Positions 1 through 34,609 of a stretch of 34,609 nucleotides of DNA are shown here, piece after piece. The DNA is taken from the IMG/VR virus record IMGVR_UViG_3300022745_000110, positions 1-34,609 of that record. The stretch is one strand, 5' to 3'. Under the pieces are notes generated by a model, which was given only the letters and a program-made list of their open reading frames with translations, searched no databases and had not been told where the DNA came from. How positions within the stretch are numbered: position 1 is the stretch's first letter; the number at the start of each line of letters is the position of its first letter. The stretch comes from a virus. The position numbers were made by a program, and so were the translations under genes.

Positions 1-2
1 CT

Positions 3-368
3 ACTCAGAATCGCTTAATGAAGGCTCTGAGGCCGCTACTTAAGTCTCCCTGTCATGTAGTTCTACTAGCGCATGAGCGGAAAACTACAGACAAGACTAC
101 AGGGGTTACGACTTTCGAGTCTGACTTCGCGCCGCGTCTAAGCAAAGAAATTAACCGCGGCCTCCAAATGATTGGCCGTATGACTGTGAATAGTAATGGT
201 AGCCGTGAACTAATTGTCCGTCCAGTCAAGGGCACACAGGCTAAGACTAGGCTTGATGTACCTAGTAACCCTACGTTGATTCAGGTCATTAACGCTTCTC
301 GTGATACCCCTGTAGCCCCCACAAACTCCGTTGTGTCAACTGATACAGCGGATAACCTAAGTATCTAG
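3..368 (+). CDS. Sak4/RecA-like phage ATPase, C-terminal part (5' end outside window)
   Basis: The reading frame is open from base 3 with no stop before it, so this is the end of a gene that begins upstream; the ATG at 18 is internal. The visible part resembles the C-terminal half of phage AAA_24/Sak4-type RecA-fold ATPases: a strand VVLLAHERK (core beta-strand ending in His, then charged residues), followed by acidic and polar residues and a helix EINRGLQMIGRM, the usual layout after Walker B. The Walker A and B motifs are not in the window. Such proteins act in single-strand annealing recombination or replication and are often encoded beside a DUF669 protein, as here. The stop TAG (366-368) overlaps the AGGAG ribosome binding site of the next gene. 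It carries two copies of the dispersed CTACAGGGG word (97-105 and 307-315, opposite orientations). Family assignment is inferred from pattern and context. Confidence 0.6.
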   Translation, partial: TQNRLMKALRPLLKSPCHVVLLAHERKTTDKTTGVTTFESDFAPRLSKEINRGLQMIGRMTVNSNGSRELIVRPVKGTQAKTRLDVPSNPTLIQVINASRDTPVAPTNSVVSTDTADNLSI

Positions 369-378
369 GAGTAATGAA

Positions 379-792
379 ATGTCGCTTTTTGGTGACCTCG
401 ATATCGAGTCGGCTGAGGATGACCCGTTTGCTATCCCGGATAACACGTACGATTGTTACCTGACGGATGTTAAGGTCGGTCCTACCAAGAATGGTGATAA
501 GACTGGCATGACCCTCGAATTTACTATTGCCGAGGGTGACCACAAGGATAAGAAGATTCAGGAGTGGAAGCGAATTCCTGACCCTTCGAAGCCTGCCGAT
601 GATGATGAGCGGGCTAAGTCTTTCCTTAAGGCTCGTATGCTTGACCTTGGTATTCCGGCTGAGAAGATTAATTCTGTGACGCCGGACGACCTTCTCGGTA
701 CCCACTGTCACGTGTCTGTTAAGAACAACAACGGTTACACGAATGTTCGTAAGGTTACGCTTGCGCCTACTTCGGGTGTGACCTTCCAGTAG
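379..792 (+). CDS. DUF669-like recombination/ssDNA-associated protein
   Basis: 137 aa, acidic N-terminus (SLFGDLDIESAEDDPF) followed by alternating beta-strand segments (YDCYLTDVKVGPTKNGDKTGMTLEFTIAEG) and a C-terminal strand NVRKVTLAP. This shape and length match DUF669-type phage proteins, which have an OB-like fold and are encoded beside Sak4/AAA_24 ATPases and thought to bind single-stranded DNA or the ATPase. The start ATG has AGGAG at 367-371 with a spacing of about 7. Its leucine codons are CTC, CTT and CTG, with no TTA, unlike several neighbours. It is probably cotranslated with the upstream ATPase gene. The function is inferred from family likeness and position; no catalytic motif is visible. 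Confidence 0.55.
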   Translation: MSLFGDLDIESAEDDPFAIPDNTYDCYLTDVKVGPTKNGDKTGMTLEFTIAEGDHKDKKIQEWKRIPDPSKPADDDERAKSFLKARMLDLGIPAEKINSVTPDDLLGTHCHVSVKNNNGYTNVRKVTLAPTSGVTFQ

Positions 793-798
793 TAGAAA

Positions 799-870
799 TA
801 CAGCGGTTCCTTCGAGCCAGGGTAAAAGGGACAAGATTCGTCAGGCTCACTAATCACCCTTCCCGCTGTA
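799..870 (+). ncRNA. Structured element upstream of tRNA-Leu, possible pseudoknot
   Basis: Between the DUF669-like gene and tRNA-Leu. Outer arms TACAGCGG (799-806) and CCGCTGTA (863-870) are perfectly complementary. Inside, GAGCC (814-818) pairs with GGCTC (844-848), while AGGGT (819-823) pairs with ACCCT (856-860). The two inner helices cross, which is the layout of an H-type pseudoknot. No open frame is seen. It may be a leader or processing element for the tRNA, a small RNA, or an attenuator for the upstream unit. Found by eye, no folding energy was computed. Confidence 0.35.
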
Positions 871-871
871 C

Positions 872-944
872 GGCCGATTAGCCCAACGGCAGAGGCAGAG
901 GACTTAAAATCCTCAAAGTGTGGGTTCGAATCCCACATCGGCTA
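872..944 (+). tRNA. tRNA-Leu(UAA), short variable loop
   Basis: Cloverleaf read by eye. The acceptor GGCCGAT (872-878) pairs with ATCGGCT (937-943), with one G-U at the end pair, and the discriminator is A944. Then T8, A9, a D arm with GG, the anticodon stem GAGGA/TCCTC with loop CTTAAAA, and T arm GTGGG-TTCGAAT-CCCAC. The anticodon is UAA, reading UUA leucine codons. CCA is not encoded. The variable region is only 5 nt (AAAGT), class I, whereas bacterial leucine tRNAs are normally class II with a long variable arm. A73 fits leucine identity. Confidence 0.85.
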
Positions 945-967
945 CATTCCCGATTTTAGGAGTTACC

Positions 968-1336
968 ATGATCGTATGCGATATTGATGACACACTCCTA
1001 CATGATGGAGTCTATCCTATTCCCAAGACAATTAAATTTCTCAATGCCCAGGGTCAGCCGATAGTAATTATTACTGCTCGTCCTGAATCTGAGCGGGACC
1101 GTACGATGATCGCACTCCATAAGGCTGGTGTGAAGTTTACCAAACTTCTTATGAAACGACCAGGCTTGACTGATGCTGCTTCCAAATTGGAGAATGTTCG
1201 TTCGCTACAGGGGGTAACGCTAGCAATCGATAACAACCCTGACATGCGGGCCGCTTACAAATCTATTGGTATTCCGGTCCTAGACCCGGCGACAATTAAA
1301 AGGAGTAGTTTCAGTGGGCAAGCAGCAAAAGCCTAA
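968..1336 (+). CDS. HAD-superfamily phosphatase
   Basis: 122 aa. The N-terminal DIDDTLL is HAD motif I (DxDx[TV]), with the nucleophile Asp near residue 5 and the general acid two residues later. VIITARPE is motif II (hydrophobic-Ser/Thr-x-R). A Lys follows in the region KLLMKRPG, and AIDNNPDM is the acidic motif IV. Length and lack of a large cap match the small phage HAD proteins related to polynucleotide kinase 3'-phosphatase or 5'-nucleotidase domains, but no kinase domain is attached. Start ATG 968 has TAGGAG (957-962) upstream with a 5-nt gap. An upstream in-frame start would lie inside the tRNA and was discarded. It overlaps the next gene by 23 nt. Substrate unknown; a role in nucleotide salvage or nucleic-acid end repair is inference. 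Confidence 0.8.
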   Translation: MIVCDIDDTLLHDGVYPIPKTIKFLNAQGQPIVIITARPESERDRTMIALHKAGVKFTKLLMKRPGLTDAASKLENVRSLQGVTLAIDNNPDMRAAYKSIGIPVLDPATIKRSSFSGQAAKA

Positions 1337-1517
1337 GCCGGTCAGTAAGATCGTTAGTAACGATGAGCGGCCTAATGGTAAGAAGCCTAAGCAAAATCCT
1401 AAGACCAATAAGCGCAAGCCTAACGGCTCCGTCGGCGGGTATAGCGTTGAGGCGCTTGCTAGGCGAGAGCAGCGCAGGGCTGCTGTTACACTGGCAGGAC
1501 TTCGTGGACAGTCCTAG
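1314..1517 (+). CDS. Small lysine/arginine-rich protein
   Basis: 67 aa, start GTG 1314 preceded by AAAGGAGTAG (1298-1307). The first half is almost only Lys, Pro, Asn and Gln (GKQQKPKPVSKIVSNDERPNGKKPKQNPKTNKRKPNG), the second half a short helix EALARREQRRAAVTLAGL. It has no known domain. The basic, disordered character suggests nucleic-acid binding. It sits between a HAD phosphatase (23-nt overlap) and an HNH nuclease (14-nt overlap), so it is translationally coupled to both. Function unknown. Confidence 0.6.
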   Translation: MGKQQKPKPVSKIVSNDERPNGKKPKQNPKTNKRKPNGSVGGYSVEALARREQRRAAVTLAGLRGQS

Positions 1518-1791
1518 TAAGAAGTATCGCAGGCGTCGTAATATGTATATCAATCTTATGGGTGGTGAGTGTGTTGAGTGTGGATCAAAAGATCGATTAG
1601 AATTTGACCACATCCATCCAGAGTTTAAAGAATATGATATCGCTCATATTATGTTAGGCGCGTTTGACAGACTAGAAGCAGAGTTAGGTAAGTGCCAAAT
1701 ACTTTGTCACGTCTGTCATTTAACTAAAACTATAAGTGAACGGCGCGGAGTAGATATCCTCATGGCGCGGCCCGTTCGGTCGGTGCCCTGA
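1504..1791 (+). CDS. HNH endonuclease
   Basis: About 95 aa from GTG 1504. The motifs CVECGSKDRLEFDHIHPE and, later, CQILCHVCHLTKT are the classic HNH layout: a CxxC zinc pair, a DHI catalytic centre, an Asn-equivalent region and a second CxxC with following His. The start is a choice: GTG 1504 has GGCAGGAC about 5-10 nt upstream and overlaps the preceding gene by 14 nt; ATG 1543 is an alternative that would remove the basic tail SKKYRRRRN. Longer forms starting at 1363 would read through the previous gene and are unlikely. HNH proteins of this size are either free-standing homing nucleases or packaging-associated. Its position near tRNAs, away from terminase, favours a homing-type or host-attacking role. 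A strong GC hairpin follows directly. Confidence 0.8.
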   Translation: MDSPSKKYRRRRNMYINLMGGECVECGSKDRLEFDHIHPEFKEYDIAHIMLGAFDRLEAELGKCQILCHVCHLTKTISERRGVDILMARPVRSVP

Positions 1792-1851
1792 GGGTGCCCC
1801 GTGGCGGCCCTGTGCGGCCCTGTGGGGGCATGACAGGGGGCCGGGGCACCC
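1792..1851 (+). terminator. GC-rich stem-loop after HNH gene
   Basis: Arms GGGTGCCCC (1792-1800) and GGGGCACCC (1843-1851) are perfect, and inner bases 1806-1813 pair with 1833-1842 with a 2-nt bulge. Inside are two tandem copies of CGGCCCTGTG (1805-1824). The hairpin begins right after the TGA stop at 1789-1791. No T-tract follows, as in many actinobacterial terminators. It could instead separate the mRNA from the tRNA-Gln transcript by blocking decay. The base composition is much richer in GC than its neighbours. Confidence 0.55.
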
Positions 1852-1899
1852 TGGGGAGGGGTCAGGGTTCTAGGCCCTTAGAAATTAGCAATAGAATCT

Positions 1900-1970
1900 T
1901 GTGGGATCGTCTAATGGCAGGACACGGGATTTTGGTTCCCGCTATCTAGGTTCGAATCCTAGTCCCACAG
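1900..1970 (+). tRNA. tRNA-Gln(UUG)
   Basis: The acceptor TGTGGGA (1900-1906) pairs with TCCCACA (1963-1969), with discriminator G1970, which fits glutamine identity. The D arm is GTCT...GGAC. The anticodon stem CGGGA/TCCCG encloses the loop TTTTGGT, giving anticodon UUG (CAA codons). The T arm is CTAGG-TTCGAAT-CCTAG. CCA is not encoded. Confidence 0.88.
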
Positions 1971-2159
1971 CGGATATCTGCTCGTTGTATAGGAACGTGG
2001 GGGACACCCACCTATCGCGCCGGATATCAGATCGGTCAGGTAAACGTATCTCGCGGTTTCCTTACCCGACGACTTGTTACGACTCGTCCTATGGGTGTAT
2101 GGATTAAAATACCACAAGGGTGATCGCAATATAAAAGCGTTCGATTCCTGACCGATCAC
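1971..2159 (+). other. Structured gene-free spacer between tRNA-Gln and tRNA-Lys
   Basis: No convincing reading frame. It holds an 11-bp perfect inverted repeat, GATCGGTCAGG (2030-2040) with CCTGACCGATC (2147-2157). This encloses smaller helices: GGTAA/TTACC (2039-2043/2062-2066) and GACGA/TCGTC (2068-2072/2084-2088). Upstream is a further hairpin GTGGG/CCCAC (1997-2001/2007-2011). The sequence GTTCGATTCC (2139-2148) looks like a tRNA T-loop, but no T stem forms, so it is not a tRNA. It may be a small RNA or a processing element cut out with the tRNAs. Confidence 0.35.
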
Positions 2160-2232
2160 GGGGTATTAGCTCAGTTGGCAGAGCAGCGGACTTTTAATCC
2201 GCGGGTCGTAGGTTCGATCCCTACATGCCCCA
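2160..2232 (+). tRNA. tRNA-Lys(UUU)
   Basis: The acceptor GGGGTAT (2160-2166) pairs with ATGCCCC (2225-2231), one G-U pair, discriminator A2232. The D arm is GCTC-AGTTGGCA-GAGC. The anticodon stem GCGGA/TCCGC encloses CTTTTAA, anticodon UUU (AAA and AAG codons). The T arm is GTAGG-TTCGATC-CCTAC. CCA is not encoded. A start codon begins two bases after the discriminator base. Confidence 0.92.
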
Positions 2233-2233
2233 C

Positions 2234-2437
2234 ATGAACAGATTAAACTTAGCAGGATGGTACTACTGTCCTGTTCATAGTCAAATGGAGAACTGGAGTT
2301 TAGGCTCCTGCATTGCTGTAGTAGATGCTGGAACATGGGACGACTATGTAACCATGCTTAACGAACATACAGTATTGCGTCCCGTAGGTAGTTACGACGT
2401 AGTAGAGCACGGCCCCGATCCAATTTCTATTCGTTAG
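2234..2437 (+). CDS. Unknown small protein directly abutting tRNA-Lys
   Basis: 67 aa from ATG 2234; a longer start at 2225 lies inside the tRNA acceptor stem. There is no ribosome binding site, because the 20 bases upstream are the tRNA T arm and acceptor. If tRNA 3' processing cuts after A2232, the mRNA would begin with a single C before AUG, effectively leaderless, which actinobacteria translate well. The protein has two Cys (WYYCPVHS and GSCIAVV) and a W-rich N-terminus, with no domain I recognise. It lies 8 nt upstream of the primase-helicase start and may be cotranscribed with it. Confidence 0.55.
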   Translation: MNRLNLAGWYYCPVHSQMENWSLGSCIAVVDAGTWDDYVTMLNEHTVLRPVGSYDVVEHGPDPISIR

Positions 2438-2445
2438 GGAGCGTG

Positions 2446-4221
2446 ATGGATAATGTGACCGCACTTAACCCATCGCGTGACCTCTCAGAGTTCTTCGAAT
2501 TTATGTATGGTGACCAAACGGGTTATGCGTACGTTCCGGTCAAGCATCCAGAGACAGAAGAATGGACGTCGGCTTTCTTTAACTGGCCGACAGAAAAGAC
2601 TGAACTGGTCGCGCATGTATTAGGACATACAAAGCAGAATGAAGTTTACTTCGGCCCTGCCCTGTATACAGCGCCTCATGCAACAAAAGAATACGTCAAG
2701 GGTACCTACATGCTGTGGGTTGATTTCGATGGGAATGCCCCGGAGAATTATAACATTACAGGAGTTGCGGTCCCTTCTCTTATCGTTCAGTCTAGTGATA
2801 AAGGTCATGAGCATGTTTACTGGAAACTCGACTATTTCGAAGTTGATTCCGATAACATCGAACGTGCTAATCGTGCATTGGCTTACTCACTCAAAGCCGA
2901 TACATCTGGATGGGACGTCACTCAGGTCTTACGTCCTCCTGGGACCAGTAATCACAAACGTAACCGCCCTGTAGCAATAAGTCAGCAATGGTCCGGTAGT
3001 ATTAGTGTAGATATTTTTGACAACCTACCCCATATCCAAGAGGTTGTTAAAGATATCGATCTAGGGTCTGTCCCTGATGCACTTGATGTTATTGCTAAAT
3101 TCGTATGGGACCAAGAAGCATTTGCCTTCTTCCGTAAGAAGGAAATTCCGACTGGTTCTCGTTCGTCGGCAATGATGCGTCTCGGCTACTACTGCGCAGA
3201 AATGGGTATGTCGGATGAAGAAGCATTTAGTATTCTTGACAATGCCGATCAACGCTGGAAGAAGTTCGTTAAGCGTAGTGACCGTAAACGGCGTCTGCTC
3301 GATATTATTAACAGGGCGCGTCTTAAGTTTCCGCTTGACCCCCAAGAAATCATTATTGACGAATTTCCCGTTTATCACTACCAGGATTTTCTTGACTCAG
3401 ACATTACTGTGGAATGGATCTTACCAGGATTTCTACAGCGTGGTGGTTCGGTACTTCTTTCGGGACCGGCTGGTACTGGTAAGTCTCAGTTAACCCTACA
3501 GTTCGCTATTCACATGGCGCTTGGCAAAGATTTTCTTGGCTGGAAAATCGACAAGTGCTACAAGATGGCTTTCTTTAGTCTCGAAATGGGTCATGCTGAA
3601 CTTAAATATTTCCTAACACTGATGGATGAAGTGCTGACGCCTGAGGAACGAGTTAAACTTAACGAGAATTTTATCTGGCTGCCATTGGGTGAGGCATTAC
3701 TACTTGCATCGCCAGGCGAACAAACTAAGATTCAGAGGTTTATCGATGAACACGCCCCTGACGGTATCGTATTTGACTCCCTCTCGGTTACAACGGAAGA
3801 TGAACTCGCGTCAGAAGTTGCGACTAAAGCAATCTTTATGTTCGTCAACAAGTTGCGGAACCAGCACGACATGTTTGTTTGGTTCATCCACCACAACCGT
3901 AAGGCACAAACTAACAACAAAAAGCCCAACAAACTCTCAGATGTGTTTGGTTCGTATATTATTACTAGCCAGCCCACGGCGATCGTTAACCTTTGGCCGA
4001 CTGCTAAAGGAATCGAAGTTACAGGGCTTAAGATTCGTCTTGCCCCGCCGTTCGCGTTTAAAATCTCTCGATCAGAGCATCTGACATTCGAGAAGATTGA
4101 GCAGTCAGATGTTTCACCAGAGGATCTTAAAGCGATGGTAGCCAATCTCGGAGGGGGTGACGATAGTAATGGTAATGATGACGCATCAACCGGGGAAGGT
4201 AATTCTTTCCTTGGCTTCTAG
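2446..4221 (+). CDS. Primase-helicase (PrimPol-like domain fused to RecA-fold helicase)
   Basis: 591 aa from ATG 2446, with TAGGGAG about 5 nt upstream; a GTG 3 nt earlier is possible. The N-terminal part looks like an archaeo-eukaryotic primase (PrimPol) domain: VDFD at about 92-95 (metal-binding DxD), SSDKGHEHVYWK at about 117-128 (the SxxGxH-type motif) and RPPGTSNHK at about 163-171. A helical linker follows (about 225-290). The C-terminal half is a RepA/DnaB-like RecA ATPase: Walker A GPAGTGKS at about 340-347, Walker B GIVFDSLSV near 440, and a sensor strand MFVWFIHHNRK. The last 25 residues are Gly/Asp/Asn-rich. It would unwind the fork and lay primers for the polymerase encoded next; the two genes overlap by about 50 nt. 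The primase call rests on motifs seen by eye, while the ATPase call is firm. Confidence 0.85.
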   Translation: MDNVTALNPSRDLSEFFEFMYGDQTGYAYVPVKHPETEEWTSAFFNWPTEKTELVAHVLGHTKQNEVYFGPALYTAPHATKEYVKGTYMLWVDFDGNAPENYNITGVAVPSLIVQSSDKGHEHVYWKLDYFEVDSDNIERANRALAYSLKADTSGWDVTQVLRPPGTSNHKRNRPVAISQQWSGSISVDIFDNLPHIQEVVKDIDLGSVPDALDVIAKFVWDQEAFAFFRKKEIPTGSRSSAMMRLGYYCAEMGMSDEEAFSILDNADQRWKKFVKRSDRKRRLLDIINRARLKFPLDPQEIIIDEFPVYHYQDFLDSDITVEWILPGFLQRGGSVLLSGPAGTGKSQLTLQFAIHMALGKDFLGWKIDKCYKMAFFSLEMGHAELKYFLTLMDEVLTPEERVKLNENFIWLPLGEALLLASPGEQTKIQRFIDEHAPDGIVFDSLSVTTEDELASEVATKAIFMFVNKLRNQHDMFVWFIHHNRKAQTNNKKPNKLSDVFGSYIITSQPTAIVNLWPTAKGIEVTGLKIRLAPPFAFKISRSEHLTFEKIEQSDVSPEDLKAMVANLGGGDDSNGNDDASTGEGNSFLGF

Positions 4222-5935
4222 CGATCAAGAGTTCGACCAGTTTATTACGTATGCTAGTAAGGCTCCTATCCTTGCAGTAGATACTGAGGCCAATGGCGAA
4301 GAAGTACGGGATACTCGTGGTCAGTGTATGGGTATCTCGATGGCCTTTAGGGGTACTGATGGCGTGCTATTTGCCGCCTATATGCCCTTTCGCCATGAAG
4401 ACTATAATTGGTCAGAAGCGCGTTTAGCCCGGGTAAGAGACTTGCTACAGGGGCATCCATGCCTAGTGGCGCATAATATGAAGTTCGATATCGTCTCTCT
4501 TAGTACGCTCGGTATCAAGGTTACTAATATGTTCTATTGCACCATGCTTATGGCTCATCTTCTGAATGAGAACGAGTTTAACTACTCACTAGATGCTCTC
4601 ACTAAAAAATACCTCAACGATGAAGGCAAACGTACTAGTGAGGACTTCCTTGCGATTAAGGCTGAGTGTGGTTGGGCAGGTATTCCGGCCGCGGTGATGT
4701 TCGACTACTCCGTCTATGATGCCGAACTACACTTACGTCTCTTTGAGTACCTTCTTCCAAAGTTTATCGCTGAGGGTATCGAAGAGTATTGGATTAAGTA
4801 CGAGAAGCCCTTTATGGAGACTATTATCCTGATGGAGTCTCGTGGCATTGCGATCGATGAGAAAGTAATCATCACGGAGTGGATGCGCGGTAGTAAAATT
4901 AAGACCGAAATCGTCGAACGCCTCGGCCGTAACCCAGGCTCCCCTGTAGAACTCGAAAAAATGCTGATTAATGAGTTGGGCCTTCCTGTAGTAAAGCGTA
5001 CTAAGGCTGGGCGGGTATCCTTTAACAAGGAGGCTATGCAAGAGTACGATGATATGCTAAGCCGTGAAGATAACTATTTAGCGAAGGAAATCTTCACTTA
5101 CCGCGGATGGCAGAAAACACTCAGCAGTAACTATCAGGCTTACATGAAATATAGGAGTCCAGATGAACGACTCCGGTGTAACTATAAACTTCACGGTACA
5201 AAAACTGGAAGACTTAGTTGCGAGGAACCTAATCTCCAGCAGATCCCCCGAGAGTCCACTAACGATTGGAATGGTAACCTTAAGGCTGCTTTCGTACCAG
5301 CCCCAGGTTACAAACTTTACGAAGCAGACTTCTCTCAACTTGAGTTACGACTCGCTGCCGCCTATGCCCAGGAAAGAGGACTACTCGAAGTCTTTGAGCA
5401 AGGACGAGATATTTTTACAGAAATGTCTCAGGGCATTGGAATGTCTAGACAGGACACCAAGACACTCACTTATACCATCCAATATGGTGGTGGTGTTACC
5501 CGAATATCCAATGTCTTCCGAGTCACCCCTGAGCGAGCGGCTGCTATCCGCCAAAACTTCTATAGTACATATCCAGGGTTTCGAAAAATCACGGAGTTGG
5601 CTGCGAATAAATGTAAGGCCGTTGGATCAATCAGACTATGGTCCGGTCGATACCGGCACTTTGAGGATCGACGTGGCGATGCACACAAAGCCTTTAACTC
5701 AGTAATTCAGGGTGGGGCTGCGGACGTAGTTAAAATGGTCATGAATCGGTTACGAACTGAGGTTGACCATGACGAAGAATGCCGTATGCTTCTACAGGTA
5801 CACGATAGCGTAGTATTTGAAATTCGGGAGGATGTGCTTATGGACTACCTACCGCGCATCCAAAAAATCATGACTGACTTGCCTGAATTCGGAGTAAGGT
5901 TTGCAGTCGATATCCACGAATGGGGTTCCAAATGA
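4169..5935 (+). CDS. Family A DNA polymerase with 3'-5' exonuclease
   Basis: About 588 aa from ATG 4169. The exonuclease domain shows VDTEANGEE (Exo I DxE near residue 38), VAHNMKFDI (Exo II) and YSVYDAEL (Exo III YxxxD), so proofreading should be intact. The polymerase domain shows motif A YEADFSQLELR (Asp near 387), motif B RQDTKTLTYTIQYGGG (R...K...YG) and motif C LQVHDSVVFE (HD near 545). There is no 5'-3' exonuclease domain, as in T7-like and actinophage polymerases. The start is uncertain: GGTGA at 4156-4160 suits ATG 4169, while GTG 4157, ATG 4175 and ATG 4178 are alternatives. It overlaps the primase-helicase gene end, implying translational coupling. It carries two copies of the CTACAGGGG word (4445 and 4941). 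This is the replicative polymerase of the phage. Confidence 0.95.
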   Translation: MVMMTHQPGKVILSLASSDQEFDQFITYASKAPILAVDTEANGEEVRDTRGQCMGISMAFRGTDGVLFAAYMPFRHEDYNWSEARLARVRDLLQGHPCLVAHNMKFDIVSLSTLGIKVTNMFYCTMLMAHLLNENEFNYSLDALTKKYLNDEGKRTSEDFLAIKAECGWAGIPAAVMFDYSVYDAELHLRLFEYLLPKFIAEGIEEYWIKYEKPFMETIILMESRGIAIDEKVIITEWMRGSKIKTEIVERLGRNPGSPVELEKMLINELGLPVVKRTKAGRVSFNKEAMQEYDDMLSREDNYLAKEIFTYRGWQKTLSSNYQAYMKYRSPDERLRCNYKLHGTKTGRLSCEEPNLQQIPRESTNDWNGNLKAAFVPAPGYKLYEADFSQLELRLAAAYAQERGLLEVFEQGRDIFTEMSQGIGMSRQDTKTLTYTIQYGGGVTRISNVFRVTPERAAAIRQNFYSTYPGFRKITELAANKCKAVGSIRLWSGRYRHFEDRRGDAHKAFNSVIQGGAADVVKMVMNRLRTEVDHDEECRMLLQVHDSVVFEIREDVLMDYLPRIQKIMTDLPEFGVRFAVDIHEWGSK

Positions 5936-6219
5936 GTAATATCATGGATGCTGCTATCGCAAAAAAGATTAGTTCTACTTCCCTGAGCGTAGCGGAAGAT
6001 GAATTAGACTCTCAAATTAACCGTCTTAGTGATATCTCTAGTTCTCTCGTTGGTGTTATCTACAAGGTACTGCGTCCTGGTGGTAATGATGAGCCTAATG
6101 TGCCGGTAGGAGAGCATATCATGGATAGTGCTATGGCTTCCAATATTATGGGCTATGCTGATAGGATTCGTCTAATCACTAACAGGCTAGAAGACGCGTA
6201 CTCACGAGTTGATCTGTAA
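5932..6219 (+). CDS. Unknown helical protein after DNA polymerase
   Basis: 95 aa. The ATG at 5932 overlaps the polymerase stop (ATGA), so translation is coupled. The protein is predicted helical, with a hydrophobic segment SSLVGVIYKVLRPGG in the middle and a C-terminal heptad-like stretch IMGYADRIRLITNRLEDAYSRV that could form a coiled coil. No domain is recognised. Small helical proteins in this position in actinophages are usually hypothetical; a polymerase accessory role is only a guess from position. The stop overlaps the next start (TAATG). Confidence 0.6.
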   Translation: MSNIMDAAIAKKISSTSLSVAEDELDSQINRLSDISSSLVGVIYKVLRPGGNDEPNVPVGEHIMDSAMASNIMGYADRIRLITNRLEDAYSRVDL

Positions 6220-6449
6220 TGACTAGGATTGCTAGAGGTAGTTTCTTTGTAGGGACGCTATTCGCGTTAATGTCACTACTTCTGCAACTAAAGGCTACTA
6301 CCGGCGCCTGGGTAGGTGTTCCTTGTAAGATTGACCAGGTGTACTATAAGTATAGTTGGATGAGTAGTTGGTCATTTGGTCTTGCCTGTGTAGCAGTCAC
6401 GTTATTTGTATACGGACTCCTGCTTAGGAAGCCTAGTGCCAAATCGTAA
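6219..6449 (+). CDS. Small membrane protein, two transmembrane segments
   Basis: 76 aa, starting in the TAATG overlap with the previous gene. Two hydrophobic segments (about residues 7-24, FFVGTLFALMSLLLQL, and 51-69, SFGLACVAVTLFVYGLLL) are separated by a loop with one Cys and several aromatics; the tail is KPSAKS. Positive residues flank the first segment (TRIARG). It overlaps the resolvase gene by 14 nt. It could be a membrane anchor or a superinfection-exclusion type protein. A holin role is less likely because the lysis genes are elsewhere. Function unknown. Confidence 0.55.
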   Translation: MTRIARGSFFVGTLFALMSLLLQLKATTGAWVGVPCKIDQVYYKYSWMSSWSFGLACVAVTLFVYGLLLRKPSAKS

Positions 6450-6870
6450 TCACTACCTGGCACTTGATCCTGGGCATACTTCTGGTTGGGCAACATTCGA
6501 TGACACTGGTGATTGCACGGCGGTAGGACAGATCAAAGGTTTGGAGAGTCTTCACGCCTTTTTAAGTAAGATTACACCGCCACCTGAGGTAGTCATCTTT
6601 GAAAATTTTAAGTTGTTCGCTTGGAAGGCTGCCCAACAATCAGGCTCTCAATTAGAGACTGTTCAGGCTATTGGCTTAATCAAGGCTGCTTGCTTTACTT
6701 GGGGTGTGACTCCGGTAGATCAAAATCCGAACATCAAGTCAGTCGCTGAAAAGTGGTCAGGCGTTAAGGCTAATAAGAATCATGCTGAGTCCCATAAGGA
6801 TGATGCTTACAACCACGGTATCTACTATCTAGTTCAGAATAAAATCATCAATCTAATGGACTTACTATGA
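6436..6870 (+). CDS. RuvC-like Holliday junction resolvase
   Basis: 144 aa from GTG 6436, preceded by TTAGGAAG (6424-6431). The RNase H-fold motifs are visible: ALDPGHTSGWA (first catalytic Asp near residue 10), VIFENFKL (catalytic Glu) and the C-terminal ESHKDDAYNHGIYYLV (HxxDA-type motif with the last acidic residue). The middle QAIGLIKAACFTWGV matches the helix that follows the Glu strand. Phage RuvC-like enzymes resolve branched replication intermediates before packaging. It is encoded at the end of the replication operon and overlaps the next small gene by 4 nt (ATGA). The upstream in-frame start inside the membrane protein gene has no ribosome binding site and was not used. Confidence 0.85.
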   Translation: MPNRNHYLALDPGHTSGWATFDDTGDCTAVGQIKGLESLHAFLSKITPPPEVVIFENFKLFAWKAAQQSGSQLETVQAIGLIKAACFTWGVTPVDQNPNIKSVAEKWSGVKANKNHAESHKDDAYNHGIYYLVQNKIINLMDLL

Positions 6871-7022
6871 ACGATCATCCTAGGTACGTCGATCCCCCTG
6901 TAGTTCACCTAGAACAAGTTATTTACTGTGGACCCTGCTTAGCAGGGGATTACAGAGAAGAAGCAGTTACTATTCAGGGCGGCGATGCCCTGTGTAGTGG
7001 GCACTTCCTAGAGAGACAATAA
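6867..7022 (+). CDS. Cys-rich microprotein, zinc-knuckle-like
   Basis: 51 aa, starting in the ATGA overlap with the resolvase stop and ending at the foot of the terminator. It contains YCGPCLAGD and, 20 residues later, LCSGHFLE, so CxxC ... CxxH, a plausible zinc-binding set of four ligands. Similar tiny zinc-ribbon proteins are common at the ends of actinophage operons, functions unknown. The end codons overlap the first bases of the terminator palindrome. It contains one copy of the CTACAGGGG word, with five G (6894-6903), read as DPPVV. Confidence 0.6.
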   Translation: MNDHPRYVDPPVVHLEQVIYCGPCLAGDYREEAVTIQGGDALCSGHFLERQ

Positions 7023-7060
7023 AAATACCCCCTAGAGCCTAGGCTCTAGGGGGTATTTTT
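7021..7060. terminator. Perfect bidirectional terminator between convergent operons
   Basis: A 40-bp perfect palindrome: arms AAAAATACCCCCTAGAGCCT (7021-7040) and its exact complement (7041-7060), with A-runs on one side and T-runs on the other. It works in both directions, ending the replication operon (+) and the late operon (-), whose last gene stops at 7063. The outer 14 bases of each arm are the same as in the terminator at 32497-32536. Confidence 0.95.
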
Positions 7061-7062
7061 AT

Positions 7063-7440
7063 TTAATCTAAGTCTGGTAGTTCCATTAAATCTGGCAAAC
7101 TTTGGTGGTGAGGATCGCGTCTTTCTTTCAGACCTAATTTAGCCTCAATCGGATCAAGGCGTTTATGGATATCTGCTAAAGATTCTCCACCATTCTCACC
7201 AGGTTGGATAGGAGTAGTACGCTGGTCAATATGATCGTATAAACGATCAATAGCAGGTTGGATAACTTCTATGACTCTGCGGGCAAACTGATCAGTACGG
7301 CGACGATCCAGATATACAGCGATCTTGGCAATCATCCAAATTAAACTAAGCACCGCAGTAGCAGCAAGGACAACAGCGCCAATGTCACTAATCTCTTTGA
7401 CTAGATCAGGAGTAGTGTAAGCGACTAGACTTGTACCCAC
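7063..7440 (-). CDS. Membrane protein with coiled-coil tail, lysis-cassette end
   Basis: 125 aa from GTG 7440, overlapping the endolysin gene end by 16 nt. One transmembrane segment (about residues 21-44, GAVVLAATAVLSLIWMIAKIAVYL) is followed by RRR (positive inside), an amphipathic region (FARRVIEVIQPAIDRLYDHIDQ) and an acidic end. The layout of one N-terminal membrane helix plus a cytoplasmic helical domain next to amidase and holin suggests a second holin-like or spanin-like/lysis regulator protein. It is the last gene of the late operon. No family recognised; function inferred from position. Confidence 0.6.
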   Translation of the reverse strand: MGTSLVAYTTPDLVKEISDIGAVVLAATAVLSLIWMIAKIAVYLDRRRTDQFARRVIEVIQPAIDRLYDHIDQRTTPIQPGENGGESLADIHKRLDPIEAKLGLKERRDPHHQSLPDLMELPDLD

Positions 7441-8273
7441 TGTAATCCTAGACGCTTAACTGTTTCCGGCCCAGCGATACCATCAGCATCCTTACCAGTC
7501 CACCCTTGGGCGTGCTGGAATTTGCTACAGGCGGCTACAACTGCCGAAGTATAGTCGTCAACGACGACCCCAGTGTAATAGTGTTTGGCATAAAGTGCTA
7601 AGCAAAGATTCCAAACTGAATCAGAATTAGATTGACCAGCGTGCATCTTGTTGGAATAAACTTTCTTACCTTGACGGTAAGCATAGTGTGGAGGCGCTAC
7701 AGGGGGAGGCTTGTGATGCACATATTTAAGAGTATTGGCCCTCAATACCTCGATGTGGTAAAGCGTATCGTGCTTCCGGCCCGCAACATCGACGGGATGC
7801 CCAGCAACACAACTAGCCCATCCCTTGTGGTTAATCTCATTAGCGGCCGGGATGCCGAGCGAAAGTAACGCGGCATTCTGACGACCGAGAGACTCTAACT
7901 GCTGAGGAGTAAAGTCAGGAACTTGTCCCATAGATTCTACCTCAGTAGACCAACCCACAAGATGTAGACTATCAGCAGCGGCTACGCCAACCCAAGGCCC
8001 ACCTTTACCAGTACCCCAGCAAGATAAGCGACTAAGTACGTGAACTACTCCTTGCTTGTCAATGAGTGAGTTAACGTACGGGTATGACCCTCCAGAATTT
8101 TCGAGATATCCGAGGCTGTTGGTTCCTGCCGTGTGGTGGTCAATAATCGCCCTAAGACCTTGCGACCAAGGACGACCTTCTGACTTAGCCTTAAGCGGAA
8201 CCAGTACATAGTTCACTCCATGCGACTTAAATGCTGCTTCGATCTGTGCAGGAGTAGGAGTAGGATATCCCAT
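7425..8273 (-). CDS. Endolysin: N-acetylmuramoyl-L-alanine amidase with peptidoglycan-binding domain
   Basis: 282 aa. The N-terminal Amidase_2 (type 2 amidase) domain shows IIDHHTAG at 43-50 (zinc His), WSTEVESMG in the core strand, and CVAGHPVDVAGRKHDT (second zinc region and the Lys/Arg-Asp loop). A Pro-rich linker (KPPPVAPPH) leads to a C-terminal PG_binding_1-like domain (VVVDDYTSAVVAACSKFQHAQGW ... DGIAGPETVKRLG). It cleaves the bond between MurNAc and L-Ala and releases progeny, crossing the membrane with the holin encoded just upstream. The start ATG overlaps the stop of the preceding microprotein gene (TAATG). The linker carries the CTACAGGGG word on the + strand (7697-7706). Confidence 0.93.
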   Translation of the reverse strand: MGYPTPTPAQIEAAFKSHGVNYVLVPLKAKSEGRPWSQGLRAIIDHHTAGTNSLGYLENSGGSYPYVNSLIDKQGVVHVLSRLSCWGTGKGGPWVGVAAADSLHLVGWSTEVESMGQVPDFTPQQLESLGRQNAALLSLGIPAANEINHKGWASCVAGHPVDVAGRKHDTLYHIEVLRANTLKYVHHKPPPVAPPHYAYRQGKKVYSNKMHAGQSNSDSVWNLCLALYAKHYYTGVVVDDYTSAVVAACSKFQHAQGWTGKDADGIAGPETVKRLGLQWVQV

Positions 8274-8389
8274 TACTCTTCACCTGGATCAAATGCGGGA
8301 TCGTCCTGGTCAGTAGCGATAGGATCGATACCATCATCCTGCCCAGTATCTTCCTCAGGAAACTCTAATTCAGGAAGTGGTTGCGTCAT
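8273..8389 (-). CDS. Acidic microprotein between holin and endolysin
   Basis: 38 aa, reading MTQPLPELEFPEEDTGQDD... and ending ...DPGEE; nearly all Asp, Glu, Pro and Gly. A good ribosome binding site, GAGGGGAC, sits 5-6 nt upstream of ATG 8389. It overlaps the holin gene end by 20 nt and the endolysin start by one base (TAATG). Because it is so tightly placed and has its own ribosome binding site it is probably translated. It could control the timing of lysis or only couple translation. No homology recognised. Confidence 0.55.
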   Translation of the reverse strand: MTQPLPELEFPEEDTGQDDGIDPIATDQDDPAFDPGEE

Positions 8390-8660
8390 TAGTAGTCCCC
8401 TCAGGTAAAGAAGTAACTACGGCCGCGAGTCCGTCACTAGAGATAGTAGGAGGAAGCGGCTCGACACTAATAGGCAACGTGGATGCTGTGCCATTACCGA
8501 ACTGAGAAGCGATAACATTCTTGATAATAGCAATGCCCACAGCGATAGGGGCAGCCCATTTAAGGTCTAAATTAAAGAATGTAACGATACCGCCAGCAGT
8601 CACAACCTGTATTGCTGTCCAGATGACACGCTCTAAGATATCAAGGAATTTGCTTTTCAT
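8370..8660 (-). CDS. Holin
   Basis: 96 aa. The N-terminus is MKSKFLDILERVIW, with two hydrophobic helices (about 13-30, WTAIQVVTAGGIVTFF, and 34-54, WAAPIAVGIAIIKNVIASQF). A Ser/Thr/Pro-rich soluble tail follows. This is the class II two-helix layout common in holins of Streptomyces and related actinophages, including the short positively charged amphipathic start. It lies directly upstream of the microprotein and amidase. ATG overlaps the M15 peptidase stop (ATGA). It would form the membrane lesion that lets endolysin out. Confidence 0.75.
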   Translation of the reverse strand: MKSKFLDILERVIWTAIQVVTAGGIVTFFNLDLKWAAPIAVGIAIIKNVIASQFGNGTASTLPISVEPLPPTISSDGLAAVVTSLPEGTTNDATTS

Positions 8661-9385
8661 AACCGTCCTCGTCGAGAAGGGGCAACATACTCAAAGTGCA
8701 TAGCATCTTTAGATTTGTTCCAGGTACCGCCCCAGATAAGACCGTACCTGGCGGCTAAGGCACCTACCCAAGTGGGCATGTTAGTAACTAATCGTGAGGA
8801 ACCACTATTAGGATTTTGTCCTGGGTTAATGTCGATAGCAGTACCGAAAGCGTGCTCAGAAAGGCCATTACCCATACGCTTGTTACGCAGGTTGTAGCCT
8901 TGCACAGAATTTAGGTGGTATCCACCCCTAGTAAGTGCGTTAAGAAAGCCTCTAAAGGCGGTAGCAGCCTGGCGGTTTACCGTAACACTAATCCTACCTG
9001 ACCTAAAGGTGACTAGGTTATGGGATTGCCAACCAGGGGATCTAGGATCACCCCAAATACCAATATTTCCACCGGCAGTTTCTCCCGGAGTATAGTGGAT
9101 ACCTTGACCATTATCGGTACCCACTTGCCCCGGACCAACATAGCCTCTAGAGGAAATAGCATTTGACTGTGCCGTACGCTGTTGACTATACCTTTGTGCG
9201 GCAGCAGCGTCCGCTGCCGCTTGACGCTGTTTCATGATAGTATCTAATCGACTCTGAATAGCGTTCTGCTTGATAACATTCTGCTTATTGATAATAGTCT
9301 GAAATTCATTACTAACGCCAGCAGTAGGGCTCTGACCGCCTAAGTAATCAACTAAAGGCCGGACAGTCTGAACTACAACTCCCAT
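8657..9385 (-). CDS. M15 (VanY/D-Ala-D-Ala) peptidase, probably virion-associated
   Basis: 242 aa. The C-terminal catalytic domain shows SEHAFGTAIDIN (176-187: zinc His 178 and Asp 185) and KDAMHFEY (zinc His 230), the M15 peptidase signature, with a preceding strand YHLNSVQGYN. The first 80 residues are a Gln/Ala/Arg-rich coiled coil (VIKQNAIQSRLDTIMKQRQAAADAAAAQRYSQQR) without a signal peptide. The protein resembles the coiled-coil internal virion proteins encoded upstream, so it may be a virion-borne enzyme that opens the cell wall at DNA entry rather than a pure lysis enzyme. It lies between the 1598-aa internal protein and the holin. Confidence 0.85.
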   Translation of the reverse strand: MGVVVQTVRPLVDYLGGQSPTAGVSNEFQTIINKQNVIKQNAIQSRLDTIMKQRQAAADAAAAQRYSQQRTAQSNAISSRGYVGPGQVGTDNGQGIHYTPGETAGGNIGIWGDPRSPGWQSHNLVTFRSGRISVTVNRQAATAFRGFLNALTRGGYHLNSVQGYNLRNKRMGNGLSEHAFGTAIDINPGQNPNSGSSRLVTNMPTWVGALAARYGLIWGGTWNKSKDAMHFEYVAPSRRGRL

Positions 9386-9386
9386 A

Positions 9387-12300
9387 TCAGCCTCCGTTTG
9401 CTTGCCTAAGGCGCTTGGTTAATTCACCAAGTGCTGATTTTTGATAACTAGGTCGGCTGCTATCTAGAGCACCAGTACCAGTTAGCCAGTTAAATAACCC
9501 TAGAGGGTTACCAGCACCGTCTTTCTGGCCTTTTTGTGTAAGCGGATCACCACTAATGGAACCTAATGGATTGATATTACTCAATCGCATAGCAGTACCA
9601 AGCATGGGAATTTGCTTTTGTGCCCATTCGCCGCTATCGACAATGGGAGCACCTGTTTGCATCTCATGTTGGGTACCCCATTCCGCAGGGATACGCAGTA
9701 ATGGAGACATACTACCTAAAATACCACGAAGCGGATCATTCAGGTATTGAGCACCGAGACCCTGGAAGGGTAATCCGCCAAATTCCATGCTGATTAAGCC
9801 ACCCATAGGGTTAGTACCTTGTAACCCAGGAATACCATTACTAGTAGGTCCAACACCATAAGTGGCTGCTGGGCCAAACGGTAATGCGTGCATCCAGGCC
9901 GGGTATAATTTATCCGTTGGGAACGGATTAGCGATACTAGGACCATTAATACCCTGAGCCTGTGCGACACCGTACATAATCTTCTGAGGAACTACTAACT
10001 TACCGGGGTGTGTAGCCATAGACTCAACAAGTAAGGGAATAGCCTTACGAGTCCAAGAGTAGAACGGGATGACTCTACGGAAATACTGCTTCTCAAACTG
10101 AGTCATACCATCGCCGGCCGGGTGCCACTTACGAACATCAGCAGCAGCCTTATCAAAAGCCCACGCTAACTGCTCGTGCGTACCCAGCGTGGCAGGAGCC
10201 GACTTCATGTATTTTTGTGTCTTGTACATGAAGTGACTAATGCGAACATAGTGCTCTCGACCGGCCGATAGGTGCTTTGCAGCATTACCAACATACCCAC
10301 CGAGAGGCTTTAACTTAGTGAGCGACTGAACAGCCGTACCCGTATTGTTAAGATCTTCGGCGGTACGGAATCCAGGTAATGCGCCGCGCTCATTCATAGC
10401 GTTGAGGATATCGTGGCTACTAATATCAATCTGCTTAGCAGCCTTACCTCGGCTAATTACCCGAATAGCGGTATCGTTACTTTCTTTAGCACCAGCCGCT
10501 AACCTACCAGCAGTAGTATCCCCCTGTAGCAACCTGTTCATAAAAGTGTTAATACCTTGCTCAGTCTTAAGGTCTTTATACATGCCGGGGTGGGCCTGCA
10601 TAACTTTAAGACCCTTAGCAAAGTAATGGACAGGTACACCAGCGAGCCATGCAAAGAAAGTATCACCCATCAAGTTGTTAGCGTGGTGAGACGGATTGTA
10701 GATGGTTGCACTAGTTTTCCACAGATTGAGGATATCATCATAGTATTTAAGTAACTGAGGGGTATGCTTCGGAGGAGTTTTAAGCATGGTCATCATATGA
10801 TCGAGTTCTTTGGCGATGCTAGGTTCGAATTTTAAACCAGCAAACTCGGGATGATTAGCCAAGCCAACTGTGTGTGTAGCCGAAGTTCCTGTTCTACCGA
10901 ATTGCTGACCTAAGTGATCGAATAAGATTTTCTCACTCACGGCCCGCTGTGCAGCATTTTCTAACTTATTCATAAGATCGAGAGGATCTTTAGTAGAGGC
11001 TGCCTCGATAGAGTGTAACCAGTCAATACCCTTAGAGTAATCTCTAATGACACCCGGAGCAACTGTGACTGCTTTAGCGTTCTGGAACTGAAAATCTGAC
11101 CCAACTTGTTTTAAGAATTTATTCATTGTCTCCATTGTAATACCAGTCCGAGCGACTACAGTATTACCTTGGTGAAGGTGTTGGGTAAAATTCCTGTTAC
11201 CGAACAGTGAACTATAGCGATTATTGAAGAATTTGGCAGCAGCACTAACAGCCTCATCAGGTGACTCGACCGCTAATCCAAAATGCTGCTTAAAACCAGC
11301 CACGATCTGCTCAGGAGTAAATTTACTAGACATAGCGTTGTACATAATATTACGGTGCTCAGCCACAAAGATAGCAGAGGCTAATGCACCCTTTAACTGA
11401 TGATATACGGTCGGCATCTGGCGAGACTCTACAACGCCGTTAAGGATAGTATCAAGAAGTCCGCTAGCACGGTAAGTATTACCCATAGCCTCATCAGCAC
11501 TCATAGCGCCGATGGTATCTTTTACTGAATTACCCTCAACAGCAACCATACGGTCAAGATGCTCAGTTACATTAGTAGCCTTTTGTGCCTCAGCAGCAAC
11601 ACTACGACCAGTAGCAACATCAATTTTAGCAGTAACAAGTGCTCGCATATTAGCAGCAGCATTACGCTCTACAGATACGGCAACAGGGTCAATAGGCTTC
11701 TGACCGTTATGGACAACAGCACTAAGTAAGTCTGTAACAGACTGCTGAACAGGAACACTTGCATCAGGAGATACTGCGTGAACAATATCACTTAGCAATT
11801 TAGGTGCGCTCTTGGCTACAGCAGCATCCCCAATAGGTGTATTACCAGCAGCATCCTCAGCCACTTTAACCGCTTGTTCGGCTACAGGGGCTACTTTACC
11901 AGCCTCACTAGCGACTAGTGTGCTTTGGGCCGCAATACCATTCTGAATAAGGGGCTTGATGCTGGGGTACATATCTGCGAGTTTGATAAGAGCATCATTA
12001 GTAGAACCATTTCGAGGATTAACCACATTCATGGCATCTACGGCGTAACTCTTACCGGCCTTAAAGTCAAAAATAAATTGCTCAGGAGTAGTACCACGGT
12101 CCTTGGCGATAGCCTGGATCATGTCACTTAACTTAAACGGGAAATGCTTGACATTGCTGAAAGACATAGGCGGGTGACCCAACTCGGCCGCCCTAACCTC
12201 AGCAGCCTTAAGCATATCCCAGGCTTTAGTAGCCGCAATAGTTTTATCTACTGCCTTGGTACCGTCGCTAACCTTACGCACAGATTGCCGATAGGCTAAA

Positions 12301-14183
12301 TCAATAACCTTACGGAACACCTTAGTCTGGTCGTTAGGGTTAAACTTATAGGGAATCTTGGGGTTACGAACTTGCTTACCGCTAGTATAGTCGTAGCCGC
12401 CCCGAGGATGCTCGGCATTGACGTGACTATCAACAATATCTTTAACAGTACGAACTTCTTGACCAGTAGCCTTGCCCCCTGTAGCCACATTAGGTGCCAC
12501 ATCGGCAATAGCCTTAGTAGCCTCAGAACTACCGGCAGCGGCTTCTGCCACTACTTGTTCAGCGGGCTTAACTACCGGGGTTGCTAGCAACTCAGCGGCG
12601 GATTTAGCCTCAGGAGTCAGTACCTTCGGAATATCGCTAGCAGCGGGTGCTTCCACACTCTTTTCAGCCACCGGAGGAACATATTTAGGTCGGCCCTTTA
12701 CCAACTTATTAACCGAGTATCCAACTCCGTTAGCATCAGTAAACTTGACACCCTCAAGATGTTTAGGAATTTTACCAGTGTTAAGCATTTTTGCAACATC
12801 AAGAACAGGCACATCGATAGGCTTTCCGGCAAGTTCACCGATAAGATTGTCGGTAGGCTTAATATCTTTGGTACCAATGACGTTACGGATAATATGATTA
12901 GTATAAGCCCCGAGTGCGCCCTTGTCGGCACCCCCCGCAGGAGGGGCAGGAACGGGGGTAGGAGCCACGATCGGCTCAGGCGCGGCCACGCCGCCACCCT
13001 GCACCAGTGAGGCGCCAGAGGCGGCCTCCTGGGACGCTACAAGGCTCTCAGGGGCCACGCTCCCCGGACTGACCGGGTGAGCCTCCCGCGCCGCTTGGAG
13101 ACTATTAATATCAATTGCACCAGGCTTTAACTTTGGCGGATAGGCTGCAATATTAGGAACAACACCCTGAACCTTAGGATTAGGATTAAAGTTAAATAAC
13201 GCTTGTTGATCGATGAACCCTAAATCCACAGGTAATTGAGGGGCTACAGGGGGTTCCGCTCGCATATCAGCAGAACCAAAAAGAGTACCCTGTTGTTGAG
13301 ACGGCCGCGGTCGAGTTTGGCGACCAGTCATACCCGGGAAATTTAACTGATTAGGTAACTGATAGTCTCCGGCCGGAATTTCACCAGCATCGCCGGGAAC
13401 TGATAATTTAGCCTCAGGAGTGACGGACGGGACTCGCGTGCCTGGTAACAATAACTGTCCTGTACCATCATTAGCAACTCCCTCAGGGGTAGCGCCGATA
13501 GCAAGACGATTACTCCCACCGTGCGGCCTGGCATTTTTAAGAGTACCTAAGGCATCTTCGCCGACACCGAGTGCTTTAGTAATATCACCGCCGGCTTCGG
13601 CTGCCTTAGCAGCAACCTCACCACCCTTAATTAGTCCCTTAAGAGCACCTGGGCCAACATAAGTTAAGGGGTCAAGGAAAATATTAGCAACAGTACCACC
13701 GATAGCCTCAGGGAGACTGGTAGGCGCTTTTGCTACTGCATCATTAAAACCAGCAGCATCCAGATTCTTACCGGATGCCAGTTGCTCCCCACCCTTGATT
13801 ACATCGGTCCAGTCGGTAACGTGCGTATTAGCATTTTGATCGAATAATGCTTGACTTAATGCGGTACCGATACCTTGATAACCGCTACCAAAGGATCGAA
13901 GTAAGTCTAAGGGGTCCCACGTTCCATGCTGTGCTTCGGCAATATTTTCCTCTACGCCCTTAGCAATGCTGGAAGTTAATGTGCCTCCGATGCCCAATAG
14001 GGCGGTCAGACGCTGAATAGGCGAGAGCGTCTGACCGCCGTCTATGGGTTTAGTTGCGTTAGTCGAAACAGCATCAGCCCTAGCAAGTGCAGCCGCTAAA
14101 TCACTGGTTGGACTAGACGCAACTTCTCCTAAAGAGTCGGAGGCTTTTGACCTGAGATATGCTGCATACAGATCATTAGCCAC
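9387..14183 (-). CDS. Giant internal virion/ejection protein, 1598 aa
   Basis: 1598 aa from GTG 14183 (AAGGAG about 10 nt upstream). The first third is Ala/Pro/Val-rich and low-complexity (repeated VAPEP, PVAPP). The middle holds mixed helical domains. The C-terminal third is well ordered and aromatic (TSATIYNPSHHANNLMGDTFFAWLAGVPV, RRVIPFYSWTRKAIPLLVESM), ending in Gly/Pro-rich loops. Size and position, after the nozzle protein and before the cell-wall peptidase, match the large internal virion proteins that podoviruses inject with the DNA. No lytic transglycosylase motif is evident. It carries the CTACAGGGG word four times (10520, 11882, 12475, 13244). Exact domain identity is not resolved. 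Confidence 0.75.
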   Translation of the reverse strand: MANDLYAAYLRSKASDSLGEVASSPTSDLAAALARADAVSTNATKPIDGGQTLSPIQRLTALLGIGGTLTSSIAKGVEENIAEAQHGTWDPLDLLRSFGSGYQGIGTALSQALFDQNANTHVTDWTDVIKGGEQLASGKNLDAAGFNDAVAKAPTSLPEAIGGTVANIFLDPLTYVGPGALKGLIKGGEVAAKAAEAGGDITKALGVGEDALGTLKNARPHGGSNRLAIGATPEGVANDGTGQLLLPGTRVPSVTPEAKLSVPGDAGEIPAGDYQLPNQLNFPGMTGRQTRPRPSQQQGTLFGSADMRAEPPVAPQLPVDLGFIDQQALFNFNPNPKVQGVVPNIAAYPPKLKPGAIDINSLQAAREAHPVSPGSVAPESLVASQEAASGASLVQGGGVAAPEPIVAPTPVPAPPAGGADKGALGAYTNHIIRNVIGTKDIKPTDNLIGELAGKPIDVPVLDVAKMLNTGKIPKHLEGVKFTDANGVGYSVNKLVKGRPKYVPPVAEKSVEAPAASDIPKVLTPEAKSAAELLATPVVKPAEQVVAEAAAGSSEATKAIADVAPNVATGGKATGQEVRTVKDIVDSHVNAEHPRGGYDYTSGKQVRNPKIPYKFNPNDQTKVFRKVIDLAYRQSVRKVSDGTKAVDKTIAATKAWDMLKAAEVRAAELGHPPMSFSNVKHFPFKLSDMIQAIAKDRGTTPEQFIFDFKAGKSYAVDAMNVVNPRNGSTNDALIKLADMYPSIKPLIQNGIAAQSTLVASEAGKVAPVAEQAVKVAEDAAGNTPIGDAAVAKSAPKLLSDIVHAVSPDASVPVQQSVTDLLSAVVHNGQKPIDPVAVSVERNAAANMRALVTAKIDVATGRSVAAEAQKATNVTEHLDRMVAVEGNSVKDTIGAMSADEAMGNTYRASGLLDTILNGVVESRQMPTVYHQLKGALASAIFVAEHRNIMYNAMSSKFTPEQIVAGFKQHFGLAVESPDEAVSAAAKFFNNRYSSLFGNRNFTQHLHQGNTVVARTGITMETMNKFLKQVGSDFQFQNAKAVTVAPGVIRDYSKGIDWLHSIEAASTKDPLDLMNKLENAAQRAVSEKILFDHLGQQFGRTGTSATHTVGLANHPEFAGLKFEPSIAKELDHMMTMLKTPPKHTPQLLKYYDDILNLWKTSATIYNPSHHANNLMGDTFFAWLAGVPVHYFAKGLKVMQAHPGMYKDLKTEQGINTFMNRLLQGDTTAGRLAAGAKESNDTAIRVISRGKAAKQIDISSHDILNAMNERGALPGFRTAEDLNNTGTAVQSLTKLKPLGGYVGNAAKHLSAGREHYVRISHFMYKTQKYMKSAPATLGTHEQLAWAFDKAAADVRKWHPAGDGMTQFEKQYFRRVIPFYSWTRKAIPLLVESMATHPGKLVVPQKIMYGVAQAQGINGPSIANPFPTDKLYPAWMHALPFGPAATYGVGPTSNGIPGLQGTNPMGGLISMEFGGLPFQGLGAQYLNDPLRGILGSMSPLLRIPAEWGTQHEMQTGAPIVDSGEWAQKQIPMLGTAMRLSNINPLGSISGDPLTQKGQKDGAGNPLGLFNWLTGTGALDSSRPSYQKSALGELTKRLRQANGG

Positions 14184-14197
14184 TTGGTTCCAACTCC

Positions 14198-15343
14198 TTA
14201 CGCCGATAGTGCTGCTTGTAATCTATCCATTAAGGACTGATCGAACGTGCTTTGACCGGTCGTGCCATTGATGCTACCCTTGCCTAACTGGAACATCTTA
14301 AAGATATTATCAATCTTCTGCTGTGCTGCCTTAGCAGCAGCAGCATTCTTAGAATTCTTAGCATCTTGCTGTAATTGATAAATCTTAAGAATAGCATCCA
14401 TATTAGGTTGTGCAGCAGCGGCAGCGGATTGCTTAGCATTATAAACATCCTTAGCCTTACTACTAAGAATGTTTGCACGCTGCATATCTAACTTATTTAG
14501 GATATTTTGCAACTGAGACATACTAGCAGAGATAGCATTAGTCCCCTCGCCGCTGTGAATATCAGCAGCGGAGTTATACCAGTTATTCTGACTCCCCTGT
14601 AGCCCTCTAGACTGGTTCTGAGCAATGTCACCCTGAGTATTAATATTAGCCAACTCACGGTCCATCTGCTCTTGTATCTTCTGCGTACGTACAGGAATCA
14701 GATTAGCAAAACCACTATCAGTCATCTGCTTGGTCATATCAGCAATTTGCTGGTTGTACCGCTGAGTAATGGCATTACGCTCAGCCTGGGTACTTGCGGA
14801 CTGCTTACCCATTAAATCATCGTAATGCCTGCTAGCCTCTTTACCTGTTGACTTAGTATTAGCAACTAACTGGTTATACATATCTTTCAACTTGACTTCG
14901 TTGCCAGATTCCGTGCTCTTTTTCTGAGCAACTAATTTATCAAGAGCGGACAACTGCGGGGCATACATCTGATTAATGCTGGACATAGCAGAATTTAGGA
15001 CAGACGCAGAACTAGCAGGATGCAACAGTTGTTGCATCAGCATATCTAGGAAGTCTTGCTGAGGCTTACTAATAGCAGGCTCTGGCCCTAATACCGGGGC
15101 CTGACCACCACTGAACCTATCGTACATATCCTGAGCAAAATTAAAATCACCGTTAGTGGCAGGCCCCTGGACGTGTGCCCTAGCGGGCGCAGGAGTATAC
15201 CCAACCATACCGGCAAAAGGATTAGGACCAGATGTAGGTACACCAATTAATCGATCCAGCGGACTTAACTCCTGGCTACTAGACCTAGGAACAGTATAGG
15301 GCAGCATTTGCTGCCCACCAGGGCTAGGGAGTACGACTCCCAT
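14198..15343 (-). CDS. Coiled-coil internal virion protein
   Basis: 381 aa. After a Pro-rich head (SPLDRLIGVPTSGPNPFAG) most of the protein is Gln/Asn/Ala/Ser/Lys-rich helix with long coiled-coil stretches (QLSALDKLVAQKKSTESGNEVKLKDMYNQLVANTK; RYNQQIADMTKQMTDSG; AAAAAQPNMDAILKIYQLQQ). The composition is similar to the 222-aa protein upstream and to the N-terminus of the M15 peptidase. Start ATG overlaps the previous stop (TAATG). In podoviruses such proteins line the inside of the head and are ejected. It carries one CTACAGGGG copy (14594). Function inferred from composition and place. Confidence 0.65.
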   Translation of the reverse strand: MGVVLPSPGGQQMLPYTVPRSSSQELSPLDRLIGVPTSGPNPFAGMVGYTPAPARAHVQGPATNGDFNFAQDMYDRFSGGQAPVLGPEPAISKPQQDFLDMLMQQLLHPASSASVLNSAMSSINQMYAPQLSALDKLVAQKKSTESGNEVKLKDMYNQLVANTKSTGKEASRHYDDLMGKQSASTQAERNAITQRYNQQIADMTKQMTDSGFANLIPVRTQKIQEQMDRELANINTQGDIAQNQSRGLQGSQNNWYNSAADIHSGEGTNAISASMSQLQNILNKLDMQRANILSSKAKDVYNAKQSAAAAAQPNMDAILKIYQLQQDAKNSKNAAAAKAAQQKIDNIFKMFQLGKGSINGTTGQSTFDQSLMDRLQAALSA

Positions 15344-16011
15344 TAGATTAATCCAGCCGCTAACGCAGCCTGATATGCCTTGGCCGCTGCATCCTGAGCA
15401 CTAGTTAAACCAGAGGAATACTGATTCTGAGAATCCGTAAGACCTTGGTTAAGCGCAGCAATACGCTGAGCAATAGCCTGCCTAATAACATCCTCCTGGC
15501 TATTCTGCTGGGTATTATACTGATCCACAGCCGTTTGGTAGCCGGTAGAAGTATCCATACCTCGACTAGAATAGTCAGCAAGCATAGACGCTAATTGCTG
15601 CTGTCGCTGAGTTTCAGCATCCTGAATCTGATTCTGTAATTGCTGGTTGTAGTCGGAAATACCGGCAGTAGTATTAGTTTTAGCGGTACTGAGGTTCCTA
15701 TTTAAATCCGCTAAAGCGTGCTGATAATCCGGGTTACTAGCCATCCAATCTTGTTGGCTAATGTGGGAAGCAACAGGTCCAGGTGCTTCTCTAGCAGGCG
15801 GCTGGGCAGCGCCGCCAATACTGCCGCTAGCCCCTGCGGGATTATTATTACTATGCGGAGGCTTAGGGGCGACTTTCACATTCCAGGAATTAGAGCCTAC
15901 CGGCTTAGGAACAGGCTTAGGCTTTACGACAGGAACAGTACTTCCGGTAGAGGGAGAACCATACCCACCCGTAGTGTTAGTAGAGTTTCCACCTTCTTTA
16001 AGGAGAGTCAC
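15343..16011 (-). CDS. Coiled-coil structural protein, Pro/Gly-rich head
   Basis: 222 aa from GTG 16011. Residues 1-75 are Gly/Ser/Pro/Lys-rich and disordered (VVKPKPVPKPVGSNSW), the rest is a Gln/Asn/Ala-rich helix (DYQHALADLNRNLSTAKTNTTAGISDYNQQ; ETQRQQQLASMLADYSSRG). It has the same make-up as the downstream 381-aa protein, and repeats such as DYQ/NQQ support a common origin. Probably an internal virion or tail-associated protein. The start codon is weakly supported by TGGGG upstream. Confidence 0.6.
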   Translation of the reverse strand: MTLLKEGGNSTNTTGGYGSPSTGSTVPVVKPKPVPKPVGSNSWNVKVAPKPPHSNNNPAGASGSIGGAAQPPAREAPGPVASHISQQDWMASNPDYQHALADLNRNLSTAKTNTTAGISDYNQQLQNQIQDAETQRQQQLASMLADYSSRGMDTSTGYQTAVDQYNTQQNSQEDVIRQAIAQRIAALNQGLTDSQNQYSSGLTSAQDAAAKAYQAALAAGLI

Positions 16012-16227
16012 TTAAACCCCATTCTGTGCATCAGTAGGGAAATAGTTGCCTTGCTGATTTTTCTTCATCCTTCGCAAGACAGCATTTCTGTCTACTACGT
16101 TTTGTCGTTTCTGTAATGCGTCTCGGTTCTTATAACCGATAGGATCAACAGGTCCGACAGTAGGCATTGGTCGTCCGCTACCGTAAGTCTTGCTTCCGGC
16201 CGCGTAAGGATTATATTGTCCAGCCAA
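16012..16227 (-). CDS. Small virion-region protein, TTG start
   Basis: 71 aa from TTG 16227, with AGGTGAG 4 nt upstream, which decides this rare start. Tyr/Gly/Pro-rich N-terminus (GQYNPYAAGSKTYGSGRPMPTVGPVDPIGYKNRD) and a basic helix (ALQKRQNVVDRNAVLRRMKKNQQ). It follows the nozzle-like gene with no gap. No known domain. Possibly a minor structural or assembly protein. Confidence 0.55.
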   Translation of the reverse strand: MAGQYNPYAAGSKTYGSGRPMPTVGPVDPIGYKNRDALQKRQNVVDRNAVLRRMKKNQQGNYFPTDAQNGV

Positions 16228-17757
16228 TTAACTCACCTGCTGAGTGACAGTTTCCTTCTCAGCCATAAGACCAGTAATGGTAAATAACCTTACCGGTCCT
16301 GTACTGAGAGATCCATCAGTTGTTAGGTCTACTTGGAAGTTTACTTGCCGGAATCGCAGAGCCTTGGGAAACTTAATAAATCGACGTCTCGCAGCAGAGA
16401 GTGTTGCGACAGCCGTAGAGATAACACTCGGAGTCGCAAGAGGTTGTCCCCATGTAGTTAAAGATCCCCAAGGAGTAGTAGATAAATCTCCCCATGTAGC
16501 AGCGAAAGAGTACACTACAGGGGTAAGAGAACCAGTGATGCTGTTGACAGAAGCGACGTCAGCACCCCACCAATACATCCTCTTAAACTTATGTCCAACG
16601 GCCATATCAAAATTCTTAGTCTTAGCAGTACAGGTGAACGTCTCTACAGCCGTGTTGGTGTACGCAGGGAAAATAGTGTGCCAAGACTTGTTGCCAACCA
16701 AGCACGAACCAGCAATAAACGTATTCTGAGCATCGCCAGTTAGATCCTTTGGAATCACTTGTAATGGGCCAAAATAACGGGTGCTAGTCCACCGAGTCCA
16801 TGTGCGGGTACGGAGGTTAAATACATAAATGTAGTTATAGTACCTGATAAGGAGTCGCTCATCTACAACGGAGAGAAACACAGGTTGGTCGTAAGTACCG
16901 CCAGTACCATCTAACTCGAAGGGTACACGTAGATTCATACGAGAGAAATCAGTGTTAACCACTTCGTATACGTTGTTCTGATGGAACACGTACAAGTTGT
17001 TCTCATAGTCTCCAACACAGAACTTATTGGCTGCTCCGATAACATTAGAGACTTTTCGAATCTGACCTAAACTCGGATCGGTGTCGTAAGCGAAGAAATA
17101 TGTACTCTCTTGCTTAAAGATCATGATATTGTCATTAAAGACTACTAATCGACTGATAGATTGCCCATCACCGGCATTAACATCAAACTGAGTTGCTCCG
17201 GTTCCACCATTACCTACCCAGCCGTTAGGATTGCTAGGGCTAGATACGTCAACACGGGCACCGGTAGAACTTAATGCTAAGATACCGGAACTTACGAACA
17301 TACGGTTTTTATGAACTACGGCAGTATAGCCGTAAGGCATACCCGTTACTTCGTTATAGGTAGTAGGGGCGGAAGGGTTCCAATAGCCACTTTGCTTACT
17401 AGATCCTGGGGCAGAAATGAACCAAATATTATCTTTCCACTGAATTGCTGTGTAACTAGTTAGCCCAGTAGTAATCTGAGTCCAAGTACCACTAGCGTAG
17501 TACCATAACGCATTAGCAGTAGACCCTAGGACGTAAGGAACACCGTTAAAAATACCTAGACCGATAACAAGTAATCTAGAATCAAATGAAGCATTAGTGC
17601 CAGCATTGGCTACAGGGGGCCTAGAAACTAGGGAGCCGTCTAAGTCTAACTCGAAGTTTAGAGCCTCTACTAACTCAGTATCCTCAATGGCAGCGGGATC
17701 ACTAAGCCTATTGAGGCCCAAAGTAAATGGTCCGAATCGGACAGGATTACCCGGCAT
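16228..17757 (-). CDS. Tail nozzle/stabilisation-like protein (beta-propeller)
   Basis: 509 aa. It starts PVRFGPFTLGLNRLSDPAAIEDTELVEALNFELDLDGSLVSRPPV, the typical opening of podoviral tail-tube B or P22-gp10-like stabilisation proteins (a 'G-N-R-...-L-...-N...-GS-L-R-P' string). About six strand-rich repeats follow (e.g. NGVPYVLGSTANALWYYASGTWTQ, KDNIWFISAPGSSKQSG, ENNLYVFHQNNVYEVV), suggesting a beta-propeller. It would form the tail nozzle below the adaptor. It overlaps the adaptor gene by 11 nt. Two CTACAGGGG copies lie inside (16515 and 17610). No tape-measure gene is nearby, which supports a short tail. Confidence 0.75.
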   Translation of the reverse strand: MPGNPVRFGPFTLGLNRLSDPAAIEDTELVEALNFELDLDGSLVSRPPVANAGTNASFDSRLLVIGLGIFNGVPYVLGSTANALWYYASGTWTQITTGLTSYTAIQWKDNIWFISAPGSSKQSGYWNPSAPTTYNEVTGMPYGYTAVVHKNRMFVSSGILALSSTGARVDVSSPSNPNGWVGNGGTGATQFDVNAGDGQSISRLVVFNDNIMIFKQESTYFFAYDTDPSLGQIRKVSNVIGAANKFCVGDYENNLYVFHQNNVYEVVNTDFSRMNLRVPFELDGTGGTYDQPVFLSVVDERLLIRYYNYIYVFNLRTRTWTRWTSTRYFGPLQVIPKDLTGDAQNTFIAGSCLVGNKSWHTIFPAYTNTAVETFTCTAKTKNFDMAVGHKFKRMYWWGADVASVNSITGSLTPVVYSFAATWGDLSTTPWGSLTTWGQPLATPSVISTAVATLSAARRRFIKFPKALRFRQVNFQVDLTTDGSLSTGPVRLFTITGLMAEKETVTQQVS

Positions 17758-18403
17758 AGTACCCCTCGATTAGTTGATCCTCAGGGAGTACAGTAATAAC
17801 AGGATAACTCCTCCGACCATTCCAAGTCTCATTCTCAGAAAGATCCTTAAGACTATTCTCGAATTGGGCTTGCTTCGTGGTAGAAGCAGTCCAATCCTCA
17901 TCTAACTCATAAGCCTGCTGTAACACGTACTGTAAAATAGCGTTGTGGTAAGTAATACCTAAGTCTAAGTTATCGATACTAGAAGTTACTTGGACAGGAG
18001 CGCGGTTATAGAAGATAGTGATAGTAGACACAGAATCAGCGGGAACAGGATAGAAATTAATCTGTCCAGCCCACGTCCAGTAGAAAGTAGGCTGTCCTTG
18101 CTGCAACACATTAGGGGAACCTAAGGCAATGATATCTTCCTCAGCCTGTTGCCAGGATTTAGGATCAACGAGGAAACCAGCAAACCAGATAGACTGTAAA
18201 GTTAATAAATCGGTAGGCAGGGTGTATGCTTGTTGACCTGCTACAGAAGTCTGAGTACCTTTTGTTTGGAGAGCATCGTTTTGTACAGCAATCTCTCGCT
18301 GTGCATCGTTAATCCACCGGAAGATATCTGCATCCGTAATCTGCACACCGGCTTCATCACCAAAGGTACGCTTCACTCGGGTCATGATATCTTGTACGTT
18401 CAT
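17747..18403 (-). CDS. Head-tail adaptor (gp4/tail-tube A-like)
   Basis: 218 aa. The N-terminal helices NVQDIMTRVKRTFGDEAGVQITDADIFRWINDAQREIAVQND are the standard start of podoviral head-to-tail adaptors (P22 gp4 and T7 gp11-like). Strands follow (QQAYTLPTDLLTLQSIWF; FYWTWAGQINFYPVPADSVSTITIFY) and then helices (NAILQYVLQQAYELDEDWTAS). It connects portal to nozzle. Start ATG 18403 overlaps the stop of the upstream gene (ATGA). The call rests on this layout and on position just before the nozzle-like gene. Confidence 0.75.
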   Translation of the reverse strand: MNVQDIMTRVKRTFGDEAGVQITDADIFRWINDAQREIAVQNDALQTKGTQTSVAGQQAYTLPTDLLTLQSIWFAGFLVDPKSWQQAEEDIIALGSPNVLQQGQPTFYWTWAGQINFYPVPADSVSTITIFYNRAPVQVTSSIDNLDLGITYHNAILQYVLQQAYELDEDWTASTTKQAQFENSLKDLSENETWNGRRSYPVITVLPEDQLIEGYYAG

Positions 18404-18822
18404 CGGTATTGGACTCCGTTATGTTTGTAAACAGATTTCGGAGATTTAATAATAGACTTGACTAGTTCTTGACGCTCTTCCGCCAGTTCCATATCTTGCT
18501 TTGCTTTGATGATAGCCTTTGCTTCTTCGATGCTGTCGAGCCAGTTGAGTACGTTATTTTTAGCCATATCGCCATTAAACAAACGAGCGAGGAGCCTATG
18601 ATCTACTTCACTAGCGGGGCAATGAAATACCGTGTAAGTAGGGCCATCAGGCGGACTATGCACAACAGCAAACTCTCGCCCACGATCCTCCTCCGAACGT
18701 TGGTCCACAGGAATCCATACAAGACTCAGAGAAGGATCGTAATCTCTAATAATTTCTGCAATACGCATATGTGACTCACTGACCCAATGACCGCTGTCAG
18801 TTGGTACGGCAATGTCATGCAT
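18400..18822 (-). CDS. Conserved-type phage protein of unknown function
   Basis: 140 aa. N-terminal half is mixed strand/helix with aromatic and acidic residues (SLSLVWIPVDQRSEEDRGREFAVVHSPPDG; YTVFHCPASEVDHRLLARLFNGD). The C-terminal half is a charged helix (DSIEEAKAIIKAKQDMELAEERQELVKSIIKSPKSVYKHNG). Proteins of this build are frequent beside adaptors in actinophages, unknown in role. Placed between a fibre-like protein and the adaptor, it may be a head-completion or chaperone protein. Start ATG 18822 has AGGATA upstream. Confidence 0.6.
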   Translation of the reverse strand: MHDIAVPTDSGHWVSESHMRIAEIIRDYDPSLSLVWIPVDQRSEEDRGREFAVVHSPPDGPTYTVFHCPASEVDHRLLARLFNGDMAKNNVLNWLDSIEEAKAIIKAKQDMELAEERQELVKSIIKSPKSVYKHNGVQYR

Positions 18823-18831
18823 AATATATCC

Positions 18832-19467
18832 TTATGGAGTGATGACCCCATATAGAGCCATGCCAGATGAAGATAATCCGCTAAGGGTTCCCGGTAAGTC
18901 AGCCTGCCCTGTCATGGCCGATGTAAGCCTAGGGGCTTGGGCAGCCTCAGCAGTAAGGCCCTGGTTTGATCCGCTACCAATAATAGTAGGAGGAGTCGTC
19001 CCAACAAACAACATACCTAAAGCGTACCTCTGCCCAGCATTTACACCAATGGGTGCTGTAAATGCTTTAGTATATCCAGTGTTAGCAGCGTTCCACAGAT
19101 TGACATCATTAGCGGTACTGGCTAATAGAGTACCGCCAGTTTCATCAATTGTTACACTATATAACCCAATACGCGCTAACGTAGTAGTGGCTGCCGCAGT
19201 AGAACCAGTTTGTGTCCGAACGTTATTAATAGTTTCAGTCTTACGTGCAGTAAAGTAAGTAAGACGTAAAGTACCAGATACAGGGGAACTAGAGCCACTA
19301 GCAATGAGCCTAGGAATAGACTCTTGTCCAGTTACTAAGTCAGATAAATCTTTGGCAGCGTACTTAGGATCTGACAGAAACAGACTGAGTAAGTCATCAA
19401 TAGATCCTGCAGAAACACCTAATTGAGCACGAAGCCATGCTAAAAAATAGTCACTAGTGGTTGCCAC
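18832..19467 (-). CDS. Head-fibre/decoration-like protein with jelly-roll type domain
   Basis: 211 aa from GTG 19467 with an excellent AAGGAGG 5 nt upstream. Residues 1-55 form a helical base (DYFLAWLRAQLGVSAGSIDDLLSLFLSDPKY), the rest is strand-rich: GTLRLTYFTARKTETINNVRTQTG, RIGLYSVTIDETGGTLLASTANDVNLWN, FTAPIGVNAGQRYALGMLFVGTTPP. This pattern recurs in actinophage tail or head fibre proteins and looks like a jelly roll that binds cell-surface glycans. Its position directly after the capsid gene makes a head fibre or decoration protein the first choice. Confidence 0.65.
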   Translation of the reverse strand: MATTSDYFLAWLRAQLGVSAGSIDDLLSLFLSDPKYAAKDLSDLVTGQESIPRLIASGSSSPVSGTLRLTYFTARKTETINNVRTQTGSTAAATTTLARIGLYSVTIDETGGTLLASTANDVNLWNAANTGYTKAFTAPIGVNAGQRYALGMLFVGTTPPTIIGSGSNQGLTAEAAQAPRLTSAMTGQADLPGTLSGLSSSGMALYGVITP

Positions 19468-19486
19468 GTATCCTCCTTATCTTGGG

Positions 19487-19514
19487 CATGGGTGGCCCCG
19501 AAGGGCCACCCATG
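19487..19514 (-). terminator. Strong hairpin after capsid gene, UUCG loop
   Basis: Arms CATGGGTGGCCC (19487-19498) and GGGCCACCCATG (19503-19514) are perfect, 12 bp, with a loop that reads UUCG on the transcribed (-) strand. It lies between the capsid stop (19521) and the ribosome binding site of the next gene. No T-tract follows, so it is more likely an RNA-stability or partial-termination hairpin that keeps capsid mRNA in excess over downstream genes. Confidence 0.7.
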
Positions 19515-19520
19515 TTAGGA

Positions 19521-20771
19521 CTAACCCTCAGTGATATCCTTAAGGATAGCGTGGCCGTTGCGACGGTGAGTACCAATCTCCTGGTACGAGTATAACGTAG
19601 CATCGTAAGCATCGACGTTACCGCCAGAAACCACACGCTGCCAGTTAGAACCGTCGCGGTTCATGAACTCCCAATCATTAGCACGGTAAACCTTAATGTT
19701 CTTCTCATCAAGGAAGTACATCGTGTTGTACTGGCAGTCCACATCGACAACAACAGGAAGGTCACCCTGGTCAGTAGTAAATGCAAGACCAGTGAAACCA
19801 CCGTCAAACTCCATCGTGTTGGAGAATCGACGCTGCTGAGTCAGAAGGTTAAAGTAAGCACGACGGACACCAAGGTTAGTGAAAACCACCGAAACCTTGC
19901 CGCCATTGTTACGCACGGCGTCAACCTGCTGAATCATAAGACCCTCAGACAGTGAACGGTTAGTACCGCTGTTAGAGGAAACAACACCTTGCCACTTCGG
20001 CTCAGAAGCAGGGTTAATGTTGTAAAGGGTGGTGTTATTGACAATAGCACCAAAGCCAGTAATCTCACGCTGACCGGCAGCACCGGTACCGCCAACACCA
20101 AGGTTACCGTTACCGGAACGAACCATAACGTCGCCAGCAACCGTAGACTGCGAAGCACCATCAAAGACAATAGCACCTGTAGTTTGGTTAACGCTGACAA
20201 TGGTACGGGCAGAAGCCTTAAGGGTGGCCTGCGTGGTGTCATAAACATCCACGATAGCGCCAACCTCAATATACTGTGCACCCGAAACAGCGAGAACGTT
20301 AAACGGGTTATTACCGGCAGAACCGGTACCGACAGCAGTAGCCGTAGCAAGAACCGAGTTAGCAGTACCGAAAACCTGACGGTTAAGGTCCTTGGCTAAG
20401 TCATTACGAAGACCGGTCATCTCAGTATCAAGAGCGGACGCAAAAGCCTGGAAGTTGCTATTGGCTAACTCAAAGGTTTGACCAGTTAAACGAACGGCAC
20501 CGTAGAGGTACTTAAGAGAAACACGAGCAGCGTTAAGACTCTGGTTACCGGCGGTGGGCAGAACCTCACCCTCAGCACGGGCACCAATACCCGGATTACG
20601 CTTCGTGTGGATCGGGAAAGTAACGTACTTACCGCCGACCTCAGAAGTAACACCCTCGGACGTCTTCTCGATACGACGGAGAGCCGTCACATCGTTGTTT
20701 AACTGCTCTCGGGTAGTCCCCTCATAAACCTCTTTGAGGATCGAGGAAACCGTAGTCATAGTAGCGGGCAC
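19521..20771 (-). CDS. Major capsid protein (HK97 fold)
   Basis: 416 aa from GTG 20771 (AGGAG 5 nt upstream; the ATG at 20759 lacks a site). N-arm helix (TTVSSILKEVYEGTTREQLNNDVTALRRIEKT), then VGGKYVTFPIHTKRNPGIGARAEGEVLPTAG (E-loop region), a spine helix SNFQAFASALDTEMTGLRNDLAKDLNRQVFG, a Gly/Thr-rich insertion (about 140-225), and the C-terminal A-domain ending TLYSYQEIGTHRRNGHAILKDITEG. It is preceded by a scaffold and followed by the UUCG hairpin. It is part of the longest stretch (17620-21177) with no CTACAGGGG copy. Confidence 0.9.
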   Translation of the reverse strand: MPATMTTVSSILKEVYEGTTREQLNNDVTALRRIEKTSEGVTSEVGGKYVTFPIHTKRNPGIGARAEGEVLPTAGNQSLNAARVSLKYLYGAVRLTGQTFELANSNFQAFASALDTEMTGLRNDLAKDLNRQVFGTANSVLATATAVGTGSAGNNPFNVLAVSGAQYIEVGAIVDVYDTTQATLKASARTIVSVNQTTGAIVFDGASQSTVAGDVMVRSGNGNLGVGGTGAAGQREITGFGAIVNNTTLYNINPASEPKWQGVVSSNSGTNRSLSEGLMIQQVDAVRNNGGKVSVVFTNLGVRRAYFNLLTQQRRFSNTMEFDGGFTGLAFTTDQGDLPVVVDVDCQYNTMYFLDEKNIKVYRANDWEFMNRDGSNWQRVVSGGNVDAYDATLYSYQEIGTHRRNGHAILKDITEG

Positions 20772-20779
20772 AACAACTC

Positions 20780-21631
20780 CTAAGTATTGTTAGAATTCAT
20801 AAGCATGTTGGTTACTAGAGCCCGACGCTCTGCATCCGACATTGCCGCAGGATTGACCTTATCGTTAACGATACCACCACCACCACCCATAACCCTAGGA
20901 GCCGGAGGCCTATTAGCGCCAGAGAGGATGTGACTCTCTAAGTTCTTATAGGCTGCAACAGCCTGCTCAGCAGTCTGTCCCGACAGCATATAACTTAAAA
21001 CGACTTTCTCATCAAAGTCGCCGTGTTGCTGCCTAAGTTCGTTAAGAGTGGTTTCGAGTTGGATATCTGCTTGCCTGACCTCAGCCTGGGACCTTTGCTC
21101 TAAAGCCATAGCCGCTAAGGTTTGGAATCCCTGCTCTAACTGAGCAATACGAGGATCAACCTCTAAAGACTCAGTATCTACAGGGGTTTGTGCGGCTACT
21201 GCCTGCGCTTGGGCTTGTTGCTGAGGAGTTAACTCAATACCAAAAAATTCTGCCATAGTACGAATAACTTCGGCAGGATTCTCATTAAGTGCTTGCACAA
21301 CTTGATGTGAGTAGGCAAGTTCCTCGGGGTCAATATTTTGCTCCCGGAACTGCTGGTAGGGAGCATATTCCTGCTGAATCGTTTCGTAACGTGACTGCAC
21401 GTTACGGTCCCAATCCTGTAATACAGGCCGGACCGTCTCATGAAGACTATCAGGCAGAATATCGAGGAACGGCTGCCAAGCCGGATTATCCTGTGCTACA
21501 GGGGTACTGTAAGATTCAGTAACCTCCGGCTCAGGGGCCGACTCAGATCCACCCGCGATGATATAGATAGGTCGTCCGTCTTTGCGGAAACCAAGAACAG
21601 TTCGGGGTGAATATTTAAAAGTAGTACGCAT
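20780..21631 (-). CDS. Capsid scaffolding protein
   Basis: 283 aa from ATG 21631 (AAAGGAA 9 nt upstream; an ATG 18 nt earlier has a worse site). Acidic and very rich in Gln, Glu and Ala: N-terminal ordered piece, then helix-rich QSRYETIQQEYAPYQQFREQNIDPEELAYSHQVVQALNENPAEVIRTMAEFFG, a Gln/Ala linker (PQQQAQAQAVAAQTPV), coiled coil RIAQLEQGFQTLAAMALEQRSQAEVRQADIQLETTLNELRQQHG, and a C-terminal capsid-binding region MSDAERRALVTNML. Its position just before the capsid gene fits scaffold. Two CTACAGGGG copies (21178, 21496). Confidence 0.85.
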   Translation of the reverse strand: MRTTFKYSPRTVLGFRKDGRPIYIIAGGSESAPEPEVTESYSTPVAQDNPAWQPFLDILPDSLHETVRPVLQDWDRNVQSRYETIQQEYAPYQQFREQNIDPEELAYSHQVVQALNENPAEVIRTMAEFFGIELTPQQQAQAQAVAAQTPVDTESLEVDPRIAQLEQGFQTLAAMALEQRSQAEVRQADIQLETTLNELRQQHGDFDEKVVLSYMLSGQTAEQAVAAYKNLESHILSGANRPPAPRVMGGGGGIVNDKVNPAAMSDAERRALVTNMLMNSNNT

Positions 21632-21683
21632 GACGGCTGTTCCTTTCATGGTCCTGGCCGTAGGAGTTTAAGGCTGGCTAAAA

Positions 21684-22004
21684 TTAGCCAATACCATTCG
21701 ATCGTTGGTCAGAAGTAATGTTGCCACCCTCAGAGTCGTGGGGGCTAGTAATAGCCTTGTTCTTACCTTTACCAGCGGGCTTCGGCTTGTCAGCCTTAGC
21801 ATCATCGGCAACATCGGTATCCAGCCGACGCTTAATAGCGTCAATCTGGGCCTGCATAGAGCCACCGTCCGACATATTGCCTTTACTAGTCTTAGGATTA
21901 TTAGTTCCAGTGACAGAAGAATTCACAATGCCTTGACCGAGAAATCCAGATTTTTTACTACCAGGCGGGCCAATAGTTTTAGCAAAAGGATTCTTACTAG
22001 CCAT
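21684..22004 (-). CDS. Small disordered basic protein upstream of scaffold
   Basis: 106 aa, Gly/Ser/Asn/Lys-rich, no predicted fold apart from a short helix MQAQIDAIKRRLDTDVADDAKADKPKPAGKGKNKAI. ATG 22004 overlaps the previous stop (TAATG). Such proteins between portal and scaffold are common in actinophage virion modules, function unknown. A weak hairpin, TGGCTAA/TTAGCCA (21675-21681 and 21684-21690), overlaps its stop codon. Confidence 0.55.
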   Translation of the reverse strand: MASKNPFAKTIGPPGSKKSGFLGQGIVNSSVTGTNNPKTSKGNMSDGGSMQAQIDAIKRRLDTDVADDAKADKPKPAGKGKNKAITSPHDSEGGNITSDQRSNGIG

Positions 22005-22243
22005 TAGACACCCGCAGCATCGTCGTTAAGACGCAGAGCGTAAACCATATCATTCATAGTCATAGTGTCGAGGTACGCTGCCGTATAAACGCCACCAATA
22101 GCAAGTAGCCGAGTACGCATAGAGGAGATACTAGCGTAGTTAGCCGGAGTAGCAATTGGTTGGGTACTAAGCGGGGTAGGACCAGCCTGGGTCTGCCGCT
22201 TATCTACAACAGAACGAACCACACCTAACTGAGTATTAGCCAT
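22004..22243 (-). CDS. Small protein after portal, unknown
   Basis: 79 aa. N-terminal polar region (ANTQLGVVRSVVDKRQTQAGPTPLSTQPIATPANYASI), then helices SSMRTRLLAIGGVYTAAYLDTMTMNDMVYALRLNDDAAGV. The second half looks like a compact helical motif (a small ordered domain ending in 'MND...ALR'). It starts 10 nt after the portal stop. Probably virion-related from its place. No known domain. Confidence 0.6.
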   Translation of the reverse strand: MANTQLGVVRSVVDKRQTQAGPTPLSTQPIATPANYASISSMRTRLLAIGGVYTAAYLDTMTMNDMVYALRLNDDAAGV

Positions 22244-22253
22244 GCTTTACTCC

Positions 22254-24392
22254 TTATTGTGGTTGTTGCTGGGACTGCATATCAGGCGGCGGGGTGGCAA
22301 TGGCACTATTTCCATCACTACCAGCACCACCGACATTGTTAACGTAAGAGCCATCGTTCTGACTAGCAACCTCGCCGGGTACACTAGAATTCATAGACTG
22401 AGACTGATCGCCACCTGGCATTGTGCTCTGCATAAGAGCAGCAACGTGACTACGGACGTGCATATCAAAAAGTTCCTTGACGTGATCAGGGAGAGCCTCG
22501 AAAGCCTGACCCTTTCGGAACTTGTTGTGAAGATCGATATGCTTACCGTGGTCATCCCAAGTATTGATAGGAACAGGAAGGTCTGGCGGGGGAATAGGCT
22601 TACCATCGGGACCGGTAAGTAATCCAGACTCAGGATCGGCCCACTGATCGTACTCTCCACTGATAGTATTGTACTCATCCATAAGAGCAGCGGACACCTG
22701 TTGCATACGGATATTCTCTCGCTGGATTTGACGATCATCCATTTCGAGATCCTCGTAAAGCGTATCCACTCCACCGACTTCGAGTAACTTAAGACCCTCA
22801 TCAGCAGGGATAAAGTTCATCTTCATAAGATCCATGATAAAGGCTTGTTTGGCTGCCTTGCTGGTAGGCAGAGCACTACCAGCCTCAACCTTAATATCCG
22901 TATTGTCACGAATATCAGAGCCCTTAAATAGCATGGTATCGAAAGAACTATTAGAACCAGTAGTACGAACAACGCGAGGCGTAGTCCAGAATTGAGATAC
23001 TAAGTTAAGAGCAATATAGGCTAACTTCTCTACACCTTCCTCAATAGAGGAGATAGCCCCAGAAATCTTAACATCGGCCTGTTCCATGAGATACTGGATA
23101 GCAGTAGCAGCATGAACACCAGGAGGTACCCCACCGCGAGAAATTTGATTCTGACCAGAAATGTCGTCAAATTCTAGATTTAGTCGGTCAATCTCTTGCA
23201 GAACATAAGCAGGTAACCCCTGTAGCGGTAAAGGCTGAGGAGGGGGAAACCCTAACCTATACTCAATGATCTGACCAGGCTCAGTAGTGATCTTAGAAGG
23301 GTCAATAGCACCAGCAGCGGCCAGAAGTTGAGGCTTAGCCATACGGTTCTTAGCCTCAATAATCTGAGCACGGGTACGGTTGTACTCTCGCTGCAAAGGA
23401 ATAAGATCGACAATAGGCGACCTAGCGTAGTATTGACCATTCTCAATACTATCTAACTTGACAAAAGGATACCGCTCTGCGTTGTAAGGCCAAGTATCAA
23501 CTAACTGAACGACCTTACCTCCGACAACTGTAATAAGACCACCATCAGGAAACTTTTGAGTCATGCCTGGTTTGATCCACATTTCTAGAACCAGAACCGA
23601 GTTCTTCTGTCGATTCTCAGTACCCTGTAAATCTAGATATGCAGAGTTTAGGATATCATCTTCACTAGAGACATTACCAGTTAAAGGCCCATCAAGATCG
23701 TCCTTATACCGATAAGTAGCCTCTTCGACACTAATAACAGAAGTATGGATAACCCAAGGCTGATCCTCGATATCAGGCTCTCGAAGATTTGGAATATAGA
23801 CATGGAAAGGAGTCTCTGATTTTACACAAATAATACCCATTTGATTAGACAATTTATCGATCTTGTTATCGTCCCACCAAATCTTAAGGTATCCAGTGCC
23901 GCAAACAGTAGACCACCAAACGCTCTTACGTAACTCTCTATGAATATCTAAATCTCGGTAAAGAGAATTCCAAATCTGTTCGGCAGCCTGGGCCGCCATA
24001 AGATCGATCTCATCTGCTGACGACGGAATAACAGAGGCAGTAGGTCGCTCTTTGGTTAATTTAGCAATTTCCTGTCGAACAATAGGACGAATCTTGTTAA
24101 AGACTGGCCTAACTCGCCAGGGAGGAGCAGGAGGCGTAGTAAATTTAAAAGGAGTGCCAGCACCAGGGACAGGAATAGATTGAACATACTGCCGTCCATC
24201 ATTAAACGACATATTCATATACCATTGGCGCTCAATTTTAGACCTACTAGACTTAGCCCTCTCGTAAGACTGCTGTACCCAAGAGGCTAACTTTGCTGAC
24301 TCTTCGGGACTGATCTTTTTCTCTTCGATCGGCGGCGGCGGGGGCGGAACACCAGGAACACTAGCCGCCGGCGAGCCCGTCATAATCGTCAC
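22254..24392 (-). CDS. Portal protein
   Basis: 712 aa from GTG 24392 (GGAGAGGAGG 9 nt upstream; ATG 24383 is 18 nt away). Pro-rich start (PPPPPPIEEKK), then WVQQSYERAKSSRSKIERQWYMNMSFNDGRQ and PVFNKIRPIVRQEIAKLTKERPTASVIPSS, the usual podoviral portal opening. Further conserved pieces are WWSTVCGTGYLKIWWD, YPFVKLDSIENGQYYARSPIVDLIPLQREYNRTRAQIIEAKNRMAKPQLL (stem helices) and the barrel-type C-terminus with DPESGLLTGPDGKPIPPPDLPV. It forms the dodecameric packaging channel. A CTACAGGGG copy lies at 23217. Confidence 0.9.
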   Translation of the reverse strand: MTIMTGSPAASVPGVPPPPPPIEEKKISPEESAKLASWVQQSYERAKSSRSKIERQWYMNMSFNDGRQYVQSIPVPGAGTPFKFTTPPAPPWRVRPVFNKIRPIVRQEIAKLTKERPTASVIPSSADEIDLMAAQAAEQIWNSLYRDLDIHRELRKSVWWSTVCGTGYLKIWWDDNKIDKLSNQMGIICVKSETPFHVYIPNLREPDIEDQPWVIHTSVISVEEATYRYKDDLDGPLTGNVSSEDDILNSAYLDLQGTENRQKNSVLVLEMWIKPGMTQKFPDGGLITVVGGKVVQLVDTWPYNAERYPFVKLDSIENGQYYARSPIVDLIPLQREYNRTRAQIIEAKNRMAKPQLLAAAGAIDPSKITTEPGQIIEYRLGFPPPQPLPLQGLPAYVLQEIDRLNLEFDDISGQNQISRGGVPPGVHAATAIQYLMEQADVKISGAISSIEEGVEKLAYIALNLVSQFWTTPRVVRTTGSNSSFDTMLFKGSDIRDNTDIKVEAGSALPTSKAAKQAFIMDLMKMNFIPADEGLKLLEVGGVDTLYEDLEMDDRQIQRENIRMQQVSAALMDEYNTISGEYDQWADPESGLLTGPDGKPIPPPDLPVPINTWDDHGKHIDLHNKFRKGQAFEALPDHVKELFDMHVRSHVAALMQSTMPGGDQSQSMNSSVPGEVASQNDGSYVNNVGGAGSDGNSAIATPPPDMQSQQQPQ

Positions 24393-24612
24393 TTAAATAA
24401 ACCTCCTCTCCAACACCTTGTGCCGAATAGTAACGAATTGCTTCCTCGATATCGCTCATACCCTGAGGTTCGCTAAAGGGATAAACTACTGAGGGGTTCG
24501 TCGCTTGCAGACTCAGAAACGTCGGAAGATCGCCGCTTACTTGTAGATTTTGTAGGCGTTCCAAGTAACCTTGCTGCGTCTGAATAAACTGATCCCGACT
24601 TGTCAGACTCAT
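24361..24612 (-). CDS. Overlapping small gene before portal
   Basis: 83 aa from ATG 24612, with GGAAG 8 nt upstream: MSLTSRDQFIQTQQGYLERL..., then VSGDLPTFLSLQATNPSVVYPF and SDIEEAIRYYSAQGVGE. It lies in another frame (+1) of the same strand as the end of the zinc-ribbon gene, overlapping it by 140 nt, and overlaps the portal start by 32 nt. The helical, Gln-rich sequence reads like a real protein, and the stretch 24361-24472 has no other gene before the portal start. A longer frame up to 24735 would add a hydrophobic stretch that mirrors the Ser/Asp-rich other frame and is probably not translated. A +1 frameshift fusion with the zinc-ribbon protein is an alternative. Confidence 0.5.
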   Translation of the reverse strand: MSLTSRDQFIQTQQGYLERLQNLQVSGDLPTFLSLQATNPSVVYPFSEPQGMSDIEEAIRYYSAQGVGEEVYLSDDYDGLAGG

Positions 24613-25015
24613 CGAGTACATCTTCCGAACCCATAGTAACACTAGAGTCAGAATCAGTGTCGAAGCCAGGAAGATTCCCGCCAGAGCGATCAGCGTCATC
24701 AAAATAAGAGGCGATACTAACATACTTGTTCTCAAACTCCCTAAGCCGCTCTACTTCGGCTGTTAATTCAGCATCCCTAGATTTGAGTTGGTCTGCCTCT
24801 GCCGGGGAAATCCAACCAATGATATTTGCACACTCAGCAAAACAGTTCGTGCAAAGATAAATGGTTCCGTAGAACTCCAGATCAACTCCAAAGTCAACAA
24901 AAAATCGACCTGGCTCGTAACCGGAGAAAGAACAATTTGCACACTTGTTTGGTGCAGCATTGGCGTGCTCCGAAATCTGGATCTTATTGGAGCCCTGCTG
25001 GTCAAGGTCGATCAT
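24473..25015 (-). CDS. Zinc-ribbon protein with coiled coil and acidic tail
   Basis: 180 aa. N-terminal CANC (about 25-28) and CTNC (about 55-58) form a four-Cys zinc ribbon with FYGTIYLCTNCFAECANIIGWI around the second pair. Then a coiled coil (AEADQLKSRDAELTAEVERLREFENKY). The last 80 residues are Ser/Asp-rich and disordered (DTDSDSSVTMGSEDVLDESD; STSKRRSSDVSESASDEPLSSLSL). Its end overlaps another frame (24361-24612). The zinc-ribbon plus helix layout is seen in actinophage proteins beside portals. Function unknown. Confidence 0.7.
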   Translation of the reverse strand: MIDLDQQGSNKIQISEHANAAPNKCANCSFSGYEPGRFFVDFGVDLEFYGTIYLCTNCFAECANIIGWISPAEADQLKSRDAELTAEVERLREFENKYVSIASYFDDADRSGGNLPGFDTDSDSSVTMGSEDVLDESDKSGSVYSDAARLLGTPTKSTSKRRSSDVSESASDEPLSSLSL

Positions 25016-25017
25016 AT

Positions 25018-25425
25018 TTACTCCTGGGGAGTGTCAGAACTAATAGAATCGGCTACAGGGGTAGCCTCAGTAGTATCGGCTACAGGGGTAGCCTCAGTAA
25101 TCTCCGACTCAGTAATCTCCGACTCCGGCTCAACAAGAGCCGTACCACCCTCGTTGTATAAGGGAATAGGAGTTAACTCAGCAGGATCGAAAATAGGATC
25201 AACCGTACCCTCAAAAGCAGTATAAGGCGATCCAGACTCGATAATAGTCTCAGGGTCCGGCGCAATCGGGTAGGCTAATTCGGGGGCAGGATCAAAGACA
25301 GTGTTTGCGGGAACCTCAGGCTCCACAAAAACAACATCGTGATTCGGCTCTCGATGCTCAGCAGCGGCTTGGGCTTCCTCTTTGTACCAAGCCTCAGCCT
25401 CTAAGAGATTGTTAAACTCTGGCAT
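25018..25425 (-). CDS. Acidic Pro-rich protein with C-terminal repeats
   Basis: 135 aa from ATG 25425 (GGAG 7 nt upstream; TTG 12 nt earlier is possible). Glu/Pro/Thr-rich with few hydrophobics, DPAPELAYPIAPDPETIIESG. The C-terminus has two tandem repeats, SEITESEITEATPVAD and TTEATPVAD, produced by two identical 16-bp units GGCTACAGGGGTAGCC 27 bp apart on the + strand. It follows the terminase gene. It may be a disordered linker or scaffold-like protein. Unknown function. Confidence 0.6.
   Translation of the reverse strand: MPEFNNLLEAEAWYKEEAQAAAEHREPNHDVVFVEPEVPANTVFDPAPELAYPIAPDPETIIESGSPYTAFEGTVDPIFDPAELTPIPLYNEGGTALVEPESEITESEITEATPVADTTEATPVADSISSDTPQE
25051..25094. repeat. Tandem pair of palindromic CTACAGGGG units
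   Basis: GGCTACAGGGGTAGCC at 25051-25066 and again at 25078-25093 (27-bp period), each an inverted repeat GGCTAC/GTAGCC around AGGG. The two units lie in the C-terminal repeat of the acidic protein. Two further short repeats, GTAATCTCCGACTCA-type, follow (about 25097-25125). They are the only close pair of the dispersed word in the window. Confidence 0.8.
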
Positions 25426-25426
25426 A

Positions 25427-26944
25427 CTATTCTCCAAAAACTAAGTCCCACTTGGAATCTTGCTCGGCGGTAGTGCGTAATGCCGCATTTCTCTGAGCAA
25501 TTAGTAGATCATCCATCCGTCCGGCGACAGATACACCACTAACAGCAGTAAGCGGTATAGGTTCTGTAGTATCCAGACGAACAGGAGTAAGATCAGGCAT
25601 AATGGTGAAGAAATATCTAGCGGAATCGCAAGCGTGATCGTCTTTCTTGTGAATCTGATCATACTTATTGTTACGATTAGCCATTTTCTTACTAGCCCAG
25701 GTTTTCCAACGAAGTCGTTGCATCTCGTTAATGAGATTAGGACAATCTTCAGTAATGAACCACCTAGGCTTACCGTCTGATTTTTTGGGCTCTAGATACG
25801 AAGCAACTTTAGCAACACCAACTAGGACGTCATTGTTACCAGGATGGATATGAATACCTCTGGTAGCGTACTCAGTTTGGATACTAGTACCAGTAACTCC
25901 TTGTCGCTGCGCTGTGGCAGGATCACCTACTGTTAGAATCGGATTGACACGATATAGAGCCCGACGGCGATGTACCACATCAGCATGATAATCCACGGTA
26001 CGTTCCGCTTCATAATGTTCCCCGAATGTGATGACGTCACCATCGCTAGTAACAGCGTGCCACAAGAAAGCAGTAGGATTGTTATAACCGTGATCCATAG
26101 ACTCATAAATATCCATACCTAATTGCGGTTTCCAACTAGGAATTACATGTATATCTGGATCAAACTTTTTGTATACCAGGCCGCCGATCTGAATGAACTT
26201 TCCATGCAGACGGGCTTCCTTGTCTTCTGACGACATAAGACTTACTGCGTTGTCGATACCTTCTTGTGTAAGGTATGGATTTTCCATCATATCGACTTCG
26301 ATTACAGCGACTCGATGGTTGTCTCCACGCTTGCCAACAAGGTAAATTTGATCGTAGATCCATGACATTCCCTCTACAGGGGTCATAGTCATCCACCATG
26401 AACCATTGGTATCGACAAGACGCAGTAAGCACTCTGTAAAGATATCTTGCGGAGGTTCCTCGTCAAAATGAACGAAGTGTCGTGACGTACCCGCAAAAGA
26501 CGCTAGATCCTGTTCATATGTCATTAACTCAACAAACGAACCATTAGCCAATGTAAGCGTTCTAGACTCCTTACTATAGGAGTCAGTCCACGATCCATTA
26601 ATTAATGCTGATTTAGGAATCCATTGCTGTAGCATTGGTACGATAATCTTACCAATACCTTGGATAAAGTCAACACAAACGATACGACCACGGATCTGAC
26701 CCTTGGGAGTGGGCCTATACGGATGCGTACCTGTCAACCACCAGATATCTTCTACAATCCCACCTACAGATTTACCAGACCTGTTACCACCAATATATAG
26801 ACGCCCTACAGCATCTGCATTGTGGAACATCACCTGCTTTTTGTGTGGACGGTAGGTTAGTGCGTTGGGCTTGGTAACCCCACTCACTAATTGTTCTGCC
26901 AACCAATCCATAGGTGAAGAACCATCTAATGGCTTTTTAGCCAC
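25427..26944 (-). CDS. Terminase large subunit
   Basis: 505 aa from GTG 26944, overlapping the upstream stop (TAGTG). ATPase: YRPHKKQVMFHNADAVGRLYIGGNRSGKS, Walker A GGNRSGKS about 52-59, Walker B FVHFDEEPP about 157-165 and C-motif MTMTPVEGMSW. Nuclease (RNase H-like): MDHGYNNPTAFLWHAV (first Asp), TVGDPATAQ and DDHACDSARYFF (last acidic motif). The motor cuts and pumps DNA through the portal. Its neighbours upstream are fibre genes, and small terminase lies further upstream. A CTACAGGGG copy lies at 26374. Confidence 0.95.
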   Translation of the reverse strand: MAKKPLDGSSPMDWLAEQLVSGVTKPNALTYRPHKKQVMFHNADAVGRLYIGGNRSGKSVGGIVEDIWWLTGTHPYRPTPKGQIRGRIVCVDFIQGIGKIIVPMLQQWIPKSALINGSWTDSYSKESRTLTLANGSFVELMTYEQDLASFAGTSRHFVHFDEEPPQDIFTECLLRLVDTNGSWWMTMTPVEGMSWIYDQIYLVGKRGDNHRVAVIEVDMMENPYLTQEGIDNAVSLMSSEDKEARLHGKFIQIGGLVYKKFDPDIHVIPSWKPQLGMDIYESMDHGYNNPTAFLWHAVTSDGDVITFGEHYEAERTVDYHADVVHRRRALYRVNPILTVGDPATAQRQGVTGTSIQTEYATRGIHIHPGNNDVLVGVAKVASYLEPKKSDGKPRWFITEDCPNLINEMQRLRWKTWASKKMANRNNKYDQIHKKDDHACDSARYFFTIMPDLTPVRLDTTEPIPLTAVSGVSVAGRMDDLLIAQRNAALRTTAEQDSKWDLVFGE

Positions 26945-28365
26945 TATGCAACCTCATCCAGAGTCATAAAAGATCCGGCGAGCATGGTCGCTGTACCAGC
27001 CGCAGAAGGAGTAAAATCGTAAACTAAGTTACCATCGGCCGAAGGAATAATAAATCCTTCTAATGTCAACTCCAACTGTGTAGTAACACCGGCTACAGCA
27101 GGAATAATAGTTTGAGGCGAGGCTGGTAATACTGCAACCGACCCGGCCCTAGAAAATGCAGTAGCATTAGTGGCCGTAAAAGATTGCACCGATCCTGCCG
27201 TGAGAGTCGGGTATGCCAGTCGTGACTCAAAGGCTACTGTAACTGCTGACACGGTATAGTAGATAACAAACTTAAATCGGTATGTTCTACCTGATTTAAC
27301 TGGCTGGCTAGCAAATCCAGTAGGTACTACGAAAGTACCTGTAGTTGCAGCAGCCGAGTTAGTAGTACACCGCTGAAACACCGTACCCGGGATACGTCTA
27401 GCATTAGATGCAACACCAGCACTAAAGAAAGCACCAGCCGCAGTAGCGTACATATCTCCGGCTGCCGGAGTAGTTTTAGCGGTACCTGATGGCATGTTGA
27501 GTGAAGCAATAGATGCAGTACAGGCTGCTAAGGCTGCTACAATACCAGAAAGTGTAAATCCACCATTAAATGTTTTAGCACCAGTCAGTGTCTCAGTACC
27601 AGCCAGGTGACACACCAGAGTATCAGTTGCTTTAGCCGCTAGATCAGTGACTAGGTTAGCAACGTCTGCCTCAGTAATAGCCAACATGGTTTTTACTTGA
27701 GCAGTAGTTAGATCCGCAGCATTTGCAGTACCAGCAGTATTGTTACCTTTAAGTGTATTAGCAGGCATCTGAGCAGCGAGAGCATTCGTAATCCCATTAG
27801 CAAGTAATGAAATAGTACGATCCGCTGTGAGATCACCACCACCGAGAACAGGTGACGTTGTGTTGATTAACCTAGCAGCAATTGCTTTGGCTGCTAAGTC
27901 AGTTACTAAGTTAGTAACGCCACTCTCAGGAATACCAGTAAAATTGGCCGGTACCACATCAATACTTGGGTTACCAGCAACACCGTCTGGATTACTAATA
28001 CTGACTTTTGTGGATCCAGCGGCAAGGGATCGTGCAGCACTAACATTGAGTGCGGTACGAACCATAATGCCATTAGATCCAGGATCGGCTACACCAGATC
28101 CTCCACCACCAGAACCCCATGCAACATCATAGTCAGCACTAGAATTTTTAAGTAGTGCTTGACCAGCAGTACCACCAGCAGGGACACCCTGAATCTTACG
28201 ACTAGTGTACCCGTCATGTGAGTGGTCACCAGGACTAGCCTGATTATGGTTAGTCCCTAGCGTATGATGCTGTGCAAACTGAGCAGAATCAAGATCCGAC
28301 TTAGCGTGCATTTTAGCGGAGTCAGCAGGCGTAAGTAATGCCTGCTTTTTCTCTATCTCAGCCAT
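26944..28365 (-). CDS. Tail fibre/receptor-binding protein
   Basis: 473 aa. The N-terminal DLDSAQFAQHHTLGTNHNQASPGDHSHDGYTSRKIQG has the HxH-type metal-binding motif of trimeric fibre stalks (DHSHDG). It is followed by AGGTAGQALLKNSSADYDVAWG, common in actinophage tail proteins, Ala/Thr-rich shaft repeats (VTNLVTDLAAKA twice, about residues 148 and 236) and a C-terminal strand-rich domain (RTYRFKFVIYYTVSAVTVAFESRLAYPTLTAGSVQSF). Probably binds the host surface. The start overlaps the previous stop (TAATG). Confidence 0.75.
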   Translation of the reverse strand: MAEIEKKQALLTPADSAKMHAKSDLDSAQFAQHHTLGTNHNQASPGDHSHDGYTSRKIQGVPAGGTAGQALLKNSSADYDVAWGSGGGGSGVADPGSNGIMVRTALNVSAARSLAAGSTKVSISNPDGVAGNPSIDVVPANFTGIPESGVTNLVTDLAAKAIAARLINTTSPVLGGGDLTADRTISLLANGITNALAAQMPANTLKGNNTAGTANAADLTTAQVKTMLAITEADVANLVTDLAAKATDTLVCHLAGTETLTGAKTFNGGFTLSGIVAALAACTASIASLNMPSGTAKTTPAAGDMYATAAGAFFSAGVASNARRIPGTVFQRCTTNSAAATTGTFVVPTGFASQPVKSGRTYRFKFVIYYTVSAVTVAFESRLAYPTLTAGSVQSFTATNATAFSRAGSVAVLPASPQTIIPAVAGVTTQLELTLEGFIIPSADGNLVYDFTPSAAGTATMLAGSFMTLDEVA

Positions 28366-29678
28366 TAAAGTTCCGCATCTAAAGCAAAGAACTTTGTAGC
28401 CCCAGCAGCAATGCTCATAAGTGTAGCATTACCCGAAGCAAGTCCCGAAGCAACAGTTCCAGTAATACGAATAAGAGCAATTCCTGCACCTGGGCCTGCG
28501 ATTGCAGGAGAACCATAGACTGTCGGGGCTGCGGAAGATGCTTGTCCAACGTTAGTTGCAGAAGCGAAAAGAATATCAGTATTTGCCGAGGTTGAGAGCG
28601 CCGGTAATGCTCTAAGAGGCGTAGACAAGGAAATAAGTACAACTGCGGCTGTCGTTGATGGGGCCAAACCGTTGGCAACGTAAACAGCACCACCAGCGTC
28701 ACCGGTCCACCTTATATAGTAACGCTGACAACGAAGTAAAGTATCGGCGACAGGAATACGCTCGACACTAGTTGCTACAGGGCCTGCCTCAATCTGCATA
28801 TCCTCGATCTGTAGCGTACCAGTAGTACCGTTAGTAGCGTTAAAGGCTCGGAATAACTGAATCTCAAGGAAATCGTTGTTATCGGTACCTAACGTCTTGC
28901 CGGAAATACTCGGCACCGTAAAAGTAGCGCTAAATCGAGTGCGAGTAGTCGTAGCAGTTTGAGTACCGCCCTGGGCCGTAGGACCAACATCAGCCGAAGG
29001 AGAACCAGTAGTACCGAAGTTTTGACGACTACGGAACTGGAAATCAATACTACCAGCGGAAGCCGTAAGATAGGCACTAACAGTTACTTGCTGTCCTGCG
29101 AATCGCTGAACACCCTCGATGCGCTGACTCCAAGTAGAGTCCGTGGTACCAACAACAGATCGGTTCCAGTCCACACGATACTTAGCCTGATCCACGATAG
29201 CGCCAAGAGTAAGGGCAGTCCTGGTAAAAACGTTAGTGGCACCAGTTCCTGAAACACCGACCCAGCGATCACAAGTATAACCAGTTTGGCCGCCAGTAAG
29301 TGTAACGGAAGTACCGCGCTGCCAGATATCAAATGAACCGTTGATGAACCCATTTTTAAATGAGGTACTAACCGGCGGGTTAACGGTACCATTAAAGACA
29401 TTCGTAGTATCAAACGTCTTATTCTGAATAGTATCCAGCAGTACGGACTGAGTGATGACAACCCAAGACGTACCGTTATACACTAGAATCTTACTAGTAT
29501 CAGTCTCGAAAATCGACAGACCAGTATAAGGGGCGCTAGGGCGAGTACCACTAGTACAAACTTGGAAGTTAGCCGCTAGATCAATAGCATCAAAATTAGC
29601 ACTAAGATCAGTGTCCACATTTACTGTATCAGTAGTGGCCGGCTTTCGAAGTTTAAGTCGAGAGGTAAGTGATGCCAT
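28365..29678 (-). CDS. Tail fibre with glycan-binding domain
   Basis: 437 aa from ATG 29678, which overlaps the small terminase stop (TAATG); a longer TTG form was not used. Start MASLTSRLKLRKPATTDTVNVDTDLSANFDAIDLA and RPSAPYTGLSIFETDTSKILVYNGTSWV are standard N-termini of actinophage tail fibres. They are followed by the jelly-roll type domain FKNGFINGSFDIWQRGTSVTLTGGQTGYTCDRW, found in many phage carbohydrate-binding fibres. Position between the small and large terminase is unusual for a fibre gene. Confidence 0.75.
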   Translation of the reverse strand: MASLTSRLKLRKPATTDTVNVDTDLSANFDAIDLAANFQVCTSGTRPSAPYTGLSIFETDTSKILVYNGTSWVVITQSVLLDTIQNKTFDTTNVFNGTVNPPVSTSFKNGFINGSFDIWQRGTSVTLTGGQTGYTCDRWVGVSGTGATNVFTRTALTLGAIVDQAKYRVDWNRSVVGTTDSTWSQRIEGVQRFAGQQVTVSAYLTASAGSIDFQFRSRQNFGTTGSPSADVGPTAQGGTQTATTTRTRFSATFTVPSISGKTLGTDNNDFLEIQLFRAFNATNGTTGTLQIEDMQIEAGPVATSVERIPVADTLLRCQRYYIRWTGDAGGAVYVANGLAPSTTAAVVLISLSTPLRALPALSTSANTDILFASATNVGQASSAAPTVYGSPAIAGPGAGIALIRITGTVASGLASGNATLMSIAAGATKFFALDAEL

Positions 29679-30430
29679 TACAAAACCCAATCAGGTGCTT
29701 TTGCTACAGGGGGCTCTATAGCAACAGTAACGGGCATTGATCTAGACTGTCCGGCCCCGGTCAATTCGCCTAAATCTGCGGCAATAGCCATGAGCGTATC
29801 CGCGTCATGAACATGCCGTTGTAATGTTTCTAGAATCTTAATCATGAGGAATTCAATATTAACCTCACCGGCAGATTTACCGGACCAGCGCCCAATCATT
29901 TCGTAATAGAGTTTGATCGAGTTTAGGTCGCCTCGCTCAACATTCTGCATAAGAGCGATATGAGCCGAGTGAGTGTGGTCACCTAGTAAAGATTCTGCCC
30001 GGTGACGTACATAAGATTGGAACTGAGGGTTCTTAAGCCAAGCGTTGTACTGAGCGGTGCTAACACCTAACTCGTTAAGTTTGGCTTTGGTGGCCCGCTT
30101 ATCCGAGAAGTCCATAATAACATTAATGGCACTTAACTGGATGGGCGTTAATCCCCGACCGGGAATCTGATCGTTAGGGTCAATCCCTCGGTTTTTTAAG
30201 GCGATTGTGACGGAGTAGTCATCATCAGGTGTATCCTGACTAAGCGAAACGGCAATCGCTACAGGGGAGTTAGGCCAGTCCGGTTCCCGTACCAACTTAG
30301 CGTGGTGGTCCGTCAGGTATCGAAAGATTACCTCGGACCCTGGCAACACACCGTTAGCCAGGTACTCCTGCTCACAAAAGTCAACAATCACTCGCTCAAC
30401 TGGAGTTAGTCGTCTAGGGGCGGTAATCAT
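29678..30430 (-). CDS. Terminase small subunit-like DNA-binding protein
   Basis: 250 aa. The central region LTPIQLSAINVIMDFSDKRATKAKLNELGVSTAQYNAWLKNPQFQSYVRHRAESLLGDHTHSAHIALMQNVERGDLNSIKLYYEMIGRW is the phBC6A51-type HTH plus helices of small terminases. The N-terminal part (LTPVERVIVDFCEQEYLANGVLPGSEVIFRYL) may be a second HTH. The small subunit recognises the packaging site on the DNA. It is encoded second in the late operon. Two CTACAGGGG copies, 29704 and 30259, lie inside it. Confidence 0.75.
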   Translation of the reverse strand: MITAPRRLTPVERVIVDFCEQEYLANGVLPGSEVIFRYLTDHHAKLVREPDWPNSPVAIAVSLSQDTPDDDYSVTIALKNRGIDPNDQIPGRGLTPIQLSAINVIMDFSDKRATKAKLNELGVSTAQYNAWLKNPQFQSYVRHRAESLLGDHTHSAHIALMQNVERGDLNSIKLYYEMIGRWSGKSAGEVNIEFLMIKILETLQRHVHDADTLMAIAADLGELTGAGQSRSMPVTVAIEPPVAKAPDWVL

Positions 30431-30987
30431 AATGCTTCCCCGTAGGTACTCAACCCATCCGGTGTAAGGGAATACAACCAGTCCAGTCGATCCGGCTCAA
30501 TTCCAGCGATAATCAATGCTTGGCTAATCTGCGACGGGAAGGATCTGCTAGATCCCGTCTCAAGCGCCCTAAGCGAGTTCGGGTGGACGCACAATAACCG
30601 GCAGAAGCCCATAGCCGAATCGCCAAGAGGGCTAACAGCCTTACGCCAATTAATAAATGCCCTGCGGCCAGTACCAGTTGGCGTGAAATCACCGTTAACC
30701 CACTCCTGTAGCAAACGTTGGTCACGCTGCCAAATCTCATACAGGGGCTGAATATCTCGCCTAGGTACAGCAAAACCAGCAACCGTAGATAATTGCGTAA
30801 GCAACTTATCCGGGATGCTGGCATACATACCTTGTTCAGTCCTGAGTACAACCATACGAGATACTCGTGCCCTAGTCGCTAGACTGACTTGTGTGAGATT
30901 TAGTTGACGCCGTACGATCCTAACTGGATTCTCGTTAGGGTTCATCCAGTTAATAGGTGGCGCTTCCGAAGGGTCTGTAATGAGCAT
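30427..30987 (-). CDS. Tandem HTH (XRE-like) protein, first late gene
   Basis: 186 aa. The N-terminal half IVRRQLNLTQVSLATRARVSRMVVLRTEQGMYASIPDKLLTQLS is a Cro/CI-type HTH; the second half FINWRKAVSPLGDSAMGFCRLLCVHPNSLRALETGSSRSFPSQISQALIIAGI looks like a second one. It is the first gene of the late operon and lacks a clear ribbosome binding site; the leader has a small hairpin, TAACC-TTTC-GGTTA (30997-31010 on +, GAAA loop on -). A regulator of the divergent promoters is the obvious guess. It could also bind DNA at the packaging site. Confidence 0.65.
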   Translation of the reverse strand: MLITDPSEAPPINWMNPNENPVRIVRRQLNLTQVSLATRARVSRMVVLRTEQGMYASIPDKLLTQLSTVAGFAVPRRDIQPLYEIWQRDQRLLQEWVNGDFTPTGTGRRAFINWRKAVSPLGDSAMGFCRLLCVHPNSLRALETGSSRSFPSQISQALIIAGIEPDRLDWLYSLTPDGLSTYGEAL

Positions 30988-31120
30988 GGCTAGGGCTAAC
31001 CTTTCGGTTATGGCTACAGGGGTTTAGGTTGACAGTACCCCAAGGGGCTAGGTGGGGCCTGCGACCGCGTGAGCGGGAGGCACACTGTACTGTCCTTACA
31101 CGCGCGTGCGCGATACCTGA

Positions 31121-31149
31121 ACGTTAGGGGACAGGTCAAGGGGTGTCAA
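31121..31149 (-). promoter_or_regulatory. Probable late operon promoter
   Basis: On the - strand: -35 TTGACA (31149-31144, perfect), 17-bp spacer, -10 TAACGT (31126-31121, TAnnnT). Transcription would begin around 31114 and read the HTH gene starting at 30987 and the whole late operon. A leftward 5' untranslated region of about 125 nt includes a CTACAGGGG copy (31014-31022) and the 30997-31010 hairpin. The region around it (30988-31352) has no gene. Overlapping on the + strand is a -10-like TATACT (31168-31173). Confidence 0.7.
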
Positions 31150-31178
31150 GTAACTCGTGGGTTTAGGTATACTTGGGG

Positions 31179-31203
31179 GGATTAGAGTTTTGGATTAGAG
31201 TTT
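31179..31203 (+). repeat. Direct repeat in the divergent control region
   Basis: GGATTAGAGTTT at 31179-31190 and 31192-31203, period 13 bp, in a G-rich run between the leftward promoter and the rightward promoter. Two copies in helical-turn spacing suggest an operator or activator site. It lies next to the gene for a tandem HTH protein. Confidence 0.5.
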
Positions 31204-31284
31204 GGGGAGATTATGGGATACTTTGGTAAATTGGGACTCGTAGTTAGGTAAGTATCGAGTGCTTAAAGTGCGCCCGGAAAAATC

Positions 31285-31315
31285 TTCACAACATGGTTTC
31301 GAACTATGGTACGAT
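31285..31315 (+). promoter_or_regulatory. Candidate rightward promoter of first early cassette
   Basis: -35 TTCACA (31285-31290), 19-bp spacer, -10 TACGAT (31310-31315). It lies 38 bp before the start of the following gene, whose ribosome binding site is AAGGAG (31341-31346). The spacer is longer than ideal. No other -10/-35 pair of comparable quality was found for that gene. Confidence 0.4.
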
Positions 31316-31352
31316 TGGCGCAGCCGATCAACCACTAGTCAAGGAGCCAGCC

Positions 31353-31631
31353 ATGAACGAGAACACCGTTGAGGTCCGCGTTGGAAATTCCTACGCCATG
31401 CGGGACGCCTATCCCCAGATCCAGGCTTGGGACTTCACAGCAACTTTCGACTTCGACTCTCCCGTGGCCGAAATCATGGGAGTCAGGGCTATCACTCAGC
31501 GCGTTCACAGCACTGATCTCGACGCCGCCCGCGAGACTTTCGTCCAGACCTGCAAGGACTTCCTGGAGGACGATGGCTACGAAATCTCCCTGATGACGTA
31601 CGCCTACATCAGCAGCGAGACTGCTAGGTAA
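31353..31631 (+). CDS. Unknown acidic protein, GC-rich codon use
   Basis: 92 aa from ATG 31353 with AAGGAG (31341-31346). Strand and helix alternate: NTVEVRVGNSYAMRDAYPQIQAWDFTATFDFDSPVAEIMGVRAITQ and ARETFVQTCKDFLEDDGYEISLMTYAYISS. Looks like a small alpha/beta domain. No family recognised. The codons are rich in GC at the third base (CTC, GTC, GCC, ATC), unlike most phage genes here. It is followed by a clear terminator, so it forms a one-gene cassette. Confidence 0.65.
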   Translation: MNENTVEVRVGNSYAMRDAYPQIQAWDFTATFDFDSPVAEIMGVRAITQRVHSTDLDAARETFVQTCKDFLEDDGYEISLMTYAYISSETAR

Positions 31632-31643
31632 GCGAAAATCCAC

Positions 31644-31672
31644 GGCCCCGGAGAAATCCGGGGCCTTTCGCT
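31644..31672 (+). terminator. Terminator with GAAA tetraloop
   Basis: Stem GGCCCCGGA (31644-31652), loop GAAA (31653-31656), TCCGGGGCC (31657-31665), then TTTCGCTT. The outer bases AGCGAAA (31631-31637) and TTTCGCT (31666-31672) also pair, lengthening the stem. It lies 12 nt after the stop of the preceding gene. Confidence 0.85.
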
Positions 31673-31747
31673 TGCCCGAAATCTCCGGCTAGAAAACGCG
31701 AGCGGAATTTCGTAAGCCGCGCACCTGTACCTGCCGCGCTTTCGCTA

Positions 31748-31776
31748 TTGACAGTGACCGCGCAACCTGAAATGAT
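31748..31776 (+). promoter_or_regulatory. Promoter of the second early cassette
   Basis: -35 TTGACA (31748-31753), 17-bp spacer, -10 AATGAT (31771-31776). The perfect -35 and standard spacing make it a strong candidate. It is 49 bp before the ATG at 31825. Upstream (31692-31700) lies GAAAACGCG, also found upstream of the next promoter. Confidence 0.65.
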
Positions 31777-31824
31777 TGCTCCATCGGTTCGGAACAGCCG
31801 AACCACGATCTAGGAGTAGGCACA

Positions 31825-32490
31825 ATGTCTGACTACACGAAGGGTACCACTGAGGGCCTTGAGGGTTTCGCCGCCGTCGCCGGAGCCATGCTTCTGTCTG
31901 ACGTTCTTCCTAAGTGGGAAGAGGACGTCAAGGCCCTGCACACTAAGGCCGACACGGTTAGTGACTCTGCCCTTGTCGAACTTGCCAACACGTCCGGTAA
32001 CGATGGTGACAAGGCTAACGCTAAGTTGCTCGGTGATCTGAAGGCGAAGATCAAGGAGGTTACTGACGCGCTTCGGACTAGCCTTGCCCCCGGGACCGCT
32101 GCGCAGATTGACAAGAAGGCTGTCGCGGAGCGGGTGCGCGCTTACCGTACGCAACTCGATGCCTCCCAGACTATGGGAGTCCCTGCCGAGTGGCTCGCGG
32201 CTCAGGGTTACACCGCCGCCACCGCCGGTAAGGTTACCCGTCCGCGTGTCGCCGCTATCAATCTCAGCGGTTCGGTCACCGGCACGGCTAAGAACTTCAC
32301 GGAGGCCGGTAACCTCATCAAGGCTCAGACCGGAACCGCCGTTGACGTCAACGTCATCAAGGCGAAGGTTGAGGAGACCGCCGGTAAGTCTATCGCAGAC
32401 CTCACCGACAACGTTTCGGTTACTCTCGTGATCGACGCCGAGAAGAACCAGAGTGTGACCTTGGAGGTTATCCCCAAGGTTGCCGAGTAA
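31825..32490 (+). CDS. Unknown GC-rich protein with its own promoter and terminator
   Basis: 221 aa from ATG 31825 with AGGAG (31811-31815). N-terminal half helical (GLEGFAAVAGAMLLSDVLPKWEEDVKALHTKAD), middle KAKIKEVTDALRTSLAPGTAAQIDKKAVAERVRAYRTQ, C-terminal half with strands (NVSVTLVIDAEKNQSVTLEVIPKVAE). No domain recognised. The leucine codons are CTT, CTC, CTG and TTG only; TTA and CTA, common elsewhere in the window, are absent. The set of a good promoter, its own terminator and GC-rich codons suggests strong expression. It may be a host-takeover or DNA-associated protein. Unknown function. Confidence 0.7.
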   Translation: MSDYTKGTTEGLEGFAAVAGAMLLSDVLPKWEEDVKALHTKADTVSDSALVELANTSGNDGDKANAKLLGDLKAKIKEVTDALRTSLAPGTAAQIDKKAVAERVRAYRTQLDASQTMGVPAEWLAAQGYTAATAGKVTRPRVAAINLSGSVTGTAKNFTEAGNLIKAQTGTAVDVNVIKAKVEETAGKSIADLTDNVSVTLVIDAEKNQSVTLEVIPKVAE

Positions 32491-32496
32491 CTAAAT

Positions 32497-32536
32497 AAAA
32501 ATACCCCCTAGGGCTAATGCCCTAGGGGGTATTTTT
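32497..32536. terminator. Bidirectional terminator sharing arms with 7021-7060
   Basis: Arms AAAAATACCCCCTAGGGC (32497-32514) and GCCCTAGGGGGTATTTTT (32519-32536), loop TAAT. The A-run and T-run make it work in both directions. The outer 14 bases are the same as in the terminator at 7021-7060. It lies just behind the stop of the 221-aa gene. Confidence 0.92.
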
Positions 32537-32625
32537 ATGTCCCGGCTAACTTGGCGTGGAAAACGCGCATGGAAATTAGTACCATGCGTACCAACTAAAA
32601 AATTACAATCAGTACCATAGTTCTA

Positions 32626-32655
32626 TTGACGGGCGGCCGTTATGCGTGGTAGCGT
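32626..32655 (+). promoter_or_regulatory. Promoter of the third early cassette
   Basis: -35 TTGACG (32626-32631), 18-bp spacer, -10 TAGCGT (32650-32655, TAnnnT). It is 48 bp before the ATG at 32704. GAAAACGCG (32559-32567) lies 67 bp upstream, and CGCATGG/CCATGCG (32566-32572 and 32582-32588) forms an inverted repeat there, a possible operator. Confidence 0.55.
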
Positions 32656-32703
32656 AGCCCTGTCGGTCAAGGACGTAAGGCCCACTAGTCGGGAGTAATC
32701 ACA

Positions 32704-32844
32704 ATGACGAAGCATGATGCACTAGACAAAGTTGTGAGCCAGTACAGTAAGGGGCTAATTACGCCGATGGAACTAATCGAGCAGATCGGTGATATCTACA
32801 CAACGGATACCCACGAAGACTGCCACTGTCTCGCCTGCCTCTAG
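32704..32844 (+). CDS. Cys-rich microprotein
   Basis: 46 aa, MTKHDALDKVVSQYSKGLIT... and ending in HEDCHCLACL. GGGAG lies 8 nt before ATG 32704. It contains a helix (DALDKVVSQYSKGLITPMELIEQIG) and a C-terminal CxCxxC that could bind metal or form a disulfide. The leader (GGGAGTAATCA) is nearly the same as that of the next gene. Function unknown, but the good start site supports a real gene. Confidence 0.6.
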   Translation: MTKHDALDKVVSQYSKGLITPMELIEQIGDIYTTDTHEDCHCLACL

Positions 32845-32856
32845 GGAGTAATCAAA

Positions 32857-33072
32857 ATGTCGGAGTCACAGCACCAACTAATTAAGACCCGCTACAGGGG
32901 GCACCTAATCCTGTGCCGACGTTATCTCGGTTGGTATCCCAGCGGTACTACGCTTTTCGTTGTGGACGCGGCCGACACCGGGGGTAGTGTTTGGGGGCGT
33001 GGTTCTTCATTTCACACGGCTATGGCATCAGTAATCCAGGGTATTGATCTTTACGAAGATAAGTTTAATTAG
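32857..33072 (+). CDS. Unknown small protein
   Basis: 71 aa from ATG 32857 with GGGAGTAATCA upstream. Strand-rich: RYRGHLILCRRYLGWYPSGTTLFVVDAADTGGSVWG, then a helix HTAMASVIQGIDLYED. The pattern of a beta sheet with a C-terminal helix could be a small nucleic-acid or protein-binding fold. It carries CTACAGGGG (32892-32901). A small hairpin GGCCC/GGGCC (33072-33086) follows, possibly a weak terminator. Function unknown. Confidence 0.55.
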   Translation: MSESQHQLIKTRYRGHLILCRRYLGWYPSGTTLFVVDAADTGGSVWGRGSSFHTAMASVIQGIDLYEDKFN

Positions 33073-33125
33073 GCCCTTAGGGGGCCGAACCTTATTTTCG
33101 ATCAAGATCATTCTCGGGGCGACTC

Positions 33126-33157
33126 GGTAGGATACTACTCTAGAGTAGTATCCTACC
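33126..33157. repeat. 32-bp perfect palindrome
   Basis: GGTAGGATACTACTCT (33126-33141) followed directly by its exact complement (33142-33157), no loop. No T-run follows, so it is not a standard terminator. It opens the gene-free stretch 33073-33482. It may be an operator for a dimer, a resolution or attachment site, or part of an origin. Confidence 0.85.
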
Positions 33158-33159
33158 TT

Positions 33160-33470
33160 CGCCAAGATCGTCCGCACCATGCATAACCGCAGGTCAGACC
33201 CCATGCATACCCCACCCAAAACCCAGTACCCACGCTACCCCTTGCATACCCCCCATACATAAAGCCTACATACAGCCTGCATAACGCTCAATCGGAGCAT
33301 CGTCGCAGGTGAGGCCCGTTACCCCGTTATGCATCATCGGTGGGTAGCGGCACGCATAACGGGTGCATAACGCTCTGACCTGCACCTATGCACCCACCCG
33401 CTATGCACCCAAAATAATGCGATTACATAAGCACATTAACCTATCAACCCCGTTACCTATCAACCTAATT
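33160..33470. repeat. Repeat-rich gene-free region, candidate replication origin
   Basis: TGCATAAC is present at 33180, 33278, 33364 and, reversed, at 33326 (GTTATGCA). Variants are TGCATACC/TGCATAC (33204, 33243), CGCATAAC (33353) and TGCATAG reversed (33386, 33401). CCCGTTATGC (33323-33332) and GCATAACGGG (33354-33363) form an inverted repeat of 10 bp. GCAGGTCAGA (33189-33198) and TCTGACCTGC (33374-33383) form another, at the edges. TGCATAACGCTC appears twice. C/A-rich strands with few G (33210-33270). No coding frame is convincing. The layout is like iterons of a replication origin. A regulatory centre is the alternative. Confidence 0.5.
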
Positions 33471-33482
33471 GGAGGCCTTGCT

Positions 33483-33608
33483 ATGTCTTACCGTTGGTGG
33501 CACCCTAGCACTAAGTCCGGCCGGATTATCCAGATCATTGTCCGAGGAGTATTCCTCCTCGTCGTGGTAACGGCCGTCATGCTACTGTCCAGTATTGTCC
33601 CTAACTAA
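33483..33608 (+). CDS. Small membrane protein
   Basis: 41 aa from ATG 33483 with GGAGG (33471-33475). MSYRWWHPSTKSGRIIQII is amphipathic and basic; VRGVFLLVVVTAVMLLSSIVPN is one transmembrane helix. A longer form that starts in the repeat region has no ribosome binding site. Function unknown. Confidence 0.6.
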   Translation: MSYRWWHPSTKSGRIIQIIVRGVFLLVVVTAVMLLSSIVPN

Positions 33609-33621
33609 TCGGAGTCTAGTC

Positions 33622-34215
33622 ATGTCCACTACTGCCAACAATAAGCCAGTGTATTTTAAGATCACAAAGTCTGGTCGTAAATCTAAATACAATGATGACT
33701 TTGTATGGCCTGCCCACGGAAAGTGGGCACCCCCTGTAGCGCCTAAGTTGTGCTCGTCAGGCTACCATCTATTCACATTTGAGCACATCTGGACATATAT
33801 CCAGCACGGTACCGAACTATGGGTAGCCGATGGTAAAGGTATGTATGTCGAATCAGAAGATAAGATTGCTTTTGAGCAGGCTAGACTAGTCCGCCGAGTG
33901 CCTGGCTTTACTCCGGCTAATCTCGCATTGGCAGCCCAAGATATTGCTGATTCGGTAGAGTATCTATCTGCTACTAATGCTGCTTATTCTGCTAGGGCTG
34001 CTGCTTTGGCTGCTACTAATGCTAGGGCTGTTTATTCTGCTACTAATGCTGCTTATTCTGCTAGGGCTGCTCATAACCATGCTACTAATGCTAGGGCTGA
34101 TGCTGTTTATTCTGCTACTAATGCTGCTTATTCTGCTAGGGCTGATGCTAATGCTGCTAGGATGGACCAGAAAAATAAGAATACAGGATTTCTTCGCAAC
34201 AGGATTGGACTCTAA
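33622..34215 (+). CDS. DUF7666-like protein with alanine-rich repeats
   Basis: 197 aa from ATG 33622 (GGAG about 8 nt upstream). The first 110 residues are an ordered domain: YFKITKSGRKSKYNDDFVWP, LCSSGYHLFTFEHIWTYI, TELWVADGKGMYVESEDKIAFEQARLVRRVPGFT. It resembles DUF7666-type phage proteins with a C-x-x-G-Y/F-H motif (C53-G56-H58 approx.). Residues about 116-180 are repeats of SATNAAYSARA with A, R, D or H between. The DNA repeat unit is close to exact in three copies. The tail is basic (MDQKNKNTGFLRNRIGL). Function unknown; the repeat would form a helix or polar stalk. Confidence 0.6.
   Translation: MSTTANNKPVYFKITKSGRKSKYNDDFVWPAHGKWAPPVAPKLCSSGYHLFTFEHIWTYIQHGTELWVADGKGMYVESEDKIAFEQARLVRRVPGFTPANLALAAQDIADSVEYLSATNAAYSARAAALAATNARAVYSATNAAYSARAAHNHATNARADAVYSATNAAYSARADANAARMDQKNKNTGFLRNRIGL
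33966..34146 (+). repeat. In-frame DNA repeat in the alanine-rich gene
   Basis: A unit of about 36 bp starting TCTGCTACTAATGCTGCTTA and ending GCTAGGGCTG occurs at 33967-34001, 34036-34070 and 34111-34145. Shorter units GCTACTAATGCTAGGGCTG lie between, at 34012-34030 and 34081-34099. All are in frame (3n), so the number of copies can change by slippage without breaking the gene. Confidence 0.85.
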
Positions 34216-34217
34216 TC

Positions 34218-34538
34218 ATGCCACAGCGTCTTATCATCAATCCAACACTCCATGCTCGCGGCCGTATTGCACCCCCTGTAGTGCATTGGTTTATTGAGGG
34301 CATCAGTACCGCTTCATTTACTATTGGTCCCGATGATACTGTCGTTAGCAACCTGGGCCGAGTGCATCCTAGTATGCGCAAAGAAATAGACCGTATCGGA
34401 GTACAGATCCAGGATGCTTTCTCAGCGCTAGGTAATGGAAGCGCTAGCAAGGCTATTAGTGTTCTTATCGATGAGGGCATCCTAGTAGTGCGTGATTATG
34501 ATGACCAGCCGACTGATTATGAGGACTACCATGACTAA
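34218..34538 (+). CDS. Unknown small acidic-tailed protein
   Basis: 106 aa from ATG 34218. Strand-rich N-terminus (PQRLIINPTLHARGRIAPPVVHWFIEGISTASFTIGPDDTVVSNLG), then helices (PSMRKEIDRIGVQIQDAFSAL; SASKAISVLIDEGILVV) and an acidic end (RDYDDQPTDYEDYHD). The second half may be a DNA-binding or oligomer helix pair. It carries CTACAGGGG on the - strand (34272-34281). It overlaps the next gene by 8 nt. Unknown function. Confidence 0.6.
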   Translation: MPQRLIINPTLHARGRIAPPVVHWFIEGISTASFTIGPDDTVVSNLGRVHPSMRKEIDRIGVQIQDAFSALGNGSASKAISVLIDEGILVVRDYDDQPTDYEDYHD

Positions 34539-34609
34539 GGAAACGCCTACACTCGCTAAGATTATTGACGTCATCAAGCGAAGTCCGGCTGGAATTACTC
34601 AGCGCGAGT
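34531..34609 (+). CDS. Partial gene, start of an HTH-like protein
   Basis: Starts ATG 34531, overlapping the preceding stop, and runs out of the window: MTKETPTLAKIIDVIKRSPAGITQRE. The helix IIDVIKRSP followed by GITQRE is a typical start of a winged-helix DNA-binding domain, but 26 residues are too few to be sure. Confidence 0.45.
   Translation, partial: MTKETPTLAKIIDVIKRSPAGITQRE

Follow-up and report, generated by a model that had tools for sequence, protein, structure and literature searches.

GTG is the template motif at which ORF904 of pRN1 starts primers (PMC8076596), and NrS-1 PrimPol starts at a template GTG as well as at TTTGGTTA (PMC8718748). In both of these AEPs, the helix bundle reads a motif that includes GTG, and synthesis starts immediately 5′ of it. 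Similarly, RepB′ of RSF1010 starts in a sequence-specific manner at ssiA, with a GTG motif (PMC4434180). The T7 primase, gp4, uses 5′-GTC-3′ sites for which the flanks also matter; in T7 (37 kb), GTC is plentiful (504 copies on the lagging-strand template), about 26 sites are candidates for being active and Okazaki fragments measure about 3 kb (PMC12839067).

The 34,609-nt stretch of viral DNA analysed here (the window) comes from an apparently virulent, actinophage-like virus and carries a dispersed word that is probably, judging from sequence comparison, the priming site for an AEP (RepB-like) primase that the phage itself encodes. The words of this virus and its relatives are 8–11 nt long, over-represented genome-wide and phage-specific, with GTA and GTC versions in addition to GTG, whereas the pRN1 and NrS-1 motifs measure 3–8 nt. 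About 20–50 such short words are spread over each genome, in contrast to the single 40-nt hairpin initiator per strand (ssiA/ssiB) of RSF1010; unlike RepB′, the window primase forms one fused protein with an AAA helicase and its words are lineage-specific. The T7 enzyme is likewise a phage primase, but of the DnaG/TOPRIM type and not an AEP, and a strong selected long word like the one found here is not described in the text of PMC12839067 that was consulted.

The word CTACAGGGG is present in 26 exact copies in the window, 17 on the plus strand and 9 on the minus strand. The plus-strand copies lie at 97–105, 1205–1213, 4445–4453, 7697–7705, 11882–11890, 13244–13252, 16515–16523, 17610–17618, 21178–21186, 21496–21504, 25053–25061, 25080–25088, 26374–26382, 29704–29712, 30259–30267, 31014–31022 (the sole intergenic one) and 32892–32900, and the minus-strand copies at 307–315, 4941–4949, 6895–6903, 10521–10529, 12476–12484, 14594–14602, 23217–23225, 33731–33739 and 34273–34281. 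The full word is GCTACAGGGG, a length that 19 of the 26 copies reach. Our recount agrees with the number, positions and use of both strands given in the initial annotation, and the enrichment claimed there holds as well: 0.27 copies are expected from dinucleotide shuffles (26 were reached in 0/100 shuffles) and 0.24 from a second-order Markov model, and CTACAGGGG ranks first among the 9-mers of the window.

Selection on the word works at the DNA level and not on the protein, as had been proposed, since randomising the synonymous codons while holding the proteins constant gave 0.6 copies (maximum 3, n = 200) versus the 24 seen in called genes. The same annotation placed the word in different reading frames. 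This is correct for the eight sense sites, which are spread over three frames, but not for the 17 antisense sites, all of which lie in one frame (x-Pro-Val-x); the remaining antisense frames would introduce either a TAG stop or a codon for Cys. This coding cost of the antisense frames probably accounts for much of the strand bias of the word. Pro-Val dipeptides are in excess (66 seen versus 41 expected).

The spacing of the words had been described as fairly even, with gaps of more than 3 kb. The first part is borne out, the spacing being slightly evener than random in the window (p about 0.03) and evener than random in 21 related genomes (combined z = −4.5), but gaps of this size are not exceptional for such a number of sites (p 0.15). 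Strand-by-position plots drawn for an origin gave no clear switch, the bias largely tracking the reading frame, and the strand bias that priming from a single origin would predict was not seen, a point against priming sites that is confounded by coding constraint.

Enrichment was retained in the related phages, each of which carries its own dispersed word on the common theme xACA(G/C), among them CGCGACAGGGG, CGCTACAG, CTTTACAG and TCCCACAG. The G-run is absent from the words of some relatives, and the common part is ACA(G/C). On the complementary strand, the words contain GTG, GTA or GTC with a T before it. GTG is the core in most relatives, being present in the CCACACC, CCACAG, GCACAG, GCACAC and CGCACGG words, its place being taken in the window group by GTA (CTACAG) or GTC (CGACAG). 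Several phages have only the replication module in common with the window. Their top words are GGCCACAC in Dothraki/Pikmin, CCACACC in GTE2/Lebethron and CACAGGG in Polewnik, and the same core was found in the top words of Muddy (CCACACCC), Molivia (GCACACCC), JacoRen57 (CCACACCG) and DesulfoLS06 (TCCACAGG). The ACA(C/G) core was fixed after the first two phage groups, and the later genome and contig sets tested it. Long repeats in three genomes (G023, G022 and G030) are of another kind and were set aside.

Jasmine and Molivia were both grown on Arthrobacter sp. ATCC 21022, and the word of Jasmine is CCCACAG, different from that of Molivia. A word set by the host, be it a host Chi, an uptake word or the site of a host factor, would suit the short length and the one G-rich end. 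However, these two phages of the same strain differ, capsid relatives without the replication module have no word, and one core is found in phages of both Proteobacteria and Actinobacteria, so that the chance of a host-set word is close to negligible. Chi sites are, like the window word, short, asymmetric, frequent and G-rich at one end, and the initial annotation leaned mildly towards them because of that end, without choosing between these, stoperators, priming sites and uptake words. This leaning was not sustained, as the G-run is not universal; moreover, Chi is set by a host enzyme of the RecBCD/AddAB type and is one word common to a host and its phages, whereas the word described here tracks a phage gene and differs between the two phages of one strain. 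Priming sites, also among the precedents listed in that annotation, fared better, the word cosegregating with an AEP domain.

This domain is the N-terminal, RepB-like part of the primase-helicase encoded at 2443–4221, and the word follows it rather than the capsid genes or the host. Among whole or near-whole genomes, the top word contains ACA(C/G) in 35 of 37 domain-positive and 1 of 16 domain-negative cases (Fisher 3e-10, a p-value that is overstated because the tested genomes are related). In newly found contigs, such a word is carried by 34 of the 38 with close relatives of the primase domain and, for more distant domains, by 42/67 (GTE2-type) and 2/9 (remote); it was not seen in many remote or short A3/A4 contigs with a domain homologue. 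In cyanophage Pan2 the domain is represented by a remote homologue, yet there is no such word, and the top word of CN1A, CGCACGGA, contains GTG but not ACA(C/G). Unrelated phages of Serratia, Pseudomonas, Brevundimonas, Mycobacterium, Gordonia and Microbacterium that encode the domain have CCACAC- or CCACAG-type words. Capsid/terminase relatives have a word when the replication module is present and lack it when the module is missing. Clavibacter phage CMP1 has the primase domain and 16 copies of AGGCACAG versus 0.63 expected, and searches of this phage for polymerase, Cas4 and Sak4 homologues detected none.

The same cosegregation would be seen if the primase-helicase read the word as a site for loading, fork restart or primosome assembly instead of primer start, and the 8–11 nt of the word are unusually long for priming, because known AEP primases need only about 3–8 nt. 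On the other hand, the GTG/GTN core matches known AEP start motifs, and Molivia, CMP1 and Jojan60 have words nonetheless where no homologue of the helicase part was detected, so this part appears dispensable for the word. We therefore regard a loading site as unlikely.

Other proteins of the replication module were also considered. It is very unlikely that the word is a Chi-like recombination hotspot for the phage Cas4-type exonuclease or Sak4 recombinase. The genes for these accompany the primase in most genomes, the word is asymmetric and present on both strands at about one per kb, CMP1 has another exonuclease and an annealing protein, and a Molivia gene is annotated as Cas4-family; but the word is strong in CMP1, where no Sak4 or Cas4 homologue was detected, no Cas4 homologue was detected by search in Jojan60 or Molivia, and the Sak4-only phages phiHSIC and VCLv21 are without this type of word. 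Reading by polymerase A, SSB or a RuvC-like protein would fit with inheritance together with the primase in most genomes. We consider it highly improbable, as no polA homologue was detected in CMP1, Morrissey has polA and the helicase part only and no such word, and searches of many word-bearing phages, distant ones among them, gave no RuvC homologue, so that RuvC was rejected as the reader. In Mantel comparisons of word and protein distances, the module proteins all gave about 0.2–0.5, and the primase was not singled out. The SNF2 helicase, the exo211-type protein, terminase, portal and capsid were rejected as readers since they are present in word-less relatives.

The stoperators of cluster A mycobacteriophages are dispersed asymmetric words that diverge with phage lineage, and the words described here are of this form, differing between relatives at about 25–50 per genome. 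Stoperators are read by the lysogeny repressor, but no integrase/repressor module was found in the window, whose contig is incomplete, and none is annotated in Jasmine, Shocker, DS1 or Dothraki. In addition, the sites lie inside genes on both strands, and the word tracks the primase across unrelated phages. A repressor function is thus exceedingly improbable.

The predicted reader of the word is the AEP (RepB-like) catalytic and helix-bundle domain formed by residues 1–300 (2443–3342, plus strand). The C-terminal part of the same protein (3343–4221, plus strand) is an AAA (RepA/DnaB-like) helicase (Pfam AAA_25, 1.1e-18; phrog_3123). The module further includes a family A DNA polymerase (4157–5935, plus strand; Pfam DNA_pol_A, 3.5e-69) and a Sak4-like recombinase truncated by the contig end (18–368, plus strand; phrog_124, 8e-12). 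Profile searches with the primase domain matched PDB 6zp9 (2e-4) and 3h20, RepB′ (0.03). Its AF2 model (pLDDT 90.1) matched 3h20 best in Foldseek (4e-10), followed by 6zp9 (4e-8) and 3h25, RepB′ with initiator DNA (2e-7). RepB′ is thus the best structural match and has the same arrangement of a catalytic domain and a helix bundle. Residues D96 and D153 are invariant in 32 sequences, and the modelled domain has the Prim-pol fold with the catalytic acidic residues of the AEP superfamily. The histidine of motif II (sxH), H124, is invariant in the window group and substituted in the Gordonia/Mycobacterium/Microbacterium group.

From these data we infer that the primase binds the words and primes there, and likewise where the primer begins and which strand is used. 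The single-stranded template form would be 5′-CCCCT-GTA-GC-3′, making 5′-CCCCTGTAGC-3′, with the core GTA, the candidate template for primer start. The helix-bundle/catalytic unit would bind the GTN triplet and its 3′ neighbours, the triplet being GTG in most relatives, GTA in the window and GTC in others, and the primer would begin opposite the bases immediately 5′ of it, with 5′-AGGGG predicted for the window and 5′-ACC for the CCACACC group. A spacing of about 1.3 kb, with copies on either strand, would allow both templates to be primed at Okazaki-fragment-like intervals for any fork direction. The sites would then be selected and fairly evenly spaced, with a specificity that drifts from phage to phage.

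In vivo start sites are known, to our knowledge, for few phage primases, and even T7 poses the question of how some of its many short motifs come to be active. Should the words prove to be priming sites, the genomes of hundreds of phages would contain, in a form readable without an experiment, the list of their active sites, the specificity of the primase and the sequence of its primers. Such a role would also account for numerous unannotated repeats of actinobacteriophages, provide phrog_3123, which is labelled unknown, with a function and a specificity, and imply that replication bends codon and even dipeptide choice, as in the Pro-Val excess. Because relatives carry their own word versions, the start-site code of the primase family would be readable from genome sequence alone. 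We give an even chance to the broader proposal that these phages form a class whose primer start code is a self-chosen word of 8–11 nt, placed about once per kb in their own genes and drifting with the helix-bundle domain of the primase, in which case genomes could reveal the start specificity of AEP primases by the thousand that are as yet uncharacterised.

A hint of such a code was found at window residue 275. The F275/Y exchange is by far the best covarying column with the base before ACA, although we treat it only as a lead because fewer than six independent pairs are available on the tree and the TACA-type phage L374 has Tyr at this position. Overall, Tyr is found there in 10/10 GACA-type primases with a readable site and in 4/40 TACA-type primases.

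The 9-mer CTACAGGGG is the commonest of the window, with 26 copies in 34,609 bases (17 on the plus strand and 9 on the minus strand), the same count as in the initial annotation. The word remains an outlier: dinucleotide shuffles predict 0.27 copies, and the prediction of a second-order Markov model is 0.24. The longer form GCTACAGGGG has 19 copies, and a weight matrix of the word gives 33 sites. Within genes, 24 copies are seen versus 0.6 after synonymous-codon shuffling, which preserves every protein and the codon pool; selection for the word acts on DNA, as first proposed. The copies had also been described as lying in different reading frames, but all those antisense to a gene (17/17) fall in the single frame x-Pro-Val-x, and the remaining two antisense frames would encode a TAG stop or cysteine. 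Protein coding therefore limits where sites can sit, and this probably accounts for much of the strand bias.

The fairly even spacing noticed earlier was borne out to some degree, in the window (p about 0.03) and across 21 genomes (combined z -4.5; mean spacing per genome 0.8-2.3 kb), whereas the large gaps that had been pointed out fall within chance. By comparison, T7 is reported to have some 26 candidate active sites in its 37 kb, with Okazaki fragments about 3 kb long (PMC12839067).

Whole records of terminase relatives were examined for their top dispersed word. In those bearing the replication module, each top word is the phage's own variant of one theme: CGCGACAGGGG (G003, 32 copies; G005, 45), CGCTACAG (G001, 54; G004, 36), AGCTACAGG (G006), GGCTACAG (G008, G009), CCTACAGG (G015, ctEqG8), CGCCACAGG (G017), CTTTACAG (Shocker, 45), TCCCACAG (Jasmine, 23) and AGCGACAG (DS1, 20). 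The invariant part is ACAG, and the preceding base varies by phage. G003 and G005, whose alignable DNA is 69% identical, have 8 sites in common (1.6 expected by chance) and 22 that are unshared, so individual sites turn over while the word persists. In Microbacterium phage Shocker, TACCCTAA is strongly repeated as well (15 copies versus 0.04 expected).

By HMM searches within this genome set, in which ORFs were crudely called and several records are fragments, homologues of the primase, polymerase A, Sak4, Cas4 and RuvC genes are all missing from thirteen capsid/terminase relatives. A word of the ACAG kind is absent from 12 of them. In the remaining one, G023, ACAG occurs within a repeat of a different kind, a longer unit with GTTAAGCCTTA, CATCTGATTGGA and ATACAGGAACT blocks in about 13 copies. 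Structural genes, and in most cases the SNF2 helicase gene, are retained by the word-less relatives, and therefore neither causes the word.

Conversely, phages of Serratia, Pseudomonas, Mycobacterium, Gordonia, Microbacterium and Arthrobacter with other capsids and only the module in common have the top words GGCCACAC, CCACACC, CCACACCC, ACCACAC and GCACACCC. The words of Jasmine (CCCACAG) and Molivia (GCACACCC) differ though both were grown on Arthrobacter sp. ATCC 21022, and a host Chi is disfavoured for this reason. Clavibacter phage CMP1 has a primase-domain homologue and the top word AGGCACAG (16 versus 0.63); homologues of the other module genes compared (polymerase A, helicase part, Cas4 and Sak4) were not detected by the same searches. 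A phage Chi acting via Cas4/Sak4 is thus also disfavoured, though another exonuclease and annealing gene are present in CMP1. Jojan60, without Cas4 and the helicase part, has GCACAGG (43 copies), and Polewnik (CACAGGG) and DesulfoLS06 (TCCACAGG) agree with the theme. The top word of CN1A is CGCACGGA, and Pan2 departs from the domain-word pattern. No word of the ACA(C/G) type was found in the Sak4-only phages phiHSIC and VCLv21 or in Morrissey (polymerase and helicase part only). Overall, ACA(C/G) lies in the top dispersed word of 35/37 genomes with the primase domain versus 1/16 without it (Fisher 3e-10, optimistic as the genomes are related; the core was fixed after seeing the first two groups). 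Among contigs fetched by this domain alone, a word with this core is present in 34/38 close relatives, 42/67 of the GTE2 type and 2/9 remote ones, many of them short. This link to the primase, and the absence of a lysogeny module from the incomplete window and from the annotations of Jasmine, Shocker, DS1 and Dothraki, disfavour repressor stoperators. In the literature searched, whose coverage was incomplete, we found no prior description of these words. Two further repeats were seen: GTGGGCA/TGCCCACGGG in VCLv21, a Variovorax phage without the AEP domain (25 versus 2.6), perhaps belonging to another system, and CCGGGTATCC in Streptomyces phage KimJongPhill (13 copies, 0.09 expected), alongside a CCACACC word.

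A profile of 32 N-terminal domains matched the S-2L PrimPol AEP domain (2e-4) and RSF1010 RepB' (0.03) in the PDB. The AlphaFold2 model of the window domain (mean pLDDT 90.1) matches RepB' over its full length (3h20, 4e-10), S-2L PrimPol (6zp9, 4e-8) and initiator-DNA-bound RepB' (3h25, 2e-7). The pRN1 primase requires a template GTG, bound by the helix bundle, and its first dinucleotide is made opposite the two template bases on the 5' side of that motif (PMC8076596); GTG is the proposed start motif of RepB' in ssiA (PMC4434180), and NrS-1 PrimPol starts at GTG(A/G) and TTTGGTTA (PMC8718748). The template strand of our words reads TGTG, TGTA or TGTC. If, as sequence evidence makes likely, the words are priming sites, a pRN1-like register would have primers begin with A (AGGGG in the window, ACC in the CCACACC group). 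A less likely alternative is that the same primase-helicase is loaded, or restarts, at the word.

When words were compared with primase residues, one column of the helix bundle stood out, beside the invariant K274: it has Tyr in 9/9 primases with GACA words and Phe in 36/39 with TACA words, with too few independent changes on the tree for a test. Of the contigs read later, L372 (GACA, Tyr) agrees and L374 (TACA, Tyr) contradicts, and we regard the column as a lead to word specificity.

The viral contig of this record is incomplete, its Sak4 gene being truncated at base 18. In the terminase it shares 45% identity with Arthrobacter phage Jasmine, a podovirus whose terminal repeats, 1,330 bp long, each contain a copy of the Lsr2-like gene (373-927 and 45766-46320; PMC5513430). 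The window also carries an SSB-like gene, a fusion of RepB-like primase and AAA helicase (2443-4221) and a family A polymerase (4157-5935); the latter two reading frames have about 65 bases in common (4157-4221), and in Jasmine and Shocker these genes overlap too. Between the SSB-like and primase genes lie tRNA genes for Leu(taa) (872-945), Gln(ttg) (1900-1971) and Lys(ttt) (2160-2233). A unit of about 10 residues (SATNAAYSARA) is imperfectly repeated in the protein at 33595-34215, whose coding repeats contain CTAATGCT and TGCTAGGGCTG. Finally, two 45-bp inverted repeats, 89% alike and with A/T tails (AATAAAAATACCCCCTAG...CTAGGGGGTATTTTTAT), were mapped to 7018-7062 and 32494-32538 and are likely bidirectional terminators.

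Follow-up and report, generated by a model that had tools for sequence, protein, structure and literature searches.

A non-coding repeat array interleaved with a widespread 18-bp element in an uncultured Jasmine-like phage

Near the right end of an uncultured viral contig lies a stretch of about 310 bp that is crowded with short repeats, which raises the question of what is assembled or controlled there. The window analyzed here is the whole of IMG/VR virus record IMGVR_UViG_3300022745_000110, a 34,609-bp contig without end repeats. A preliminary description, made from its letters alone, had proposed that positions 33160–33470 form an iteron-type replication origin or control center.

The contig and its repeat array

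The portal protein of the contig is 35–37% identical to those of Arthrobacter phage Jasmine, Microbacterium phage Shocker, and Cellulosimicrobium phage DS1, and 44–47% identical to those of metagenomic phages of 39–47 kb. Judged from its sequence, the contig is an uncultured phage of the Jasmine/Shocker kind, the isolated relatives of which infect Actinobacteria. Comparison with relatives, G005 among them, shows that about 13 kb is absent between its right and left ends. Rightward early genes occupy 31.2–34.6 kb and 0–7 kb, with leftward structural genes between them; the early set includes a Sak4-like protein, SSB, a primase-helicase, and a family-A polymerase. The reading frames of the primase-helicase and the polymerase overlap by 65 bp in different frames (4157–4221), as they do in Jasminevirus records, and three tRNA genes (Leu-TAA, Gln-TTG, Lys-TTT) lie within the early genes at 872–2233. 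The 221-aa early gene upstream of the array occupies the position of an Lsr2-like gene in Jasmine; no relatives of its product were found in IMG/VR. The segment that follows it, 32408–32588, is rich in hairpins that are probably terminators 3′ of this gene. It gave sub-threshold matches to a His leader and a trpB motif, and these were the only matches when the repeat region was tested against RNA families. The product of 28365–29690 proved to be a tail fiber rather than the terminase. The features of the locus are collected in Table 1.

Table 1. Positions of the array, its elements, and the neighboring or related genes in the window
Feature	Position	Strand	Remarks
Primase-helicase	2443..4221	+	Weak RepB_primase match and AAA_25; phrog_3123
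Terminase small subunit (TerS)	29678..30430	-	2.7 kb from repeat array
HTH protein	30427..30987	-	Kept beside TerS in relatives
221-aa early gene upstream of array	31825..32490	+	Weak similarity to DS1 early gene (E 1.3e-4, small set)
Perfect 32-bp palindrome	33126..33157	.	Just 5′ of array; RNA fold z -5.7
Array of nine TGCATA-type sites	33180..33407	.	Non-coding stretch of ~230 bases
Element copy 1, GTCTGACCTGCGGTTATG	33182..33199	-	25.2 bits; 2 mismatches to CTCTGACCTGCGGTTTTG
Element copy 2, GCCTCACCTGCGACGATG	33298..33315	-	Degenerate; 14.3 bits, third best in window
Element copy 3, CTCTGACCTGCACCTATG	33373..33390	+	22.5 bits, second best in window
Leader before first ORF	33408..33482	+	Mildly AT-richer (55–58% AT); two ACCTATCAACC repeats
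41-codon ORF, first after array	33483..33608	+	Membrane-like; good ribosome site (GGAGG)
ORF start with HTH-like N-terminus (MTKETPTLAKIIDVIKRSPAGITQRE...)	34531..34609	+	Truncated by window end; candidate iteron-binding protein

The repeats reported in the preliminary description are borne out. Of the five copies of TGCATAAC in the window, four belong to the array, at 33180(+), 33278(+), 33326–33333(−), and 33364(+). With the one-base variants, two copies of TGCATACC and one each of CGCATAAC, TGCATAGC, and TGCATAGG, the TGCATA-type sites reach nine, the additional ones lying at 33204(+), 33243(+), 33353(+, CGCATAAC), 33385–33392(−, TGCATAGG), and 33400–33407(−). Within 33160–33470, there are 8 copies of TGCATA where 0.54 are expected and 4 copies of TGCATAAC where 0.03 are expected, and none of 2000 local dinucleotide shuffles reached either count. 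Among 310-bp windows of the contig, the array ties with the tandem-repeat gene at ~34 kb for the highest 6-mer count. In that gene, the ORF at 33622–34215, repeats of the ATNAAYSARA type are present at 33977–34160, with AGCATTAG occurring six times in 310 bp; this repeat is protein-level and distinct from the TGCATA array, and the ORF has a weak tail-fiber PHROG match. A blastn search of the right arm against phage records returned low-complexity matches in the repeat gene only.

The inverted repeats are also real, pairing 33323–33332 with 33354–33363 (10/10), 33361–33372 with 33399–33410 (11/12), and 33180–33198 with 33374–33392 (16/19), as is the strand bias toward C and A (C 113, A 87, T 58, and G 53 of 311 bases). 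All six frames hold stops across the array and the nearest start is at 33483, in agreement with the earlier statement that the region holds no convincing gene. The preliminary description did not mention the 32-bp palindrome or the three copies of an 18-bp element described below.

The proposal of an iteron-type origin fares less uniformly. Iteron origins are known from plasmids and temperate phages, including P1, lambdoid phages, and RSF1010. Like them, the window has a non-coding array of short repeats, an HTH gene nearby in its relatives, and a primase-helicase with RSF1010-like domains. However, regular, helically phased spacing is lacking: successive sites are 24, 39, 35, 50, 25, 11, 23, and 15 bp apart, and their orientation is mixed (6 sites + and 3 sites −). 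Nor is there an AT-rich unwinding segment in the array region, where 60-bp steps contain 38–58% AT. These properties argue against a classic iteron origin, and the array is a candidate only. That no obvious initiator is encoded in the window was stated correctly; the best candidate is the truncated HTH-like ORF. The suggested GC-skew check proved uninformative, as the skew near the array tracks gene direction.

An 18-bp element and its spread

Three copies of a conserved 18-bp element with the consensus CTCTGACCTGCGGTTTTG are woven into the TGCATA array. An 18-position matrix with a maximum of 29.1 bits was built from 19 relatives, with the window excluded. The matrix's top three sites of the whole window all fall in the array, and the next-best site scores 9.4 bits. 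Copy 1 and the adjoining iteron GTTATGCA share six bases, the last of the former and the first of the latter, so that the sequence reads GTCTGACCTGCG and then GTTATGCA.

The element is found far beyond the relatives of this phage. The sequence CTCTGACCTGCGRNTTTG matches at least 120 IMG/VR stretches, and the exact 18-mer occurs in at least 117 stretches of a bacterial genome collection against ~7–8 by chance (for a stated 257 billion bases); the titles of the bacterial matches listed are mostly from Actinomycetota. Short-query BLAST returned 741–928 phage records, mostly Mycobacterium, Gordonia, and Streptomyces phages, and 156 plasmids, mostly of Streptomyces and Arthrobacter relatives, whereas the same type of search gave no match in 5,426 E. 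coli genomes. When 60 rows spread over the phage records were sampled, 45 copies proved to be no more than 200 bp from a genome end, against 0.66 expected within 350 bp, although many rows are related phages and the independent units are lineages rather than rows. Individual copies are found after the last HNH gene of Mycobacterium phage Tweety, before the small terminase of Corynebacterium phage phi673, twice at the right end of Mycobacterium phage Finemlucis, and, in Taj, 12 bp away from the tRNA-like core of an attP next to the integrase. The element is also found ~400 bp from repL, and in Arthrobacter plasmids it precedes an integrase/recombinase trio. In Gordonia phage Rosalind, a CACGT array of the kind described as parS (PMC7157519) precedes parA, and the element is at its edge.

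Of 90 genes that flank the element, those that could be classified are most often integrases, terminase subunits (small and large), HNH nucleases, and AAA_25 primase-helicases; the family of the window's own primase-helicase accounts for 3 of the 90. The longest arrays at the element adjoin D5-type, DUF3987, and AAA_25 helicases and ParB. Repeat arrays accompany 13 of 88 viral element sites and 24 of 106 sites in genome contigs, as compared to 1 of 86 and 4 of 105 control sites located 1–1.5 kb away. Of 229 element sites outside the window group, 111 (about half) overlap ORFs that were called permissively, so that some of the exact matches may lack a function.

The element apparently has not been described so far. 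Its 12-base core had no match in the literature searched, and a study of actinobacterial prophage origins does not describe a conserved 18-bp element (PMC7157519). The overlapping 12-mer GACCTGCGGTTT is contained in the Northern probe for the small RNA ncRv12659 of the M. tuberculosis prophage phiRv2, from a region close to the integrase and att site (PMC3861185). The same paper proposed a 14-nt repeat upstream of phiRv1 and phiRv2 genes as a repressor site; its sequence is given only in a figure (PMC3861185).

Counterpart regions in relatives

Counterpart loci were gathered from relatives via the portal protein and alignment of the large terminase, without use of the repeats. In many relatives, the non-coding DNA on the early side of TerS and its HTH neighbor combines a strong hairpin with a short-repeat cluster. 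The repeat word differs among them: TTGACA/TGACAA in G005 and L031, CCACTTA in G009 and L074, ACGTGTAA in L081, CAAGTAG in L083, ATTCTCA in L097, and ACTTTGACA in L073. The 6-mer or 7-mer counts exceed those of dinucleotide shuffles (p ≤ 0.01) in five of six arrays, those of L031, L073, L081, L083, and L097. The element core CTCTGACCTGCG, with at most one mismatch, is present in the arrays of all these relatives. Exact copies of the core number 10, at 9 distinct loci, against 0.25 expected in 2.1 Mb of sequence. At up to one mismatch, the core occurs in the early-side flank of 17 of the 25 relatives with at least 2.5 kb of such flank, at 18 sites against 0.58 expected, and at 1 site against 1.45 expected in the remaining 330 kb of the same contigs; expected counts throughout are rough, related sequences are not independent, and L031 and L033 are near-duplicates. 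Thus, when the region is looked for in related phages, as the preliminary description had advised, its place and build recur.

In the relatives, a winged-helix gene usually follows the array, and the protein encoded beside the array has 167–227 aa. Of nine such downstream proteins tested, seven match HTH or winged-helix families of Pfam at values below 0.001, with slight mutual similarity. Eight of the nine have either a match of this kind or membership of a family with a winged-helix-like modeled N-terminus. In the model of this G005 family, the N-terminus has a pLDDT of 73–87 over residues 11–60, while the mean pLDDT of 64 denotes low overall confidence; the downstream protein of L076 is ~29% identical to the G005 protein. 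A similar protein follows a CCCTAGG array in DS1. The repeat words and the adjacent winged-helix protein may diverge together. The candidate in the window is the truncated HTH-like ORF, which three small genes separate from the array. In G005, a leftward 458-aa protein (L055 2469–3845) that by eye resembles an FAD-dependent oxidoreductase lies between the HTH gene and the repeat region; the window has no counterpart of it.

Possible functions of the array

By its sequence, the segment 33126–33480 has the makeup of a non-coding, nucleoprotein-type site, in which a palindrome is followed by nine TGCATA-type sites and three interleaved elements. A role in control or assembly is well supported, and in relatives the same order recurs at the same position: hairpin, phage-specific repeats, conserved core, and then a winged-helix gene. 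That the repeats are neutral or arose by chance is very improbable; their irregular spacing would fit this view, but the shuffle tests, the matrix scores, and the recurrence in relatives contradict it. Proteins probably assemble at the array, as they would at a replication origin or at a genome-end site.

We tentatively favor replication initiation over genome-end processing. In this reading, a winged-helix protein that is specific to the phage and encoded immediately downstream would recognize the TGCATA words, and the element would be recognized by a factor that many mobile elements of Actinobacteria have in common, probably a host protein that bends DNA or shapes its architecture. Once bound, these proteins may open the DNA or load the phage primase-helicase, which would make the array the site of replication initiation at the head of the early operon, near the physical end of the genome. 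The choice of replication over genome-end processing is a tentative inference; it is favored by the winged-helix gene that adjoins the array in relatives and by the helicase, RepL, and ParB genes that neighbor the element elsewhere, the family of the window's primase-helicase among them. However, an origin would not account for the position of most phage copies of the element, at no more than 200 bp from cos ends, or for those copies that adjoin attP. In the window itself, the HTH-like ORF is incomplete and at a distance from the array, and the primase-helicase is in the other arm.

The alternative, which we regard as nearly as likely, is that the palindrome and array mark the edge of the direct terminal repeat (DTR), at which terminase would load and concatemers would be cut. 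A packaging protein would then occupy the TGCATA words and a shared accessory factor the element, in the manner of IHF, which assists at lambda cosB. For T7-type end repeats (SRL and SRR), the literature searched on terminal repeats yielded nothing useful. Of all repeat clusters in the genomes of the Arthrobacter phages Jasmine, Brad, Adat, and Casserole, the one immediately beyond the DTR ranks first or joint first in strength, and a 10-bp hairpin next to it has the terminus of the DTR within its loop. These Jasminevirus genomes are related to the window and podovirus-type, they share its order of early gene, hairpin, short-repeat array, and early genes, and the palindrome at 33126–33157 is the positional counterpart of their DTR-edge hairpin. 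Their repeat words are different, however (TATCCAT/CTATCCTA), and the element is absent from their arrays; moreover, their DTR is known, whereas the window is a fragment without end repeats. In Shocker, the ends of which are defined, an element-like site is ~0.5 kb from the DTR edge, which also speaks against this reading.

The concentration of element copies at phage genome ends likewise argues for a genome-end site. The cos regions of Tweety, Finemlucis, phi673, and the metagenomic phages L156, L174, and L208 have the same element, often as inverted pairs. The three metagenomic phages, which share TGCATA words with the window and also favor this reading, combine an inverted element pair with 5–7 of these words between the HNH and small-terminase genes, which is a cos layout. 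In contrast, the window array is not between HNH and TerS genes, the sole HNH match found being at 1363–1791. In 6 of 20 relatives, against 0.87 expected, the early-side end of the contig is no more than 1 kb away from the element, but repeats and hairpins may themselves cause contig breaks. The adjacent winged-helix gene and the primase-helicase and ParB neighbors, which replication initiation would accommodate, are left unexplained by a genome-end site.

Control of early transcription, with the repeats as operators through which the downstream winged-helix regulator represses or activates the early operon, is unlikely. In its favor, the array heads the early operon, relatives encode a DNA-binding protein beside the sites, and the proposed phiRv1/phiRv2 repressor site comes from the study whose probe holds 12 element bases (PMC3861185). 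On the other hand, the element recurs at cos and attP, and no strong promoter is visible where an operator should act: at a threshold of 4-of-6, no sigma-70-type promoter was found in 33160–33482, and in the counterpart regions such promoters do not rise above chance (10/12 matches in 2 of 13, against 0.7 expected). A simple array of sigma-70 promoters was rejected on the same counts.

A broader proposal, which remains speculative and which we consider rather doubtful, would accommodate these varied locations. In enterobacteria, IHF is used together with site-specific partners. By analogy, CTCTGACCTGCGGTTTTG could be the site of a conserved actinobacterial DNA-architectural protein with an IHF-like role at cos, attP, parS, and origins, to which each mobile element adds its own repeats; the window array would be one such pairing. 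The Rosalind parS array, representing parABS prophages, resembles the window in having the element at the edge of a short-repeat array, and differs in that its CACGT words precede parA, whereas neither parA nor parB is near the window array. Hundreds of actinobacterial phages and plasmids that are otherwise unrelated retain the element at the places where DNA is cut, joined, partitioned, or replicated, and this spread points to a common factor that apparently has not been named so far. It also offers a handle on the origins and termini of uncultured actinobacterial phages. Separately, several unrelated phages (loci L149, L178, L180, L205, and L227) carry inverted element pairs 10–40 bp apart that are capable of forming hairpins.
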